64,000 nucleotides of DNA from Piscinibacter sp. HJYY11 (lineage in GTDB: Bacteria > Pseudomonadota > Gammaproteobacteria > Burkholderiales > Burkholderiaceae_C): NCBI RefSeq assembly GCF_016735515.1, contig NZ_JAERQZ010000001.1:2778746-2842745 (forward strand). The letters run 5' to 3'. The translations under genes and the position numbers were made by a program. Shown in pieces: positions 1 to 64,000 of this stretch; the stretch's first letter is position 1; each line of letters opens with the position of its first letter. Below the pieces are notes generated by a model. The model did no database searches. It saw nothing but the letters and a program-made list of their open reading frames with translations, and was not told the origin of the DNA.

Positions 1-363
1 CAGTTCGTCGCGCAGTTCATCGGCATGCCGCAGATGAACGTGGTCGACACCGCCCAGCTGCCTGCACTGCGCGACGCCGCGGGCGCCACCGCCGCGCCCG
101 ACGGCTTCATCGGCGTGCGGCCGGAGAACGTGAAGGTGCGGCCGGCCGGTGCGGGCCAGCTGATGGGGCGGGTGGAGCTCGTCGAATCGCTGGGCGCCGA
201 CACCCTGATCCACGCCAGCGTGGGTGCCGAGAGCGTGCACCTGGTCGCACGCCAGGCCGAGCGCACCACGCTCACGCCCGGCGACACCGTGGGCCTCGAC
301 ATCGCGCCCGCGTCCTTCCACCTCTTCGACCGCCAGGGCAAGGCCGTGGCCACGCACGCGTGA
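1..363 (+). CDS. Sugar/polyol ABC transporter ATP-binding protein, C-terminal part
   Basis: The reading frame is open from the first base, so the gene begins upstream of the window. About 120 residues are visible. They start with [12 protein letters not shown], matching the FIGxPxMN segment at the start of the MOBE/TOBE regulatory domain in MalK/UgpC/SmoK-type ATPases, and continue with GVRPENVKV, another hallmark of that domain (the usual form is GIRPEH). The Walker motifs lie outside the window. The stop overlaps the start of the next gene (a polyol dehydrogenase), which places this ATPase in a polyol uptake operon. Family assignment is firm; the substrate is inferred from the neighbours. 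Confidence 0.88.
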
Positions 364-1736
364 ACACCATCCTCCACATCGGCCTGGGGTCCTTCCACCG
401 GGCGCATCAGGCCGTCTACCTGCACCACCTGCGCCAGCTCGGCGACACATCGTGGTCCATCGTCGGCGGCAATATCCGCGGCGACATGGCCGACACGATG
501 GCCGCACTTGCGGCGCAGCAGGGCCAGTACACGCTGGAGACCGTCTCGCCCGCGGGCGATCGGCACTACGAGCGCATCACCTCCATCCGCGAAGTGCTCC
601 CCTATGACCGCAGCCTCGGCCAGCTCATCGCCGTGGGGGCCGACGACGCGACGCGCATCATCAGCTTCACCGTCACCGAGGCCGGCTACTACCTCGACAG
701 CCAGCACCACCTCGACCTCACCCACACCGACCTGCGCTGCGACATCGAGCACGGCACGCGCCACACGATCTACGGCGCCGTCGGTGCCATCCTGCGCGAG
801 CGCATGCAGCGCGGCAGCGGGCCGGTCACGCTGCTCACCTGCGACAACCTGCGCAGCAACGGCACCCGCTTCCGCGCCGGGCTGCTGCAGTTCCTGATGC
901 TGCGTGCCGAGATGCCGCTGCGCAACTGGGTGGAGGCGAACACGCGCAGCCCCTGCAACATGGTCGACCGCATCACGCCGCGCCCTTCGCCCGAGGTGGC
1001 CGAGCGTGTGCGGGCGGTCACCGGCTGGGACGACCACGCGCCGGTGATGGGCGAGAGCTTCATCCAGTGGGTGATCGAAGACGACTTCATCGCCGGCCGT
1101 CCCGCGTGGGAGCGGGTGGGCGCCGAGATGGTCGCCTCGGTGCACGCGCACGAAGAGGCCAAGATCCGCATCCTCAACGCCACCCACAGCTGCGTGGCCT
1201 GGGCAGGCACCTTGAAGGGCCTGTCCTTCATCCACGAAGACATGGCCGTGCCGGCGATCCGCCAGATGGCACACGACTACGTGACGAACGATGTGATCCC
1301 CTGCCTTCACACGGCAGAGCACCCGAGCCCGATCGACCTCGCCGCCTACCGCGACGTGGTGCTGGATCGCTTCGGCAATCCGCATGTGCGCGACACCAAC
1401 CAGCGTGTCGCGATGGACGGTTTCTCGAAAGTGCCGGGATTCATCGTGCCCACGCTGCGCGAGTGCCTCGCACGTGGGGCCTCCATGGACAGCACCGCGA
1501 TGCTGCCCGCGCTCTTCTTCACCTTCCTCGGCCGCTGGCACCGCGGCGAGCTGGCGTACGACTACCAGGACGGCGTCATGGACCGCGAAGCCGCCCACGC
1601 CTTCTTCAAGAGCGCCGACCCGCTGTCCGCCTTCTGCGGTGACCCGCTGCTGTGGGGCGACCTGGCCGGCAACCCCACGCTCGAAGCCGCCATCCGCGCC
1701 GCCGAGCGGCGCGTGAAAGCCTTCCTGGCGGGCTGA
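360..1736 (+). CDS. Mannitol dehydrogenase family protein (polyol 2-/4-dehydrogenase)
   Basis: This 458-residue protein belongs to the long-chain mannitol dehydrogenase family, which oxidises mannitol, arabinitol or sorbitol to the ketose with NAD. The N-terminus [14 protein letters not shown] carries the family's nucleotide-binding GxGxFHRAHQ signature. [10 protein letters not shown] near residue 265 holds the K-x4-N-x2-H catalytic signature. Length is slightly below the usual 480-500. It starts with GTG at 360 inside the stop of the ABC ATPase (GTGA overlap), which indicates translational coupling. The set with an AraC regulator and a PfkB kinase resembles the mtl operon of Pseudomonas fluorescens. 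Mannitol versus arabinitol cannot be decided from the sequence. Confidence 0.93.
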
Positions 1737-1777
1737 CCCTGATGCCGAGACGCCCCCCTTGATCTAAGGTCGCTGCC

Positions 1778-2713
1778 ATGCCCACGCTACGCCCTCGCCA
1801 CCTGCCCCGCCAGCGCCAGCCCGAGCTGGAGCTCGACTACGCCCGCCCCACCTCGCTCGGCTACGAGGCCGCCGAAGACATCGGCATGCTGCGCTGCCTG
1901 TCGCACGGCTTCCCCACGCCGCTCGCACGCTGGCACTTCCACGACGAGTACGAGCTGCACCTCATCACCGCCACCTCGGGCAAGGCTTTCGTCGGCGACT
2001 GGATCGGCCCCTTCCAGCCCGGCCACCTGGTGCTGTGCGGGCCACGCCTGCCGCACAACTGGGTCTCGCTCGACCTGCCCGAAGGCGGCGTGCCCGAGCG
2101 TGACCTGGTGATCCAGTTCCGCCACGAGCCGATCGCGCATGCGGTCGAGATGATCCCCGAGCTGGCCGAGGTGATGCCGCTGCTCGAGCGCTCGCGCCAC
2201 GGCATCGAATTCTTCGGCCTCTCGGAGCGCGCCGAGGCGCACTGGCGCAGCCTCAAGCAGGCACGCGGCCTGCAGCGATTCGCGGCCTTCTGCGACTTCC
2301 TCGGCGACCTGGCGCGCTGCACCGACTACCGCCTGCTCAGCAGCGTGCAGATGCAGAGCGACGAGCGCGACACCGAGCTCGACCGCATCGGCGTCATCGT
2401 CGACCGCATCTCGGGCGACATGGCCACGCCGTTTTCGGCCGCTGAAGCCGCCGCCGAGCTGGGCCTGAGCGAGAGCCGCTTCTCGCGCCTCTTCCGTCGT
2501 GCCACCGGCAACACCTTCACCGACTTCGTCAACCGCGTCCGCATCAACCGCGCCTGCCATCTGCTGATGGAGACCGACCGCCGCGTGACGCACATCTGCT
2601 ACGAGGTCGGCTTCAACAACGTGGCCAACTTCAACCGGCGCTTCCTCGAGATCAAGGGCCTCACGCCCAGCGAGTTCCGCCGGCAGACCGAGCACCGCTT
2701 CGGCCGCCACTGA
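1778..2713 (+). CDS. AraC-family transcriptional regulator of the polyol operon
   Basis: This 311-residue protein has an N-terminal cupin-like sensing half (WHFHDEYELHLI around residue 50) and a C-terminal AraC/XylS double helix-turn-helix: AAELGLSESRFSRLF, then ICYEVGFNNVANFNRRF followed by GLTPSEFRR. Architecture and length match MtlR-type activators of mannitol operons. It sits 41 bases after the dehydrogenase gene and just before the kinase gene, so it is probably an activator of this same operon that senses the polyol. The ligand is inferred from context. Confidence 0.9.
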   Translation: MPTLRPRHLPRQRQPELELDYARPTSLGYEAAEDIGMLRCLSHGFPTPLARWHFHDEYELHLITATSGKAFVGDWIGPFQPGHLVLCGPRLPHNWVSLDLPEGGVPERDLVIQFRHEPIAHAVEMIPELAEVMPLLERSRHGIEFFGLSERAEAHWRSLKQARGLQRFAAFCDFLGDLARCTDYRLLSSVQMQSDERDTELDRIGVIVDRISGDMATPFSAAEAAAELGLSESRFSRLFRRATGNTFTDFVNRVRINRACHLLMETDRRVTHICYEVGFNNVANFNRRFLEIKGLTPSEFRRQTEHRFGRH

Positions 2714-2716
2714 TCG

Positions 2717-3664
2717 GTGGACAGGAGCATGTTCGTCGTCTGCGGTGAAGCCCTGATGGACGTGTTCGCGCGCGAGCGCGATGCGACCGGCATGCCACTC
2801 GATGCCCGCATGGGCGGCTCTCCCTTCAACGCCGCGGTGGGCCTGGCGCGCCTGGGCCAGCCGGTGGGCTTCTTCGGCCCGGTGTCGCGCGACTTCCTCG
2901 GCGAGCGGCTGATGCAGGGCCTGCGCGACGAAGGTGTCCACGTCGACATCACCCCGCGCACCGACGCGCCCACCACGCTCAGCCTCGTCGGCACCGACGC
3001 GAACGGCGTGCCGGCGTACTCGTTCTACGGCCACGGCGCCGCGGATCGGCAGCTCGTGCCCGAGATGCTTTCCTTGCTGCCTGCGACGATGAGCGCCCTG
3101 CACATCGGCTCGTACACCACGATCGTCGAGCCCACCGCCGCGACGCTGCGCGCACTCGTCGAGCGCGAACACACCCGCACGCCGATCAGCTACGACCCCA
3201 ACGTGCGCCTCAACGTCGAGCCCGATGTCGAGCGCTGGCGCGACATGCTGCGCTGGATGCTGCCGCGCACCCACCTGCTCAAGATCAGCCTTGAAGACCT
3301 GGCGCTGCTGCGGCCCGGCACGAGCGTCGAGCAGTTCGCGGCCGAGGCCTTGAAGCAAGGCGTGAAGCTCGTCGTGGTGACCCTCGGCGGCGACGGCGCG
3401 CAGGCTTTCAGCGGCCCCGCCGCAGCGCGTGTGCCGGCCGTGCCGGTCGCGGTGGTCGACACGGTGGGCGCGGGCGACAGCTTCCACGCCGCGCTCGTCA
3501 CCTGGCTGCTGGAGCACCAGCTGCTCGCACATGAAACCCTGGGCCACCTGAGCAGCACGCAGCTGCACGAGGCGCTGCGATTCGCGGTGCAGGCCGCGGC
3601 CATCACCTGCTCACGGCGCGGGGCCAACCCGCCGCGCCGCGCGGAGCTGCCACCAGCGCGCTGA
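2717..3664 (+). CDS. PfkB-family carbohydrate kinase (probable fructokinase)
   Basis: The protein has about 311-315 residues and the two PfkB signatures: an early GG motif (MGGSPFNAAVGLARLG) and the C-terminal DTVGAGDSFHAAL, which holds the catalytic Asp and the anion hole. It would phosphorylate the ketose made by the upstream dehydrogenase, as fructokinase MtlZ does in P. fluorescens. The start is ambiguous. A GTG at 2717 lies only 3 bases after the regulator's stop. An ATG at 2729 gives the typical MFVVCGEALMD N-terminus but has its AGGAG almost touching the start codon. Fructose is the expected but unproven substrate. Confidence 0.9.
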   Translation: MDRSMFVVCGEALMDVFARERDATGMPLDARMGGSPFNAAVGLARLGQPVGFFGPVSRDFLGERLMQGLRDEGVHVDITPRTDAPTTLSLVGTDANGVPAYSFYGHGAADRQLVPEMLSLLPATMSALHIGSYTTIVEPTAATLRALVEREHTRTPISYDPNVRLNVEPDVERWRDMLRWMLPRTHLLKISLEDLALLRPGTSVEQFAAEALKQGVKLVVVTLGGDGAQAFSGPAAARVPAVPVAVVDTVGAGDSFHAALVTWLLEHQLLAHETLGHLSSTQLHEALRFAVQAAAITCSRRGANPPRRAELPPAR

Positions 3665-3671
3665 CGCGCCC

Positions 3672-4901
3672 TCAGAACGTCAGCAGATCGCCCCCGAGCG
3701 TGAGACTGAGCAGCGCCGCTCCTTCGTCGCCGCTGCCCGTCGCCTTGTCGCGCTTGCCATAGCGCACGTTGAGCCAGGTGTCCTTGGCCACGCGCCAGTC
3801 GAGCCCCACGGCCTGCTTGAGCGTGCGTTCTCCGCCGGCGGCCTTCTTCTGGTCGTTGTCGCTCGCTTCGAGCATCAGCCGCCAGCTCTCGGTGCCGGCC
3901 GCGAGGCGGCCGACGAGCAGCGTGGTGTCCTGGTACTGCACGGGGCCGGTGCTCAAGGACGCGAGCACGGGTTCCTTGCGGGTGTGGCGCGCCACCAGCG
4001 TGATGGCCCAGCCGGAGAGAAAGCCCGCGGCGGCCGGGTTGGCCGCACCCTGAGCCGTGGTGCGCCACGGGCGACCGTAGGTGACCCCCAGCACCACGAC
4101 GTCGCCGATGCGGACCGACTCGCCGCCCGCGGTCGGCTGCGCATCGCCCGTGCCGAGCGCCAGCGACCAGCGCGGCGCGAACCAGCGGTTGCGCGAATCG
4201 GCGTAGACCTTCTCGACGCAGGCCTTGTAGGTGGCGGTCGCCTTGGCCTCGTCCGGAATCATGGAAGCGCCGGCAGTCCCGGTTTCGTCACCGGGCTTCG
4301 GATTCACGGCGTTGTCGAAAGCCACAAAGCAGGCATCGCCGACCAGTTCACCAGTGGCACTCCTCACCACCGTGGCCACCGCACGCTGGTAGATCGGATC
4401 GTCGTCCTTGTCGATGTACGCCCCGGTGGCGATCGCGAAGGCGCGACGCCGGTACTCCTTGCCGCCGATGTCGCCCTTGCCCTGCGCGCCGCTGATGTTG
4501 GTGGCCGCGGCGATGCGCCACCACACGCTGGGCACGTACTCGGTCATCAGGTCGATGCGCGGCAGCGGGTTGCGCACGCGCGCCGGGGTGATGACGAAGC
4601 CGCCGCCCTTGCCCTCTTTTCCGAACGGGCTGAGCAGCACGGCGAAGTCCTTGGTGTCCTGCACCACGGTGAGCGGCGTGGTGCCGATGCCGGCCAGGGC
4701 GGCGGCGGAGACACTCGCCGCACCCTGGTCGGCGAGGAAGTCCTTCAGGCTGGCGGCGTCCTGCCCGGTCGCCTGTTTCAGCAGCACGACCGGGTCGGTC
4801 TTGGCCGCCGCGGCGGGTGCTGTTTGCGCCAGCGCCGGCAGCGACAGCAACACGAGCACCGCCACCGCGGCATGAAGCAGCAGGTTCAGCATGGACTTCA
4901 T
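3672..4901 (-). CDS. Secreted protein of unknown function, possible outer-membrane beta-barrel
   Basis: I do not recognise this 409-residue protein. It starts at ATG 4901 with a clear signal peptide (MKSMLNLLLHAAVAVLVLLS, then an ALAQ cleavage site). An Ala-rich linker follows, then a body rich in alternating hydrophobic and polar stretches. The last third contains segments such as TWLNVRYGKRD and ALLSLTLGG, and the protein ends in Phe. A C-terminal Phe on a beta-strand is typical of outer-membrane barrels, but this is inference. The open frame continues upstream of 4901 without a signal peptide, so the shorter start is preferred. It lies 11 bases after the 121-residue gene and is probably in one transcript with it. 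Confidence 0.75.
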   Translation of the reverse strand: MKSMLNLLLHAAVAVLVLLSLPALAQTAPAAAAKTDPVVLLKQATGQDAASLKDFLADQGAASVSAAALAGIGTTPLTVVQDTKDFAVLLSPFGKEGKGGGFVITPARVRNPLPRIDLMTEYVPSVWWRIAAATNISGAQGKGDIGGKEYRRRAFAIATGAYIDKDDDPIYQRAVATVVRSATGELVGDACFVAFDNAVNPKPGDETGTAGASMIPDEAKATATYKACVEKVYADSRNRWFAPRWSLALGTGDAQPTAGGESVRIGDVVVLGVTYGRPWRTTAQGAANPAAAGFLSGWAITLVARHTRKEPVLASLSTGPVQYQDTTLLVGRLAAGTESWRLMLEASDNDQKKAAGGERTLKQAVGLDWRVAKDTWLNVRYGKRDKATGSGDEGAALLSLTLGGDLLTF

Positions 4902-4912
4902 CGCGCGTCCCC

Positions 4913-5278
4913 TCAGGTGACCGTGAGGTTCTCGCGGTGGATGAAGGGCTCGACGTCGAGCCCCGCCGAGGTGTTGACGTCGCCCGAGCGGGCCGCGAAC
5001 ACATGGCCGTTCAGCGAGGCCTCGTAGTCGTAGGTGCCGCTCACGGCCTCTTCGACCATGATGACCGCCACCACCTGGTACTTGCCGGCACCGAGCGCCT
5101 CCAGCGGCGCGGGCGTCTCGACCTTGCTCGGCGCACTGCCGACGAAGAGCAGCCGCACGCGCTCCTGCTGCGGCGTGCCCGGGTCGCGCCACACCGCGAT
5201 TCGCATGACCATCTTGGCCCCACCGGTCTTCCTGAACCGGAACTTCAAGGCATCAGCAGCGGAAGTCGAGAACGCCAT
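4913..5278 (-). CDS. Unknown small protein, partner of the secreted 409-residue protein
   Basis: This 121-residue protein is not recognised. I place the start at ATG 5278 because GGGGAG lies 6 bases upstream; an ATG at 5284 would touch that site. No signal peptide or membrane segment is visible. The sequence looks beta-rich (KMVMRIAVW, YQVVAVIMVEEA, TYDYEASLNGHVF), and its C-terminus mentions no known motif. It precedes the secreted 409-residue gene by 11 bases, so the two probably form an operon reading away from the kinase/kup genes. Confidence 0.65.
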   Translation of the reverse strand: MAFSTSAADALKFRFRKTGGAKMVMRIAVWRDPGTPQQERVRLLFVGSAPSKVETPAPLEALGAGKYQVVAVIMVEEAVSGTYDYEASLNGHVFAARSGDVNTSAGLDVEPFIHRENLTVT

Positions 5279-5388
5279 GGCCATCTCCCCAGCGCCGCCA
5301 CGACGGTGACGACATCTGGGCACGATGCTCAAGCTTCGCGCGTGGCACCGCATCCGCAAGGGGGAGGACGAACGCGGCCCGCCGTCCC

Positions 5389-5405
5389 TTATGCCGTCCT
5401 GACGC
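5389..5405 (+). promoter_or_regulatory. Candidate response-regulator site upstream of the KdpD-like kinase
   Basis: TTATGCCGTCCTGACGC is two six-base half-sites (TTATGC and TGACGC) whose starts are 11 bases apart, the spacing typical of OmpR/KdpE-family tandem binding. Almost the same 17-mer (14 of 17 identical) occurs at 7709-7725 before kup. It ends 21 bases before the kinase start codon. Binding by the adjacent regulator is inferred. Confidence 0.5.
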
Positions 5406-5426
5406 CCGCCCTGCTATTTTTCGGGC

Positions 5427-6995
5427 ATGACGACAGCTTCGACTTCCCTGCACCCCCCGCTGCGCGACTGGCCGCTCGGGCTCGCCGCGTGGGCGCTGGG
5501 CTGGGCCGCGATGGGCTGGCTCGAAGGCCGGGTCGACCTGGCCAACCTCGCGATGGTGCTGGTGCTGGCGTCGGCCATCGCCAGCTTCTGGCTGCCCGCG
5601 GTGGTGGCCTGCATGCTGGCCGCGGGCTCGGTGCTGGGCTTCAACTGGTTCTTCGTGTCGCCGAAGCACAGCCTGTCGGTCGACCTGTCGCAGCACGCCT
5701 TGCTGCTGCTCGCGATGCTCGCCGTCTCGTGGGTCATCGCGGCGGTGATGGGCCGCCAGCGCGCGCTGGCACGCGACGCGCAGCGCCAGGGCGAGCGGGT
5801 GCAGCAGCTGCAGCGCTTCGGCGAGGCGCTGCGCGACAGCCAGGAGCCGGCGCAGCAGGCGGGGGCGCTCTTTGCGTCGCTCGAGGCGCTGCTCGGCACG
5901 GCGCCCCGGCTGCTGGTGCTGCACGGCCCGCTGCCGGCGAGCGATGACGACAGCGCCGCGCTGCTGCTCGGCGAGCCCACGGCGCACGAGCGCTCAGGCC
6001 TGTGGCAATGCCTGCGTCAAGGCCAGGCCTTCGGCCCGGGCACCGGGCGGCACGCGGAGCTGCGCGAGTGCTACTTCCCGCTGCGCGGCCGGCAGGCGGC
6101 GTTCGGTGCGGCGATGGTGCCGCTGACGCTCGACGCCACGCCCGACGCCGACACCCGCGCCCAGGCCCAGGCCCTGTGCGACCAGCTCGGCCTCGCGCTG
6201 CAGCGCGCGCTCGCCCAGCGCCTGGCCGACACGGCGCGGGAAGAAGCGCAGCTGCAGAACGTGCGCAACGCCTTGCTGGCCGCGATCTCGCATGACTTCC
6301 GCACGCCGCTGGCCGCCATCCTCGGCGCGGCGTCGGCCTTGCGCGAGCAGCAGGGGCGCCTGTCGGCCGCGCAGCAGGACCGCCTGCTCGACAGCATCGA
6401 CCAGGAATGCCGCCACCTCTCGCGCCTGACCGACAACACGCTGCAGCTCGCCCGCCTCGACGCCCCGGGCATGGCGCTCACGCTCGACTGGGAATCGCCG
6501 CAGGAGCTGGCCGGTGCCGTGCTCGCGCGGCGCCGTGCGCGCAACGGCGTGCACGAGGACGCGAGCCGCCTGCGCCTGCGGGTGGACCCGGAGACGCCGC
6601 TCGTGCGCTGCGATGCACTGCTCATCTCGCAGCTGCTCGACAACCTGGTCGACAACGCCTTGAAGTACGCCACCGAAGGCCCGATCGAGCTGCTGGTGCG
6701 CCCGCAGGCCGGCCATGTGGTGCTGGCGGTGCGCGATCGCGGGCCCGGCGTGGCGCTCGCCTGGCGCGAGCGCATCTTCCAGGTCTTCCAGCGCGGCGAC
6801 GACCGGCCGAGCCCCGACGGCGCCCGCACGCGCAGCGCCGGCGTCGGCCTCGCGGTGTGCCGTGCGATCGCGCAGGCCCACGGCGGCGAGCTGCGCCTGC
6901 GCGCCCGTGCCCATGGGGGCGCGAGCTTCGAGTGCTGGCTGCCGCTGCAGGCGGTGCCAGCCCTGCCCGCCGAATCGGAGGCCGCGCCGCCGTGA
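5427..6995 (+). CDS. KdpD-like sensor histidine kinase lacking the N-terminal KdpD/USP part
   Basis: This 522-residue protein starts directly with the DUF4118 membrane domain of KdpD: four hydrophobic segments in about residues 10-110, including GFNWFFVSPKHSLSVD. A GAF-like linker, a HisKA domain (AISHDFRTPLAAIL, phospho-acceptor His289) and a HATPase domain follow (N-box QLLDNLVDNALKY, GPGV, GVGLAVCRAI). Canonical KdpD is about 900 residues, with an N-terminal ATP-binding KdpD domain and a USP domain; both are absent here. It should sense potassium or envelope status at the inner membrane. Its stop overlaps the start of the response regulator. No kdpFABC is present; kup follows instead. Confidence 0.93.
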   Translation: MTTASTSLHPPLRDWPLGLAAWALGWAAMGWLEGRVDLANLAMVLVLASAIASFWLPAVVACMLAAGSVLGFNWFFVSPKHSLSVDLSQHALLLLAMLAVSWVIAAVMGRQRALARDAQRQGERVQQLQRFGEALRDSQEPAQQAGALFASLEALLGTAPRLLVLHGPLPASDDDSAALLLGEPTAHERSGLWQCLRQGQAFGPGTGRHAELRECYFPLRGRQAAFGAAMVPLTLDATPDADTRAQAQALCDQLGLALQRALAQRLADTAREEAQLQNVRNALLAAISHDFRTPLAAILGAASALREQQGRLSAAQQDRLLDSIDQECRHLSRLTDNTLQLARLDAPGMALTLDWESPQELAGAVLARRRARNGVHEDASRLRLRVDPETPLVRCDALLISQLLDNLVDNALKYATEGPIELLVRPQAGHVVLAVRDRGPGVALAWRERIFQVFQRGDDRPSPDGARTRSAGVGLAVCRAIAQAHGGELRLRARAHGGASFECWLPLQAVPALPAESEAAPP

Positions 6996-7696
6996 ACGAA
7001 CGGGTGCTGCTGGTGGAGGACGACCGCGAGCTGCGCACCACCCTGCGCGAAGCGCTCGCGGTGGAAGGCTACGCGGTGCAGACAGCCGCGAGCGCCGCCG
7101 ACGCGCTGGCGCAGTGGCGGCATGCCGAGGCCTCGCCGCCCTTCGAGCTGGTGCTGCTCGACCTGGGCCTGCCCGACGCCGATGGCAGCACCCTGCTCGC
7201 CACGCTGTGCCGGGGGCGCGACACGGCCGTGCTCGTGATCTCGGCGCGTGGCGCCGAAGGCGAGAAGGTGGCCCTGCTCGACCAGGGGGCCGACGACTAC
7301 CTCGTCAAGCCCTTCAGCATCGGCGAGCTGCTCGCACGCATGCGCGTGGCACTGCGCCACCGGGGCCGCGCGGCGCAGCCGGCCATCACACGCTATGCGC
7401 ACGCGGGGCTGGAGGTCGACCTCGCCGCGCACAGCGTGCAGCTCGACGGCCAGGCGCTGCACCTCACACCCACCGAGTTCCGCCTGCTTGCGCGGCTGGT
7501 GCGCAGCGCCGGCCAGGTGGTCACGCACGCGAAGCTGCTGGCCGACGTGTGGGGCGCCGAGTACGTGCAGCACACGCACTACCTGCGGCTCTACATGGGC
7601 CAGCTGCGCGCGAAGCTCGGCGACGACGCCGCCGCGCCGCGCTGGCTGTTGACGGAGCCCGGCGTGGGCTACCGCCTCGCGTCGCCGGAAGCCTGA
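6992..7696 (+). CDS. KdpE-like OmpR-family response regulator
   Basis: This 234-residue protein starts with GTG at 6992, overlapping the kinase stop (GTGA). The receiver domain has the acidic pair in LLVEDDRE, phospho-acceptor Asp57 in [11 protein letters not shown], and Lys in DYLVKPFS. The C-terminal winged helix shows [20 protein letters not shown] and ends with GVGYRL, as in KdpE/OmpR. It is probably phosphorylated by the upstream KdpD-like kinase and acts on kup and on its own operon, where matching tandem motifs occur. Confidence 0.94.
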
Positions 7697-7708
7697 CGCA
7701 CACGATGC

Positions 7709-7725
7709 TTATGCGTTCCTGATGC
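7709..7725 (+). promoter_or_regulatory. Candidate response-regulator site upstream of kup
   Basis: TTATGCGTTCCTGATGC repeats the site before the kinase gene (14 of 17 bases) and again gives half-sites at an 11-base interval (TTATGC, TGATGC). An extra GATGC lies just upstream at 7704-7708. It sits in the 76-base gap between the regulator's stop and the kup start and overlaps an upstream in-frame ATG, which argues that kup really starts at 7773. Confidence 0.5.
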
Positions 7726-7772
7726 GGGGGCGCAGATGCTGCGGTGGTGTCTTCCACCGAAAGCAGCCTGCG

Positions 7773-9689
7773 ATGAGCGCCACCCTCACCACCTCTCCCC
7801 CCTCTGCCGCCTCGACCGACGCGCGCCGGCAGGGGCTCGCCGCCCTCACGCTCGGCGCACTCGGCGTCGTCTACGGCGACATCGGCACCAGCCCGCTCTA
7901 CACGATGCAGGAGGTGTTCGCCCCGCACACCGGCGTGCCGCTCGATGCGCCGCACGTGGTCGGCGCGGTGTCGGTGATCTTCTGGGCGCTGATGCTCGTC
8001 GTCACGCTCAAGTACGTGGTGCTGATCCTGCGTGCCGACAACCACGGCGAAGGCGGCGGCCTCGCGCTCACGGCGCTTGCGAGCAGCGCGGTCGCGGGCC
8101 GGCCGGCGTTGAAACACGCGCTGCTGCTGCTCGGCGTCTTCGGCGCCACGCTCTTCTATGGCGACAGCGTCATCACGCCGGCCATCTCGGTGCTCGGCGC
8201 GGTCGAAGGCCTGAAGGTGCTGGAGCCGGGGCTCAAGCCCTTCGTCGTGCCGGTGGCCGTCGCCATCCTGGTGGGACTCTTCGCCATCCAGCGTTTCGGC
8301 ACCACGCTTGTCGGGCGATTCTTCGGCCCGGTGATCGTGCTGTGGTTCGTGACGCTGGGCGTCACTGGCGCGGTGCAGGTGGCGCATCAGCCGGGCATCC
8401 TGGCGGCGCTCAACCCGCTGGAAGCGTGGCATTTCCTGATCGAGCGTGGCTGGCACCTGCTGGCCACCGTGGGCGCCATCGTGCTCGCGCTCACCGGCGC
8501 GGAGGCGCTCTACGCCGACATGGGCCACTTCGGCAAGCGGCCGATCCGCCTCGCGTGGACGGGTCTCGTGCTGCCCTGCCTCGCGCTCAACTACATGGGC
8601 CAGGGGGCGCTGCTGATCGGCAACCCGCAGGCGATCGAAAGCCCGTTCTACCGGCTCTTCCCGTCGTCGTGGCTGCTGCCGGCGGTGATCCTCGCCACGC
8701 TGGCGGCGATCATCGCGTCGCAGGCGGTGATCTCGGGCGCGTACTCGATGACGCGCCAGGCCATCCAGCTCGGCTTCCTGCCGCGCATGGCGGTGCGCTT
8801 CACCTCGGCCAGCGAGGCCGGCCAGATCTACATGCCGGCGGTGAACTGGGCGCTGCTCGTCGGCGTGCTGGCGGCGGTGGTCGGCTTCGGCAGCTCGTCG
8901 GCGCTCGCCTCGGCCTACGGCATCGCGGTCACGCTCACCATGCTGATCACGACGGTGCTCACCTTCTTCGTGGTGCGCGACGGCTGGCGCCTGCCGGTAC
9001 CGGTGGCGACCGGGGCCACGGCCTTCTTCCTCGGGCTCGACCTGCTGCTGGTCGCCGGCTGTGCGGTGAAGTTCTTCGACGGTGGGTGGTTCCCGCTCGT
9101 GCTGGGCCTCTTGCTCTACCTCGGCATGAGCACCTGGTACCGCGGCCGTGCGCTGCTCTTCGACCGCCTGCGCGAAGACGGCCTGGCGCTGCAGCCCTTC
9201 GTCGACAGCCTGTCGCGCGACACCACGCTGCCGCGCGCCCGCCGCACCGCCGTCTACGCGGTGGCCGACCCGGGCATGGTGCCGCTCGCGCTGCTGCACA
9301 ACCTCAAGCACAACCAGGTGCTGCACGAGCGCAACCTGGTGCTGACGGTGCACTTCGCGTCGGTGCCCTTCGTGCCGGCCGATCAGCGCATCGAGGTGCA
9401 GCCGCTCGCGCCGGGCTTCTGGCGCGTCACCCTGCATTTCGGGTTCATGGAAACGCCCGACGTGCCGGCCGCATTGCAGGCCGCCGCGCAGCACGGCGTG
9501 GAGGTGCCGATGTTCGAGACCACCTACTTCCTGAGCCGCGAGTCGGTGGTGCCCACGCCGGGCCCCGGCATGGCGCAGTGGCGCGAGCGGCTCTTCGCCG
9601 CGCTGTCGCGCAACGCCGGCGGCGTGGCCGACTTCTTCCGCCTGCCGCACAACGCGGTGGTGGAGCTGGGCACCCGGGTGCAGATCTGA
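7773..9689 (+). CDS. kup: Low-affinity potassium transporter Kup
   Basis: This 638-residue protein has the KUP/HAK/KT signature [19 protein letters not shown] near the N-terminus, about twelve hydrophobic segments (for example [15 protein letters not shown], and the [15 protein letters not shown] segment [15 protein letters not shown]) and the soluble C-terminal domain of about 170 residues. It imports K+ with H+ across the inner membrane. ATG 7773 is chosen over the in-frame ATG at 7722 because the earlier one lies inside the repeated regulatory motif and would add a 17-residue Arg/Cys-rich tail foreign to the family. Control by the upstream two-component pair is inferred from position and motif. 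Confidence 0.96.
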
Positions 9690-9746
9690 TGCACATCGCA
9701 CACCGGGCCTGCTGGATTTCATGCACCCACCGATGAAGGACATGCG

Positions 9747-9759
9747 GAACGCTTCGTTC
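9747..9759. promoter_or_regulatory. Short inverted repeat before the dioxygenase gene
   Basis: GAACG-CTT-CGTTC is a perfect 5-base dyad about 60 bases before the start codon of the TauD-type gene, in the 129-base gap after kup. The part GCTTCGTTC recurs at 14546-14554 in the next regulatory region of the sulfur cluster. An operator is possible, but the dyad is short. Confidence 0.25.
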
Positions 9760-9818
9760 GGCTGAGCGGGGCGGGCGCCTAAGCTGGCCAGCCCGCATTG
9801 CGCCGTTCCGCTTTCCGC

Positions 9819-10700
9819 ATGTCCACACTCGCCGCCTCGCCCACCCGCACGCTGCAGATCCGCCCGCTGCACGCAGCGCTCGGCGCCGAGGTGCTGGGGC
9901 TGGACCTCTCGCAGCCGCTGGCCGACGACGACTTCCGCCGCATCCACCGCGCGCACCTCGACCACCATGTGCTGGTCTTCCGCGACCAGCGCATCACGCC
10001 CGCGCAGCAGATCGAGTTCAGCCGCCGCTTCGGCCCGTTGCAGATCCACGTGCTGCGCCAGTTCCAGCTGCCGGGGCACCCGGAGATCCTGGTCGTCTCC
10101 AACATCAAGGACGACCAGGGCCAGCCCATCGGGCTGGGCGATGCCGGCCACTACTGGCACTCCGACCTCTCCTATAAGGAGAAGCCGAGCCTCGGCTCGA
10201 TGCTGCATGCGCAGGAGCTGCCGGCCGAGGGCGGCGACACGCTCTTCGCCAACATGCACCTCGCGTGGGACACGCTGCCCGCGCATTTGAAACAGGCGGT
10301 GCAAGGCAAGCGTGCCAAGCACTCCTACCTCGCCAAGTACGAAGCGCTGCGCGCGCGCAACCCGTGGCGGCCCAAGCTCACCGAGGCGCAGATCGCCGAG
10401 GTGGCCCCGGTGCTGCACCCCATCGTGCGCACGCACCCCGAGACCGGCCGCAAGGCACTCTTCGTCAGCGAGCATTTCACGACACGCATCGAAGGGCTGC
10501 CCGACGATGAGAGCCAGGCCCTGCTCGGCGAGCTGTTCGCGCACAGCGTGAAGCCCGAGCACCTGTACCGCCATGTCTGGCAGGCGCACGACATGGTGTT
10601 CTGGGACAACCGCTCGCTGATGCACCTGGCCGCCGGCTGCCCCGATCACCTGCGCCGCCGCCTCAACCGCACCACCATCGAAGGCGACGTGCCGTTCTGA
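9819..10700 (+). CDS. TauD/TfdA-family Fe(II)/2-oxoglutarate dioxygenase
   Basis: This 293-residue protein starts at ATG 9819; an upstream TTG in frame lacks support. The iron triad is visible: His114 and Asp116 in HYWHSDLSY, and the distal His269 in LMHLAAG. Downstream Arg residues (RRRLNRTTI) bind 2-oxoglutarate. Members hydroxylate the carbon next to a sulfonate or ether and release sulfite or phenol. A sulfonate-type ABC importer follows 25 bases downstream, so desulfonation of an imported organosulfonate is likely. Whether the substrate is taurine or another compound cannot be seen. Confidence 0.93.
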   Translation: MSTLAASPTRTLQIRPLHAALGAEVLGLDLSQPLADDDFRRIHRAHLDHHVLVFRDQRITPAQQIEFSRRFGPLQIHVLRQFQLPGHPEILVVSNIKDDQGQPIGLGDAGHYWHSDLSYKEKPSLGSMLHAQELPAEGGDTLFANMHLAWDTLPAHLKQAVQGKRAKHSYLAKYEALRARNPWRPKLTEAQIAEVAPVLHPIVRTHPETGRKALFVSEHFTTRIEGLPDDESQALLGELFAHSVKPEHLYRHVWQAHDMVFWDNRSLMHLAAGCPDHLRRRLNRTTIEGDVPF

Positions 10701-10725
10701 TTTCTCCCGTCCACAAGGAACCCTG

Positions 10726-11736
10726 ATGTCTCCCATCCGCCGCGGCCTGGCCGCCCTGGGCCTCGCCCTGCTGTCTGCCACCCTCGCCCTGCCCGCACGC
10801 GCCGAAGGCACGCTGCGCATCGCCGAGCAGTTCGGCATCGTCTACCTGCTGCTCAACGTGGCGCAGGACCAGCAGCTGTTCGAGAAGCAGGGCAAGGCGG
10901 CCGGCCTCGACCTCAAGGTCGAGTTCGTGAAGCTCTCGGGCGGCGCGGCGGTGAACGAAGCGCTGCTCGCCGGCTCCATCGACATCGGCGGCGCGGGCGT
11001 GGGCCCGCTGCTCACGCTGTGGGACCGCACCCACGGCAAGCAGAACGTGCGCGGCGTGGCCTCGCTCGGCAACTTCCCGTACTACCTGACCAGCATCAAC
11101 CCCAAGGTGAAGACGATTGCCGACTTCACCGACGCCGACCGCATCGCGCTGCCGGCGGTGGGCGTGTCGGTGCAGTCGCGCGTGCTGCAGCTCGCCTCGG
11201 CCAAGCTGTGGGGCGACGCGCAGTACAACAAGCTCGACCGCCTGCAGGTCGCGCTGCCGCACCCCGAGGCCACCGCCGCCATCATCAAGGGCGGCACCGA
11301 GATCACCGCACACTTCGGCAACCCGCCTTTCCAGGAACAGGGCCTGGCCGGCAACAAGGCCGCGCGCATCGTGCTCAAGAGCTACGACGTGCTGGGCGGC
11401 CCGTCGTCGGCGACCGTCCTCTACGCGACCGAAAAATTCCGCAAGGAGAACCCGAAGACCTACAAGGCCTTCGTCGACGGCCTGGCCGAAGCCGCCAGGC
11501 TCGTGCGCGCCAACCCCGAGCTCGCGGCCGACATCTTCATCCGTACCAACAAGTCGAACATCGACCGTGCGCTGCTGCTGTCGATCATCAAGAGCCCCGA
11601 GGTTGAGTTCAAGCTTGCGCCGCAGAACACCTACGCCCTGGCCGAGTTCATGCACCGCGTGGGCGCGATCAAGAACAAGCCGGCCTCGGCGAAGGACTAC
11701 TTCTTCGACGACGCCCACAACCAGTCGGGCAGCTGA
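10726..11736 (+). CDS. SsuA/NitT-type ABC transporter substrate-binding protein
   Basis: This 336-residue periplasmic protein has a signal peptide (LAALGLALLSATLALPARAEG). The mature part begins LRIAEQFGIVYLLLNVAQDQ, and the body has the NMT1/SsuA-like fold pattern, with GGAAVNEALLAGSIDIGGAGVG as the ligand-lobe motif. It should bind a sulfonate or related anion and deliver it to the ATPase and permease encoded directly downstream (spacing 1 base to the ATPase gene). A TauD-type dioxygenase gene lies just upstream. The ligand is inferred. Confidence 0.9.
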   Translation: MSPIRRGLAALGLALLSATLALPARAEGTLRIAEQFGIVYLLLNVAQDQQLFEKQGKAAGLDLKVEFVKLSGGAAVNEALLAGSIDIGGAGVGPLLTLWDRTHGKQNVRGVASLGNFPYYLTSINPKVKTIADFTDADRIALPAVGVSVQSRVLQLASAKLWGDAQYNKLDRLQVALPHPEATAAIIKGGTEITAHFGNPPFQEQGLAGNKAARIVLKSYDVLGGPSSATVLYATEKFRKENPKTYKAFVDGLAEAARLVRANPELAADIFIRTNKSNIDRALLLSIIKSPEVEFKLAPQNTYALAEFMHRVGAIKNKPASAKDYFFDDAHNQSGS

Positions 11737-11737
11737 A

Positions 11738-12601
11738 ATGAACGCCCAGGCCTTGCGCAGCGCCTTGCCCGCCGCCGATGACACGGCGCCGCGCACGCGC
11801 GAGGGCGACTCACGAGACGCCACGCTGGTGCCGGTGCCGCAGCAGGCCCTGCTGCAGGTCGATGGCCTGACCCTCGAGTACGTGACCGGCGAGCGCGTGG
11901 TGCGCGCCACCCACCGTGTGAGCTTCGACGTGCACCGTGCCGAACGCTTCGTGCTGCTCGGCGCCTCGGGCTGCGGCAAGTCGTCGCTGCTGAAGGCGGT
12001 GGCCGGCTTCCTGCCGCCGCGCGAAGGCGAGATCCGACTCGAAGGCGCGGCCGTGCGCGAGCCGGGGCTGGACCGCATCGTGGTGTTCCAGGAATTCGAC
12101 CAGCTGCCGCCATGGAAGACGGTGCTGGCCAACGTGATGTTCCCGCTCGTCACCGGCCGCAAGCTGCCCAAGGCCGAGGCACGCGACCGGGCGCTCGATG
12201 CCTTGCGCAAGGTGGGCCTCGCCGACTTCGCCCACGAATACCCGCACCAGCTCTCGGGCGGCATGAAGCAGCGCGTGGCGATTGCCCGCGCGCTCGCCAT
12301 GCAGCCCAAGGTGCTGCTGATGGACGAGCCCTTCGCCTCGCTCGACGCGCTCACGCGCCGGCGCATGCAGGAGGAGCTGCTCGCGCTGTGGGAGGAGGTG
12401 CGCTTCACGCTGCTCTTCGTCACCCATTCGATCGAAGAGGCGCTGGTGCTGGGGCATCGCATCGTGGTGCTCTCACCCAGGCCGGGGCGTGTGCGCGCCG
12501 AGCTCAACGCCCACCAGTTCGGCCTGCACAGCGTGGGCGGCGCCGACTTCCAGGCGCAGGCGCACCGCATCCACGACCTGCTGTTCCACGAGACCCCATG
12601 A
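11738..12601 (+). CDS. SsuB/TauB-type ABC transporter ATP-binding protein
   Basis: This 287-residue ATPase has Walker A GASGCGKSS, Q-loop VVFQEFDQLPPW, signature LSGGMKQRVAIARALA, Walker B VLLMDEPFASLD and the switch His in VTHSIEEA. The first about 45 residues before LLQVDGLTLEY are an unconserved extension. The start at 11738 follows the binding-protein stop by 1 base. It energises import through the next gene's permease, whose ATG overlaps this stop. Confidence 0.94.
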   Translation: MNAQALRSALPAADDTAPRTREGDSRDATLVPVPQQALLQVDGLTLEYVTGERVVRATHRVSFDVHRAERFVLLGASGCGKSSLLKAVAGFLPPREGEIRLEGAAVREPGLDRIVVFQEFDQLPPWKTVLANVMFPLVTGRKLPKAEARDRALDALRKVGLADFAHEYPHQLSGGMKQRVAIARALAMQPKVLLMDEPFASLDALTRRRMQEELLALWEEVRFTLLFVTHSIEEALVLGHRIVVLSPRPGRVRAELNAHQFGLHSVGGADFQAQAHRIHDLLFHETP

Positions 12602-13470
12602 GCACGCTCTCGCCCCCGATCCGGCCCGAGGTGGAGCATGTGCTGCCACCGCTCGACCACGACGCCGCGCCCGAGCGGGTGCTGCCACCGCTCAAGCGAC
12701 TGTGGCAACGTGGCGCGGTGCGCAAGGGGCTGATCCTCGTCGTGCTGGCCGCGCTGTGGGAGGCGGTCGCCCGCATCGCCGCCAACGAGCTGCTGCTGCC
12801 CACCTTCAGCCAGACCGCACGCGCCTTCGCCGACGGCATCACAAGCGGCGAGCTCATCGACAAGGCCAGCATCTCGATCGCGCTGCTGCTGCAAGGCTAT
12901 GCGCTCGGCATCGTGGCGGCATTTGCGCTCACCGCCTTGGCCGTGTCGACCCAGATCGGGCGCGACCTGCTGTCCACCCTCACCTCGATGTTCAACCCGC
13001 TGCCGGCGATCGCGCTGCTGCCGCTGGCGCTGCTGTGGTTCGGGCTCGGCAAGGCGAGCCTCGTCTTCGTGCTCGTCCACTCGGTGCTGTGGCCGCTGGC
13101 GCTCGCCACCTACAGCGGCTTCCAGGGCGTGCCCGAGACGCTGCGCATGACGGGGCGCAACTACGGCCTGCGTGGGCTGCGCTACGTCGTCTTCCTGCTG
13201 GTGCCCTCGGCGTTGCCGGCCATCCTCTCGGGCCTGCGCATCGGCTGGGCCTTCGCCTGGCGCACGCTGATCGCGGCCGAGCTCTTCTTCGGCGCGTCGT
13301 CGGGCCGCGGGGGCCTGGGCTGGTACATCTTCCAGAACCGCAACGAGCTCTACACCGACCGCGTGTTCGCCGGTCTCGCGAGCGTGATCCTGATCGGCTT
13401 GCTGGTGGAGACGCTGGGTTTCGACACGCTCGAGAAAGCGACCGTGCGCCGCTGGGGCATGCAGCGCTAG
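12598..13470 (+). CDS. SsuC/TauC-type ABC transporter permease
   Basis: This 290-residue inner-membrane protein has about six hydrophobic segments and the BPD_transp_1 EAA-like loop (GVPETLRMTGRNYGLRGLRY). The N-terminus is a hydrophilic, proline-rich extension of about 45 residues. ATGA overlap with the ATPase gene. Its stop codon shares the four bases CTAG (13467-13470) with the stop of the convergent oxygenase gene, leaving no intergenic space. Confidence 0.94.
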   Translation: MSTLSPPIRPEVEHVLPPLDHDAAPERVLPPLKRLWQRGAVRKGLILVVLAALWEAVARIAANELLLPTFSQTARAFADGITSGELIDKASISIALLLQGYALGIVAAFALTALAVSTQIGRDLLSTLTSMFNPLPAIALLPLALLWFGLGKASLVFVLVHSVLWPLALATYSGFQGVPETLRMTGRNYGLRGLRYVVFLLVPSALPAILSGLRIGWAFAWRTLIAAELFFGASSGRGGLGWYIFQNRNELYTDRVFAGLASVILIGLLVETLGFDTLEKATVRRWGMQR

Positions 13471-14471
13471 CCGTCGACCGCCTTCTTCAGGTCAGGGAAC
13501 ACCTTGCCCACCTTCGCCGTCACGTAGTCGCCATACGTGCCCTGAAAGGCCTGCAGGTTGGCGCCGTCCCAGCGCCGGCCGCTGTCGTCCACGCCCGGGC
13601 CGCTGCCGGGCACGGGCTGCACCACGGTGTCGAAGTCGGGGTCGAAGAAGAGCGGGATCGACAGCCGGTCGCGCCCGCTGGTGTTGATCGCCACGCGGTG
13701 CGGCAGCGAGCGGTAGCGACCGCCGGTCATGCGGTCGAGCATGTCGCCGATGTTGCACACGAAGGTGTTGGCGATCGGCGGGGCCTCGACCCAGCCGCTG
13801 TCGGTTCGCACCTGCAGGCCGCCCACGTCGTCCTGCCACAGCATGGTGAGCAGGCCGTAGTCGGTGTGCTCGCCCACGCCCCATTGCGCGGTGGACTCCT
13901 TCGGCACCGGGCGGCTCGGGTAGTTGAAGAGGCGCAGCAGGAGCAGCGGGTCGGCGGTGCCGTGCTCGGCGAAATAACGCTCGGGCAGGCCGAGGCCCAT
14001 CGCCAGGCCGCGCATCAGCGCCTGGCCGAGCTGCGACATCGCGTCCAGGTACGAGAGCACCGTCTCGCGCAGGCCTTCCACCTGCGGCCACAGGTTCGCG
14101 CCGTGGAGGATCACGCCCTGCTGCACGCGCGGGTGCTCGGGGCCGAGCTCGCTGCCGAGGTAGAGGCCTTCCTTCCAGTCGGGCCGATTGGAGGTGAGCT
14201 CGCCGCCGAGCGGGAAGAAGCCGCGCCACGCGCGACCGCCGGCCGACATCGGCGTCTTCATCTTCTCGGCTTCGGGCAAGGCGAAGAAGGTGCGCGAGAG
14301 CAGCACCAGCCGCTGCACCAGCTCATCGGGCACGCCGTGGTGGGCGGCGTAGAAGAAGCCGAGGCTCCGGGCCGCCGCATCGAGCTCGCGTGCGACCTGC
14401 GCACGGGCGGCGGCTGGTGCGCTCGGGTCGACCAGCGCGCTCACATCGATCACGGGCAAGGCAGTCGTCAT
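13467..14471 (-). CDS. Isopenicillin-N-synthase-like Fe(II)/2-oxoglutarate oxygenase
   Basis: This 334-residue protein has the DIOX_N start (LPVIDVSALVDP, GFFYAAHHGVP) and the catalytic 2OG-Fe(II) domain. GEHTDYGLLTML gives the HxD pair, LPHRVAINTSGRDRLSIPLFFDPD gives the distal His, and the RLSIP segment is the R-x-S 2-oxoglutarate anchor. ATG 14471 is chosen; an open extension to 14579 crosses the promoter region and has no family match. It is the only minus-strand gene within the sulfur cluster and is divergent from the SfnB-like gene, so it may be a second organosulfur-processing oxygenase. The reaction is unknown. Confidence 0.9.
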   Translation of the reverse strand: MTTALPVIDVSALVDPSAPAAARAQVARELDAAARSLGFFYAAHHGVPDELVQRLVLLSRTFFALPEAEKMKTPMSAGGRAWRGFFPLGGELTSNRPDWKEGLYLGSELGPEHPRVQQGVILHGANLWPQVEGLRETVLSYLDAMSQLGQALMRGLAMGLGLPERYFAEHGTADPLLLLRLFNYPSRPVPKESTAQWGVGEHTDYGLLTMLWQDDVGGLQVRTDSGWVEAPPIANTFVCNIGDMLDRMTGGRYRSLPHRVAINTSGRDRLSIPLFFDPDFDTVVQPVPGSGPGVDDSGRRWDGANLQAFQGTYGDYVTAKVGKVFPDLKKAVDG

Positions 14472-14497
14472 GCCGCGATTCTCATCGTGATCGATTG

Positions 14498-14520
14498 ACC
14501 TTGTCTGTTCACCTTGTCTG
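14498..14520 (+). promoter_or_regulatory. Tandem ACCTTGTCTG repeats in a divergent promoter region
   Basis: Two perfect copies of ACCTTGTCTG start at 14498 and 14511 (13-base period) in the 116-base gap between the oxygenase gene (minus) and the SfnB-like gene (plus). TTGACC at 14495 overlaps the first copy and could be a -35 element, with TGAATT at 14519 as a weak -10. The arrangement fits a regulator binding at the promoter. The regulator is not known. Confidence 0.4.
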
Positions 14521-14587
14521 AATTGCGCAGAACCACAAACGTTTTGCTTCGTTCCCAGCAGCGAGGTCGACGGGAACACTGCATGCC

Positions 14588-15802
14588 ATGTCTCTCGTCA
14601 TCCCACTCCCTCGCCACGAGCTCACCGACGAGGCCCCCGCCTCGCCGCCGGTGCACCACACCGTCGAGTCGCTGGCCCAGTCGCTCGCCGCCACCGCGGT
14701 GGAGCGCGACCGCGCCGGCGGCCACGCCGCCCACGAACGCGAGCTGATCCGCGCGAGCGGCCTGCTCACCCTCACCATCCCCAAGGCCCACGGTGGCCAG
14801 GGCGCCGACTGGGCCACGATGTACCAAGCCCTGCGTCGCCTGGCCGAAGTGGACAGCGCGCTCGCGCACCTGTTCGGTTTCCACCACCTGCAGCTCGCGG
14901 GCGTGCGTCTCTACGGCACGCCCGACCAGCAGTCGCGCCTCCTGCGGGACACGGTCACGCAGCGCTGGTTCTGGGGCAACGCGCTCAACCCGCTCGACAA
15001 GCGCCTGCGGGCCACCGAGGTCAACGGCGGCTACCTCCTGCACGGCACGAAGAGCTTCGCCTCGGGCTCGGTGGGCTCCGACCAGCTCACCGTCTCGGCC
15101 TGGCACGAGCCCACGCAGAGCCTGCTCATCGGTGCCGTGCCCACGCGCCGCGACGGCGTGAGCGTGCAGGCCGACTGGGACGCCTTCGGCCAGAAGCAGA
15201 CCGACAGCGGCAACGTCGACTTCCACGAAGTGCTGATCGGCCACCACGAGGTGCTGCAGGCGCCCGGCACCACGCCCACGCCGAAGGCCACGCTGCGATC
15301 GCAGGTGGCGCAGCTCGTGCTCGTGAACCTCTACCTCGGCATCGGCCTCGGCGCCTTCCACGAAGCCCGCCGCTACACGCGCGAAGAAGCCAAGCCCTGG
15401 TTCGCCTCGGGCGTGACGCACTCCAGCGACGACCCCTTCGTGCAGCAGCGTTATGCCGAGCTGTGGCTGCGCCTGCGCCCCGCCATCGCACTCGCCGACA
15501 CCGCCGCCGCGCTGCTCGATCAGGCCTTCCGCCGCGGCGACGAGGTCACCGCGCGCGACCGTGGCGAAGTGGCCATTGCGGTGGCCGAGGCCAAGGTGCT
15601 CGCGCACCGCGCAGGCGTGGAAGTGAGCTCGCAGCTCTTCGAGCTGACCGGCGCCCGCTCCACCTCGGCCCGCTACGGCCTCGACCGCTTCTGGCGCAAC
15701 GTGCGGGTGCACACGCTGCACGACCCCATCGACTACAAGCTGCGCGACATCGGCCGCCACGTGCTGACCGGCGCGTGGCCTGAACCGACGGCTTATTCAT
15801 GA
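14588..15802 (+). CDS. SfnB/DszC-like acyl-CoA-dehydrogenase-fold flavoprotein
   Basis: This 404-residue protein has the acyl-CoA dehydrogenase fold: an N-terminal helical part, a middle beta domain (FWGNALNPLD, GTKSFASGSVGSD) and a C-terminal type-2 domain ending with HTLHDPIDYKLRDIGRHVL. That HTLHDP ending is characteristic of the DszC/SfnB branch, flavin-dependent monooxygenases of sulfur acquisition, rather than fatty-acid dehydrogenases. It probably uses reduced FMN from a reductase encoded elsewhere. Its stop overlaps the start of metN (ATGA), coupling it to methionine-type uptake. The substrate is unknown; an organosulfur compound is likely. Confidence 0.88.
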   Translation: MSLVIPLPRHELTDEAPASPPVHHTVESLAQSLAATAVERDRAGGHAAHERELIRASGLLTLTIPKAHGGQGADWATMYQALRRLAEVDSALAHLFGFHHLQLAGVRLYGTPDQQSRLLRDTVTQRWFWGNALNPLDKRLRATEVNGGYLLHGTKSFASGSVGSDQLTVSAWHEPTQSLLIGAVPTRRDGVSVQADWDAFGQKQTDSGNVDFHEVLIGHHEVLQAPGTTPTPKATLRSQVAQLVLVNLYLGIGLGAFHEARRYTREEAKPWFASGVTHSSDDPFVQQRYAELWLRLRPAIALADTAAALLDQAFRRGDEVTARDRGEVAIAVAEAKVLAHRAGVEVSSQLFELTGARSTSARYGLDRFWRNVRVHTLHDPIDYKLRDIGRHVLTGAWPEPTAYS

Positions 15803-16623
15803 GCACCTTGTCGATCGTCGAGCCTTCCATCGCCATTCGGCTGGAGGGCGTGTCCAAGCGCTTCGTGCTGCCCAACGGCGAGCCCTTCGAGGCCGTGCGC
15901 AACGTCTCGCTGCAGGTGCGCAGCGGCGACATCTACGGCTTGATCGGCACCAGCGGTGCCGGCAAGTCCACGCTGCTGCGGCTGATCAACCGGCTGGAGC
16001 AGCCGGACAGCGGGCGTGTCTTCGTCGGCGGCAGCGAGATCACGGCGCTGGGCAAGCGCGAGCTGCGCGCCGCGCGGCAGACCATGGGCATGGTGTTCCA
16101 GCAGTTCAACCTGCTGCAGAACGCGACCGTGTTCGACAACGTCGCCTTTCCCCTTCGCATCCATGGCAAGTGGGCCTCGGGCGAGATCTTCCGCCGTGTG
16201 CGGGAGTGCCTGCACATCGTGGGACTGAGCGACAAGATCGACAGCCACCCGGCGCAACTCTCCGGCGGCCAGAAGCAGCGCGTGGCCATCGCCCGCGCGC
16301 TCGCGACCGACCCGCAGGTGCTGCTGTGCGACGAGCCCACCTCGGCGCTCGACAGCGAGACCACCCGCTCGGTGCTCGACACGCTGCGCGACATCAACCA
16401 GCGCCTGGGCGTGACCATCGTGATCGTGACGCACGAGCTCGCGGTGGTTCGCGCACTGTGCCGGCATGCGGCGGTGATCGAGCGCGGCGAAGTGGCCGAA
16501 GAGCTGGCGCTGCATGACCCGCAGCTCTCGCCACGCACCGCGCTCGGCCGCGAGCTGGCGCAACAGGTCGCGCAGGCCGACGTGCGCGACGAACTGGCGC
16601 GACTGGAGGCGGCGTATGCCTGA
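15799..16623 (+). CDS. metN: MetN-type ABC ATPase without the C-terminal NIL domain
   Basis: This 274-residue ATPase has the MetN N-terminus (VSKRFVLPNGEPFEAVRNVS), Walker A GTSGAGKST, signature LSGGQKQRVAIARALA, Walker B LLCDEPTSALD and VTHELAV. E. coli MetN has about 343 residues, the last about 95 forming the NIL domain that binds methionine and shuts the importer. Here the protein stops shortly after the ATPase core (ELARLEAAYA), so that brake is absent. It overlaps the SfnB-like gene upstream by 4 bases and metI downstream by 8 bases. Confidence 0.92.
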   Translation: MSTLSIVEPSIAIRLEGVSKRFVLPNGEPFEAVRNVSLQVRSGDIYGLIGTSGAGKSTLLRLINRLEQPDSGRVFVGGSEITALGKRELRAARQTMGMVFQQFNLLQNATVFDNVAFPLRIHGKWASGEIFRRVRECLHIVGLSDKIDSHPAQLSGGQKQRVAIARALATDPQVLLCDEPTSALDSETTRSVLDTLRDINQRLGVTIVIVTHELAVVRALCRHAAVIERGEVAEELALHDPQLSPRTALGRELAQQVAQADVRDELARLEAAYA

Positions 16624-17296
16624 GTGGTGGCCTGACCTGTCGAACATCGTCGCCATCCTCCCCGAGCTGTGGTTGGCCACCGGGCAGACATTCGTGATGC
16701 TGGGCATCGGCCTCTCGGCCGCGGTGCTGCTCGGCGGGCCGCTCGGGGTGCTGCTCTTCCTGCTGGGGCCTGGACAATCGCTGCACCGGCCGGCGCTCTT
16801 CAATGCGCTGAGCTGGGTGGTGAACACCGTGCGCTCGTTCCCGTTCATCATCCTGCTGGTCGCGCTCGTGCCCTTCACCCGCGTGATCGCCGGCACCTCC
16901 ATCGGGCCGGTGGCGGCCGCGGTGCCGCTGTCGTTCGCCGCCATCCCCTACTTCGCGCGCCTGGTCGAGCAGAACCTGCGCGACGTGCCACGCGGCGTGA
17001 TCGAGGCGGCCCATGCCATGGGCGCCAGCGAGCTGCAGATCGTGTCGCGGGTGCTGCTGGTCGAGGCGCGCTCGGGCCTGGTGCTCGCGCTCACGGTGCT
17101 TGCGATCAGCTTCCTCTCCTACTCGGCCGTGGCCGGCGTGGTGGGGGGCGGCGGCATCGGCGACCTCGCCATCCGCTATGGCTACTACCGCTTCCAGACC
17201 GACGTGATGGTGCTCACCGTGGCGCTGCTCGTCGTGCTGGTCCAGATCATCCAGTTCACCGGCAACCACCTCGCACGCCGACTCGACAAACGCTAA
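16616..17296 (+). CDS. metI: MetI-type ABC transporter permease
   Basis: This 226-residue inner-membrane protein has five hydrophobic segments and the MetI motifs NTVRSFPFIILLVALVP, GPVAAAVPLSFAAIPYFARL and the coupling loop EAAHAMGASELQI. GGGGIGDLAIRYGYYRFQ near the C-terminus is typical of MetI. The start lies 8 bases inside metN. It forms an importer with MetN and the MetQ-like protein encoded next. Confidence 0.95.
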   Translation: MPEWWPDLSNIVAILPELWLATGQTFVMLGIGLSAAVLLGGPLGVLLFLLGPGQSLHRPALFNALSWVVNTVRSFPFIILLVALVPFTRVIAGTSIGPVAAAVPLSFAAIPYFARLVEQNLRDVPRGVIEAAHAMGASELQIVSRVLLVEARSGLVLALTVLAISFLSYSAVAGVVGGGGIGDLAIRYGYYRFQTDVMVLTVALLVVLVQIIQFTGNHLARRLDKR

Positions 17297-17310
17297 GGAC
17301 CTCTCTTTCC

Positions 17311-18144
17311 ATGTTTCCTTTCATGCTTCGCCGTTCGCTCATCATCGCCACGCTCGCCGCCATCACCCTCGCCTCGCAGGCCCACGCCCAGCAGAAGAAG
17401 GAGCTCGTCTTCGGCGCCACCGCCGGGCCGTACGCCGACCAGATCAAGCTCGGCATCAAGCCGCTGCTCGAGAAGAAGGGCTACAGCGTGAAGGTGGTCG
17501 AGTTCAACGACTACATCCAGCCCAACCACGCGCTGGCGCAAGGCGCGCTCGATGCCAACGCCTTCCAGCACGAGGTGTACCTGAAGAAGTTTTCCACCGA
17601 GCACAAGCTCGCGCTGAGCGAGCTGCTCAAGGTGCCCACCGCGCCGATCGCGCTCTACAGCAGGAAGCACAAGACGCTCGACGTGAAGGAAGGCGCACTC
17701 GTCGCCCTGCCCAACGACCCGACGAACGCCGCCCGCGCGCTGGTGGTGCTGCAGGAGATCGGCTGGGTGAAGCTGAAGGAGGGCACCGACCCGATCCGCG
17801 CCTCCGAGAAAGACGTGGCCGTGAACATCAAGAAGATCAAGCTCGTGCCCATCGAAGCGGCGCAGCTGCCGCGCTCGCTGGGCGACACCGACTACTCCTT
17901 CGTCAACGGCAACTTCGCGCTCGCCTCGGGCCTGAAGCTCACCGAAGCGCTGGTGCTCGAGAAGACCGGCCCGACCTACCAGAACCTGGTGGCCGTGCGC
18001 ACCGCCGACCGTGACGCCGCCTGGGCGAAGGACATCGCCGAGGCCTACCGCTCGAAGGAATTCCTCGCCGTCACCGAGAAGCACTTCGCCGGCTTCGTGA
18101 AGACCGACTACCAGCAGGCGCTCGGCGCCGCTGCAGGGCGCTGA
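17311..18144 (+). CDS. metQ: MetQ/NlpA-family substrate-binding protein
   Basis: This 277-residue protein has a signal peptide ending AHAQQ, so it is cut by signal peptidase I. There is no lipobox Cys, unlike E. coli MetQ. The mature part shows LVFGATAGPYADQI, VVEFNDYIQPN, DANAFQHEVYL and IEAAQLPRSL, all family hallmarks. It should bind methionine or an oxidised or derivatised form. It follows metI after 14 bases and precedes the flavin monooxygenase gene by 5. Confidence 0.94.
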   Translation: MFPFMLRRSLIIATLAAITLASQAHAQQKKELVFGATAGPYADQIKLGIKPLLEKKGYSVKVVEFNDYIQPNHALAQGALDANAFQHEVYLKKFSTEHKLALSELLKVPTAPIALYSRKHKTLDVKEGALVALPNDPTNAARALVVLQEIGWVKLKEGTDPIRASEKDVAVNIKKIKLVPIEAAQLPRSLGDTDYSFVNGNFALASGLKLTEALVLEKTGPTYQNLVAVRTADRDAAWAKDIAEAYRSKEFLAVTEKHFAGFVKTDYQQALGAAAGR

Positions 18145-18149
18145 AGCAC

Positions 18150-19556
18150 ATGGCCCAGCAGATCCGGTTCAACGCGTTCCAGATGAACGCGGCCTCGCAC
18201 CAGTCACCCGGGCTGTGGACGCACCCGCGCGACACCACGCACCGCTACACCGACCCCGAGCACTGGGTGGTGCTCGCGCGCCTGCTGGAGAAGGGCCTCT
18301 TCGACGGCGTCTTCCTCGCCGACGTGCTGGGCGTGAACGACACCTACGCCAACTCGCCCGAGGCCGCGCTGCGCCACGGCGTGCAGATCCCGCTCAACGA
18401 CCCGCTGCTGCTGGTGCCGCTGATGGCACAGGTGACCGAGCACCTGGGCTTTGGCGTGACCTGCGCGCTGAGCTACGAGCACCCGTACTCGTTCGCGCGC
18501 CGCATGAGCACGCTCGACCACCTCACGCGCGGCCGCATCGGCTGGAACATCGTCACCGGCTACCTCGAGAGCGCCGCGCGCAACCTCGGTGTGCAGCGCC
18601 GTCCGCACGACGACCGCTACGACCAGGCCGACGAGTACATGGAGGTCGTCTACAAGCTGTGGGAGCACAGCTGGGAAGACGACGCGGTGCGGCGCGACCG
18701 CGCGAGCGGCGTCTACGTCGACCCGGCCAAGGTGCACGGCATCGCCCACTTCGGCGAGCACTACCAGGTGCCGGGCATCCACCTCTGCGAGCCATCGCCG
18801 CAGCGCACGCCGGTGCTCTACCAGGCCGGCACCTCCTCGCGCGGCAAGGTGTTCGCGGCACGGCATGCCGAGTGCGTGTTTGTCAGCGGCCCCAGCAAGG
18901 CGGTGATCGCGCGCTACGTGCGCGACCTGCGGCAAGCCGCGGCCGACGAAGGGCGCGACCCGCAGAGCCTGCTCATCTATGCGCAGGCCCTCGTCATCAC
19001 CGGCGCGACTGAAGCCGAGGCGCGCGCCAAGCGCGCCGAGTACGAGGCACACATCGACACCGAGGCCTCGCTCGCGCTGCTGTCGGGCTGGACGGGCGTG
19101 GACTTCAGCCGCACGCCGCACGACGCGACCATCGAGTACCTCGACACCGACTCCGGCCGCGCCGCGCTCGCCTCCTTCACGCAGGCCGACCCCACGCGCA
19201 AGTGGACGGTGGGCGAGGCCGCACGCTTCATCGGCCTGGGCGGCCGCGGGCCGGTCATCACCGGCGACGCGAAGCAGGTGGCCGACGAGCTCGAGTCCTG
19301 GGTCGACGAGACCGGCATCGACGGCTTCAACCTCACCTACGCCATCGCCCACGAGACCATGCGCGACGTGGTCGAGCACCTCGTGCCCGAGCTGCAGCGG
19401 CGTGGCCGCTACCGCACCGAGTACCCGCAGGGCACGCTGCGCAGCAAGCTGTTCCGGCGTGGCCCGCGCCTGCCGGCGAGCCACGCGGCGCACAAGGTGT
19501 CGCTCGGCCGCGCCGCCCCGGCCACACCGCAACCCGAAGCCGCCCTCGCGTCCTGA
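18150..19556 (+). CDS. NtaA/SnaA/DszA-family FMN-dependent monooxygenase
   Basis: This 468-residue luciferase-like protein begins with IRFNAFQMNAASHQSPGLW and has GRIGWNIVTGYLESAARN, matching the GWNIVTS-type signature of NtaA/DszA/SnaA enzymes. GTSSRGKVFAARHAECVFV and GGRGPVITGDAKQVADEL follow in the expected order. These enzymes use FMNH2 and O2 to cleave C-S or C-N bonds, for example in sulfones. It is embedded between metQ and a sulfonate-type binding protein, so an organosulfur substrate is expected. A flavin reductase is not found in the window. Confidence 0.93.
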   Translation: MAQQIRFNAFQMNAASHQSPGLWTHPRDTTHRYTDPEHWVVLARLLEKGLFDGVFLADVLGVNDTYANSPEAALRHGVQIPLNDPLLLVPLMAQVTEHLGFGVTCALSYEHPYSFARRMSTLDHLTRGRIGWNIVTGYLESAARNLGVQRRPHDDRYDQADEYMEVVYKLWEHSWEDDAVRRDRASGVYVDPAKVHGIAHFGEHYQVPGIHLCEPSPQRTPVLYQAGTSSRGKVFAARHAECVFVSGPSKAVIARYVRDLRQAAADEGRDPQSLLIYAQALVITGATEAEARAKRAEYEAHIDTEASLALLSGWTGVDFSRTPHDATIEYLDTDSGRAALASFTQADPTRKWTVGEAARFIGLGGRGPVITGDAKQVADELESWVDETGIDGFNLTYAIAHETMRDVVEHLVPELQRRGRYRTEYPQGTLRSKLFRRGPRLPASHAAHKVSLGRAAPATPQPEAALAS

Positions 19557-19579
19557 ACCTCTTCCACTTCACCTTCACC

Positions 19580-20545
19580 ATGACACGATCCTTCTTCCAA
19601 CCCTGGCGGCGCGCCCTGCTCGTCGCCACCGCGCTGGCCCTGGCCGGCACCGCGGCCCAGGCACGCGAGACCGTGCGCATCAGCTTCCAGCGTTCGTCGA
19701 CACTGCTCACGCTCATCAAGGCGAGCGGCGCGCTCGAGAAGAAGCTCGCACCGCTCGGCTACGACGTGAGCTGGCACGAGCTGAACGGCAACGCGCTGCT
19801 GCAGGCGCTCAACACGGGCAGCGTCGACATCCACGCCGACGTGGCCGATGCCTACATCCTCTTCACGCAGGCGGCCAACGCACCGCTCACCTACTTCGCC
19901 AAGGAGACATCGGCCCCGTCGGCGCAGGCGGTGATCGTGCCGGCCGAGTCCCCGATCAAGAGCATTGCCGACCTCAAGGGCAAGCGCGTGACCGTGCTCA
20001 AGGGCGCCGGCGCGCACTACCTGCTGCTCACCGCCCTGAAGCAGGCCGGCCTGAAGCCGACCGACATCGACCTGCGCTTCCTCGACCAGCAGGACGGCGT
20101 GACCGCATACAACGGCGGTGCGGTGGATGCGATCTCCATCTGGGACCCGCTGCTCGGCGTGCAGCTGCAGTCGGGCAAGAGCCGCGTGCTCGCCGATGGC
20201 CGCAACACCAACGTCGAGTACAGCCGCTACTACACCGCGACCACCGCCTTCGCCAAGGCACACCCGCAGGTGCTCAAGGTCGTGTTCGACGAGCTGCAGG
20301 CCACCGGCCGCTGGGTCAAGGCCAACCCGGCCGAGGCCGCGACGCGCCTGTCGCCCATCTGGGGCAACGTGCCTGCCGCGACCGTGGACCAGGTCAACAG
20401 CCGCCGCAGCTACGCCATCGTGCCCGTCGTGCGCAACGAGCTGGGCGAGCTGCAACGCATCGCCGACACCTTCCGCGAGGCCGGCCTCATCAACCGTGAA
20501 CTCAAGGCCACCACCGTCGACATCTGGAGCGCTCCCCAGCCATGA
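19580..20545 (+). CDS. SsuA-type sulfonate substrate-binding protein (first of a tandem pair)
   Basis: This 321-residue periplasmic protein has a signal peptide (LLVATALALAGTAAQARE) and SsuA hallmarks: VRISFQRSSTLLTLIKASG, LNGNALLQALNTGSVDIHADVADAY, KSIADLKGKRVTVLKGAGAH. The last codon overlaps the start of the next binding-protein gene (ATGA). It lies 23 bases after the monooxygenase gene and should bind an aliphatic sulfonate for the SsuCB proteins encoded downstream. Confidence 0.93.
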   Translation: MTRSFFQPWRRALLVATALALAGTAAQARETVRISFQRSSTLLTLIKASGALEKKLAPLGYDVSWHELNGNALLQALNTGSVDIHADVADAYILFTQAANAPLTYFAKETSAPSAQAVIVPAESPIKSIADLKGKRVTVLKGAGAHYLLLTALKQAGLKPTDIDLRFLDQQDGVTAYNGGAVDAISIWDPLLGVQLQSGKSRVLADGRNTNVEYSRYYTATTAFAKAHPQVLKVVFDELQATGRWVKANPAEAATRLSPIWGNVPAATVDQVNSRRSYAIVPVVRNELGELQRIADTFREAGLINRELKATTVDIWSAPQP

Positions 20546-21519
20546 AACGCCGTCAACTCCTGAGCGCTGCCGCCGGCAGCGCCCTCGCCCTGCCCGCCGT
20601 CCTGCGCGCCGCCGATGCGCCCAAGGAGGTGCGCCTCGACTACGCCTACTACTCACCCACGAGCCTGGTGCTGCGCCGCTTCGGCTGGCTGGAAGAAGAT
20701 TTCAAGAAGGACGGCATCGCCGTCAAGTGGACGCTCAGCGCCGGCAGCAACCGCGCGCTCGAGTACCTGAACAGCAACTCGGTCGACATCGCCTCCAGCG
20801 CGGGCCTGGCCGCGCTGCTGTCCAAGGCCAACGGCAACCCGATCAAGACGCCCTACATCTTCTCGCGCCCCGAGTGGACAGCCCTCGTGGTGCCGAAGAA
20901 CTCGCCCATCAAGACGCTGCGCGACCTGAAGGGCAAGAAGATCGCCGCCACCAAGGGCACCGACCCCTACCTCTTCCTGCTGCGTGCGCTGCACACCGTG
21001 GGCCTGAAGCGCAGCGACATCGAGCACGTGCCGCTGCAGCACGCCGACGGCCGCGCCGCGCTGGAGCAGGGTCGCGTCGACGCCTGGGCCGGGCTCGACC
21101 CGCTGATGGCCGCGAGCGAGCTGGAGTCGGGCGCCCGGCTCATCTACCGCAACGTGGCCTTCAACACCTACGGCTTCCTCAACGTGCGGGAAGACTTCCT
21201 CTCGAAGCACCCGGCGGAGGTGCGGCGTGTGATCGCCGGCTACGAGCGCGCGCGTCAGTGGGTCCTGTCCAACCAGAGCCAGGCGGCGCAGATCCTGTCG
21301 GAAGAGGCCAAGGTCTCGCTGCCGGTGGCGCTGCTGCAGATCAAGGCGCGCACCGACCTGAGCAACCCGGTGCCCTCGTCCGAGCATGTGAAGGCGCTGC
21401 AGTCGGCCTCGCCCATCCTGCTCGACGAACAGCTGGTCAAGCCCGGCACCGATCTCAACAGGATCGTGACCGAGCTGGTCGACACGCAGTTCTCGCGCAA
21501 CCTGCTCGCCAAGGCCTGA
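20542..21519 (+). CDS. SsuA-type sulfonate substrate-binding protein (second of the pair)
   Basis: This 325-residue protein has a short signal sequence (MKRRQLLSAAAGSALALPAV, Tat-like twin basic start, cleavage near LRAAD). The mature part shows LDYAYYSPTSLVLRRFGWLE, NRALEYLNSNSVDIASSAGLA and KTLRDLKGKKIAATKGTDPY. It resembles the preceding protein in fold only, so the two probably bind different sulfonates and share one permease. One base separates it from the permease gene. Confidence 0.92.
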   Translation: MKRRQLLSAAAGSALALPAVLRAADAPKEVRLDYAYYSPTSLVLRRFGWLEEDFKKDGIAVKWTLSAGSNRALEYLNSNSVDIASSAGLAALLSKANGNPIKTPYIFSRPEWTALVVPKNSPIKTLRDLKGKKIAATKGTDPYLFLLRALHTVGLKRSDIEHVPLQHADGRAALEQGRVDAWAGLDPLMAASELESGARLIYRNVAFNTYGFLNVREDFLSKHPAEVRRVIAGYERARQWVLSNQSQAAQILSEEAKVSLPVALLQIKARTDLSNPVPSSEHVKALQSASPILLDEQLVKPGTDLNRIVTELVDTQFSRNLLAKA

Positions 21520-21520
21520 G

Positions 21521-22348
21521 ATGTCATCGCTGCCCGCGGGATTGAGCACGCCACGCCACGCGCCCTCGCGCGCTTGGCGCCTGCCGCGCCTGTGGCTGGG
21601 GGCCGTGGTGCCGGTCTCGGTGCTGATGTTGCTGGAAACGGTGTCGCGCGCCGGCTGGGTGGCGGCCAACCTGCTGCCGCCGCCGAGCGAGGTGTTCAGC
21701 ACCTTGTGGTGGCTGCTGCAGCAGGGCAGCCTCGTCTTGCACGTGGGCGCGAGCAGCCTGCGTGTCGTGACCGGCTTCATCGTCGGTGCGGGTCTTGCGC
21801 TCGCGGTGGGCGCGCTGGTGGGCCTGAACCACCGGGCCGAGCGCCTGCTCGACCCGAGCTTCCAGGCGCTGCGGGCCATCCCCTCGCTCGCCTGGGTGCC
21901 GCTGCTGCTGCTCTGGCTCGGCATCGACGAAGCGCCCAAGCTCACGCTGATCGCCATCGGCGCCTTCTTCCCCGTCTACATGGGTGTGGCCTCGGGCTTT
22001 CGCGACGTCGACCGCAAGCTGGTGGAAGTGGCGCGCATGGCCGGGCTGTCGCAGCTCGCGCTGGTGCGGCGCGTGCTGCTGCCGGCGGCGCTGCCGTCGG
22101 TGATGACGGGGCTGCGCAACGGCCTGAGCCTCGCGTGGATGTTCATGGTCGCCGCCGAGCTGATCGCCGCCACGCGCGGCCTCGGCTACCTGCTCACCGA
22201 TGGGCGCGAGACCGGCCGGGCCGACATCGTGCTCGCGGCCATCGTGTTGCTCGCGCTGCTGGGCAAGCTCTCCGACACCGGCATGGCCTGGGTCGAACGG
22301 CGCTGGCTCGCGTGGCGCGACACCTTTGATTCGGCGCGCAGCGCATGA
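21521..22348 (+). CDS. ssuC: SsuC-type sulfonate ABC permease
   Basis: This 275-residue inner-membrane protein has a SsuC-like N-terminus (LPRLWLGAVVPVSVLMLLE) and the PPPSEVFSTLWWLL segment. The coupling loop is GFRDVDRKLVEVARMAGLS, and GLRNGLSLAWMFMVAAELI is conserved in sulfonate and nitrate permeases. The stop overlaps the ATPase start by ATGA. Confidence 0.94.
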   Translation: MSSLPAGLSTPRHAPSRAWRLPRLWLGAVVPVSVLMLLETVSRAGWVAANLLPPPSEVFSTLWWLLQQGSLVLHVGASSLRVVTGFIVGAGLALAVGALVGLNHRAERLLDPSFQALRAIPSLAWVPLLLLWLGIDEAPKLTLIAIGAFFPVYMGVASGFRDVDRKLVEVARMAGLSQLALVRRVLLPAALPSVMTGLRNGLSLAWMFMVAAELIAATRGLGYLLTDGRETGRADIVLAAIVLLALLGKLSDTGMAWVERRWLAWRDTFDSARSA

Positions 22349-23079
22349 GCACTCTTTTGGAAGTGGATTTGAAACACAAGCGCTATGGCGAGCGCGAGGT
22401 GTTGAGCCACGTGCGCCTGCACCTCCAGGAAGGCGAGATCGTCTCGCTGGTCGGCGCGAGCGGCTGCGGCAAGAGCACGCTGCTGCGCGTGATTGCCGGG
22501 CTCGACACCGAGGCCGAGGGCGGCGTGTGGTTGCGCGGCCACCGCTGCACCGGGCTCACGCCCGAGATCCGCGTCGTCTTCCAGGAGCCACGCCTCTTCC
22601 CCTGGCTCACCGTCGCGCAGAACGTGGCCTTCGACCTGGGCGACGGCGGCCAGCATGATCCGCAGGTGGCCGCGCTCATCCGCGAAGTGGGCCTCGACGG
22701 ACTGAGCCATGCACTGCCCAAGCAGCTCTCGGGCGGGCAGGCGCAGCGCGTGGCCATCGCGCGCGGCCTCTTCGTGCGGCCCTCGCTGCTGCTGCTCGAC
22801 GAGCCCTTCTCTGCCGTCGACGCGTTCACCCGCATCAAGCTGCAGGACCTGCTGCTGCAGCTCGCGCAGGCACACGGCGTGACGGTGCTGATGGTCACGC
22901 ACGACATCGACGAAGCGGTGCACGTGAGCGACCGCGTGCTGGTGATGGAAGCCCACCCCGGGCGCATCCGCAGCGAGCTCACGATCGACCTGCCCCGCCC
23001 GCGCGAACGCGAGCACCCGCAGCACCACCACCACGCCACCCGCGTGCGCCAGGCCTTGCAGGCGGCGCATGCTTTCTGA
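22345..23079 (+). CDS. ssuB: SsuB-type sulfonate ABC ATPase
   Basis: This 244-residue ATPase has Walker A GASGCGKST, Q-loop VVFQEPRLFPW, signature LSGGQAQRVAIARGL, Walker B LLLLDEPFSAVD and VTHDIDEAV. It is compact, as SsuB proteins are, and ends in a His-rich stretch (EHPQHHHHATRVRQ). It overlaps ssuC by 4 bases; the second metQ-like gene starts 28 bases after its stop. Confidence 0.94.
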   Translation: MSTLLEVDLKHKRYGEREVLSHVRLHLQEGEIVSLVGASGCGKSTLLRVIAGLDTEAEGGVWLRGHRCTGLTPEIRVVFQEPRLFPWLTVAQNVAFDLGDGGQHDPQVAALIREVGLDGLSHALPKQLSGGQAQRVAIARGLFVRPSLLLLDEPFSAVDAFTRIKLQDLLLQLAQAHGVTVLMVTHDIDEAVHVSDRVLVMEAHPGRIRSELTIDLPRPREREHPQHHHHATRVRQALQAAHAF

Positions 23080-23107
23080 TCCTCTCGCTGATCCCTTGCC
23101 AAGACCC

Positions 23108-23881
23108 ATGCTGACCCGCCTCTTCCTCACCGCCACCCTCGCCTTCGCCACGCTCGCCGCCCATGCGCAGGAGACGATCAAGATCGCCGTCACCGCCGGC
23201 CCGCACGCACAGATCGCCGAAGTGGCGAAGAAGGTCGCCGCGCGCGACGGCCTCACGCTGCAGATCGTCGAGTTCAACGACTACATCCAGCCCAATGCCG
23301 CGCTCGACGCGGGCGACGTGCACGCCAACAGCTACCAGCACCTGCCCTACCTGCAGTCGCAGCTGCAGGCGCGCGGCTACAAGATCACGCCGGTGGGCGA
23401 CACCGTCACCTTCCCGATGGGCTTCTATTCCAAGCGCCACAAGTCGCTCGCCGACCTGCCCAAGGGCGCGAAGGTCGGCATCCAGAACGACCCGTCGAAC
23501 AGCGGCCGTGCGCTCGCGCTCCTCCAGAAGTACGGCGTGATCAAGTTGAAGCCCGGTGCCGGCATCAGCGCGACGGTGGCCGACGTGGTCGACAACCCCA
23601 AGGGCCTGCAGATCGTCCAGATCGAGGCCGCGCAGCTGCCGCGCTCGCTCGACGACCTGGACGCGAGCGCCATCAACACCAACTACGCGGTGCAGGCCAA
23701 GCTCGTGCCCACGCGCGATGCCATCGCGATCGAAGACGCGAAGAGCCCCTACGCCAACCTGCTGGCCGTGCGCACGCAGGACAAGGACAAGCCCTGGGTG
23801 CCGAAACTGGTGAAGGCCTTCCAGTCGCCCGAGGTCAAGGCCTTCGTGCAGTCGAGCTTCAACGGCTCGCTCGTCCCCGCG

Positions 23882-23887
<6 letters not shown>
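23108..23887 (+). CDS. Second MetQ/NlpA-family substrate-binding protein
   Basis: This 259-residue protein starts at ATG 23108 with a signal peptide (MLTRLFLTATLAFATLAAHA). An earlier in-frame ATG at 23069 would lie within ssuB and spoil the signal. The mature part has the MetQ marks IKIAVTAGPHAQIAEV, IVEFNDYIQPN, HANSYQHLPYL and IEAAQLPRSLDD. There is no lipobox. No second MetNI pair is nearby, so it may feed the MetNI encoded 6 kb upstream and widen its substrate range. Confidence 0.92.
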
Positions 23888-24819
<932 letters not shown>

Positions 24820-24959
24820 CGGAACACCCGCGTCCACATCGGCCGAAGATGCTTGCCAAGCGACAAGCAAACACCCTCCCCCGTGATACAACGCCGCACG
24901 CATGACGCGCGCTGAGCCCGGCGCATGGTGCTCCGGGGGCGCAGCGGAGGGAGCTGCTC

Positions 24960-25796
24960 GTGGTGGATCGTTTGAAGAACAAGGTGGCCGTCATCACCGG
25001 GGGCTGCTCGGGCATCGGCCTGGGCACGGTGGAGAAATTCGTTGCCGAAGGCGCACAGGTCATGGTGGGCGACATCAACGACGCCGACGGTGCTGCGCTC
25101 GTCGAGCGCTTCGGCGGGCAGGTCGCCTTCCAGCACTGCAACGTGCTCGAAGCGCCGCAGATCGAGGCGCTGATGGCCGCGGCGGTCGAGCGCTTCGGGG
25201 GCCTGGACATCGTCTTCAACAACGCCGGCGCCGGCGGCACGCCCGCCACCATCGCCGAGATGACGGCCGAGGGCTGGGACTTCACGCAAAACCTGCTGCT
25301 GCGTTCGGTGGCACTCGGCATCGCCTACGCGGTGCCGCACCTGAAGCGGCGCGGCGGCGGTGCCATCGTCAACACCGCGTCGATCGCGGGCGTGCAATCG
25401 GGCGCAGCGCCGATCGCGTATTCGGTGGCCAAGGCCGGCGTGATCCACCTCACCCGCATCGCCGGGGCTGAGCTCGCGCGCAGCAACATCCGCGTCAACG
25501 CGGTGTGCCCGGGGCTGATCCTCACCAACATCTTCACCGCCAACCCGGAGCGTGTGCCGCCCGCGGCCGCGCCGATGGTCAAGGCCGCCATGGCCAAGGG
25601 CGCGCCCAACGCGCAGCCCATCGCCAAGGCAGGCTTGCCGGAAGACATTGCCAAGGCGGTGCTCTTCTTTGCCTCCGACGAGTCGGCGTTCGTGACGGGT
25701 GAGCACCTTCTCGTGGATGGTGGTGCCTTCATCGGGCCCCGCCACGTGTGGGACCCGGTCGCCCAGGCCGAGCGGGAGGCCCGCATGCGAGGATGA
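24960..25796 (+). CDS. Short-chain dehydrogenase/reductase
   Basis: This protein of about 278 residues is a classical SDR: TGGCSGIGLGT (cofactor loop), NNAGAG, Ser in NTASIAGVQS, and YSVAK (Tyr and Lys). It starts at GTG 24960 or 24963; GGAGGGAG lies about 8 bases upstream. The end has the family pattern SDESAFVTGEHLLVDGG. The 140-base gap before it shows no clear operator. The substrate is unknown. Confidence 0.9.
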   Translation: MVDRLKNKVAVITGGCSGIGLGTVEKFVAEGAQVMVGDINDADGAALVERFGGQVAFQHCNVLEAPQIEALMAAAVERFGGLDIVFNNAGAGGTPATIAEMTAEGWDFTQNLLLRSVALGIAYAVPHLKRRGGGAIVNTASIAGVQSGAAPIAYSVAKAGVIHLTRIAGAELARSNIRVNAVCPGLILTNIFTANPERVPPAAAPMVKAAMAKGAPNAQPIAKAGLPEDIAKAVLFFASDESAFVTGEHLLVDGGAFIGPRHVWDPVAQAEREARMRG

Positions 25797-25803
25797 CGGC
25801 CCC

Positions 25804-25827
25804 TCGGTCGACGGGTACGTCGACCGA
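25804..25827 (+). terminator. Perfect 10-base hairpin after the SDR gene
   Basis: TCGGTCGACG and CGTCGACCGA pair perfectly around a GGTA loop, starting 8 bases after the SDR stop. It is flanked by CCC on the left and CCCGAGGG on the right, which can extend the stem. There is no T-run. A terminator or an mRNA-end stabiliser fits best. Confidence 0.65.
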
Positions 25828-25917
25828 TCCCCCGAGGGAATGCGGGCCGGCTTGGGGCGGCCCGGCGCTCGGCCCGCCTGCCGCCTCCACGGCACGCCAA
25901 TTGCCCCAAGGTGGAGG

Positions 25918-26898
25918 ATGCGCCACAGCTCCTTCCACGACAGCCCGCTCCACGTCCTGCTCAACGCGGCCTCGGGCCGCGACGATGCCCAGGCGACCTA
26001 TGCGCTGATCGGCCAGCGGCTGGCCGAATCGGGCCGGCGCTACCGGATCGAGATGGTGCAGCGTGGTGCGGACATCCCGCGCACCGCGCAGCGCCTCGCC
26101 TCGCAGGCCACGGCGCAAGGCGGCGTGATCGTGGCCGCGGGTGGCGACGGCACCATCAACGCCGTGGCCCAGGCCGCCCACGACGCCGGCTGCCCGATGG
26201 GCGTGCTGCCGCAGGGCACCTTCAACTACTTCAGCCGCACGCACGGCATCCCGCAAGACACCGCCGCCGCCGTCTCGGCGCTGCTCAACGCGCAGGCGCA
26301 GCCGGTGCAGGTGGGGCTGATCAACAACCGCGTCTTCCTCGTCAACGCGAGCCTCGGCCTCTACCCCGAGCTGCTGGAAGACCGCGAGGCCTACAAGCAG
26401 CGCTTCGGCCGCAGCCGCATCGTGGCGCTCTTCGCCGCCGGGGCCACGCTGCTGCGCGAGCACCGCCAGCTGCGCCTGCGCATCGAGCGCGGCGGCGCGG
26501 TGCGCGACGTGCGCACGGCCACGCTCTTCGTCGGCAACAACCGCCTGCAGCTGCAGCAGGTGGGCCTGCCCGAAGCGCGCGGCATCGAGCACGGCCGCGT
26601 GGCCGCGGTGATGCTCAAGCCCACCAGCACCTGGGGCCTGGTGCGCCTCATGTGGAACAGCGCGCTGGGCAAGCTCTCGGAAGCCGACGAGGTGGAGAGC
26701 TTCCAGTTCCAGCACATGACGGTGCAGCCCTGGCTGCCGTATGGCGCACGCCGCGTGAAGGTGGCCACCGATGGCGAGATCTGCCTGATGCGTGCGCCGC
26801 TCGAGTTCCGCGTGTCGCCGCGGCCGCTCTACCTGCTGAAGCCGGGTGCGGTGGTCACGCGCACCGAAGCGGTCGAACATGCTGCTGCACATCTCTGA
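25918..26898 (+). CDS. Diacylglycerol/sphingosine-kinase-fold lipid kinase
   Basis: This 326-residue protein starts at ATG 25918 with AAGG 6 bases upstream; the longer open frame from 25699 runs through the SDR gene and is rejected. It has the DAGK catalytic domain: LHVLLNAASGRDD, the nucleotide loop VAAGGDGTINAVAQA and GVLPQGTFNYFSR. YegS/DgkB-type members phosphorylate a lipid at the inner membrane. Its last 20 bases overlap the metallophosphoesterase gene, suggesting that a kinase and a phosphatase act in one pathway. Confidence 0.9.
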   Translation: MRHSSFHDSPLHVLLNAASGRDDAQATYALIGQRLAESGRRYRIEMVQRGADIPRTAQRLASQATAQGGVIVAAGGDGTINAVAQAAHDAGCPMGVLPQGTFNYFSRTHGIPQDTAAAVSALLNAQAQPVQVGLINNRVFLVNASLGLYPELLEDREAYKQRFGRSRIVALFAAGATLLREHRQLRLRIERGGAVRDVRTATLFVGNNRLQLQQVGLPEARGIEHGRVAAVMLKPTSTWGLVRLMWNSALGKLSEADEVESFQFQHMTVQPWLPYGARRVKVATDGEICLMRAPLEFRVSPRPLYLLKPGAVVTRTEAVEHAAAHL

Positions 26899-27763
26899 CC
26901 CGCACTTCGGCACCGAGCAGCCGGAGGTGTGCGACGCGCTGCTGCGCCTGACCGACACGCACCGGCCCGAGCTGGTGGTGCTGTCGGGCGACATCACGCA
27001 GCGCGCCCGCCGCGCGCAGTTCCGCGCCGCGCGCGAGTTCGTCGACCGGCTCAACACGCCGCGCACGCTCGTCATCCCGGGCAACCACGACATCCCGCTC
27101 TTCAACGTCTTCGCGCGCATGTTCCGGCCCTATGCCAACTACCTGCGCGAATTCCCCGACGTGGCCGGCGTGCACGACTCGAGCCGCCTGCGCGTGATCG
27201 CGCTCAACACCACGCGGCCGAGCCGCCACAAGAACGGCGTGCTGTCGCCGGGGCAGGTCGACAGCGTGGCAAGCGAGCTGCGCCTCGCGCGGCCCGGTCA
27301 GCTGCGCATCGTGGTGATGCACCAGCCGATCGCGGTGGAGCGCCCGCAGGACGCGCACGACCGGCTGCGCGGCCCGCTGGACGATGCGCTGCAGCGCTGG
27401 GCCGAAGCCGGGGCCGACCTGATCCTCGGCGGCCACATCCACCTGCCTTTCGTCATGCCGCTCTTCGGCCGCAGCCTCGCGCTCAAGCGCCGGTTGTGGG
27501 TGGTGCAGGCGGGCACGGCGGTGTCGAGCCGGGTGCGCGAAGGCATCCCGAATTCGGTCAACCTGATCCGCTGGGGCGGCGTGCTGCCGGTGGGCGCCTG
27601 CGTGGTGGAGCGCTGGGACTACCTCGCCGATGCGCATGCCTTCGCACGCGCGCGGGTCTCGGCCCTCGACATCGGGTGGCTGCCGCCACCCGCGCCGCCG
27701 ATGAGCGTGCCGCCTGTCGATCCGGCGCAGCGCCTGTCGGCGTCGTTCAGTTCGGTGGAGTGA
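26879..27763 (+). CDS. Calcineurin-like metallophosphoesterase
   Basis: This 294-residue protein has all the metal motifs in order: ISDPHFG (D-x-H), LSGDITQRAR (GD), GNHDIPL (GNHD), VVMHQP and GGHIHLP (GHxH). ATG 26879 is chosen because it puts the first motif at residue 5. No signal peptide, so it is cytoplasmic or on the inner face of the membrane. Overlap with the lipid kinase gene indicates coupled translation; a lipid phosphate or pyrophosphate is a plausible substrate, as for LpxH-like enzymes. Confidence 0.9.
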   Translation: MLLHISDPHFGTEQPEVCDALLRLTDTHRPELVVLSGDITQRARRAQFRAAREFVDRLNTPRTLVIPGNHDIPLFNVFARMFRPYANYLREFPDVAGVHDSSRLRVIALNTTRPSRHKNGVLSPGQVDSVASELRLARPGQLRIVVMHQPIAVERPQDAHDRLRGPLDDALQRWAEAGADLILGGHIHLPFVMPLFGRSLALKRRLWVVQAGTAVSSRVREGIPNSVNLIRWGGVLPVGACVVERWDYLADAHAFARARVSALDIGWLPPPAPPMSVPPVDPAQRLSASFSSVE

Positions 27764-27766
27764 GCC

Positions 27767-28219
27767 TCAGACCTTCAGCCCGCGCAGGAAGCGCTGCAAG
27801 GACGCATCGAGCTTCGGTGCCGCCAGCTCCGGGTTGCCGCCGGCCTGGTTGGCGCGGCCGTGCACCGCGAAGTGGCCCACCAGCTGCAGCAGGCTGTCGG
27901 CCGCATACGGCTTCTCGACGAAGGCGTCGTAGTCGGTGAACGACTCGCGCACCACCGCCTCGTGGGTGCCGCTCATCACGATGATCGGGATGTCTTCCAG
28001 CAGCGGGTTGGCACGCACCGCCTGCCCGAGCTCGCCACCGGTCACGTGCGGCATCATGAAATCGGTGAGGATCACCGCGGGCTTCTCGCCGCCCAGCAGC
28101 TCGAGGGCGAGCTTGCCGTTGGAGGCCGGCGCCACGCGAAAGCCTTCCGCTTCGAGCAGCAGGCGCAGGACCTCCGCGTTCCCGTACTCGTCTTCGGCCA
28201 GCAGCACCAGTTTCATCAT
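27767..28219 (-). CDS. Single-domain response regulator
   Basis: This 150-residue CheY-like receiver has the acidic pocket in LLAEDEYGN, phospho-acceptor Asp in ILTDFMMPHVTGGE, and Lys in VEKPYAAD. After the receiver there is only a short tail, no output domain. The start is taken at ATG 28219 with AAGG 6 bases upstream; a GTG at 28240 overlapping the previous stop is the alternative. It follows the KaiC-like gene, and the pair may form a signalling module together with a kinase from elsewhere. It converges with the phosphoesterase gene with only 3 bases between. Confidence 0.9.
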   Translation of the reverse strand: MMKLVLLAEDEYGNAEVLRLLLEAEGFRVAPASNGKLALELLGGEKPAVILTDFMMPHVTGGELGQAVRANPLLEDIPIIVMSGTHEAVVRESFTDYDAFVEKPYAADSLLQLVGHFAVHGRANQAGGNPELAAPKLDASLQRFLRGLKV

Positions 28220-28236
28220 CCGCAACCTTGAGGGCC

Positions 28237-29622
28237 TCACGTGGCCGTCAAACCCGACGCACCGAGCGTCAGGTCGAACGTGTTGCGCGACATGCGCGTC
28301 GCACGCAGCTTGGCGACACTGAGCCGGCGGCTGTCGGGCGCCTCGTCGCTTCGGGCGAGGTGCAGCACATTGTCGAACCAGGCGGCGAGGCCGTCGCCGC
28401 TGGGGTCTCTGCTGCCGGTGGCGGCGGCCAGCGCCGCAGGGTCGAGCGTGAAGAGCGAGGTCACGCCGCGCAGCTTCAACTCGCGCAGGAGCCGGCCGAC
28501 GAAGCGGTAGCCGCGCTCCGAGAAGGCCACCGTGTCGGCCAGCGCCGCCATGCCATCGACCACCAGGCGGGTGACGCGGTGCTCGTCGACGAGCCGCAGC
28601 AGCTTGTGGCCCATCTCGTCGAGCGCCTCGTCTTCCGCGCCCTGTTCATAGATGCAGAGAGCGCCGGTCTCGAGTGCTGCGTCCACGCGCAGCCCGCACA
28701 GGCCGCCGGCCCGCACCAGCTCGAGCGCCGTCTCGGTGCCGGAAACCATCAGGGCCGGCTTTCCTCGGGTGGCGCCTGCCAGGAAGGCGAGCGCCAGCAG
28801 GGTCTTGCCCGAGCCGCTGCGGCCCACCAGCAGCGTGCCGCTGCCGGGCTCCAAGCCACCGTGCTGCAGCGCGGCATCGACGTCGGGCACGCCCAGGCCC
28901 ACGGGGGCGGTGCCGACGTCCACGGCCGGTGCCCCGTGGGGCAGCGCCTCCAGCCGCGGGAAGAAGCGCAACCCGTCGCTGGTGATGCAGAAGGTGTGCT
29001 TGCCGCGCTCGACCGCGCTGCCGCGGAATTTGCGCACCTGGATGCGCCGCTCGCTGCGCCACTGGTAGGTGTAGTCCTCGAAGGCAAAGATGCCGTCGAC
29101 CATGGTCTGCTCGGCATCGAGCGGGCGGCCCCGGCCGCTGGTGAGCAGCAGGCAGGTGACGGCCATCGCCGAGGCCAGGCTCTGCAGCTCGTGCACGAAC
29201 TGGCGCACCCCTTCCTCGGGGCGGCTCTGGCCGATGTCGGCGACCAGGCCGTCGACGATCAGGAGGCTCACCTGGTGGCGCGCCATCTCGCTGCGCAGCA
29301 GCTGCACCACGGCCTTGAGGCCCTGCTCTTCGAGCTCGCGGTAGCCGCTCAGGTAGAGCACCGAGGAGTTGACGAGCTCGGGCTTGCAGAAGCTTTGGCC
29401 GAGCATGTGCTGCAGCATGCGCGAGTGCGACTCGGCGAGCATCGTCACGTAGAGCGCCTTGCCGCCGCGCGCGGCGAGCGAGAAGGCGATCTGGTTGGCG
29501 AGCGTGGTCTTGCCGGCACCGGGCGGCCCTTCGAGGATGTAGACCCCTCCTTCGAACAGCCCGCCATGCAGGATCTCGTCGAGACCGGGGACCGTGGTGG
29601 GAAAGCGCTTCATCGCTGGCAT
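28237..29622 (-). CDS. KaiC-like protein with two RecA-type ATPase domains
   Basis: This 461-residue protein contains two KaiC domains. The first has TTVPGLDEILHGGLFEGGVY and Walker A GPPGAGKTT near residue 32. The second has a degenerate entry (GLGVPDVDAALQHGGLEPGS) and Walker A GRSGSGKT near residue 267. Walker B-like strands are SLLIVDGLVADI and RLVVDGMAAL. It lacks the KaiC A-loop and phosphorylation-site Ser/Thr pair as far as I can judge, and no kaiA or kaiB is nearby. Non-clock KaiC-like proteins of proteobacteria often sit with receiver or histidine-kinase genes, as here. Confidence 0.9.
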   Translation of the reverse strand: MPAMKRFPTTVPGLDEILHGGLFEGGVYILEGPPGAGKTTLANQIAFSLAARGGKALYVTMLAESHSRMLQHMLGQSFCKPELVNSSVLYLSGYRELEEQGLKAVVQLLRSEMARHQVSLLIVDGLVADIGQSRPEEGVRQFVHELQSLASAMAVTCLLLTSGRGRPLDAEQTMVDGIFAFEDYTYQWRSERRIQVRKFRGSAVERGKHTFCITSDGLRFFPRLEALPHGAPAVDVGTAPVGLGVPDVDAALQHGGLEPGSGTLLVGRSGSGKTLLALAFLAGATRGKPALMVSGTETALELVRAGGLCGLRVDAALETGALCIYEQGAEDEALDEMGHKLLRLVDEHRVTRLVVDGMAALADTVAFSERGYRFVGRLLRELKLRGVTSLFTLDPAALAAATGSRDPSGDGLAAWFDNVLHLARSDEAPDSRRLSVAKLRATRMSRNTFDLTLGASGLTAT

Positions 29623-29724
29623 GGGAGACGCCCCTCTGTGGCTGTTCTTGTGGATGCACAGGATGGTAGCGGGGGGAATCCCCGCCCCGTGTCAGACAAA
29701 CACCCGTCTCGCCTCCCCTGCCGG

Positions 29725-32691
29725 TCAACCGGCCCCACCCACCACGAAGCTGCCGACGGTGACCATGTCGGCCGGGCCGGACAGGCGCAGCGTGACCCGC
29801 TCGTCCTTCTGGTCGGCGCGGCCGAAGCCGGTGCTGAGCACCAGCATCAGGGTGGTCGAGGGCGACACCACCTGCTGGCGGTGGCCGTAGAAGCGCGCCT
29901 GCACGAGATAGCGGCCGGGCTTGGCGACCTTCAACGCAAACTCTTCCGGGCCGTAGCCGCCGGTCACGTCGCGCGAGACACGGGCGCCCTGGTAGCTCAG
30001 GCGCTGGCCGTAGTACGTCTGCTCGCCGTCGGGGTCGGTGACCCAGAGGTCGATGTCGGTGTTGTCGGCGTCCCAGCCGAGCACGATGCGCAGGTCGAGC
30101 GGCAGGTTGCGCAAGAGGCGCTTGTCGAAACCGGTGGTCTTCACCGGGCGGCCCAGGCGCTCGGCGCGCGCGATCACCATGTTCATCTCGTTGAGCGCGG
30201 TGAGGTCGATGTCCGGGAAACGGGCATCCCACGGGCGCGAGACCACCTGCCAGAGCTGGTCGACCGCGTCCTGCCACTGGCCGGCCTCGGCATGCGCGAG
30301 GCCGAGGTCGCGGAACGATTGCGGCTCGTTGGGGCTCAGGCGCTGCACCTCGCGCAGCACGGGCACGGCGAGCTGCGGCGCGTTGGCCTGCAGCAGGCGG
30401 TAGCCGAGCACGCGCAGGATGTGGCGGTTCTCCAGGTCCATCTCGGCCAGGTTCGACAGCACGCGCATCGCGAGCAGCGGCAGCTTCTTCTGAAAGAGCA
30501 CGTCGGCGGCGTCGAGGAAGAAGGCGGTGCTGTCCAGGTGCTTCGGCCGCTCGTCGAGGTAGACGCGGTAGACCGATTCGGGGGTGGCCGCGCGCAGGCG
30601 GCGCGCGTAGGGCACGTCGGGCTGCCAGGGCTGGAGGCGGATCACGGCGGACGGTGGAGCGTCTTGTCCTGCGGCACCGGCCTTGGCCTTGCGGGCCGGG
30701 GCCAATTCGCGGCTCTCGGCCATCGGCGCGGGCGCGGCCGGGGCGGCCAGCGAGGGGCGCATCGCGTCGTCGCGGCGAGACAGCGCCATCTCCTGCCGGC
30801 CGGCCGCGCCGCCCAGCAAGCGCTGGCGATCCTGTTCCTGCTTCTGCGCCCTGGCCCCGGCGCCATCTTTCGGGAAGTCTTTCTCCCACCAGGCCACCTG
30901 CTCGGCAAAACGTGCCGCCACCTGGTCGAGGTGCTGGGCCCGCGAGCGCTGCTGGCCCTGCTGCACCTGCGCCATCGCGCGGGCATAGGCATCGCGCAGC
31001 GAGGGCGGCGGCTCGATCTCGAAGCGCACGTAGTCGTTGAGCGCCTCCAGCACGATGAGCGAGGTCTCGCGCGAGACGAGGCCATAGGTGCGGCCGAGGC
31101 GGCGAACCTCGGCGCGGGTGTCGCCCACCGCCGCTTCGAGCTCGGCGATGCGCAGCCCGGCCCAGCGCTGGGCGACCTGGGTCGAGCCCGTGTCGCTGGC
31201 GGCGACGTGCAGGCGACGCTGCTCGATGCGGCCATCGGCGCGCTCGAAGTCGAGCGTGAGCTCGGCCTCGCGATGTACCAGCACACCGGCCAGGCGCACG
31301 TAGCCCTCGGTGGCGTACGGGTCGTCGATGACCACGTCGCGCGCCTGCACGCTGGTCGCACGCAGCAGGCGTGGCTTGCGCAGCTGCAGGGCCTTCGCGG
31401 CATCGCCGGGCGCGAGGAGGTCGAGGTGCTCGCCGCCGCTGCGCTCGGCGAGCTGGCGCAGGCGGTGCACGTGGCCGCTCTCGCTGCTGAGCGACAGCGC
31501 GAAGAGCGGCACCGGGCTCGCCGGCAACGCGGCCTTCGCGCCCCAGTTGGAGAGGCCGTCGGAGAAGAGCAGTGCGAGCTCGCAGCCCTCGGTCTTGATC
31601 AAGGCCGGCAGGTTGCTCGCGCCGTCGCAGGGTGTCGCCTCCAGCACGCGGCGCAACGTCTGCCACTGGCCACCGCGCACGGTGAACCGCTGCTCGGGCT
31701 CGACCACGTCGCGGCCCACCTGCAGCAGCACCTCGACATGGCCCAGCGCACGGAAGTACTCGTCGAGCACCTGAAGCTCCAGGTGGCGCGTGCGCTTGCC
31801 GGCGGAGCCCGAAGCATCCCACAGCAGCGCGATGCGGCGCGGCCTGGCGCGTGGTGCTGGTGCGAGTGCCGCGTCGCCGATCGCCAGCTCGGCATAGAAA
31901 TGCTCGCGGCCGGCGTGGCGCTGCGTGCTCACCACCGGGGTGCTGCGACGCGGCAGCGTAACCACCAGCGAGGGTGCGCCCTGGAGCTGGTCGGCCACGA
32001 GCGAGAGCTCGGCCCAGCCTTGCGCGGACCGGCGGCGCTCCAGCGCTTTCGCGGGCAGGTCCTCCATCCACACCGTGAGCTCGTCGGGTGTGGTGCCCGC
32101 GACCAGCACCTGCGCCTCGAGCCGCGACAGGCCCGAGCCAAAGCGCAGCGGCAGGTCGAGCCGGCCGCCGGCGTCCAGAGTCTGCGCGAGGTGCAGCACC
32201 ACGCGGCGCGTGCCCTGGGCGGGCAGTGGGTAAACGCGCAGCTTGTAGTTGTCGCCGTCGGTCACTTCCAGCAGCGCCGGGTCGACCCGCGCCCGGATCA
32301 CGTCTTCGAACACCTGCTGGCCCCGCGCCTTGTCGACCACCACCGCGGGGCGCAGCTCGCCGTCGATGTCGAGCTCGAAGCCGCTGACCCACTGGCCGTG
32401 GCCGAGCGGAAACTGCAGCTCGCCTTCGAGCACACGCCCGTTGGGATTGAAGAAGACGAGCTCGACGCGCATCTGCGCCGCGTGTCCGACGACCTCGGCG
32501 CGCACGCTCGCGCGCTGCACCCGCACCGGCTCGGCCGCAGGGTCCTGAAGCCGCATGCGCAGCATCGGGGGCTCGAAGGGGCGGGCCGGCGGCGCGAGGG
32601 CCAGCGCGCTCGGCGCGGCGCAGGCGCCCACCAGGGCAGAGAGGCAGGACCGGCGGGTCAGCGAAGCGGAAGTGAGAGCAGCAGTGGCCAT
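29725..32691 (-). CDS. Exported VIT/VWA protein with TPR-like and DUF2135 segments
   Basis: This 988-residue protein has a twin-Arg type signal (LTRRSCLSALVGACAAPSAL). A VIT domain follows (about 45-175, with AEVVGHAAQMRVELVFFNPN), then a VWA domain near 285-450 with a MIDAS-like DASGS, a low-complexity Ala/Arg linker, helical TPR-like repeats at about 705-840 (SPNEPQSFRDLGLAHAEAGQ), and a C-terminal DUF2135/YfaP-like domain near 875-965 (GWDADNTDIDLWVTDPDG). VIT/VWA proteins (inter-alpha-trypsin-inhibitor type) are surface or periplasmic and often metal-dependent adhesins or scaffolds; the role here is unknown. It stands 102 bases upstream of the KaiC-like gene on the same strand. Confidence 0.88.
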   Translation of the reverse strand: MATAALTSASLTRRSCLSALVGACAAPSALALAPPARPFEPPMLRMRLQDPAAEPVRVQRASVRAEVVGHAAQMRVELVFFNPNGRVLEGELQFPLGHGQWVSGFELDIDGELRPAVVVDKARGQQVFEDVIRARVDPALLEVTDGDNYKLRVYPLPAQGTRRVVLHLAQTLDAGGRLDLPLRFGSGLSRLEAQVLVAGTTPDELTVWMEDLPAKALERRRSAQGWAELSLVADQLQGAPSLVVTLPRRSTPVVSTQRHAGREHFYAELAIGDAALAPAPRARPRRIALLWDASGSAGKRTRHLELQVLDEYFRALGHVEVLLQVGRDVVEPEQRFTVRGGQWQTLRRVLEATPCDGASNLPALIKTEGCELALLFSDGLSNWGAKAALPASPVPLFALSLSSESGHVHRLRQLAERSGGEHLDLLAPGDAAKALQLRKPRLLRATSVQARDVVIDDPYATEGYVRLAGVLVHREAELTLDFERADGRIEQRRLHVAASDTGSTQVAQRWAGLRIAELEAAVGDTRAEVRRLGRTYGLVSRETSLIVLEALNDYVRFEIEPPPSLRDAYARAMAQVQQGQQRSRAQHLDQVAARFAEQVAWWEKDFPKDGAGARAQKQEQDRQRLLGGAAGRQEMALSRRDDAMRPSLAAPAAPAPMAESRELAPARKAKAGAAGQDAPPSAVIRLQPWQPDVPYARRLRAATPESVYRVYLDERPKHLDSTAFFLDAADVLFQKKLPLLAMRVLSNLAEMDLENRHILRVLGYRLLQANAPQLAVPVLREVQRLSPNEPQSFRDLGLAHAEAGQWQDAVDQLWQVVSRPWDARFPDIDLTALNEMNMVIARAERLGRPVKTTGFDKRLLRNLPLDLRIVLGWDADNTDIDLWVTDPDGEQTYYGQRLSYQGARVSRDVTGGYGPEEFALKVAKPGRYLVQARFYGHRQQVVSPSTTLMLVLSTGFGRADQKDERVTLRLSGPADMVTVGSFVVGGAG

Positions 32692-32770
32692 GTCAGTGGA
32701 AGAAAGGGTGGGACACCCTGGCTTCCACGCACGAGCCGGCCCGACGGGGTGAAGCCGGTCGGAAAAATAT

Positions 32771-34186
32771 TCAGGTCGCGGCGGCCGGCTTGGTGTCCAC
32801 CGGCAGGCACAGCAGGGCCGTCAGCAGCGCCAGCCCCACGTGCAGGGCATAGAGCGGCGTGAAGTCGGCGCGCTCCAGGCCGGCATGGCCCAGCAGCAGC
32901 ACGGTGATCGCCACGCCCAGCACCGAGCCGATCTGGCGCGTGGCCTGGTTGACGGCGCTGCCGACCGCATACTGGTCGGCCGGCAGCTTGTTGACGGCCG
33001 CGCCCGAGAGCGAAGGCAGCACCAGGCCCACGCCGAGGCCGCTCATCACCACGCCGGGCAGCCACTCGGTCAAGTACTCAGGCGTGGCGCCGGGCACGAA
33101 GAGGAACCAGGCGCCGCTCGCGGCATAGAGCAGCGCACCGCCCACCAGGAAGGGCCGGTGCCCGGTGCGCGCGGCGATGCGGCCCGAGACGATGGCCGTC
33201 ACCACCACGAGCAGCGGCCCCGGCGTGATGGCAAGGCCCGCGCGGGGCAGGCTGTAGTGCCACACCTCGGTCATGTAGAAGAAGAAGCCGAAGAACATGA
33301 TCGCGAAGGCGATGCCGAAGCTGAAGGTCGCCAGGTTCACGAAGGTGTAGGTGCGGTGGCGGAAGAGCCGCAGGTCGACCAGCGGGTCGCGGGCACGGCG
33401 CGCCCACAGCACGAAGCCGCCCAGCGCCACGAGCCCCGTCGCCGCGGCCACCAGCAGCTCGCTACTCGACCAGTGCGGCGACTCGCTCTGCACGATGGCC
33501 AGGGCCAGCGCGCCCACGCCAACGATCACGAGCAGCATGCCGACCACGTCGAGGCGCTTGTGGGCGCCTTCGCGCTTCTCCTCGCGCAGCAGCGTCGCGC
33601 CGCGCCAGATGGAGATCGCCCCCAGCGGCACGTTGATGTAGAAGGCCCACTGCCAGCCCACGGTGTCGACGACGAGCGAGCCGAAGCTCGGGCCCACCGC
33701 CGCGGCCAGGCCGCCCACCGCGCCCCACAGGCTCACCACCACCGTGCGCTTGCTCTGCGGGAAGGCCGCGAGCACCAGCGCCAGCGACGCCGGCGTGAGC
33801 AGCGCGGCGCCGATGGCCTGCAGCGCCCGCGCCGCGATCAGCCAGCCCAGGCTGCCGGCCAGTCCGCAGGCGGCCGAGGCGGCGATGAAGAGCGTCACGC
33901 CGAGCATGAACACGCGTCTGCGCCCGTGCCGGTCGGCCAGGCCGCCGGCCGGGATCAACATGGCCGCGAAGAGCACGGTGTAGGCGTTGAGCACCCACGA
34001 CATGTCGGCCGCCGAGGCGCCCGGGAAGCCCGCCCGCATCGCGCCGAAGGCGGCGTAGAGCATCGTGGTGTCGAGCGAGACGAGGAACACCGCCACGCTC
34101 GCGACCCAGAACACGGGCCAGGGCGAGGCCTTGGCGACATGCGGTTCGGCGGTGGCAGGAAGGGGGAGCACGGTGGCGGGCTTCAT
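32771..34186 (-). CDS. MFS exporter of the DHA2 (EmrB/QacA) family
   Basis: This 471-residue inner-membrane protein has the DHA2 marks: VSLDTTMLYAAFGAMR in the first helix, the loop GGLADRHGRRRVFMLG (motif A), motif C-like GAALLTPASLALVLAAFP, and 13-14 hydrophobic segments. It should export drugs or toxic organics with H+. The gene follows the SDR gene by 34 bases on the same strand and is probably under the TetR repressor encoded nearby. Confidence 0.93.
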   Translation of the reverse strand: MKPATVLPLPATAEPHVAKASPWPVFWVASVAVFLVSLDTTMLYAAFGAMRAGFPGASAADMSWVLNAYTVLFAAMLIPAGGLADRHGRRRVFMLGVTLFIAASAACGLAGSLGWLIAARALQAIGAALLTPASLALVLAAFPQSKRTVVVSLWGAVGGLAAAVGPSFGSLVVDTVGWQWAFYINVPLGAISIWRGATLLREEKREGAHKRLDVVGMLLVIVGVGALALAIVQSESPHWSSSELLVAAATGLVALGGFVLWARRARDPLVDLRLFRHRTYTFVNLATFSFGIAFAIMFFGFFFYMTEVWHYSLPRAGLAITPGPLLVVVTAIVSGRIAARTGHRPFLVGGALLYAASGAWFLFVPGATPEYLTEWLPGVVMSGLGVGLVLPSLSGAAVNKLPADQYAVGSAVNQATRQIGSVLGVAITVLLLGHAGLERADFTPLYALHVGLALLTALLCLPVDTKPAAAT

Positions 34187-34220
34187 GGGGGCGACCTTTC
34201 AGCGAGGGTTCAGCGCCAGT

Positions 34221-34928
34221 TCAACGCGACAGCGGCTGGGTGTAGACCGCCGGCGTGGCGGACAGGCCCGCCTTCACCATGCGGGTGATGTCATCGGCGA
34301 GCACCTCGGCGGCGCCGGCTTCGAGGCCGTCGAAGGCCCGCTGCACGACGAGCTCGGGGGCCGTCTTGGGCACGTCCATGCCGCGCACGAGGTCGGTGTC
34401 GACGAAGCCCACGTGCAGGCCGGTCACCTGGGTCTTCTGCGCCAGCAGTTCGAGGCGAAGGCCGTTGGTGAAGGCCCAGGCCGCGGACTTGGTGGCGCCG
34501 TAGACGCCCAGCAGCGGCGAATTGATCCAGCTCGCGATCGACAGCACGTTGAGGATGGCGCCGCCGCCCTGCGCCGCCAGCACCGGCGCGAACGCCTGGC
34601 TCATGCGCCACACGCCGAAGAAGTTGGTCTCGAACTGCTGGCGCGCCGACTCGATGGCGCCGTCGGCCAGGAAGCCGCCCGTGGTGGCGATGCCCGCGTT
34701 GTTGACCAGCAGCGTCACGTCGCTGCAGCGCTGCGCGGCGGCGCGCACCTGCTCGGGGTCGGTCACGTCGAGCCGGATCGGCTCGACCCCGGGCAGGTTC
34801 ACGCTGGCCGGGTCGCGCGCCCCGGCGTACACCTTGCGCGCCCCGCGGGCCAGGGCCTCGCGGGCGAAGGCCAGCCCCAGGCCCCGGTTGGCACCGGTGA
34901 CGAGAACCACTGCGTTGTCGAGCTTCAT
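34221..34928 (-). CDS. Short-chain dehydrogenase next to a TetR/MFS pair
   Basis: This 235-residue SDR has TGANRGLGLAFAR, NNAGIATTGG, Ser in NVLSIASWINS and YGATKSA (Tyr/Lys). ATG 34928 is chosen since AGAGG lies about 7 bases upstream and the extended frame begins inside the operator palindrome. The substrate is unknown. It probably starts the SDR-MFS transcript that is controlled by the TetR-like repressor. Confidence 0.92.
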   Translation of the reverse strand: MKLDNAVVLVTGANRGLGLAFAREALARGARKVYAGARDPASVNLPGVEPIRLDVTDPEQVRAAAQRCSDVTLLVNNAGIATTGGFLADGAIESARQQFETNFFGVWRMSQAFAPVLAAQGGGAILNVLSIASWINSPLLGVYGATKSAAWAFTNGLRLELLAQKTQVTGLHVGFVDTDLVRGMDVPKTAPELVVQRAFDGLEAGAAEVLADDITRMVKAGLSATPAVYTQPLSR

Positions 34929-34946
34929 GTTCGGACCTCTTTCGGA

Positions 34947-34967
34947 AATATGATGACCGTCATAATT
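34947..34967. promoter_or_regulatory. TetR-type operator before the SDR-MFS operon
   Basis: The 21 bases match the site at 35614-35634 in all but 2 positions. The core is TATGATGACCGTCATA, with outer arms TATGA/TCATA intact. It ends 18 bases upstream of the SDR start codon, where repressor binding would block transcription. Confidence 0.75.
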
Positions 34968-35005
34968 GAAGGCCAAGAAAAGCGCCGACGGGCGGCGCGG
35001 GTGAA

Positions 35006-35596
35006 TCAGGCGGGGGTGGTGGTGTCGTGCTGGGCCAGCAGCCCCTCCCGGATGGACTTGAGCATGGCCTTGGCTTCGGCGCCGGTGCCGATCGCCCGCG
35101 CGATCTGCAGGCCGCCGACCATCGCGGCGGTGATGAGCGCAGCCGAGGCCGGGTCGGCGCCGGGCGGCAGCGCCACGCGCACCCGCTCGACCAGCCCCAG
35201 TACGCGCCGCGCCGAGGCCTCGCGCACCTCGGGCGCCTGGCGCGGCATCTCGGACAGCAGCGCCGACACCACGCAGCCCGTCTCCAGGGCTTCGAGGTGC
35301 TCGTCGGAAAGGTAGCTCTCGACCAGCACGCGCAGCGGGCTCACGCCCTCACGCGCCAGCGCTTCCACCTTGCGTTCGAGCCGGCCGGCGTTGGCCTGCC
35401 CGGCCCGGCTCACCGCCTCGGCCAGCAGGGCGTCGCGCGACTTGAAGTGCGCGTAGAAGCCGCCGTGGGTGAGGCCGGCTTCCTTCATGACGCTGGCCAC
35501 GCCGGTGCCGGCATAGCCGCTGCGCCGGATGGCGCGCGCCGCCGCCTCGACGATGCGTTCGTGCGAGAGCTCGCTGCGGCTGGGAGGCTTGGTCAT
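35006..35596 (-). CDS. TetR/AcrR-family repressor
   Basis: This 196-residue protein has an N-terminal helix-turn-helix: IVEAAARAIRRSGYAGTGVA, then LTHGGFYAHFKSRDALLAEAV. The C-terminal ligand domain looks like the TetR_C_16/LmrA-YxaF type. The start at ATG 35596 is preferred over a TTG at 35614, which lies in the operator. The same palindrome stands before this gene and before the SDR-MFS operon, so it probably represses itself and that operon, and a small hydrophobic inducer should release it. It is transcribed in the same direction as SDR and MFS, with 77 bases between. Confidence 0.93.
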   Translation of the reverse strand: MTKPPSRSELSHERIVEAAARAIRRSGYAGTGVASVMKEAGLTHGGFYAHFKSRDALLAEAVSRAGQANAGRLERKVEALAREGVSPLRVLVESYLSDEHLEALETGCVVSALLSEMPRQAPEVREASARRVLGLVERVRVALPPGADPASAALITAAMVGGLQIARAIGTGAEAKAMLKSIREGLLAQHDTTTPA

Positions 35597-35613
35597 GGCG
35601 GTGGATCGGCTCA

Positions 35614-35634
35614 AATATGATGATCATCATAATT
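35614..35634. promoter_or_regulatory. Perfect palindromic operator before tetR
   Basis: TATGATGATCATCATA (35616-35631) is a perfect 16-base palindrome flanked by AA and ATT. It begins 17 bases before the repressor's start codon. The near-identical copy before the SDR gene makes both very likely binding sites of the TetR-like protein. Confidence 0.8.
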
Positions 35635-35722
35635 CAAGCCCAGCCGTTTTGCATCTCGCATGTTTGCGTAGGAATCCACAGTCCGGCGGGCCCTGGCACC
35701 CGCGAGCCGCCTCAGCGCAGCG

Positions 35723-36223
35723 TCACTTGCCGGCGCGGCGGCGGCCGCCCGACACCTTGAGCAGCAGCTCCAGCAGCAGCAGCCGCTCGGCCGGCGAGAG
35801 CACCGACAGGGCGTCGTTTTCCATCGTCGCGGCGATCTTCTCGGCGCGCTGCACCAGCTGCTGGCCGGCCTTGGTGAGCACGACGATCTGCGAGCGGCGG
35901 TCTTCGGTGCTGCGCACCCGCTCGACCCAGCCGCGCTCCACCATGCGGTCGAGCGTGACAGCGAGGTTGGGCGGCGAGACATCGAGCGCCTGGCCGAGCT
36001 GCTTCTGGTTGACGTTCTCGTTCGAGGCGACGAGCACGAGGATGGAGAACTCCACCGCCTTCAGCTGCAGCGGCCCGAGGTGCTTGGCAAACACCTTCTT
36101 GAGCGCGACCGACGCGCGCGTGGCCGCATAGCCCATCAGGTGCGTGAGGCGCGACTGGTCGAGCGGCGCCGAACGGGCGCGCGGTTCCACGGTGTCGTCG
36201 GCGGCAAGCTCGGTGGCGTTCAT
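35723..36223 (-). CDS. MarR-family regulator of the aromatic-acid gene cluster
   Basis: This 166-residue protein has the MarR winged helix: LKAVEFSILVLVASNENVNQ, LGQALDVSPPNLAVTLDRMVERGWVER and the wing STEDRRSQIVVLTKAGQ. It is encoded last in the minus-strand operon, with an ATGA overlap to the acyl-CoA dehydrogenase gene. MarR proteins of hydroxycinnamate pathways (CouR, FerR, HcaR) are released by hydroxycinnamoyl-CoA esters; the same mode is likely here. A candidate site lies before the first gene of the cluster at 48810. Confidence 0.92.
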   Translation of the reverse strand: MNATELAADDTVEPRARSAPLDQSRLTHLMGYAATRASVALKKVFAKHLGPLQLKAVEFSILVLVASNENVNQKQLGQALDVSPPNLAVTLDRMVERGWVERVRSTEDRRSQIVVLTKAGQQLVQRAEKIAATMENDALSVLSPAERLLLLELLLKVSGGRRRAGK

Positions 36224-37962
36224 GGGGGCGGGGGGTGGAGCTGAGGCAGCGGATTTTGCCCTGCGCGGATGCGCGCCAGGCAGAGCCCGGCTTCGGGCAG
36301 CAGGTAGTCGAGGTAGTAGCGGGCTGTTTCGCGCTTGGCGGTGTGGAAGGGTGACGATGCGTGCGCGGCCACCGCCTCGGCGCGCACCCAGCCCTGGGCC
36401 AGCAGCACCAGGCCGGCCAGGCGCAGGTAGTCGTCGGCCACGCGGTAGGGCAGCTCGGGGTCGCCCTTGCACTGCTGCAGCAGCTGCTGCGTCGCCTGCT
36501 GCCAGTTGGCGAGCCAGGGGTGCACACGCTCGGCGAGCTCGGTGGCGGGGAGCTCCTGCTGCAGTCGGGTGATGAGTCCGCCGAGCTTCACGCCGCCATC
36601 GGCGACCACCTTGCGCACCAGCAGGTCGATCGCCTGGATCTCGTTGGTGCCCTCGTAGATGCGCGAGATGCGGCTGTCGCGTACGCATTGCTCGATGCCG
36701 TGGTCGTGGATGTAGCCATGGCCGCCGTAGACCTGCTGCGCCGCTTGCGCCGAGGCGAATGCGTTGTCGGTGAGGAAGGCCTTGCAGATCGGCGTGAGCA
36801 GCGAGACCTCGTCGTGCGCGACGTGGCGCACGCTTTCGTCCGGGTGACGCTCGGCGAGGTCGAGCAGGTGCGCAGTCTCGTAGGCCAGCACACGGCCGCC
36901 TTCGAGCAGCGCACGCTGGCGCAGGAGGTTGTGGCGCACGGCGGGGTGCAGCACGATCGAGTCGGCCTCGGCGTTCTGGCGTGTGGCCTCGCGCACCGGC
37001 GCGCGCATCTGCACACGCTCCTGTGCGTAGGCGAGCGCGTTCTGGTACGCACTCTCGGCGTGGCCGACGCCCTGCAGGCCGACGTGCAGCCGCGCCGCGT
37101 TCATCATCACGAACATGCCGGCGAGGCCGCGATTCGCTTCGCCCACCAGCCAGCCCGTCGCACCCTCGAAGTTCATCACGCAGGTGGCGCTGCCCTTGAT
37201 GCCCATCTTCTTCTCGAGGCCGTCGCAGCGCAGGGTGTTGCGCGTGCCGTCGGGCATCACCTTGGGCACGAGGAAGAGCGACAGTCCCTTGGTGCCGGCT
37301 GGCGCATCGGCGATGCGCGCCAGCACCATGTGCACGATGTTGTCGGTGAGGTCGTGCTCGCCGCCAGAGATGAAGATCTTGGTGCCGCTGAGGCGGAAGC
37401 TGCCGTCGGCCTGCGGCTCGGCGCGGGTCTTCAGCAGGCCCAGGTCGGAGCCCGCGTGCGCTTCGGTCAGGCACATGGTGGAAAGCCACTCGCCGCTCAC
37501 GACCTTGGGCAGGTACTGCGCGCGCAGCTCGGGCGTGGCGTGGGCCAACAGGCTCTCGTAGGCGCCGTGCAGCAGGCCCGGGTACATGTTCCACGCGTGG
37601 TTGGCCGAGTTGAGCATCTCGTGCAGCACGGCGTTGACCGACTGCGGCAGGCCCTGGCCGCCGACCTCAGGATCGCAGGCGAGCGCCGGCCAGCCGGCCT
37701 GCACGAAGGCTTGGTAGGCCTCGCGGAAGCCGTTCGGCGTGGTGACCTGGCCGTCTTTCAGCGTGCAGCCTTGCAGGTCACCCACGGCGTTGAGCGGCGC
37801 GATCACTTCGGAGGCGAACTTGCCCGCCTCTTCGATCACCTGGCGTGCGGTGTCGGCATCGACCTCGGCGAAGGACGGCATCTGCGCCCACTGCGCGGGC
37901 AGGTTCAGCAGCTCTTCGGTGACGAACTGGATGTCACGCAGAGGCGGGTGGTACTGCCACAT
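36220..37962 (-). CDS. Acyl-CoA dehydrogenase (long, DmdC/AidB-like type)
   Basis: This 580-residue flavoprotein has [18 protein letters not shown] and [19 protein letters not shown] (FAD/substrate loops) and the catalytic Glu region in [15 protein letters not shown]. It also has the C-terminal extension typical of the about 590-residue branch that includes 3-methylmercaptopropionyl-CoA dehydrogenase. In this operon it could desaturate saturated side chains, for example a dihydrohydroxycinnamoyl-CoA, before hydration. It starts 7 bases after the livF stop and overlaps the MarR gene. Confidence 0.92.
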
Positions 37963-37969
37963 GGCGAGG

Positions 37970-38710
37970 TCAGGCTTCTGCCTTCTTGCGTGCGGCGCCG
38001 AGGTAGGTGTCGATCACGCGCGGGTCCTTCGCGAGCTCGGCGGCGGGGCCGCTGAGCGCGATCTCGCCCATCTCCAGCACGTAGCCGTGGTCGGCCACTT
38101 CGAGTGCGGCGCGGGCGTTCTGCTCGACCAGAAGAATCGTCACACCGGTCGCGCGCAGGTCCGAGATGGTCTTGAACACCTCCTTGACGATCAGTGGCGC
38201 GAGGCCGAGCGACGGCTCGTCGAGCATCAGCAACTGCGGCTTGCTCATCAGCGCGCGGCCGACGGCGAGCATCTGGCGTTCGCCGCCCGAGAGCGTGCCG
38301 GCGAGCTGCTTGCGGCGCTCCTTGAGGCGTGGGAAGCGGGTGAAGACCTCTTCCATCGTCTCGCGCGCGGCCTTCGGGCCCTGGCGCACGTGGCGATAGG
38401 CACCGAGCAGGAGGTTGTCTTCGACCGGCATGGTGGAGAAGAGCGCACGCGTCTCGGGCACGAGGGCGATGCCCTGCATCACGCGCTCTTCGAGGCTGCG
38501 CTTGTCGATGGGCTTGCCGTCGTAGGCGATCTCGCCTTTCGAGGGCATCACGCCCATCAGCGCGTTGAGCAGGGTGCTCTTGCCGGCGCCGTTGGGGCCG
38601 ATCACCGTCACGACGCTGCCTTTTTGGGCCTCGAGGGTGAGGCCGTGGAGGACTTCGGCGTGGCCGTAGGCGGCGTGGAGGTTGCTGACCTTCAGCAAGG
38701 GGCTTGTCAT
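37970..38710 (-). CDS. livF: Branched-chain-type ABC ATPase LivF
   Basis: This 246-residue ATPase has Walker A GPNGAGKST, the LivF-specific VPETRALFSTMPVEDNLLLG, signature LSGGERQMLAVGRALM, Walker B LLMLDEPSLGLAP and VEQNARAAL. The start at ATG 38710 gives the standard N-terminus LLKVSNLHAAYGHAEVL. It is separated from livMG by a 684-base palindromic repeat region. It is the second ATPase of the importer. Confidence 0.95.
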   Translation of the reverse strand: MTSPLLKVSNLHAAYGHAEVLHGLTLEAQKGSVVTVIGPNGAGKSTLLNALMGVMPSKGEIAYDGKPIDKRSLEERVMQGIALVPETRALFSTMPVEDNLLLGAYRHVRQGPKAARETMEEVFTRFPRLKERRKQLAGTLSGGERQMLAVGRALMSKPQLLMLDEPSLGLAPLIVKEVFKTISDLRATGVTILLVEQNARAALEVADHGYVLEMGEIALSGPAAELAKDPRVIDTYLGAARKKAEA

Positions 38711-39394
38711 GGGATGTCCTGTTTCACTGCGTGGGCCGCATGCCGGGTCTCGGCCCGGCGGCCGAGTTACTTTCTTTGCTTCGCCAAAGAAAGTAACCAA
38801 AGAAAGGCGACCCGACGGTGGCGGTCCGGCCTGCGGCCGGACTGCTCTGCGGTGCTCGGTCTTGAGGGGCCGCGCCTAACTCACTTCGCGGCCTTTGGCC
38901 GCTACGTTCAGACAAGAGGCGCGAAGTCAGTTCACGAAGCGCGCTGGCGCGCGCGCCCCTCAAGCCCTGCGCTCCTCGACGCCACCCACGGGAAGCGATT
39001 CGGCTCGCTTCGCATCGCCACCCGCACGGGTGCGCGCATAGCGCGCCCCGCATCCAGCACGAGGCGAAGCGAGTCGAGAGTACGAGGCCAGCGAAGCTGG
39101 CGAGGGTATCCCGGGGCCCTTGAGAGCCGTCGAGCAGCGCAGGGCTTGGGGTGGCGCGCGCAGCGCGCTTCGTGAACTGACTTCGCGCAGCTGTTTGAGC
39201 GCAGCGCCGCAGGCGCGTAGCGAGTTCTGCGCGACACCCCAAGCCCGAGCAGCGCAGAGAAGTCGCCCCTAGGGCGACCGGCGAACGGGGTGCCTTTTCT
39301 TTTGGTTCCTTTTCTTTGGGCAAGCAAAGAAAAGGGACTGCGCCGCCGGGCGCACATCCCGGCGCAGCCTCGCGCAGTGAACAGAACCCCACGA
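38711..39394. repeat. Intergenic palindromic repeat element of about 570 bases between livF and livMG
   Basis: This 684-base gap holds no plausible gene. It is bounded by two hairpins: TTACTTTCTTTG/CAAAGAAAGTAA (38767-38796, perfect 12-base arms) and CCTTTTCTTTG/CAAAGAAAAGG (39308-39335, perfect 11-base arms). Inside, a roughly 60-base inverted pair spans about 38921-38981 and 39129-39188 (both contain GAAGTCAGTTCACGAAGCGC or its complement), and CTTGAGGGG/CCCCTCAAG adds a nested dyad (about 38863-38965). No transposase is present. Similar T3CT3G palindromes are recurrent between genes in Burkholderiales, so this looks like a non-coding repeat family. Confidence 0.75.
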
Positions 39395-41161
39395 TCAATG
39401 CTCCGTGCCCAGGTACGCAGCACGCACCGCCGGAGAAGCCTGCACTTCAGCCGGCGTCCCCTCCATCAGCTTCGTCCCAAATTCCATCACCACGATCCGA
39501 TCCGTGACCTGCATCACCAGATCCATGTCGTGCTCGACCAGCAGGATCGACAACCCTTCCGAGCGAAGCTGCCGCAGCACCTCCACCAGCGCCTGCTTCT
39601 CCTTGTGCCGCAAGCCGGCGGCAGGCTCATCCAGCAACAGCAACGCCGGATCCGCGCACAAGGCCCGCGCAATCTCCATCAAGCGCTGCGGCCCCATCGC
39701 CAGATTGCCCGCCTGCTCATGCAGGTACTGCTCCATCCCGATGCGCTTCAACTGCCGCTCCGCCTCACGCAGCAGCGAACGCTCCTCGGCCCGATCGAGC
39801 CGCAGCATCGCCGACGCCACGCCACGCGAGCCGCGCAGGTGGGCGCCCAGCGCCACGTTCTCCAGCACCGTCATCGTCGGGATCATCTTCACGTGCTGGA
39901 ACGTGCGGCAGAGGCCGCGCTTCGCGATGTCGCGCGAGGCCATGCCGTCGATGCGCTGGCCGCGGAAGGTGACCGCGCCGCTCGTGGCCGGCAACACGCC
40001 CGTCACGAGGTTGAAGGTCGTCGACTTGCCCGCGCCGTTGGGCCCGATCAGGCCGACGATCTCGCCCGCACGCACCTGGAAGCTCACGTCGTTGACCGCC
40101 ACCAGCCCGCCGAACTGCTTGCGCACCGCCTGCACATCGAGCACCAGCTCGCCCTGCGGCGGCTTGCTTTGCTCGGCGAGCGGCGCGGCGTCGTGCCAGT
40201 CGACCTTGCGCTTGACCGGGGGCAACCAGCCTTCGATGAAGGCCCACACGCCATCGCGCGCGTAGTGCAGCACCAGCACCAGCGCGATGCCGAACACGAT
40301 CACCTCGTAGTTGCCGCTGCTGCCCATCAGCTTGGGCAGCCACACCTGCAACTGCTCTTCCAGGATCTTCACGATGCCGGCGCCGACGATGGCGCCCCAC
40401 ACATGGCCCACGCCGCCGAGCACCGCCATGAAGAGGTACTCGATGCCCTTGTTGAGGCCGAAGGGCGAGGGGTTCACCGTGCGCTGGAAGTGCGCAAAGA
40501 GCCAGCCCGAAACGGCCGCGAACAGCGCCGCAATCACGAAGGCCATCACCTTGGTCTGAAAGGTGTTCACGCCCATGGCCTCGGCCATCGTCGTGCCGCC
40601 CTTCACCGCGCGCAGCGCCCGGCCCACGCGCGAGTCGAGCAAATGCAGCGTGGCAAACGAGGCCAGCACCACGATCACCCACAAGAGGTAGTAGAAGCTG
40701 CGGCCCGACCTCAGCTCGGTGCCGAAGAAGTTGATCGCCGGCAGGCCCAACAGGCCGTCGTACTTGCCGAGCGCGTCGATGTTGCCGAGCGTGTAGTACA
40801 GGCTCAGGCCCCAGGCGATGGTGGCCAGCGGCAGGTAGTGGCCCGACATGCGCAGCGTGACCCACGCGAGCACGAGCGCGAAGACTGCCGTGATCACGAG
40901 GCCGATCCACACCGTGACCCACGGCGAGAAGCCGTGCACGGTGGTGAGGTAGGCGGTGGTGTACGCGCCCATGCCGACGAAGGCCGCCTGGCCGAAAGAC
41001 GTGAGCCCGGCCACGCCGGTGAGCAGCACCAGGCCGAGGGCGACCAGCGCATAGAGGCCGATGTAGTTGGCCTGCGTGATCCAGAACTCGGGCACCGGCA
41101 GCAGCGGCAGCACCGCCACGGCCAGCACGAAGACGATGAGGGAGATGCGACGGATGTTCAT
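39395..41161 (-). CDS. LivM permease fused to LivG ATPase
   Basis: This 588-residue protein is a natural fusion. Residues about 1-335 form the LivM permease (GLYALVALGLVLLTGVAGLTSFGQAAF, GGTTMAEAMGVN). Residues about 345-588 form the LivG ATPase, with Walker A GPNGAGKST, LCRTFQHVKMIPTMTV and Walker B LLLLDEPAAGLRHKE. The usual LSGGQ signature is degenerate here (NLAMGPQRLMEIARAL), as in many LivG proteins. The frame is continuous, so it is not a sequencing error. ATG 41161 is the first credible start. It forms an importer with LivF, LivH and the binding protein. Confidence 0.93.
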   Translation of the reverse strand: MNIRRISLIVFVLAVAVLPLLPVPEFWITQANYIGLYALVALGLVLLTGVAGLTSFGQAAFVGMGAYTTAYLTTVHGFSPWVTVWIGLVITAVFALVLAWVTLRMSGHYLPLATIAWGLSLYYTLGNIDALGKYDGLLGLPAINFFGTELRSGRSFYYLLWVIVVLASFATLHLLDSRVGRALRAVKGGTTMAEAMGVNTFQTKVMAFVIAALFAAVSGWLFAHFQRTVNPSPFGLNKGIEYLFMAVLGGVGHVWGAIVGAGIVKILEEQLQVWLPKLMGSSGNYEVIVFGIALVLVLHYARDGVWAFIEGWLPPVKRKVDWHDAAPLAEQSKPPQGELVLDVQAVRKQFGGLVAVNDVSFQVRAGEIVGLIGPNGAGKSTTFNLVTGVLPATSGAVTFRGQRIDGMASRDIAKRGLCRTFQHVKMIPTMTVLENVALGAHLRGSRGVASAMLRLDRAEERSLLREAERQLKRIGMEQYLHEQAGNLAMGPQRLMEIARALCADPALLLLDEPAAGLRHKEKQALVEVLRQLRSEGLSILLVEHDMDLVMQVTDRIVVMEFGTKLMEGTPAEVQASPAVRAAYLGTEH

Positions 41162-41203
41162 GTTGTTGTCCAGTGTTCCCCGCCGGGCCGCCCCAAGGGG
41201 AAC

Positions 41204-41242
41204 GGCGCCCCTCGGGGGCAGGAGCAAAGCGACTGGGGGGCT
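41204..41242 (-). repeat. GC-rich repeat copy 1 just downstream of livH
   Basis: The sequence reads GGCGCCCCTCGGGGGCAGGA, then GCAAAGCGACTGGGGGGCT. It differs at only a few bases from the copy at 42407-42446. Each copy begins just beyond the stop codon of the upstream minus-strand gene. Both contain a CCCC/GGGG stem. The position suggests a transcript-end or mRNA-processing structure. Confidence 0.7.
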
Positions 41243-41246
41243 CTCA

Positions 41247-42317
41247 TCACTCTTCGTCGTCGTGGCCGTGGAGGAAGGATCTCCAGAGCAGCACGGGGAT
41301 GATCACGGTGAAGACGATCACCTCCTTGAAGGCGCTGGCCCAGAAGGAGCCAAAACTCTCGAGCACGCCGACGAAGATGGCGCCCAGCGCCGCGGCCGGG
41401 TAGCTCGCCAGCCCGCCGAAGATGGCGGCGACGAAGCCTTTCAGGCCGATGAGGAAGCCGGAGTCGTAGAAGATGGTCGCGGTGGGCCCGATGAGAAGGC
41501 CCGACAGCGCCCCCATGAAGGCGGCGAGGCCGAGGGTCAGGCGGCCGGCGCCCGAGGTCGAGATGCCCATCAGCCGCGCGCCGAGCCGGTTGACCGCCGT
41601 GGCGCGCAAGGCCTTGCCGCGCAGCGTGAGCTCGAAGAAGACGAACAGCGCCGACATCAGCGTGATCGTCGCCACGAAGATGATGAAGGCCTGGCCCGAG
41701 ACCGTGACCGGGCCGAGCTGGAAACGTTCGTCCCAGAAGCTCGGGTTGCGGAAACCTTCGGCACCGAAGAACACGAGGCCGAGACCGGTGAGCGCGAAGT
41801 GCACGCCGACCGAGACGATGAGCAGCACCAGCACGCTCGCGTCGGCCAGCGGCTCGTACGCGAGGCGGTACACCAGCGGGCCGAGCGGCGTGACCACCGC
41901 CAGCGTGAAGAGGCTCTGCGCCCACAGCGGCCAGCTCCGCGGCCCCGCAAACCAGGCCACCGCAAACACGAGGACCGGCACCGCGAGCGTGAGCAGCGCT
42001 TCCTTCGCGAGCACCCCGGAGCCGAGCCCGCGGCGCATGCCGCGCACACCGTCGACGACCGCCGCGATCACCGCCACCGCGAGCAGCAGCCACACCGTAC
42101 CCGGCAGGTCGCCATGGCGGTGCCAGAAGCTGCCGACCGGGTTGCCGTTCTGCAGGATGGCCAGCGTGATCGCGCCATAGGCGACGAAATCACCCTGCCC
42201 GATGAAGATGATGCGCGTGATGGCAAACACCAGCACGGTGGCCAGGGCCAGCAGCGCGTAGATGGCGCCATTGGTGACGCCGTCCAGCGTGAGGATGCTG
42301 GCGATAGAGAAGTCCAT
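41247..42317 (-). CDS. livH: LivH-type branched-chain ABC permease
   Basis: This 356-residue inner-membrane protein has the LivH start (LDGVTNGAIYALLALATVLVF and FIGQGDFVAYGA), the coupling segment ELTLRGKALRATAVNRLGAR, and KGFVAAIFGGLASYPAAALG. It is about 50 residues longer than classical LivH because of an extra hydrophobic stretch at about 55-115. It pairs with the LivM-LivG fusion. Substrates of such systems in this order include aromatic acids as well as amino acids. Confidence 0.93.
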   Translation of the reverse strand: MDFSIASILTLDGVTNGAIYALLALATVLVFAITRIIFIGQGDFVAYGAITLAILQNGNPVGSFWHRHGDLPGTVWLLLAVAVIAAVVDGVRGMRRGLGSGVLAKEALLTLAVPVLVFAVAWFAGPRSWPLWAQSLFTLAVVTPLGPLVYRLAYEPLADASVLVLLIVSVGVHFALTGLGLVFFGAEGFRNPSFWDERFQLGPVTVSGQAFIIFVATITLMSALFVFFELTLRGKALRATAVNRLGARLMGISTSGAGRLTLGLAAFMGALSGLLIGPTATIFYDSGFLIGLKGFVAAIFGGLASYPAAALGAIFVGVLESFGSFWASAFKEVIVFTVIIPVLLWRSFLHGHDDEE

Positions 42318-42406
42318 GTTCGATCGACACCAATAAATTGGCCGAGCGAAGCAAGGCCAAGATCAAGCAACGCCCGGGGGAACCGGCTTGGCCGGGCCCC
42401 TCGGGT

Positions 42407-42446
42407 GGCGCCCCTTGGGGGCAGGAGCGTTAGCGACTGGGGGGCT
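42407..42446 (-). repeat. GC-rich repeat copy 2 just downstream of livK
   Basis: GGCGCCCCTTGGGGGCAGGA, then GCGTTAGCGACTGGGGGGCT, is the second copy of the element at 41204-41242. It starts 3 bases beyond the stop of the binding-protein gene. A partial third piece (GGGCCCCTCGGGTGGCG) precedes it. The copies may tune the levels of the binding protein against the membrane parts. Confidence 0.7.
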
Positions 42447-42448
42447 GA

Positions 42449-43588
42449 TCAGTTCTCTACGTCCCACTCACCCTTGACCACCTTGAGGATCACGCCGGTC
42501 TCGGTCGTGAAGCCCCAATGGTTGTCCTTCGAGTAGGTCACCACGCCCTGCGACAGCACCGTGCGCCCCATGTTCTCGATCGCATCACGCAGCGCGGTGC
42601 GGAAGGCTTGCGTGCCCGGCTTGCCGGCCTTGAGCGCGACCGGCACCGCCTTCTCGAGCACGATGACGGCGTCGTAGCCGTGCGCGCCGAACTGGTTGCG
42701 GCTGCCGGCGCCATAGGCCTTCTCGTACTTCTGCACGAAGTCGAGCGCGAGCTTCTTCGACGGGTGCGAATCGGGCAGCTGCTCGGGGGCCACCGCCGGG
42801 CCGGAGACGACGAAGGAGCCTTCGACGTCCTTGCCACCGATGCGCATCAGGTCGCGCGACGCGGCCGCGTGCGTCTGGTAGATCGTGCCCTTGTAGCCGC
42901 GCTCGATCAGGCCCTTGTGCGGCATGGCGGCACCGGAGCCCGAGGCGACCACGAGGATGGCCGGCGGGTTGGCCGCGACGAGCTTCAACGCCTGCGCGGT
43001 CACGCTGGTGTCGGGGCGCGCAAAGCGCTCCACCGCCACGATCTGCGGGCCACCGAGCTTGGCCGACTCGGCCTTGAAGTCGTTGAGCCAGCCTTCGCCA
43101 TACGCGTCGGTGTAGCCCAGGAAGCCGATCTGCTTGATGCCCTTCTTCTTCATGTGCTCGATCAGCGCATGCGCCATCACGGCGTTGCTCTGCGGCAGGC
43201 GGAAGGACCAGGTGTCGCGGCCCGCCGGCAGGTTGGCCGGCGACATCATCAGCTGCACGGTCTGCGCTTCGGCGGCCACACCGGCCATCGCGATGGCGAC
43301 CGGTGTCACGGCCGAGCCCACCAGGATGTCGACCTTGTCTTCGGTGACGAGCTTCTTGGCGTTCTGCACGCCCTTGGTCGGGTCGCTCGCGTCGTCGAGC
43401 ACGATCACGTTGAGCTTCTCGCCGGCGATGCTCGTCGGCCACAGCTTCACGTAGTTGTTGACGGGAATGCCCAGGCCGTTGCCGGGCCCGGTGAGCGGGA
43501 GCACCACGCCGATGGTGATGTCGGCCTGCGCGGCGCCTGCAGCGAACAGGGCAGCCAGGGCGATGGCAAGGGGTCGGAAGGCTTTCAT
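42449..43588 (-). CDS. LivK-type periplasmic substrate-binding protein
   Basis: This 379-residue protein has a signal peptide (MKAFRPLAIALAALFAAGAAQAD). The mature part is ITIGVVLPLTGPGNGLGIPV with Peripla_BP_6 motifs (VLDDASDPTKGVQNAKKLV, GYTDAYGEGWLNDF). GGAG is visible upstream of the ATG. It should collect the ligand for LivHMGF. By context the ligand is an aromatic or hydroxycinnamic acid rather than leucine, as for R. palustris CouP-type proteins. Confidence 0.93.
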   Translation of the reverse strand: MKAFRPLAIALAALFAAGAAQADITIGVVLPLTGPGNGLGIPVNNYVKLWPTSIAGEKLNVIVLDDASDPTKGVQNAKKLVTEDKVDILVGSAVTPVAIAMAGVAAEAQTVQLMMSPANLPAGRDTWSFRLPQSNAVMAHALIEHMKKKGIKQIGFLGYTDAYGEGWLNDFKAESAKLGGPQIVAVERFARPDTSVTAQALKLVAANPPAILVVASGSGAAMPHKGLIERGYKGTIYQTHAAASRDLMRIGGKDVEGSFVVSGPAVAPEQLPDSHPSKKLALDFVQKYEKAYGAGSRNQFGAHGYDAVIVLEKAVPVALKAGKPGTQAFRTALRDAIENMGRTVLSQGVVTYSKDNHWGFTTETGVILKVVKGEWDVEN

Positions 43589-43625
43589 GTGTCTTGTCTC
43601 CAGTGATGAAAGGGAACGTCGCGGG

Positions 43626-44045
43626 TCAACTGCAAAGGGCTTGGATGTCTTCAGGCACGGGGATCGCCCTGAGGCGCTCGCGGTCGTGGTCGTCGCGCTT
43701 GACGAAGGCGCGCACCTCGCGGCCTTCGCAGATCAGCTCGTCGCCACGCAGCACGCGGTGCACCTGGGTGAAGGCCACGCGGCGCCACTCTTCGATGTGC
43801 GTGTGCACGGTCAGCGTGTCGCCGTAGGTCGCGGTCTTGAGGAACTTGGTGTTGATCTCCAGCAGCGGCGTTCCCACGATGCCGCGCTCGTTTTCCAGGA
43901 CGCGCCAGGGCTTCACGCCGCACTGCATGAAGAAGGTCAGCGAAGCCGCGTCCATCCAGCGGCAGAAATTTGGGAAGAACACGATGCCCCCGGGATCGCA
44001 GTCGCCGAACTGCACGGTCACGGTGTAGGTGGTGCTGCGGGGCAT
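43626..44045 (-). CDS. 4-hydroxybenzoyl-CoA-type thioesterase (hotdog fold)
   Basis: This 139-residue protein has the YbgC/4HBT pattern VQFGDCDPGGIVFFPNFCRW, whose Asp acts in catalysis, followed by TAMQ-like hotdog strands. Members hydrolyse 4-hydroxybenzoyl-CoA and short acyl-CoAs. In this cluster it would release the benzoate (for example vanillate) from the CoA ester left by the thiolase. It lies between livK and the SDR gene. Confidence 0.88.
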   Translation of the reverse strand: MPRSTTYTVTVQFGDCDPGGIVFFPNFCRWMDAASLTFFMQCGVKPWRVLENERGIVGTPLLEINTKFLKTATYGDTLTVHTHIEEWRRVAFTQVHRVLRGDELICEGREVRAFVKRDDHDRERLRAIPVPEDIQALCS

Positions 44046-44061
44046 GTGTGGTCGTTTCAGT

Positions 44062-44826
44062 TCAACGTGCCGCCATGCGCAGGGCGCCGTCGAGACGGAT
44101 CACCTCGCCGTTGAGCGAAAGGTTCTCGACGATGCTCGCTGCCAGGTGGCCGAACTCTTCGGGCTTGCCCAGGCGCTTGGGGAAAGGAATGCTGGCCGCA
44201 AGCGACTCCTGCACCTGCTGCGGCAGCTCGGCGAGCAAGGGCGTGAGGAACAAGCCCGGGGCAATGGTGCAGGCCCGCACGCCGAACTGGGCGAGGTCGC
44301 GCGCGAGCGGCAGCGTCATCGCGGCGAGACCGCCCTTGGAGGCCGAATACGCTTCCTGCCCGACCTGGCCGTCGAAGGCCGCGGCCGAGGCGGTGTTGAC
44401 GAACACACCGCGCTCACCGTCTTCCAGCGGGTCGAGCGCCACGATGCGCGCGGCCGTGAGGCGGATCACGTTGTAGGTGCCGATCAGGTTGACGCGGATC
44501 ACCCGCTCGAAGTCTTCGAGCGGCGCGGGCGAGCCGTCTTTCTGCACCACGCGCTTCGCGGTGCCGATGCCGGCGATGTTCATCACGATGCGCGCTGGGC
44601 CGTGGGCCTTTTCGGCGGCGTCGAGTGCGGCGGTGACGGAGTAGGTGTCGGTGATGTCGCACTTGAGCGCGATGCCGCCGATCTCGGCCGCAAGTTTCTC
44701 GCCGAGCGCGGTGTTGAGGTCGAGGATCGCGACCTTGGCGCCGCGACGGGCGAGCTCGCGCGCGGTGGCCGCGCCGAGGCCCGAGGCTCCGCCGGTGACG
44801 AGGGCTGCTTGTCCTTGGATCTTCAT
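44062..44826 (-). CDS. 3-hydroxyacyl-CoA dehydrogenase-like SDR (type II)
   Basis: This 254-residue protein begins with IQGQAALVTGGASGLGAATARE, then NIAGIGTAKRVV, Ser in NTASAAAFDGQVGQEAYSASK, and Tyr/Lys in YSASK. Its strongest resemblance is to type-II 3-hydroxyacyl-CoA dehydrogenase (HSD17B10 family), including GQVGQEAYSASKGG and APGLFLTPLL. It would oxidise the 3-hydroxyacyl-CoA made by the hydratase. It lies 16 bases before the thioesterase gene and 31 bases after the thiolase gene. Confidence 0.92.
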   Translation of the reverse strand: MKIQGQAALVTGGASGLGAATARELARRGAKVAILDLNTALGEKLAAEIGGIALKCDITDTYSVTAALDAAEKAHGPARIVMNIAGIGTAKRVVQKDGSPAPLEDFERVIRVNLIGTYNVIRLTAARIVALDPLEDGERGVFVNTASAAAFDGQVGQEAYSASKGGLAAMTLPLARDLAQFGVRACTIAPGLFLTPLLAELPQQVQESLAASIPFPKRLGKPEEFGHLAASIVENLSLNGEVIRLDGALRMAAR

Positions 44827-44857
44827 GGTGGGTGTGTGAGTTGAACGTATGGGCCGA

Positions 44858-46108
<1,251 letters not shown>

Positions 46109-46129
46109 GGTGTGTTCCTTGAAAGTGGT

Positions 46130-47974
46130 TCAGGCGCGCGGCAGGACCAAGCCTGCCACGCTGCCGTCGTAGAGCGCATCGACCAGCGCCGCGCGGTGCG
46201 TCAGCACGTTGCGCTGGTTGATCGAGCCCTTGTCGGTGATCTCGCCCTTGTCGATCGAGGGCGGCTCGCGCAGCACGTGCAGGCGCGCGATGCGGTTGGC
46301 GCTGCCGGTGCCACGGGCCCAGAGCTTGTTGGCGAGCGCCTGGAAGAAATCGACGACCTTCGGGTGCGTGAGCACCTCTTCGGTCGACGCTGCGTCGGGC
46401 AGGCCGGCGAGGTGGCGGCACTCTTCCATGCGCGGGAAGACGAGTGCGCCGACTTCGTCGCGGTTGAGGCCGGTGATGACCACGTCCTGCACCAGCGGGG
46501 CGCCTTGCGACACCACCGCGGCCTTCAGCGGGCCCACGCTCACGAAGGTGGCGGTGGAGAGCTTGAAGTCCTCGGCGATGCGGCCGTCGAACATCAGGCC
46601 CTTGTTGTGGTCGTTCGCATCGACCCAGGTCACCGCGTCGCCGGTGCAGTAGAAGCCTTCGTCGTCGAAGGCCTTGGCGGTGTTTTCCTCGTCGCGCCAG
46701 TACCCCGGCATGACGTTGGGGCCGCGGAAGCGCACCTCGGTCTTGTCGCCTTGCGGCACGAGCTTCACGTCGACCCCCGGGCACGGCAGGCCGATGAAGC
46801 CAGCGCGGGCGTCGGTGCCGAGCACGAAGGTGCAGGAGGGCGCCGTCTCGGTCATGCCCAGGCCGCCGATGACGCGGATGCGCTCGCCGACGGTGGCTTC
46901 GGCGTGCTGGTCGAGCAGGTTCCAGGTCGCCTGCGAGATGCCGGCGCCGCCGCACATGAAGGCGGCCACGCGCTTGAAGAGCGATTCGCGCAGGGCGGCG
47001 TCGGTGTTCATCGCCGACGCGATCTCGTCGAAGCCCTTGGGCACGTTGAAGTAGACGGTGGGCTGGATCTCGCGCAGGTTGCGCAGCGTCTCGACGATGC
47101 CTTTCGGCGTGGGCTTGCCGTCGTCGATGTACATCGTGCCGCCGTTGTAGAGCGTGATGCCGACGTTGTGGTTGCCGCCGAAGGTGTGGTTCCAGGGCAG
47201 CCAGTCGACGAGTACCGGCGGCTGTTCGGCCAGGAAGGCCATCGACTGGCGCAGCATCTGCTGGTTGGCGCACCACATGCGCTGGGTCACGACCACGCCC
47301 TTGGGGTTCTTGGTCGAGCCCGAGGTGAACATGAACTTGGCGATGGTGTCGGCGTCGACCTTTGCGTGCGCGGCTTCGCCGGTCGGGCCGTAGGCGGTGT
47401 CGAGCAGCGCGTCGAAGCGCGTCGCCTTGCGGCCGGGCAGTTCGCCCTGCGTCAACACGACTTCGGTGCCGGCCGGCACGCAGCAGTCGATGGCCCGTGC
47501 GTAGGCCTTGGCATCGCAGGCGAAGACAAGGCCGGGGTTCAGCTTGTCGAGGATGTACTGCAGCTTGCCGTAGTCCTGCGCCACGACCGAGTAGGCCGAG
47601 GAGATGGTGGCGTGCGGCACGCCGACCCACAGAGCGCCCATCACGAGGGTCAGGTGCTCGAGGTCGTTGTCGGAGAGGATGACCACCGGGCGGTCGACCG
47701 AGAGCTTGCGGTCGACGAGCGCCTGGCCGATGGCCTTGGCGCGGGCCAGCATGTCGGCGTAGGAGATGCGGCGCCAGTCGCCACCGTTCACGCGTTTGGC
47801 GACGAAGGTGCGGTCGGGCACCTCGGCCGCGAACTGCTCCAGACGATCGGTGAGGCGCACCGGGTAGGGCTGCAACGCCTCGGTCGAACGCAGCACCTTG
47901 ATGCCATCGGCGCGCGTCTCCAGCGTCGCACTGATCGCGCCGCCGACGCTTGCGTGCCGGTACTTCGCCGTCAC
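46130..47974 (-). CDS. Acyl-CoA synthetase resembling feruloyl-CoA synthase
   Basis: This 614-residue adenylate-forming enzyme has the P-loop TSGSTKNPKGVVV, the motif DWLPWNHTFGGNHN, GGLGMTETAPS and the ATP-ribose Asp in FYCTGDAVTW. The catalytic C-terminal segment ends with KGSINQRNVL. The DWLPWNHTFGGNHN region and overall length resemble the feruloyl-CoA synthase branch (about 620 residues). It starts with GTG at 47974, overlapping the hydratase stop (GTGA). It would activate a hydroxycinnamic acid with ATP and CoA. The exact substrate is inferred. Confidence 0.88.
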   Translation of the reverse strand: MTAKYRHASVGGAISATLETRADGIKVLRSTEALQPYPVRLTDRLEQFAAEVPDRTFVAKRVNGGDWRRISYADMLARAKAIGQALVDRKLSVDRPVVILSDNDLEHLTLVMGALWVGVPHATISSAYSVVAQDYGKLQYILDKLNPGLVFACDAKAYARAIDCCVPAGTEVVLTQGELPGRKATRFDALLDTAYGPTGEAAHAKVDADTIAKFMFTSGSTKNPKGVVVTQRMWCANQQMLRQSMAFLAEQPPVLVDWLPWNHTFGGNHNVGITLYNGGTMYIDDGKPTPKGIVETLRNLREIQPTVYFNVPKGFDEIASAMNTDAALRESLFKRVAAFMCGGAGISQATWNLLDQHAEATVGERIRVIGGLGMTETAPSCTFVLGTDARAGFIGLPCPGVDVKLVPQGDKTEVRFRGPNVMPGYWRDEENTAKAFDDEGFYCTGDAVTWVDANDHNKGLMFDGRIAEDFKLSTATFVSVGPLKAAVVSQGAPLVQDVVITGLNRDEVGALVFPRMEECRHLAGLPDAASTEEVLTHPKVVDFFQALANKLWARGTGSANRIARLHVLREPPSIDKGEITDKGSINQRNVLTHRAALVDALYDGSVAGLVLPRA

Positions 47975-48780
47975 GACTTCACCACCTTCCCCGCACGCTT
48001 TTCGAGGAAGGCGCGCAGGCGCTCTTTCGCATCGGGCGTGGACTCGGCCACCGCCGCCATCAGCGACTCGGTGAAGAGGCCTTCCGACTGTGACTGGTCG
48101 GCGATGCGCGGCAGCGCGTGCGTGACGGCGTAGTTGGACAGCGGCGCGTTCTGCGCGATGCGCTGCGCCAGTTCATACGCCTTGGCGAAACCTTCGCCTT
48201 GCGGCACCACGTACTGCACGAGGCCGGCGGCCAGGCCTTCCTGCGCGTCGTAGACGCGGCCGGTCAACATCATGTCGGCCATGCGCGCCACGCCCATCAG
48301 CCGTGGGATGCGCGCCGAGCCGCCACCGCCGACAAAGAGGCCACGCTGGCCTTCGGGCAGGCCGAAATACGCCGAGGCCTCAGCCACACGGATGTGCGTC
48401 GCCGAGGCCAGCTCCAAGCCACCGCCGACCACCGCGCCGTGCAGCACCGCGACCACCGGCACACGGCCGAACTGCACCTGGTCGAAGGCGGCATGCCACA
48501 TGCGCGAGTGCAGCACGCCCTCGCCCACGTCGCGCTCCACCAGCTCCGACAGATCAAGCCCGGCGCAGAAGTGATCGCCCTCACCGCTGACGATGGCCAC
48601 GCGCACGTCGTCGGGCAGGTTGACGACGGCGGTGTGGAGTTGCTGAATCAGCGTGTCGGAGATGGCGTTGCGCTTGGCCGGGCGGTTGAGGCGGAGGTGC
48701 AGCACCGGGCCGGCCTGGCTGACCTGCAGCAGGTCGAGCGAGGCCAGGAGGCCGGTGACGGGGCGGAAATCTGTGCTCAT
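47971..48780 (-). CDS. Enoyl-CoA hydratase/isomerase family protein
   Basis: This 269-residue crotonase-fold protein has the oxyanion-loop motifs HFCAGLDLSEL and AVVGGGLELASATH. The two catalytic Glu are expected in GGGLELA and in FGLPEGQRGLFVGGGG; both are present. ATG 48780 is chosen over an earlier start. It is the first gene of the minus-strand operon. It could be a plain hydratase feeding the dehydrogenase and thiolase, or a hydratase-lyase that makes vanillin; the thiolase next door favours the former. Confidence 0.9.
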   Translation of the reverse strand: MSTDFRPVTGLLASLDLLQVSQAGPVLHLRLNRPAKRNAISDTLIQQLHTAVVNLPDDVRVAIVSGEGDHFCAGLDLSELVERDVGEGVLHSRMWHAAFDQVQFGRVPVVAVLHGAVVGGGLELASATHIRVAEASAYFGLPEGQRGLFVGGGGSARIPRLMGVARMADMMLTGRVYDAQEGLAAGLVQYVVPQGEGFAKAYELAQRIAQNAPLSNYAVTHALPRIADQSQSEGLFTESLMAAVAESTPDAKERLRAFLEKRAGKVVKS

Positions 48781-48809
48781 GCGCGGGCTGGTGGCAGTCG
48801 CCAACAATT

Positions 48810-48828
48810 TAGTTAAAAGACAAAACTA
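48810..48828. promoter_or_regulatory. Candidate MarR-type operator upstream of the hydratase gene
   Basis: TAGTT and AACTA form an inverted pair with a 9-base AT-rich spacer (48815-48823), inside an AT-rich island of an otherwise GC-rich gap. It lies 30 bases before the hydratase start codon. The size suits a MarR dimer, and a marR gene ends the operon. Confidence 0.45.
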
Positions 48829-48894
48829 CTTTTCGCTGCTGCCATCTTAGGAGCCGCACCCCGGCCGCGCAAGTTTCAGCTATGGGAATCACCC

Positions 48895-48936
48895 TGGTAT
48901 TTACCCTAGGATCGGGTCCTACATAGTTCAATACCA
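48895..48936. promoter_or_regulatory. Nested palindromes in the divergent promoter
   Basis: An outer pair TGGTATT/AATACCA (48895-48901 and 48930-48936) encloses TAGGA-TCGGG-TCCTA (48907-48921). The centres nearly coincide. The region lies 45-86 bases before the CoA-transferase start, where a regulator would act on the divergent genes. Confidence 0.5.
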
Positions 48937-48980
48937 TAAACATTTACGCACCCACCCTCCCCACTTGAGGACGACCGCCC

Positions 48981-50555
48981 ATGAGCAAACTGATAGACGC
49001 GAAGGCCGCCGCCGGCCTGATCCCCGACGGCGCCACGGTATGGCTGGGCGGCCTGGCGATGATGGGGTTCGCCGAAGAGATCGCGAAGGCGATCGAGGCG
49101 CGTTACCTGGAGAGTGGCCACCCGAAGAACCTGACCACCTGGGCCTCGGGCGCGATCGGCAACGCGAAGGACGGCGGCATGGTGCACTTCGCCCACCCCG
49201 GCCTGCTGAAACGCATGATCGCGGGCCATTACGGCCAGTGCGGCGCGAATCTCATGAAGATGGTGATGGCCGGCGAGATCGAGGCATACAACTTCCCGCA
49301 GGGCTCGCTGGCCAACCTGCCCAAGCACATCGCGGCGCGTACGCCGGGCCTCTTGACCAAGGTGGGCCTGGGCACCTTCGTCGACCCGCGCATCGAGGGC
49401 GGCAAGATGAACAGCGCGACGACGCAAAGCCTCAACGAGGTGGTGCAGTTCGCCGGTGAAGAGTGGCTCTTCTACCCGTCGCCCAAGGTCGACGTGGCGC
49501 TGATCCGCGCGACGCTCGCCGACGAGAAGGGCAACCTCTCGATGGACAAGGAAGGCGTGCTGCTCGAGACCCTCTCGGTCGCGCAGGCGGTGAAGGCCAA
49601 CGGTGGCATCGTGATCGCGCAGGTCGAGCGCATCGTGAAGGCCGGCTCGCTGCACCCGAAGTCGGTGAAGGTGCCGGGTCTGGTCGTCGACCATGTGGTG
49701 ATCGGCAAACCCGAGAACCACATGCAGACCATCAGCACGCAGTACAACCCGGCGCTGGCCGGTGACATCCGCGTGCCGGTGAGTGCCATGAAGCCGATGC
49801 CGCTCGATGCGCGCAAGGTGATCGCCCGCCGCGCCGCGGCCGAACTGATCGAAGGCGCGGTGGTCAACCTCGGCATCGGCGTGCCCGCCGGTGTGCCCGC
49901 CGTGGCCCACGAAGAAGGCCTGGGCGATGCCTTCGAGCTCAGCGTGGAGTCTGGCGTCAACGGCGGCGTGCCGCAGATGGGCGGCGACTTCGCGCTCTCG
50001 CTCAACGCCGAGTCGATCATCGAGCAGCCGCTGCAGTTCAACTTCTACGACGGCGGCGGCATCGACGTGAGCTGCCTCGGCCTCGCGCAGGCCGATGCCA
50101 GCGGCAACGTCAACGTCAGCAAGTTCAGCGGCCGGCCGGTCGGTTGCGGCGGCTTCATCAACATCACGCAGAGCGCGAAGAAGCTGGTCTTCTGCGGCAC
50201 CTTCACCGCCGATGGCCTGGAACTTGAGATCGGCGGCGGGCTGCTCAAGGTGACGAAAGAAGGCGCGCACCGCAAGTTCATCAAGCAGGTGGAGCAGATC
50301 ACCTTCAGCGGCTCCGGCTCGGTGCAGCGCCAGCAGACGGTGCTCTTCATCACCGAACGCGCGGTGTTCCACCTCACGGCCGAGGGCCTGGAGCTGACCG
50401 AGGTCGCCCCCGGCATCGACCTCGAGCGCGACGTGCTCGCGCACATGGACTTCAAGCCCGTGATGAAGAACGTGCGCCCGATGGACCCGGGCATCTTCCA
50501 GGAGACATGGGGCGGCCTGGCAGAGGCGATGCGGCATGCCAGGCCGCTGAGCTGA
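48981..50555 (+). CDS. Fused acyl-CoA:acetate/3-oxoacid CoA-transferase
   Basis: This 524-residue protein joins the alpha and beta CoA-transferase domains (YdiF/propionate CoA-transferase type). The N-terminal half has GGLAMMGFAEEI. The C-terminal half has GIGVPAGVPAVAHEE and the catalytic Glu in LSVESGVNGGVPQ. GAGG lies 9 bases before ATG 48981. It is divergent from the beta-oxidation operon and may move CoA from acetyl-CoA or another acyl donor to the imported acid. The acceptor is unknown. Confidence 0.93.
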   Translation: MSKLIDAKAAAGLIPDGATVWLGGLAMMGFAEEIAKAIEARYLESGHPKNLTTWASGAIGNAKDGGMVHFAHPGLLKRMIAGHYGQCGANLMKMVMAGEIEAYNFPQGSLANLPKHIAARTPGLLTKVGLGTFVDPRIEGGKMNSATTQSLNEVVQFAGEEWLFYPSPKVDVALIRATLADEKGNLSMDKEGVLLETLSVAQAVKANGGIVIAQVERIVKAGSLHPKSVKVPGLVVDHVVIGKPENHMQTISTQYNPALAGDIRVPVSAMKPMPLDARKVIARRAAAELIEGAVVNLGIGVPAGVPAVAHEEGLGDAFELSVESGVNGGVPQMGGDFALSLNAESIIEQPLQFNFYDGGGIDVSCLGLAQADASGNVNVSKFSGRPVGCGGFINITQSAKKLVFCGTFTADGLELEIGGGLLKVTKEGAHRKFIKQVEQITFSGSGSVQRQQTVLFITERAVFHLTAEGLELTEVAPGIDLERDVLAHMDFKPVMKNVRPMDPGIFQETWGGLAEAMRHARPLS

Positions 50556-50564
50556 CGGGCGCGC

Positions 50565-52997
50565 TCAGTGGTGGTGCCGGCGCGGCCGGGCCTGGTCGGG
50601 CCGGCTGTAGTCGCACACCCCCTCGGGGAAGATCTGCTGCAGCTTGGCCACCGCCGCCGCGTTGGGCATCCATGGGGCATAGGTGCCATCGGCCACTGCC
50701 TTCATGACCGGCTTGAGCGCGCACTGGTAGATGCCGCCTTCGATCGGCGCGCCGGCCACGGTGCGTGAGGTGCCGTAGATCGGGAAACGCTGCGTGCACG
50801 GGCCGGGCGGCAGCGAGTCGAGGATGCCGTTCCAAGCGTCATCGCCCGCGTAGATGAGCTGGCCATGCACGTCGAAGCAGCTGTCGACCGCCCGCGCGGG
50901 CCGGTTGCGGGCGATGCCCTTCTTCGGGTTGGCGCGGATGTTGGCCATCCACTCGTCCATCACCGCGATGGCCTCCATCGACTGGCTCGCCTTGGGCTGG
51001 CCGGGCATCGTGTCGGTGAACCAGATCACCAGGTGGTCGGCACGGCCCATCTTCTCCAGCACGCGCTTTCGCACCGCGAACGACTGGTGCGAGTTGTGCA
51101 TGTCGAGCTCACGCTCCATGTACTGGCGGTGGTCGATGGTGGGCAGCGTGAGCTCGCCGTCGAACACATGGCCCGAGGTGTAGGCGGCGCGGGTGGCGAT
51201 CGGGTCGCCCTTGGTGCGCGGCGCCGGCTGGTCGGACGCGGGGCTCAGGTTCATGTTGCGGCGGCTCCAGGGGTCGAAGTAGCCGGGTTCGGTCAGCGCC
51301 CGGTTGATCTCGGCCTGCGAGGTGCCGAAGAAGGGGAAGCCTTCCTGCACCATGTCGCTCGGGTGCTTCCAGCCGCCGATCTTGAAATTGAGGTCGAGGA
51401 ACTCGTCGGGCGTGATCCGGCCTTCCTTCATCGAGCGCAGGCCGTACTGCACGCCCACGTTGTCCCAGGTCGGGCGTGCTGCACCGGTGGCGTCGACACC
51501 ATAGACGTTGCGCAGGTCGTCGTAGTGCGTCCAGCGGATGGCGGCGATGGCGCTCTGCGGCTCGTAGAGCTGCTGGTTGGGCGCCTGCCCGTACCAGGGG
51601 TTCATCGCCAGCGGCGTGAGCCCGCGCCAGGCCGGCACGCACTCGGTGGTTCCCGGTGCGGTGCTGTAGCCGAGCGCGGTCTTGAGCGGCGCCAGCGCAT
51701 CGTTGACACGCGCGAAGCCTTCCTCGGCGTTGAAGCCGACGAGCCAGCTGCGGTTCTTGGTGACGCGCCACTTCGGGTTGGCACGGTCGGTGGCGTCCAT
51801 GTAGTGCTCGAGCAGCTCGCAGTCGCCGACGTGGATGGTCTGCGTGACCATGTCGGGGTACGACTGCACCGGCAGCGCGGCATCGAGGATGCCCGGCTGG
51901 TTCTGCTGGAGGATGTACTGCTGGATCGCGCCGCCCGAGCCGCCCAGGCCGTAGGTGTAGAGCGGCATGCCGTAACGTTCGACGAAGCGCTCCTTGGTCA
52001 TCATCGCGGTCTCGGCGGCGAGCTGCAGGTTGTAGTGCGTGCCGGTGTTGTTGCCGCTCGAATGCACGATGGCCGTGCCGGTGCGCAGGATGTCGGCGTT
52101 CATCGCGCCGCCATGCAGCGTGCCTTGCGTGTGGCCGACCGCCACGCCGCCCTGGAACCAGTACTGTAGGCGCTTGTTCCACAGGCTCAGGTCGGGCGAG
52201 GCCGGGTTCTCGCCGCGCGGCGCCAGCATCGCGAAGCTGTACAGGAAGCGGTTGATGCTGCCGCGCTCCTGGCGCACGATGAAGTCGACCTCGCGGCCGT
52301 CGGCGAGCGTGGTCTTGGCCATGTCGGCGGGGGTGGAGCCGTCGGCGGGCAGCGGCCGCCATTGGTTCGTGGTGCTGCGGTACCAGTGGGTGACGAAGGT
52401 CTCGATCGAGCAGGTCTTGCTGTAGCCGATTCGCGCGCCGCTGGCGTCGAACACCGGGAAGCCCGGGGGCGTGGCCGACTCGACCAGCGGCTGGCGGCCC
52501 ACCGCGCCTTGCGTGGTGGTGCAGACGAAAGGCTCCTGCTGCGGGCCCGAGAAGATGGGGCCGGTGATGGGGTAATTCGTCAGCACCAGGCGGTCGCGCA
52601 GCAGGAAGCCGAGGTGCTTGTGCCGCACTTCCAGCACGTTGCGGCCTTCGACCAGGCCGGTGATCACGCCTTCCAGGCCGTCGGCGGTGGGTGAGAGCAC
52701 GCCGGTCACGAGCCGGCCGTTGAGGCGCAGCTCCAGCTTGTCGCGCAGGCCCGGCGGCACGCGCACCGCGATGCGTGCGTCGCCGCCCGACACGTACTGC
52801 GGCGGGCTGGAGAGCACGCTGAGCTCGACCGCACCGTGGCGGCCCCCTCGCTCGCCATCGCCTTGCGCGTTCGATCCCGCGGCAAGCGCCGTCTCGCGGT
52901 CACCGGCATCGCTGCCGCCAGCATCACTGCCGCCACCACATGCGGCCAGCAGCCACACGCTGGCCGCCACGACCGCCTGAACCTTCCAGGTCTTCAT
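50565..52997 (-). CDS. DUF6351-family lipoprotein
   Basis: This 810-residue protein has a lipoprotein signal with lipobox LLAACGGG, then a Gly/Asp/Ser-rich linker and an N-terminal beta region (LSVLSSPPQYVSGGDARI). The main part has an alpha/beta-hydrolase-like nucleophile elbow, GLGGSGGAIQQYILQ near residue 350, and GTHYNLQLAAETAMM. I place it in DUF6351 from these and its length; no function is established. It is convergent with the CoA-transferase gene (9 bases between) and divergent from the tannase gene, suggesting a role in breaking down a polymer or ester outside the cell. Confidence 0.82.
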   Translation of the reverse strand: MKTWKVQAVVAASVWLLAACGGGSDAGGSDAGDRETALAAGSNAQGDGERGGRHGAVELSVLSSPPQYVSGGDARIAVRVPPGLRDKLELRLNGRLVTGVLSPTADGLEGVITGLVEGRNVLEVRHKHLGFLLRDRLVLTNYPITGPIFSGPQQEPFVCTTTQGAVGRQPLVESATPPGFPVFDASGARIGYSKTCSIETFVTHWYRSTTNQWRPLPADGSTPADMAKTTLADGREVDFIVRQERGSINRFLYSFAMLAPRGENPASPDLSLWNKRLQYWFQGGVAVGHTQGTLHGGAMNADILRTGTAIVHSSGNNTGTHYNLQLAAETAMMTKERFVERYGMPLYTYGLGGSGGAIQQYILQQNQPGILDAALPVQSYPDMVTQTIHVGDCELLEHYMDATDRANPKWRVTKNRSWLVGFNAEEGFARVNDALAPLKTALGYSTAPGTTECVPAWRGLTPLAMNPWYGQAPNQQLYEPQSAIAAIRWTHYDDLRNVYGVDATGAARPTWDNVGVQYGLRSMKEGRITPDEFLDLNFKIGGWKHPSDMVQEGFPFFGTSQAEINRALTEPGYFDPWSRRNMNLSPASDQPAPRTKGDPIATRAAYTSGHVFDGELTLPTIDHRQYMERELDMHNSHQSFAVRKRVLEKMGRADHLVIWFTDTMPGQPKASQSMEAIAVMDEWMANIRANPKKGIARNRPARAVDSCFDVHGQLIYAGDDAWNGILDSLPPGPCTQRFPIYGTSRTVAGAPIEGGIYQCALKPVMKAVADGTYAPWMPNAAAVAKLQQIFPEGVCDYSRPDQARPRRHHH

Positions 52998-53334
52998 GGT
53001 GCTGTCTCCTTTGGCCCGGTCGGGGCCTTGTGGGTTGTTCGACCTTTGAACTTAGCGGCGCGGAAGAAGACCGCCTACCGGTTTTACGCGGGGTGCCCGA
53101 AAGCACTGTCGGGCCATAAGCAATCCGGCGGCGCGCATCAAAAACGTCCGCTGTGCGCGCAGGCTTCCTGGTGATCGCCCAGCGCTGCAACGACTGCGGG
53201 ATTGCCCGCAAACCACCTGGCATTCAATTACTTAAATTCAATAAGCAATTCGGCGAGCGCCGCTGGCGCCGGACTGCACGCCTAGGGACTTTCGAGCCGC
53301 CTCACCGAACGGCCACAGCCAGGAGACAACCCAC
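52998..53334. promoter_or_regulatory. Divergent promoter region between DUF6351 and tannase genes
   Basis: This 337-base gap drives both lipoprotein genes. It holds the hairpin GCCCGA/TCGGGC (about 53094-53113) and an AT-rich part with two direct ATTCAAT copies (53222-53228 and 53236-53242, 14-base period) that may hold a promoter or a regulator site. AGGAG stands about 8 bases before the tannase start. No open frame in it looks real. Confidence 0.5.
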
Positions 53335-55038
53335 ATGCACGCAACACGACGTTCACCGGCCGCGCTGGCGGCCACCACCCTGCTCGCCGCCCTCGCCGCT
53401 TGCGGCGGCAACGACGACGACAACACAGGCCCGCCGCGCCTCGCCGCGGCCACACCGGCCACGCTGTCGGGCAATTGCGCCGACCTGGCCGCGCGACTGA
53501 CCACGCTCGCCAACACCACCATCACCGCCACCACCGACGTGGCGGCCGGCACGCTCATGGTGGCCGGCCAGCCGGTCGCGCAGCACTGCCACGTGACAGG
53601 CTCGATGTACCCGCGCACCGGCATCGATGGCAACGCCTACGCCATCGGCTTCGAGATGCGCCTGCCGAACAACTGGAACGGCCGCTTCTTCTACCAGGCC
53701 AACGGCGGCATCGACGGCAGCGTCGTCACCGCCACCGGCGCGGTGAACGGCGGCGCGGGCCTCACGAACGCGCTGCACATGGGCTTTGCCGTGATCAGCT
53801 CCGACGCCGGCCACAGCGGCGCGCTGGGCCCCAACTTCGGCATCGACCCGCAGGCCCGCCTCGACTACGGCTACCAGGCGGTGCAGAAGCTCACGCCCAT
53901 GGCCAAGAGCCTGATCCAGACGGCCTACGGCAAGCAGCCCGACCGCTCGTACATCGGCGGCTGCTCCAACGGCGGGCGCCACACCATGGTGGCGATGAGC
54001 CGCTTCGCCGACCAGTACGACGGCTATCTTGCCGGCGCCCCGGGCTACAACCTGCCCAAGGCCGCCATCGCCAACATCTTCGGCGCCCAGCGCTACGCGC
54101 TGATCGACTCGGCCAACCTCGCCAATGCCTTCACCGCCGCCGAGCGCACCACCGTCGCCAACGCGGTGCTCGCCCGGTGCGACGCGCTCGACGGCGCCAC
54201 CGACGGCCTGGTGCAGGACGTGGAGGCCTGCCGCAGCGCCTTCAACCTGGCGACCGACGTGCCCACCTGCCCCGGCGCGCGCGACGGCAGCTGCCTCACC
54301 ACCTCGCAGAAGGTCGCCATCGCGCCGACTTTCAGCGGCGCCACCACCAGCACCGGCCGCTCGTTCTACGCGAGCTTCCCCTACGACCCGGGCATCGCGA
54401 GTGGCGGCATCCCGTTCTGGGAGTTCACCGCCCCGGTGCTGCTCGACACCGGCGGCGTCGCCCAGATCTGGAAGGTGCCGCCCGAGCCCGTGGCCGGCTT
54501 CAACGGCCCGGCCTTCGCGCTCAACCTCAACATCGACCTGGCGCTGCAGTGGATCGAAACCACGAACGCGACCTACACCGAATCGGCGATGAGCTTCATG
54601 ACGCCGCCCAACCCGACGCAGCTCGGGACGCTGAAGAACCGCGGCGCCAAGGTCATGGTCTACCACGGCGTGGCCGACCCGATCTTCTCGGTCGACGACA
54701 CCAAGGCCTGGTACGACGGCCTGCGTGCCAACAACGGCGGCGATGCCAGCAGCTTCGCGAAGTTCTACCGCGTGCCCGGCATGGCGCACTGCTCGGGCGG
54801 CCCGGCCACCGACCAATTCGACATGCTGACACCGCTGGTCGCCTGGGTGGAGCAAGGCATCGAGCCGCAGGCCGTGACGGCCACCGCGCGCGGCACCGGC
54901 AACGCCGCCGGCACCAACCTCGAAGTGCCCACCGCCTGGGGTGCCGCACGCACGCGGCCGCTGTGCCCCTACCCGAAGGTGGCGCGCTACAACGGCACGG
55001 GCGACGTGAACCTGGCGGCGAGCTTCAGCTGCCAGTAG
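53335..55038 (+). CDS. Tannase/feruloyl-esterase family lipoprotein
   Basis: This 567-residue protein has a lipoprotein signal (ATTLLAALAACGG, Cys at the lipobox). It has the family's CS-D-HC triad: Cys210-Ser211 in GGCSNGGRH, Asp448 in GVADPIFS, and His485-Cys486 in MAHCSGG. In this family the two Cys next to Ser and His form a disulfide that supports the triad. It should sit in an outer-membrane or periplasmic position and cut phenolic esters such as feruloyl or galloyl esters. A divergent DUF6351 gene and the aromatic-acid operon lie next to it. Confidence 0.92.
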   Translation: MHATRRSPAALAATTLLAALAACGGNDDDNTGPPRLAAATPATLSGNCADLAARLTTLANTTITATTDVAAGTLMVAGQPVAQHCHVTGSMYPRTGIDGNAYAIGFEMRLPNNWNGRFFYQANGGIDGSVVTATGAVNGGAGLTNALHMGFAVISSDAGHSGALGPNFGIDPQARLDYGYQAVQKLTPMAKSLIQTAYGKQPDRSYIGGCSNGGRHTMVAMSRFADQYDGYLAGAPGYNLPKAAIANIFGAQRYALIDSANLANAFTAAERTTVANAVLARCDALDGATDGLVQDVEACRSAFNLATDVPTCPGARDGSCLTTSQKVAIAPTFSGATTSTGRSFYASFPYDPGIASGGIPFWEFTAPVLLDTGGVAQIWKVPPEPVAGFNGPAFALNLNIDLALQWIETTNATYTESAMSFMTPPNPTQLGTLKNRGAKVMVYHGVADPIFSVDDTKAWYDGLRANNGGDASSFAKFYRVPGMAHCSGGPATDQFDMLTPLVAWVEQGIEPQAVTATARGTGNAAGTNLEVPTAWGAARTRPLCPYPKVARYNGTGDVNLAASFSCQ

Positions 55039-55047
55039 GCGGAAGGC

Positions 55048-55320
55048 TCAATCGAAGATGTCGGACAGCCACGACTTGCGGCGCGGGTAGCCGCCGTGGC
55101 CGTGGTGCTTGCGGTAGTCGGAGTCCTCGAAATCGGGGCGCCGCACCGGCTGGGGCACCGCGGCCGGCGGCGCTGCCTCGTGCCGGGCCGAGCGCTCGAT
55201 CAGCTTGTCGAGCTCGCCGCGGTCGAGCCAGACGCCGCGGCATTGCGGGCAGTAGTCGATCTCGACGCCTTGCCGGTCGGTCATCACGAGCGTGGCGTCG
55301 GGGCAGGTCGGGCATTTCAT
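55048..55320 (-). CDS. Zinc-ribbon (zf-TFIIB-like) small protein
   Basis: This 90-residue protein has CxxC pairs in MKCPTCPDA and DYCPQCRGVW, a zinc ribbon, with WLDRGELDKLIER, typical of zf-TFIIB family proteins. The C-terminus is charged (YRKHHGHGGYPRRKSWLSD). ATG 55320 is chosen over longer open frames. Converges with the tannase gene with 9 bases between; lies 77 bases after the chemoreceptor gene. Role unknown; nucleic-acid or metal binding is plausible. Confidence 0.85.
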   Translation of the reverse strand: MKCPTCPDATLVMTDRQGVEIDYCPQCRGVWLDRGELDKLIERSARHEAAPPAAVPQPVRRPDFEDSDYRKHHGHGGYPRRKSWLSDIFD

Positions 55321-55334
55321 CGGGTCGTCTTTCG

Positions 55335-55354
55335 CAAGGGGTGAAGCCCCCTTG
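55335..55354 (-). terminator. Hairpin after the chemoreceptor gene
   Basis: CAAGGGG and CCCCTTG pair around a short loop in the 77-base gap between the chemoreceptor and the zinc-ribbon gene. Read on the minus strand it is a terminator-like stem without a T-run. Confidence 0.4.
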
Positions 55355-55397
55355 GTGACGACAAGGGCGCCGCGAGTTCCGGCGCCGGTGAAGATCT

Positions 55398-56942
55398 TCA
55401 GGCGCGCGCCAGCGCGGGCGCCGGTGCCGCAGCGACCGACCCATCCGTCTTGTTGACGCTGCACATCACCACCAGCTCGGCGCCGACCGGCAGCACGTAG
55501 GCCATCTTGTCGACCGGCAGCTTGGTCTGCGGGTGCAGGCTCTTGAACTCGATCCAGCCGCCGCCCGCGTCGGCGGCGGCGTAGGTCTTCGCGTTCAGCT
55601 CCTCGATGTTGACGCCGGGCGCGGCGACCGCCGGCTTGTCGGCTTTGTTCGGGTCCATGCCGAAGGCGCGGAAGATGCCCTTGCGGTCGAGCACGATGAT
55701 GAAGAGGTCGCGGTCGATGAAGCCGCCGTCGCGCGCATGGAAGCGGCCCACGGCCGTGGGCAGGCCGGCGCTGTGGATGAGCGCCGCGGCTTTGTCGACG
55801 AGCGCGCGCGCTTCGTCGGCACACCCCTGGCGCAGCTTCATCGTGACCACGGCGGCCGAGAGCTGGCGGGCCTGCTCGCGCAAGCGCTCGGCCGACTTCA
55901 CCGAGCTGTCGACCATGCGGGCGTTGCTCTGCGTGATGCCGTCCAGGCTCTGCACCGACTGCTCCATGCCCTGCAGGCCGCTCTTCTGCGCGGCGCTCGA
56001 TTCGGAGATCACGCGCGCCTTGTCGGCCACCTGCGAAATGCCCTGCATCACCGCATTCAGCGACTGGCTGGCCTCGCGGATGCGCGCCATGCTCGTGGTG
56101 ACCTCGGCGGCCGAGCCTTCGATCAGCGTCTTCACTTCGGTGGCCGCCTGCGCGCAGCGCTGTGCGAGCGAGCGCACCTCGGTGGCCACCACCGCGAAGC
56201 CGCGCCCCGATTCGCCGGCGCGCGCCGCTTCCACCGCGGCGTTGAGCGCGAGGATGTTGGTCTGGAAGGCGATGCCGTTGATGACGCCGATGATGTCGGT
56301 CATCTGGCCCGAGCGTTTCTCGAGGCCCTGCATCGAGTGCACGGCCGATTCGACGATCGCGGTGCCGCCCTCGGCCGCGTGGCGCACGCTTGCCGCCAGG
56401 CCGTCGGCCTCCTGCGCATCGCTCGCGTTCACCTGCACGGTGGTCACCAGCGAGGCCATGCTCTCCGAGGTCTGGTGCAGGCTCCTCGCCTGCTCCTCGG
56501 TGCGGTCGTGCAGCTCGTGCGCACTGGCCGAGAGCCGGTCGCCGGCCATGGCCACGAGCTGCGCCTCGCTGCGGATGGTGGACACGAGCTGCGAGAAGCG
56601 GCGGGTCATCGCCTCCATCTCGCGCGCCATGTCGGCCAGCTCATCGCGGCCCGGCAACACGCGCGACTGCGTGAGGTCGCCGGCGCAGAGGGCCTTCACC
56701 ATCTCGTCGAGCGCGCGCATCGACTGGCTCAGGCTCGCGTGGAAACACACCGCCACGTAGACCCACAGCGCCACGGACGCACCGGCCAGCACACGCTCGA
56801 TGCCGCTGCCCGCCAGCAGGGTCAGCAGCAGCGGCGCTGCGAGCAGCGGGGCGGCCAGCCCCACCAGCTTGCCGGGCAAGCGCAGGCGCTGCATTGCAGC
56901 AATGCCGGGACGCAACCACCAGGACAGGAAACCAGAGCGCAT
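55398..56942 (-). CDS. Methyl-accepting chemotaxis protein with a C-terminal Cache-like domain
   Basis: This 514-residue protein has two membrane segments close together near the N-terminus ([20 protein letters not shown] and [17 protein letters not shown]) with almost no periplasmic loop. A HAMP-like segment follows ([24 protein letters not shown]), then the signalling hairpin with [20 protein letters not shown] and [17 protein letters not shown]. After it, from about residue 375, comes a Cache_2-like domain ([46 protein letters not shown]). The sensor is therefore inside the cell, behind the signalling part, whereas most receptors carry it in front and outside. Confidence 0.9.
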
Positions 56943-57101
56943 GAGGACCTCCGTCGGGCCGGGTTCGTTCGCCGTTATCGACGCCGCGCCACCGAACTGA
57001 ATCCCGCCCCCGCGATCGAGGTGCGGCTATCGGAACACCCGGGCGATGAGGCGGGGGTAGAGTCAGTTCGTCGCCAAATACATCACGCCAGGAGAGGCCC
57101 C

Positions 57102-58085
57102 ATGAACACCGACACCCCGCGCATCACCTCCCGCTTCAACCGCAAGAGCACCGCGCTCGAGGTGGTCGACGGCCTCTCGCTCGCCGGCCGCCACGTCCTC
57201 GTGACGGGTGGCGCCGCCGGTCTCGGCCTGGAGACCTCGCGTGCCCTGGCCCAGGCCGGCGCGACGCTCACGCTCGCCGTGCGCGACATGGCCCAGGGCG
57301 ACGCCGCCGCCACCGCCCTGAGCGGCGCCACCGGCAACCCCAAGATCCGCGTGGCGCACCTCGACCTGGCCGACCTCGCGAGCGTCAAGCAGTTCGCCGA
57401 CGAGTGGCAGGCGCGTGGCGAGCCGCTGCACGTGCTCATCAACAACGCCGGCATCATGGCCTGCCCGCTGAGCCGCAATGCGCTCGGCTGGGAAGCGCAG
57501 TTCGCCACCAACCACCTCGGCCACTTCGCGCTCACGCGCGCGCTGCTGCCGGTGCTGCTGAAGAGCGAGGCGCCGCGGGTCGTGGCGCTCAGCTCCTCGG
57601 GCCACCGGCTGAGCCCGATCGTCTTCGACGACATCCACTTCCAGACGCGCGAGTACAACAAGTGGAAGGCCTACGGCCAGGCCAAGACCGCGAATGCGCT
57701 GATGGCCCTGCACCTCGACACGCTGCACGCAAAAGACGGCCTCACGGCCAACGCCGTGCACCCGGGCGGCATCCAGACCGGCCTGTCGCGCCACATCACG
57801 CGCGAGGAGATGGAGGCCATGGGCTGGGTGAAGCCCGGGGCCGAGCCGGGCTACCTCCCGCCCGGCTTCAAGACCCCGGAGCAAGGCGCCGCCACCACCG
57901 TGTGGGCCGCCACCGCACCCGAGCTGCAAGGCCATGGCGGCCGCTACCTCGAAGACTGCAACGAGGCCGTGCCCTCGCCCGAGGGCGAGCGCCGCTGGGG
58001 CTACGTGGCCCACGTGCGCGACCGGGAGGCGGCGGCGAAGCTGTGGGCGGTGAGCGAGGCGATGCTGGCGCAGGCAGGGTTCTGA
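57102..58085 (+). CDS. SDR of the retinol-dehydrogenase/WW-oxidoreductase-like type
   Basis: This 327-residue protein has VTGGAAGLGLETSRALAQAG, INNAGIMACPL, Ser in VALSSSGHRLSP, and YGQAKTAN (Tyr/Lys). AGGAGAG precedes ATG 57102. Longer than classical SDRs because of a C-terminal tail. The start of the next operon comes only 8 bases after its stop, so it may be co-transcribed with the PaaK-like, pnuC and nadR genes. Confidence 0.9.
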   Translation: MNTDTPRITSRFNRKSTALEVVDGLSLAGRHVLVTGGAAGLGLETSRALAQAGATLTLAVRDMAQGDAAATALSGATGNPKIRVAHLDLADLASVKQFADEWQARGEPLHVLINNAGIMACPLSRNALGWEAQFATNHLGHFALTRALLPVLLKSEAPRVVALSSSGHRLSPIVFDDIHFQTREYNKWKAYGQAKTANALMALHLDTLHAKDGLTANAVHPGGIQTGLSRHITREEMEAMGWVKPGAEPGYLPPGFKTPEQGAATTVWAATAPELQGHGGRYLEDCNEAVPSPEGERRWGYVAHVRDREAAAKLWAVSEAMLAQAGF

Positions 58086-58093
58086 CGCTGACC

Positions 58094-58489
58094 TTGGACA
58101 TCGCCCAGCATCTCCACTGGACACTCGCCTGGGTGGTGCTCCCGCTGGCGGCGCTGGTGGCGGCCAGCGGCGCGCTGCGCACCGACCTGTCGCGCCCCTG
58201 GCGCCAGTTGCTCGCCTGCGCCGCCGGTGGCGTGACGATGGTGCTGCTGCTGCGCTTGGTGCGGCACGGCCTTGCAAACGGGGCGCTGCCGCTCAGCGAC
58301 CTGGCCGGGCTGCACGACGCGCTGCTCTTCATCACGCTGCCGATGCTGGTGGCCGGCGTGTGGAAGCACCTTCGCACGCCGACGGTCGATCCGCCCGCAC
58401 CACCGGCTCCACCGCGAGAAGCGCTGCTGCAACAGCGACTGGACAGCGCGGAGGCCCAGGAAGCGGCCGACAAGTACACGCGCGACTGA
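58094..58489 (+). CDS. Small inner-membrane protein upstream of the PaaK-like gene
   Basis: This protein of about 131 residues has three hydrophobic segments (TLAWVVLPLAALVAASGAL, LLACAAGGVTMVLLLRLV, ALLFITLPMLVAGVW) and a soluble Pro/Ala-rich C-terminus (PPAPPAPPREALLQQRLDS). The start is a TTG at 58094; no ATG is available in this frame near the SDR stop. No family is recognised. It lies 7 bases before the PaaK-like gene, so co-translation is likely. Confidence 0.55.
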   Translation: MDIAQHLHWTLAWVVLPLAALVAASGALRTDLSRPWRQLLACAAGGVTMVLLLRLVRHGLANGALPLSDLAGLHDALLFITLPMLVAGVWKHLRTPTVDPPAPPAPPREALLQQRLDSAEAQEAADKYTRD

Positions 58490-58496
58490 CCCAACC

Positions 58497-59864
58497 GTGA
58501 CCGACCTGCACGAGCTTTTCTCTCCCGCTCGGCTGCCCGGCCTGTCGGCGCAGGGGCGCGTGCTGCTGCGCCGCCTGCGCGAGCACCCGCAGGCGCCACG
58601 CTTCCGCGACTTCAGCGGGCACCGCCTGGGCCTCGTCGACCGCTGGCAGGCGCGTGCGCGCCACGCCTGGTGGCAACACCGCTCGCCGCCCGACTGGCTC
58701 GCCGGCGAGCCGCTGCCCGCGTGGGTCGATGCCTTCATCGCACGCTGCGCACGCGAGGTGGAGGCGCACGCGGGCAAGGCCGGGCTGCCGTGGGCGCAGC
58801 TGCCGACGATGGACCGGCACGCACTCGCCACCCACCTGGCCGCCCACGTGCCCCGCGGGCTGCCGCTCGACGCGCTGATCTGCTTTTCCACCAGCGGCAC
58901 CACCGGGCACCCGCTGCGCGTGCCGTCGCACCCACGCGTGGCCTGCGACTACTTCGCGCATCACCGGCGGGCGCTGGCGAAGTTCGGCATCGTGCCAAGG
59001 GCGGGCACGGGCGAGGTGGGCATCGTGCTGGCGGGCTTCCAGCGGCGCTGCTTCACCTACGTGTCGGTCAACCCGCTGCAGCGAGAATGCGGGCTGGCCA
59101 AGATCAACCTGCACCCCGACGAATGGCGACGGCCCGATGACCGCGCCGCCTACCTCGAGGCGATCGCGCCGGAGCTGATCTCGGGAGACCCGGTTTCGCT
59201 GGCCGAGCTGCTGCGCCTCGGGCTGAAGCACCGGCCACGGGCCCTGCTGTCGACCTCGATGGCGCTGTCGGCGGGGCTGCGCGCCGAGCTGGAGGCCGCG
59301 TTCGCGTGCCCTGTGCTCAACCTCTATTCGCTGAACGAGGTGGGGCCGGTGGCCGTCGAGCTGCCCTCGCTGGGCGGCTTCGTGCCGCTGCAGCCGCGCC
59401 TGCTGATCGAGGTGGTCGACGAGCACGGCCGCAGCCTGCCGCCCGGCCAGCGAGGCGAGATCACCGTCACCGGCGGCTTCAACCCCTGGCTGCCGCTGTT
59501 GCGCTACCGCACGGGCGACCACGCCTCGCTCGGGCGCACGCCGCAGGGCCTGGTGCTGCAGGGGCTGGAAGGGCGCGCGCCGGTGCGCTTCCGGGGCAGT
59601 GAGGGTCACTGGCACAACAACATCGAGGTCACGCGGGCGCTGGCGCCGTTCGCCCTCGTGCGCCACGCCCTGCACCAGCGCGCGGACGGCCACCTGGTGT
59701 TGCGCGTGGACGCGGCCGAGCCGCTGGCGCAGATCGCCCCACGCCTGCGCGACGCGCTGGCCACGCTCTTCGGCCACGTGCCGGTCGAGGTGATGGCGCT
59801 GCAGGCCGACGACAAGGTGCGCCAGTACACCAGCGCCCTCGACGGCGCGGAGGTGGCAGCATGA
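58497..59864 (+). CDS. PaaK-like adenylate-forming enzyme linked to NAD salvage genes
   Basis: This 455-residue protein has the adenylation motif CFSTSGTTGHPLRVP, then LYSLNEVGPVAVELP, RGEITVTGG and LLRYRTGDHASL (the Asp that binds ribose). A C-terminal swinging part ends DDKVRQYTS, whose Lys is in the expected catalytic place. This matches the phenylacetate-CoA ligase (PaaK)/CapK branch. It starts with GTG at 58497 and overlaps pnuC by ATGA. The acid it activates is unknown; no aromatic catabolic gene is next to it. Confidence 0.85.
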   Translation: MTDLHELFSPARLPGLSAQGRVLLRRLREHPQAPRFRDFSGHRLGLVDRWQARARHAWWQHRSPPDWLAGEPLPAWVDAFIARCAREVEAHAGKAGLPWAQLPTMDRHALATHLAAHVPRGLPLDALICFSTSGTTGHPLRVPSHPRVACDYFAHHRRALAKFGIVPRAGTGEVGIVLAGFQRRCFTYVSVNPLQRECGLAKINLHPDEWRRPDDRAAYLEAIAPELISGDPVSLAELLRLGLKHRPRALLSTSMALSAGLRAELEAAFACPVLNLYSLNEVGPVAVELPSLGGFVPLQPRLLIEVVDEHGRSLPPGQRGEITVTGGFNPWLPLLRYRTGDHASLGRTPQGLVLQGLEGRAPVRFRGSEGHWHNNIEVTRALAPFALVRHALHQRADGHLVLRVDAAEPLAQIAPRLRDALATLFGHVPVEVMALQADDKVRQYTSALDGAEVAA

Positions 59865-60415
59865 CGCCGCTCGAGATCGTCGCCAACGTCTTCGCCACGA
59901 CTTCGATCTGGCTGGCCGCGCGCAACAACGTGCACCTGTGGTGGACGGGCATCGTCGGCTGCGCCCTCTTCGGTGTGCTCTTCCTGCAGACGCAGCTGTA
60001 TGCCGATGCCACGCTGCAGGTCTTCTTCATCGCGGCGAGCGCCTGGGGCTGGCGCCTGTGGCAGCGCGGCCAGGGCGGCGCGCCCACGCCCGTACGGCGC
60101 ACCTCGCCCCGCACGCTGGCGGCGCTGGCGCTCGCCGCGCTGGTGGTGGCCGCGCTCTACGGCAGCCTGCTCAAGCACTGGACGGACGCCTACGCGCCCT
60201 TCACCGACTCGGCGGTGCTGGCGTTCAGCGTGGTCGCGCAGCTGTTGCTGATGCAGCGGCGCATCGAGACCTGGCCGGCCTGGCTGCTGGTCAACACGCT
60301 CGCGGTGCCCCTCTTCGCCTCGCGCGGGCTGTGGCTCACCGCCACCTTGTACGGCGTGTACTGGTTCAACGCCTGGTACGGCTGGTGGCACTGGCGCAAG
60401 GAGATGGCGCGATGA
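59861..60415 (+). CDS. pnuC: Nicotinamide riboside transporter PnuC
   Basis: This 184-residue inner-membrane protein has NVFATTSIWLAARNNVHLWWTG and FLQTQLYADATLQVFFIAAS, with the Trp/Asn-rich core of PnuC, and ends VYWFNAWYGWWHWRKEM. It is shorter than E. coli PnuC (239 residues) and has about six hydrophobic segments. ATG 59861 and the nadR start at 60412 both overlap the previous stop by ATGA. It imports nicotinamide riboside for NadR. Confidence 0.94.
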   Translation: MTPLEIVANVFATTSIWLAARNNVHLWWTGIVGCALFGVLFLQTQLYADATLQVFFIAASAWGWRLWQRGQGGAPTPVRRTSPRTLAALALAALVVAALYGSLLKHWTDAYAPFTDSAVLAFSVVAQLLLMQRRIETWPAWLLVNTLAVPLFASRGLWLTATLYGVYWFNAWYGWWHWRKEMAR

Positions 60416-61455
60416 GCCGCCGCCCGGTGCCGTTCACGCTGGGCCTCGTCGTCGGCAAGTTCGCGCCGCTGCACGCGGGCCACCTGCACCTGATCGACAG
60501 CGCGGCCGCGCAATGCGAGCGGCTGCTGCTGCTCAGCTGGTGCCACCCCGAGCCGGCGCGCTGCGAGGCCAGCACACGGCGGCGCTGGCTGCACGCCTGC
60601 AGGCCGCAGCACGAGGCCTGGGTGTTCGACGACGCATCGCTCGCGCAGTGTTGCGCCGAACGCGGCATCACGCCGCAGAGGCTGCCGCCCGATGCCAGCG
60701 ACGACGAAACGCAGCAGCAGTTTCTCGCCTGGCTGCTCGCCGACGTGCTGCAGCGCCGGCCCGATGCGATGTTCGCGAGCGAGGACTACCTGCTGCCCTG
60801 CGCGCAGCGGCTCTCGCAGCGCTTCGGCCACGCCGTCGCGCCGGTGATGGTGGACCGCACGCGCAGCACCGTGCCCATCAGCGCGAGCCGCATCCGCCAG
60901 CAGCCGGTCGCCCACCGCCAGCACCTGCCCGCGCCGGTGTGGGCCGACTGGGTGCCACGCGTGTGCCTGCTGGGCGGCGAATCCAGCGGCAAGAGCACGC
61001 TGGCGCAGGCGCTGGCCGAGCGCCACCACACGCTGTCGGTCGCCGAATACGGCCGTGAGTTGTGGGAGCGCCAGGGCGGCGTGCTGCAGGAGCCCGACCT
61101 GCTGCACATCGCCGAAGAGCAGGTGCGGCGCGAAGACGCGGCTGCCGCACGGGCCGGCGCCTTTCTCGCCTGCGACACCTCGCCGCTCACCACCCTCTTC
61201 TACGCACTCGACCAGTTCGGCCGTGCCGACCCAGCGCTCGTGTCGCTCGCCGACCGGCGCTACGACCTGCACGTGCTGTGCGAGCCCGACTTCCCCTTCG
61301 TGCAGGACGGCACCCGCCGCGACGCCGCCTTTCGCCAGCGCCAGACCGACTGGTACTCGGCACAACTGGCGCAGCGCGGCATCACGCCGCTGCGCGTGTT
61401 CGGCCCGGTGGAACACCGTTTGCGCCTGATCGAGGTCGCGTTGACCCTGGCCTAG
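60412..61455 (+). CDS. nadR: NadR: NMN adenylyltransferase and ribosylnicotinamide kinase
   Basis: This 347-residue protein starts directly with the adenylyltransferase domain: GKFAPLHAGH (HxGH) and ISASRIRQQ. The kinase domain has Walker A GGESSGKST at residues 188-196 and CDTSPLTTLFY. The N-terminal helix-turn-helix of the enterobacterial NadR repressor is missing, so it is purely an enzyme. It phosphorylates imported nicotinamide riboside and adenylates the product to NAD. The pnuC-nadR pairing is well known. Confidence 0.94.
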   Translation: MSRRPVPFTLGLVVGKFAPLHAGHLHLIDSAAAQCERLLLLSWCHPEPARCEASTRRRWLHACRPQHEAWVFDDASLAQCCAERGITPQRLPPDASDDETQQQFLAWLLADVLQRRPDAMFASEDYLLPCAQRLSQRFGHAVAPVMVDRTRSTVPISASRIRQQPVAHRQHLPAPVWADWVPRVCLLGGESSGKSTLAQALAERHHTLSVAEYGRELWERQGGVLQEPDLLHIAEEQVRREDAAAARAGAFLACDTSPLTTLFYALDQFGRADPALVSLADRRYDLHVLCEPDFPFVQDGTRRDAAFRQRQTDWYSAQLAQRGITPLRVFGPVEHRLRLIEVALTLA

Positions 61456-61565
61456 CCGAGGCGGGCATGTCATGACGGGTGGCGCCAAAAATCACACGCG
61501 TCCGCATGGCAGCAAAACCGGCATTTCGCTACGCTCTCACCTATCACCGCCCGAGCCTGACGACC

Positions 61566-62183
61566 ATGCCCGCCCAACGCCTGCCGCATGCCCTCCTGGG
61601 GGCCGCTTCTGCAAGTCTGCTGATCCTGGCCGGCTGCGCCACGCCGACCCAGCCCATCCCGCGATACACGCCACCGGCGAGCGGCCCGACCGCCAAGCTG
61701 GCGATGCGCGGCACCGGGGCCGACCTGTACGGCGTGTTCTTCTACGGCGACAGCGAGACCTGCGGGCAGAAGCAGATCGCCGGCAGCGCGCGCACCAACG
61801 GCGAGCCGCCCAAGTCCATCGTCGTGGCGGCCGGCCAGTGGGCCACGCTCGACTACGTCGCCATCGACAACGTGCGCAAGACGCAATGCCGGGTGCGCTG
61901 GTCCTTCCAGCCCACGGCCGACCGGACCTACGTGCTGACGGGCATGGCCAACACCACGCACTGCGCCGCGCGGGTGTTCGATGCGACCAACCCCGATGAC
62001 ATGAAGCTCGAGCCGACTGCCATCCAGCGCAGCACCGCCGACAACCTGTGCCTCAGCATCGCCGACGCGCAGGAGCGCAAGAAGCGCGCGACCGCCAAGA
62101 ACCCCGTGGCCACCACCAAGGACGAGCCGCTGCTCGTGCCCTCGGCCACCCCGGAAGACCTGAAGGGTCTCATCAACCCATGA
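61566..62183 (+). CDS. Lipoprotein of unknown function with four extra Cys
   Basis: This 205-residue protein has a lipoprotein signal (LLGAASASLLILAGCAT, lipobox LAGC). The mature part has four Cys in SETCGQ, TQCRV, THCAAR and NLCLS, perhaps two disulfides. No family is recognised. Its stop overlaps the protease start by ATGA, so the two are expected to work together, for instance as an anchor or chaperone and the protease. Confidence 0.8.
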   Translation: MPAQRLPHALLGAASASLLILAGCATPTQPIPRYTPPASGPTAKLAMRGTGADLYGVFFYGDSETCGQKQIAGSARTNGEPPKSIVVAAGQWATLDYVAIDNVRKTQCRVRWSFQPTADRTYVLTGMANTTHCAARVFDATNPDDMKLEPTAIQRSTADNLCLSIADAQERKKRATAKNPVATTKDEPLLVPSATPEDLKGLINP

Positions 62184-63196
62184 AGCACCGGCCTGCCTTC
62201 GCCGCACGCGTGGTGGCCGCCGTGGTGGCGGGGCTGGCCCTGGGCACCGCCCAGGCGATGACGCCCACCGAGATGTACAACCAGGTCTCGCCCAGCGTCT
62301 GGCGCGTGACCACCTACGACCGCGACGGCCTGCCGCTCGGGCAGGGCAGCGGCGTGGTGATCGCGCCCGAAGCGGTGGTGACCAACTGCCACGTGCTCAG
62401 CCGCGCGATGAAGGTCTCGGTGCGCGACGGCAAGACCTCGCTGCCGGCCAAGCTCACCCACTGGGACCCGCAGCGCGACGTCTGCCAGCTCAAGGTGCCC
62501 GGCCTGCAGGCGCCGGCCGTCGTGCTGGGCGACACCTCGCAGGCCAAGGTGGGCCAGGACGTCTACACCATCGGCGCGCCGCAAGGCCTCGAGCGCACCA
62601 TCAGCGCGGGCCTGCTGTCGGCCTTCCGCCGCAACGAGAACAACCAGCTGGTGACGATCCAGACCTCGGCCGCCATCTCGGGCGGTTCGAGCGGTGGCGG
62701 GCTCTTCGATGCCAACGGCCGGCTGCTCGGGCTGATCACCAAGGGCATGTTCGGCGGCACCGCGCAGAACCTCAACTTCGCGATTCCTGTCGACTGGGTG
62801 CGCGAGCTGCCCGATCGGCATGCGCGGCTGAACGCCCCGGCGCAGGCCGCCTCGGCGGCGTCGGGCGCCGCCGCACCGGCCCCGGCGGGCGACACCGCCA
62901 AGCCCGCCACCACCACCACGACGAGCTCGCGCGAAACCGCAGCGCTCAACGACCTGAGCCGGCTGCCCTACGCCAACGACCGCATGCGCGAGCGCTACAG
63001 CCAGTTCCTCACACGGCCGCTGCCGCGCGCCTTCGTCATCTCGGAAGGCGGCGACTGGCGACTGGCCTGGGGCAAGCCGACCGGTGGCGCCTCGGCCCCG
63101 CCGGCCGAGCGGGCGATGAAGGAATGCGAGGCGCTCAAGCGCGGGCGCTGCTTCGTCTACGCGGTCGACAACGAGGTGGTGTACCGGCCGCAGTGA
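62180..63196 (+). CDS. Trypsin-like serine protease, periplasmic
   Basis: This 338-residue protein has a signal peptide (VVAAVVAGLALGTAQA). The catalytic triad is visible: His in VVTNCHVLS, Asp in PQRDVCQLKV, and Ser in SGGSSGGGLFDA. This is the DegP/HtrA-like chymotrypsin fold without a PDZ domain. The last about 110 residues are a low-complexity Ala/Pro/Thr linker and an unrecognised C-terminal domain with two Cys (ECEALKRGRCF). The overlap with the lipoprotein gene suggests a coupled pair. Confidence 0.9.
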   Translation: MKHRPAFAARVVAAVVAGLALGTAQAMTPTEMYNQVSPSVWRVTTYDRDGLPLGQGSGVVIAPEAVVTNCHVLSRAMKVSVRDGKTSLPAKLTHWDPQRDVCQLKVPGLQAPAVVLGDTSQAKVGQDVYTIGAPQGLERTISAGLLSAFRRNENNQLVTIQTSAAISGGSSGGGLFDANGRLLGLITKGMFGGTAQNLNFAIPVDWVRELPDRHARLNAPAQAASAASGAAAPAPAGDTAKPATTTTTSSRETAALNDLSRLPYANDRMRERYSQFLTRPLPRAFVISEGGDWRLAWGKPTGGASAPPAERAMKECEALKRGRCFVYAVDNEVVYRPQ

Positions 63197-63215
63197 GTGC
63201 GGCGCGGCCGGGTGG

Positions 63216-64000
63216 TCATCGCTGCCCGGCGTCGCCCAGCACCCGCTGCACCCAGGCCACCACGTCGGCGATCACCTCGTGGCGGTTGGTCTCGTGCAGC
63301 ACCTCGTGGCGCGCGCCGGGGTAGACCTTGACCGTGATGTCGGTCGCGCCCGCCGAGCGGAAGCGCTCGACCAGCGGCTCGAAGTAGGCGAGCTTGCGGT
63401 GCATCGCGTCTTCGCCCCCGACGAAGAAGAGGAGCGGCATCTTCGCCGGCACCACGCGGAAGGCACCCGGCGCCGCGGTGCGCGCGTAGGCCGCATACAT
63501 CGACTGGCGTGACTTCACGTTCAGGCGGTGGCCGCACAGCGGGTCGGCGATGTAGGCATCGACCTGCGCCTCGTCGCGGCTCAGCCAGTCGAAGGGCGTG
63601 CGGCGCACCACGGCCGGGGCCGCGGCCTTGTCGGCCAGCTTCCAGGCCGAGGCGTTGCCGGCTTCCGCCAGGTCGAGCGCCACGGTGCCGGTGAACGCGG
63701 CGGCGTGCACCCGCGCGGCATGGTCGAGCAGGTAGACCTTCACCGCGAAGGAGCCCATGCTGTGGCCGATGAGGATGAGCGGCGCGCCCGGGTGGCGCGC
63801 CTGCGCGAAGTCGCTCACGCGCCGCATGTCGGCCACGAGGCCGGCAAAGCCGCGCGGGCCCAGTTCGCCCTTCTCCTGCCGGCGCAGCGCCTCCTCGCCG
63901 TGGCCGCGGTGCTCGTTCGCGTAGACCGCCATGCCCGAGACCGCCAGCGCCTCGGCCAGGGCCCGGTAGCGCCGCGCGTGCTCGCCCATGCCGTGCGCAA
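63216..64000 (-). CDS. Alpha/beta hydrolase, monoacylglycerol-lipase-like, N-terminus missing
   Basis: The frame stays open to the window edge, so the start lies beyond it. HGMGEHARRY, the LILIGHSMGSF nucleophile elbow (Ser in GHSMG), GGEDAMH (Asp) and YPGARHEVLHE (His) are the lysophospholipase/monoacylglycerol lipase pattern (Hydrolase_4). A substrate is not assignable. It is convergent with the protease gene, with 19 bases between. Confidence 0.9.
   Translation of the reverse strand, partial: AHGMGEHARRYRALAEALAVSGMAVYANEHRGHGEEALRRQEKGELGPRGFAGLVADMRRVSDFAQARHPGAPLILIGHSMGSFAVKVYLLDHAARVHAAAFTGTVALDLAEAGNASAWKLADKAAAPAVVRRTPFDWLSRDEAQVDAYIADPLCGHRLNVKSRQSMYAAYARTAAPGAFRVVPAKMPLLFFVGGEDAMHRKLAYFEPLVERFRSAGATDITVKVYPGARHEVLHETNRHEVIADVVAWVQRVLGDAGQR

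Follow-up and report, generated by a model that had tools for sequence, protein, structure and literature searches.

The gene cluster analysed here raises the question of which acids it handles and how their side chains would be cleaved. It lies at 35723-55038, from the end of a MarR gene to the stop codon of a tannase gene, within the window – the whole 64,000-nt stretch of DNA that we analysed (Piscinibacter sp. HJYY11, contig NZ_JAERQZ010000001.1, positions 2,778,746-2,842,745). The host is a soil-type bacterium.

Organization of the cluster

An earlier note had listed a set of catabolic, transport and esterase genes side by side, and Pfam and NCBIfam profile matches placed all of them at coordinates that fit (Table 1). 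A minus-strand operon with genes for MarR, acyl-CoA dehydrogenase, LivF, a LivM-LivG fusion, LivH, LivK, a 4HBT thioesterase, SDR, thiolase, ligase and hydratase faces genes for a CoA-transferase, a DUF6351 lipoprotein and a tannase-family lipoprotein. Much of this gene order is repeated across many genomes, so the arrangement is not due to chance. The ligase, hydratase, SDR and thiolase genes follow one another directly, no more than 21 bp apart. By family and by relatives, the cluster contains the predicted beta-oxidative set of ligase, hydratase, 3-hydroxyacyl-CoA dehydrogenase and beta-ketoacyl-CoA-cleaving enzyme.

Table 1. Features of the cluster, in window coordinates
Feature	Coordinates	Strand	Evidence
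MarR-family regulator	35723..36223	-	PF01047 55 bits; overlaps acyl-CoA dehydrogenase gene by 4 bp
Acyl-CoA dehydrogenase	36220..37962	-	PF00441/PF12806 (PF12806, C-terminal domain)
LivF/CouS-like ATPase	37970..38800	-	PF00005; best NCBIfam LivF
LivM-LivG fused permease-ATPase	39395..41227	-	PF02653 and PF00005 in one frame
LivH-type permease	41247..42317	-	PF02653
LivK, CouP-like binding protein	42449..43588	-	PF13458
4HBT, 4-hydroxybenzoyl-CoA-type thioesterase	43626..44045	-	PF13279
SDR, probable 3-hydroxyacyl-CoA dehydrogenase	44062..44880	-	PF00106
Beta-ketothiolase	44858..46108	-	PF00108/PF02803; TIGR01930 355.5 bits, above cut-off
Feruloyl-CoA-synthase-like CoA ligase	46130..47974	-	PF00501; NF009232 715.7 bits, below cut-off 777
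Crotonase-family hydratase, CouA-like	47971..48807	-	PF00378; NF006013/PRK08150 410.6 bits, cut-off 232
Operator-like palindrome TAGTT-N9-AACTA, 10/10	48810..48828		pattern match
Second operator-like site, 8/10, before CoA-transferase gene	48924..48942		pattern match
YdiF-like CoA-transferase	48981..50555	+	PF01144; 421 bits to YdiF 2ahu
DUF6351 lipoprotein	50565..52997	-	PF19878 658 bits; lipobox
Weak operator-like site, 8/10, between DUF6351 and tannase genes	53035..53053		pattern match
Tannase/feruloyl-esterase family lipoprotein	53335..55038	+	PF07519 432 bits; lipobox

We consider it likely (probability about 0.75) that this MarR-controlled cluster serves the uptake and beta-oxidative, thiolytic degradation of 4-hydroxycinnamates (p-coumarate, caffeate and ferulate), and probably of their dihydro forms as well. 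We infer the reactions, the substrates, the place of the esterases and the regulation from the observed gene content, gene order, families, pocket residues, recurrence and replacement pattern.

A CouPSTU-type importer

The importer had been described as LivKHMGF; its genes are present, but they number four rather than five, with the second permease fused to one of the ATPases. The likely true start of LivF is at 38710 (ATG at residue 31). Among solved structures, LivK matched 3tx6, 4f8j and 4fb4 at 350 bits and 4jb0 at 349 bits (51.9% identity over the 4jb0 segment). It keeps all five residues that bind the 4-OH and the carboxylate of the ligand in Rhodopseudomonas palustris CouP (T102, R197, S222, Q305 and H309), as expected of a CouPSTU-type importer, and the accompanying permease, fused permease-ATPase and ATPase are all in the window. 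The five residues are kept in 42 of 45 ligase-bearing loci versus two of nine without a detected ligase, though one of these nine (L152) carries an annotated feruloyl-CoA synthase. LivK is a close relative of CouP and most likely a hydroxycinnamate-binding protein. The linkage to an importer had been put forward as new, but it is not: R. palustris couAB is described as clustering with CouPSTU, including a fused permease-ATPase (RPA1792, CouT; PMC3223731) and a MarR regulator (PMC3610893, PMC3223731).

Predicted beta-oxidative enzymes

Ligase relatives at 43-51% identity occur on plasmids, and several are named feruloyl-CoA synthase. The hydratase matched PDB 3hin at 327 bits and holds both Glu positions of classic hydratases, which we take to be functional residues; the hydratases of R. 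palustris-like loci hold them too. For the SDR, the best NCBIfam models shown were FabG-like and all under cut-off. It is 56% identical to the '3-hydroxy-2-methylbutyryl-CoA dehydrogenase' of a ferulate cluster in Rhizobium sp. Q54 – which by annotated names also encodes feruloyl-CoA synthase, hydratase, MarR and '4-hydroxyphenyl-beta-ketoacyl-CoA hydrolase' – and is a probable 3-hydroxyacyl-CoA dehydrogenase. The thiolase shows motifs that we take to be catalytic. The best solved relative of the thioesterase is 1bvq, a 4-hydroxybenzoyl-CoA thioesterase (141.5 bits, full length); 1lo9, which shares its name and length, scored 139 bits and the next other sequence 58 bits. The acyl-CoA dehydrogenase is 37% identical to that of a Rhizobium hydroxycinnamate cluster and, by analogy with Pcd of Pseudomonas fluorescens (PMC12642758), likely admits saturated (dihydro) substrates.

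Consistent with the proposal of a CoA-dependent, beta-oxidative route from hydroxycinnamate to hydroxybenzoate, the LivK pocket residues, the SDR type, the 4-hydroxybenzoyl-CoA-type thioesterase and the thiolase all point to such a thiolytic pathway. The tannase-family lipoprotein, possibly together with the DUF6351 lipoprotein, would free acids from esters outside the cytoplasm, and the CouPSTU-type ABC importer would take them in. The ligase would spend ATP to form the CoA ester, the acyl-CoA dehydrogenase would desaturate dihydro-substrates, the hydratase would add water and the SDR would oxidize the 3-hydroxyacyl-CoA. The thiolase would then split the 3-ketoacyl-CoA into acetyl-CoA and hydroxybenzoyl-CoA, from which the thioesterase, possibly with the CoA-transferase, would release 4-hydroxybenzoate or vanillate. 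A VanA relative is encoded elsewhere in the genome.

Possible replacement of the last step

The new element is a thiolase with CoA-releasing enzymes in place of a CouO-like amidohydrolase, a pattern resting on about two phylogenetically independent comparisons. In most relatives a CouO-like amidohydrolase gene diverges from the hydratase gene, and in most of those examined this enzyme probably performs the last step. The window has the CoA-transferase gene in that slot, its thiolase and thioesterase genes lie inside the operon, and a search of its genome for the amidohydrolase that ends the CouO-type pathway gave no match at E 1e-10. Of the 92 ligase loci, 66 have the amidohydrolase (63 without and 3 with the thiolase), 13 have the thiolase alone and 13 have neither. 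A CoA-transferase or 4HBT gene accompanies the thiolase in 16/16 loci versus 12/76 others, a CoA-transferase gene in 9/16 versus 0/76, and a detected SDR in 13/16 versus 34/76 (leaving 3/16 and 42/76 without one). With kinship counted, the exclusion between thiolase and amidohydrolase was not significant (five independent pairs, of which about two were informative; median p 0.5), and neither was the tie between thiolase and CoA-releasing genes.

Four loci (L066, L071, L075 and L085) carry thiolase, CoA-transferase, hydratase, ligase, SDR, VanA and VanB genes nearly end to end, a series that points to conversion of ferulate to vanillate. Three of the 16 thiolase loci (L066, L071 and L085) have an aldehyde dehydrogenase gene close to the cluster, versus one of the 76 others, which argues against a clean split of two routes. 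The locus allows non-homologous replacement of the C-C-cleaving step in hydroxycinnamate breakdown – amidohydrolase hydrolysis versus thiolysis and CoA release – to be tested in a single slot of a cluster that otherwise recurs. For the conversion of lignin and plant waste, a pathway that avoids free vanillin would be useful.

Since the product of thiolysis is still a CoA ester, CoA might be moved from hydroxybenzoyl-CoA (or acetyl-CoA) onto incoming hydroxycinnamate by the YdiF-like CoA-transferase, with the ATP-using ligase mainly priming the cycle. Taken jointly with at least two replacements of the amidohydrolase by thiolase and CoA release in one slot within Burkholderiales, and with a tannase-family lipoprotein supplying acids cut from plant esters, this ATP-sparing scheme is speculative, and we would not expect all of its parts to hold.

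Relation to known systems

The cou genes of Rhodococcus jostii RHA1 were reportedly the subject of Otani 2014. R. palustris cou had been offered as a beta-oxidative precedent. Its cluster shares with the window a CouP-like protein with the same five residues, permease, fusion, ATPase, MarR, ligase and hydratase, but its route is described as probably not beta-oxidation, and the cluster descriptions in these sources name no thiolase or esterase (PMC3610893, PMC3223731); CouBA reportedly converts ferulate into vanillin-derived products (PMC10612212). Better parallels are found in Agrobacterium fabrum (PMC7797058) and R. jostii RHA1 (PMC4737184). The A. fabrum region SpG8-1b has a feruloyl-CoA synthase, hydratase, 3-hydroxyacyl-CoA dehydrogenase and MarR repressor HcaR, and a last enzyme named 'beta-keto-thiolase' (Atu1421), which may be a true thiolase or an amidohydrolase; the description covers six enzymes and two regulators, with no importer or esterase among them (PMC7797058). 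The RHA1 pathway shares CoA ligation, beta-oxidative deacetylation and a MarR repressor sensing a CoA ester, but ends in the amidohydrolase CouO rather than in thiolase and thioesterase or CoA-transferase (PMC4737184); the window would thus encode a thiolytic variant of this known deacetylation pathway. The P. fluorescens SBW25 phenylpropanoid methyl ester pathway likewise joins an esterase, an acyl-CoA dehydrogenase (Pcd) and a thiolase to a hydroxycinnamate operon, but its esterase Pme is a different serine hydrolase and its operon has a hydratase/lyase and vanillin dehydrogenase (PMC12642758). The linkage of an esterase to phenylpropanoid catabolic genes, also put forward as new, has in Pme a precedent from another family.

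Esterase candidates

The lipoprotein signal suggests a surface location for the tannase-family and DUF6351 proteins. The tannase matches the PF07519 profile over its full length, catalytic residues included. Its nearest solved structure is MHETase 8ekg (348 bits), with the catalytic Ser, Asp and His aligned; Arg411, Phe415 and Ser416 of MHETase are not conserved in this alignment.

The DUF6351 model is of moderate quality (mean pLDDT 68.8), and its best Foldseek matches, with E about 1e-6, are MHETase and feruloyl esterases, but the TM-scores span 0.16-0.37; the protein is possibly an alpha/beta-hydrolase akin to these. Linkage to such clusters was found only in the window and in a single close relative. 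A search of 299 other genomes of the order at E 1e-100 gave DUF6351 in one genome, where no enzyme of this cluster is encoded nearby, and none accompany it on a Variovorax plasmid. The gene does stand beside the cluster, as had been claimed, but because it is so sporadic elsewhere we assign it to the module only tentatively.

Alternative readings

Both lipoproteins could act on some other ester and be mere neighbours, which we regard as doubtful for the pair though the least improbable of the alternatives. CoA-transferase and DUF6351 genes separate hydratase from tannase in the window, the genome encodes four further tannases outside the cluster, and 78 of the 92 ligase loci have no tannase match in the stretch examined. 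The site at 53035 is weak (equalled in 3.7% of shuffles of that gap), and in L006 neither the tannase gene nor the DUF6351 gene is preceded by a site scoring at least 8. Against this, a tannase-family gene is linked in 13 of the 92 ligase loci, and in 11 of these 13 it adjoins the hydratase or MarR gene or sits within the operon; five (L008, L014, L020, L028 and L031) have it divergent from the hydratase, followed by the amidohydrolase gene; and the operator pattern precedes 7/14 tannase genes versus 0.4 in the shuffled control. These patterns tie tannase-family lipoproteins to the hydroxycinnamate cluster.

For the core pathway, the main competitor is retro-aldol cleavage of the CouA/Ech kind, in which a hydratase-lyase would give vanillin or 4-hydroxybenzaldehyde and acetyl-CoA, a general aldehyde dehydrogenase encoded elsewhere would make the acid, and thiolase, SDR and thioesterase would act on other acids or on saturated side chains. 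L135-L138, loci arranged as in R. palustris, encode hydratases with 58-60% identity to that of the window, and R. palustris CouA is reported to be aldehyde-forming (PMC10612212), so the hydratase by itself would be compatible with an aldehyde route too. SDR and thiolase are missing from many related loci, and the rest of the genome has nine aldehyde dehydrogenase matches at E 1e-60 (best 38% to the single query used). In P. fluorescens, deletion of the ech-operon thiolase affected growth only to a limited extent, but transposon mutants were less fit on phloretate and on its methyl ester (PMC12642758). We nevertheless judge this route unlikely here: dehydrogenase, thiolase and aroyl-CoA-type thioesterase share an operon, the amidohydrolase beside the hydratase in relatives is of the beta-ketoacyl-CoA hydrolase kind, and knock-down of rpa1786 in R. 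palustris reportedly reduced growth on p-coumarate little or not at all (PMC12366328). A Pfam profile search of the cluster also found no aldehyde dehydrogenase gene, which upholds the claim that it lacks the vanillin dehydrogenase of the Fcs-Ech-Vdh pathway. Service to another acid – for example 4-hydroxyphenylpyruvate, a non-aromatic acid or a cinnamic acid that lacks the 4-OH – is very unlikely given the conserved CouP ligand residues and the presence of VanA in 13/92 and PobA in 16/92 ligase neighbourhoods, even though LivK also matches 3sg0 and 4dqd, binding proteins whose ligands we take to differ from those of CouP, at about 300 bits. CouP has itself been found with bound 4-hydroxyphenylpyruvate (PMC3610893).

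Regulation

The MarR-family regulator is a probable repressor of the cluster, with a role that may resemble that of CouR or HcaR. Two operator-like sites in the 173-bp divergent gap were matched in a fraction of 0.0004 of 5000 shuffles. The pattern precedes the CoA-transferase gene in 2/10 cases only, the window and L006. At 8/10 or better, TAGTT-N9-AACTA precedes the hydratase gene in 63 of 83 regions, and related genomes can be searched for the regulon with this palindrome.

Organization of the cluster and the loci compared

The cluster lies in a 5.62 Mb genome of two contigs (G000), of which the window covers G000:C1:2778746-2842745. Eleven minus-strand genes probably form one operon, in the order hydratase, feruloyl-CoA-synthase-like ligase, thiolase, SDR, 4HBT thioesterase, LivK, LivH, fused LivM-LivG, LivF, acyl-CoA dehydrogenase, and MarR. 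Intergenic gaps are short, save for 131 bp preceding LivH and 594 bp preceding LivF. Opposite the operon are genes for a CoA-transferase, a DUF6351 protein, and a tannase-family protein, the latter two encoding a lipobox. A gap within the operon that we examined for a MarR gene contained none; the MarR gene is at the operon end instead. Between LivF and LivM-LivG, in that gap, lies an imperfect palindrome of ~600 bp with 72% self-complementarity across 560 columns; the genome has four full copies, including the window's, that are 87-100% identical.

Among the matches listed, the closest ligase relative is in a Rhizobacter MAG (locus L006, 78%), followed by other Burkholderiales, though records from the genome itself were possibly excluded. 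We compared 92 ligase loci: the best 80 of 527 confirmed candidates from one scan with the window's ligase, plus 12 others from 20 regions picked among 33 genomes with a LivK match. Contig ends shorten some of these loci, and 69 extend for 3 kb in each direction.

Features of the window, with related features elsewhere (window positions unless a contig or locus is named)
Feature	Position	Strand	Remark
Operon, hydratase through MarR	48807 to 35723	-	eleven genes
Gap examined for a MarR gene	38801-39394
Imperfect palindrome	38723-39394
Full copies of the palindrome	G000:C1:330719, 1790268, 2817546; C2:42389		window's copy included
CoA-transferase (YdiF-like)	48981-50555	+
DUF6351 protein		-
Tannase-family protein		+
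Operator-like site	48810		TAGTTAAAAGACAAAACTA; hydratase/CoA-transferase gap
Operator-like site	48924		hydratase/CoA-transferase gap
Operator-like site	53035
Methyl-accepting chemotaxis protein	55398-56942		after the tannase
Other tannase-family genes	G000:C1:3453565, 2493132, 1761007, 916339		29-32% identical to the window's
Annotated type I-C CRISPR-Cas genes	L165:10954-14873		Rhizobium sp. Q54 plasmid, adjoining its ferulate cluster

Importer and side-chain enzymes

The window LivK scored 350 bits against 3tx6, 4f8j, and 4fb4, and 349 bits against 4jb0, which we take to be CouP. Ligand residue numbers published for CouP match the correct letters of the 4jb0 chain at one constant offset. According to PMC3610893, His309 and Gln305 of Rhodopseudomonas palustris CouP contact the 4-hydroxyl group of the ligand, and Arg197, Ser222, and Thr102 contact its carboxylate. 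The window LivK retains all five residues, as do 42 of the 45 fetched loci with a ligase versus two of nine without a detected ligase – though one of these nine, the Terrarubrum plasmid cluster L152, carries an annotated ligase outside the coverage of our table. This conservation, in the window and in the ligase loci, points to 4-hydroxycinnamates as the predicted LivK ligands.

The 4HBT thioesterase is nearest to the 4-hydroxybenzoyl-CoA thioesterase 1bvq (141 bits over the full length; the next other sequence scored 58 bits), an enzyme type that makes sense if the pathway product is a hydroxybenzoyl-CoA. The SDR is 56% identical to one from Rhizobium sp. Q54, which is encoded in a cluster with a feruloyl-CoA synthase, a hydratase, a MarR protein, an acyl-CoA dehydrogenase, and a ‘4-hydroxyphenyl-beta-ketoacyl-CoA hydrolase’. 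Both glutamates of the classic hydratases are present in the window hydratase, as they are in relatives from R. palustris-like loci, and CouA of R. palustris serves vanillin production (PMC10612212). The hydratase by itself thus leaves the route unsettled, and the argument for a thiolytic route rests on the genes behind it. A VanA relative is encoded ~50 kb before the window in the same genome.

Five loci outside the window's class (L135-L138 and L149; genomes of 6-8 Mb) encode PobA, hydratase, ligase, SDR, a CouP-like protein, and mostly 4HBT, with neither thiolase nor amidohydrolase within the stretch examined.

Most related loci encode an amidohydrolase, and few of these also a thiolase

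We first saw an amidohydrolase gene beside the hydratase in L152, and a search with the L152 protein identified relatives in 66 of the 92 ligase loci. In 52 of the 62 loci having both genes, the amidohydrolase is adjacent to and divergent from the hydratase. The protein belongs to PF04909, matched no NCBIfam model at E 1e-8, and has a Rhizobium relative (77%) named 4-hydroxyphenyl-beta-ketoacyl-CoA hydrolase. In Rhodococcus jostii RHA1 the final step is carried out by the amidohydrolase CouO (PMC4737184 and PMC9618137), and we infer that the amidohydrolases of related loci are CouO orthologues.

Thiolase and amidohydrolase seldom share a locus: three of the 92 loci encode both, 13 thiolase only, 63 amidohydrolase only, and 13 neither (for the 69 loci extending 3 kb each way, the counts are 3, 13, 46, and 7). 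The window is an additional thiolase-only case. The amidohydrolase is absent at E 1e-10 from the whole of the window's genome and from eight of ten other genomes reached through thiolase-only Burkholderiales loci, several of which are MAGs with completeness not given. The two exceptions are G671, with a 34% match containing a stop, and the Rhizobacter genome G675, with two amidohydrolase copies and a second ligase locus. Conversely, a window-like thiolase (E 1e-80) was present in two of 17 other genomes picked for their amidohydrolase loci, one of them G675. One ligase locus of G675 (L075) encodes thiolase, CoA-transferase, and VanAB, and the other (L050) the amidohydrolase, making this genome a natural side-by-side test of the two pathway versions. 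The three loci with both enzymes (L131, L133, and L134) belong to the window's own family and are possible intermediates of the swap.

Genes for CoA release accompany the thiolase. A CoA-transferase or 4HBT gene is present in 16 of 16 thiolase-bearing loci – L011 being counted by a second thiolase type only – versus 12 of 76 others, and the CoA-transferase specifically in 9/16 versus 0/76. In L066, L071, L075, and L085, genes for thiolase, CoA-transferase, hydratase, ligase, SDR, VanA, and VanB lie in a row with gaps below 50 bp; L066, L071, and L075 come from Pelomonas or Rhizobacter strains. In the window and in L006, L007, L011, L018, and L083, the CoA-transferase gene points away from the hydratase in the usual amidohydrolase slot; the latter four loci carry a second thiolase-family gene between the two. 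Several counts make the picture less tidy: 3/16 thiolase loci have a gene for an aldehyde dehydrogenase nearby versus 1/76 others, PobA is encoded in 0/16 versus 16/76, and seven of the 16 lack a 4HBT match and three an SDR match. Outside the window's class, L139 and L140 combine thiolase and 4HBT with no SDR match.

Plain Fisher tests on such counts take no account of shared ancestry. As a kinship control, we used a ligase tree built quickly under LG+G4, in which L141 drew a long-branch warning. The thiolase state changes six times on this tree and the amidohydrolase state five; the window is one of eight thiolase-bearing members of one set, and a second set consists of L011, L018, and L083. 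The tree gave five independent pairs, of which about two are informative; all agree with expectation (amidohydrolase opposite to thiolase, CoA release with it), and the median p was 0.5 for each. The pattern is thus clean but rests on few events. Because the amidohydrolase is commoner, the thiolase probably took its place, on a tree that does not separate gain from loss.

The window cluster probably encodes a thiolytic version of an established pathway. Further points of comparison are Corynebacterium phd and the studies Otani 2014 and Campillo 2014. The amidohydrolase final step was already known in RHA1, as was the link of importer and regulator in R. palustris, where RPA1792 is a fused permease-ATPase like that of the window importer (PMC3223731). 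A beta-oxidative route was known in Gram-negatives from Agrobacterium fabrum (PMC7797058), and the coupling of an esterase and an acyl-CoA dehydrogenase with a hydroxycinnamate operon was known in a different form (PMC12642758). Within titles and abstract starts of the open-licence literature, we found no description of a thiolase with thioesterase or CoA-transferase replacing the amidohydrolase.

The tannase is linked to such clusters, with DUF6351 unsupported as a regular member

The earlier note had joined both surface lipoproteins to the catabolic genes as an esterase module, a link that is real for the tannase. Thirteen of the 92 ligase loci encode a tannase relative of full or almost full length (45-87% identical), counting a two-piece copy in L006 and excluding a 66-aa fragment in L063. 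Eleven of the 13 adjoin the hydratase gene (L008, L014, L020, L028, and L031; divergent, 287-311 bp) or a MarR gene (L015, L019, L039, L041, and L045), or sit within the operon (L134); the exceptions are L006 and L011. The tannase is not tied to the thiolase (3/16 thiolase loci versus 11/76 others, L063 fragment included). MHETase activity is not favoured, because the residues at positions we take to be Arg411, Phe415, and Ser416 of MHETase differ. A putative ester-feeding front end of the pathway is believable. The genome encodes four more tannase-family proteins, and the chemotaxis gene after the tannase, a neighbour kept in L006 (79%), might encode a sensor of the released acids.

The protein database contains many DUF6351 proteins (2839 matches among 7995 candidates scored; the best 120 are 69-93% identical, with names including Steroidobacter and Variovorax), but in the window's order DUF6351 is sporadic, occurring in one of 299 other genomes (E 1e-100). 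The 20 kb around that copy contained no gene of the window's cluster, save weak ABC-ATPase matches, leaving DUF6351 unsupported as a regular member. A model of moderate quality gave MHETase and feruloyl esterases as top Foldseek matches, with low TM-scores; a likeness to PD-1 in a PDB sequence search (best E 0.042) is due to chance.

An operator-like palindrome precedes the hydratase gene

A TAGTT-N9-AACTA pattern (at least 8/10 positions) precedes the hydratase gene in 63 of 83 regions, compared with 3.9 in shuffled sequence (2.7 with shorter regions); the count includes the window's own match, which is not independent since the pattern was derived from it. Among spacers of 5 to 13, nine was best by far. 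The pattern is rare before LivK (1/55), MarR (1/59), SDR (0/46), and VanA (0/13), and was found before 7/14 tannase (control 0.4), 4/14 thiolase (control 0.5), and 2/10 CoA-transferase genes. In the same literature search, we found no description of a tannase gene at a CouR-type operator. Shuffled windows average 1.5 sites and contain at most 4, so only the divergent-gap pair is secure among the window's three. We infer that the cluster's MarR protein binds this palindrome.
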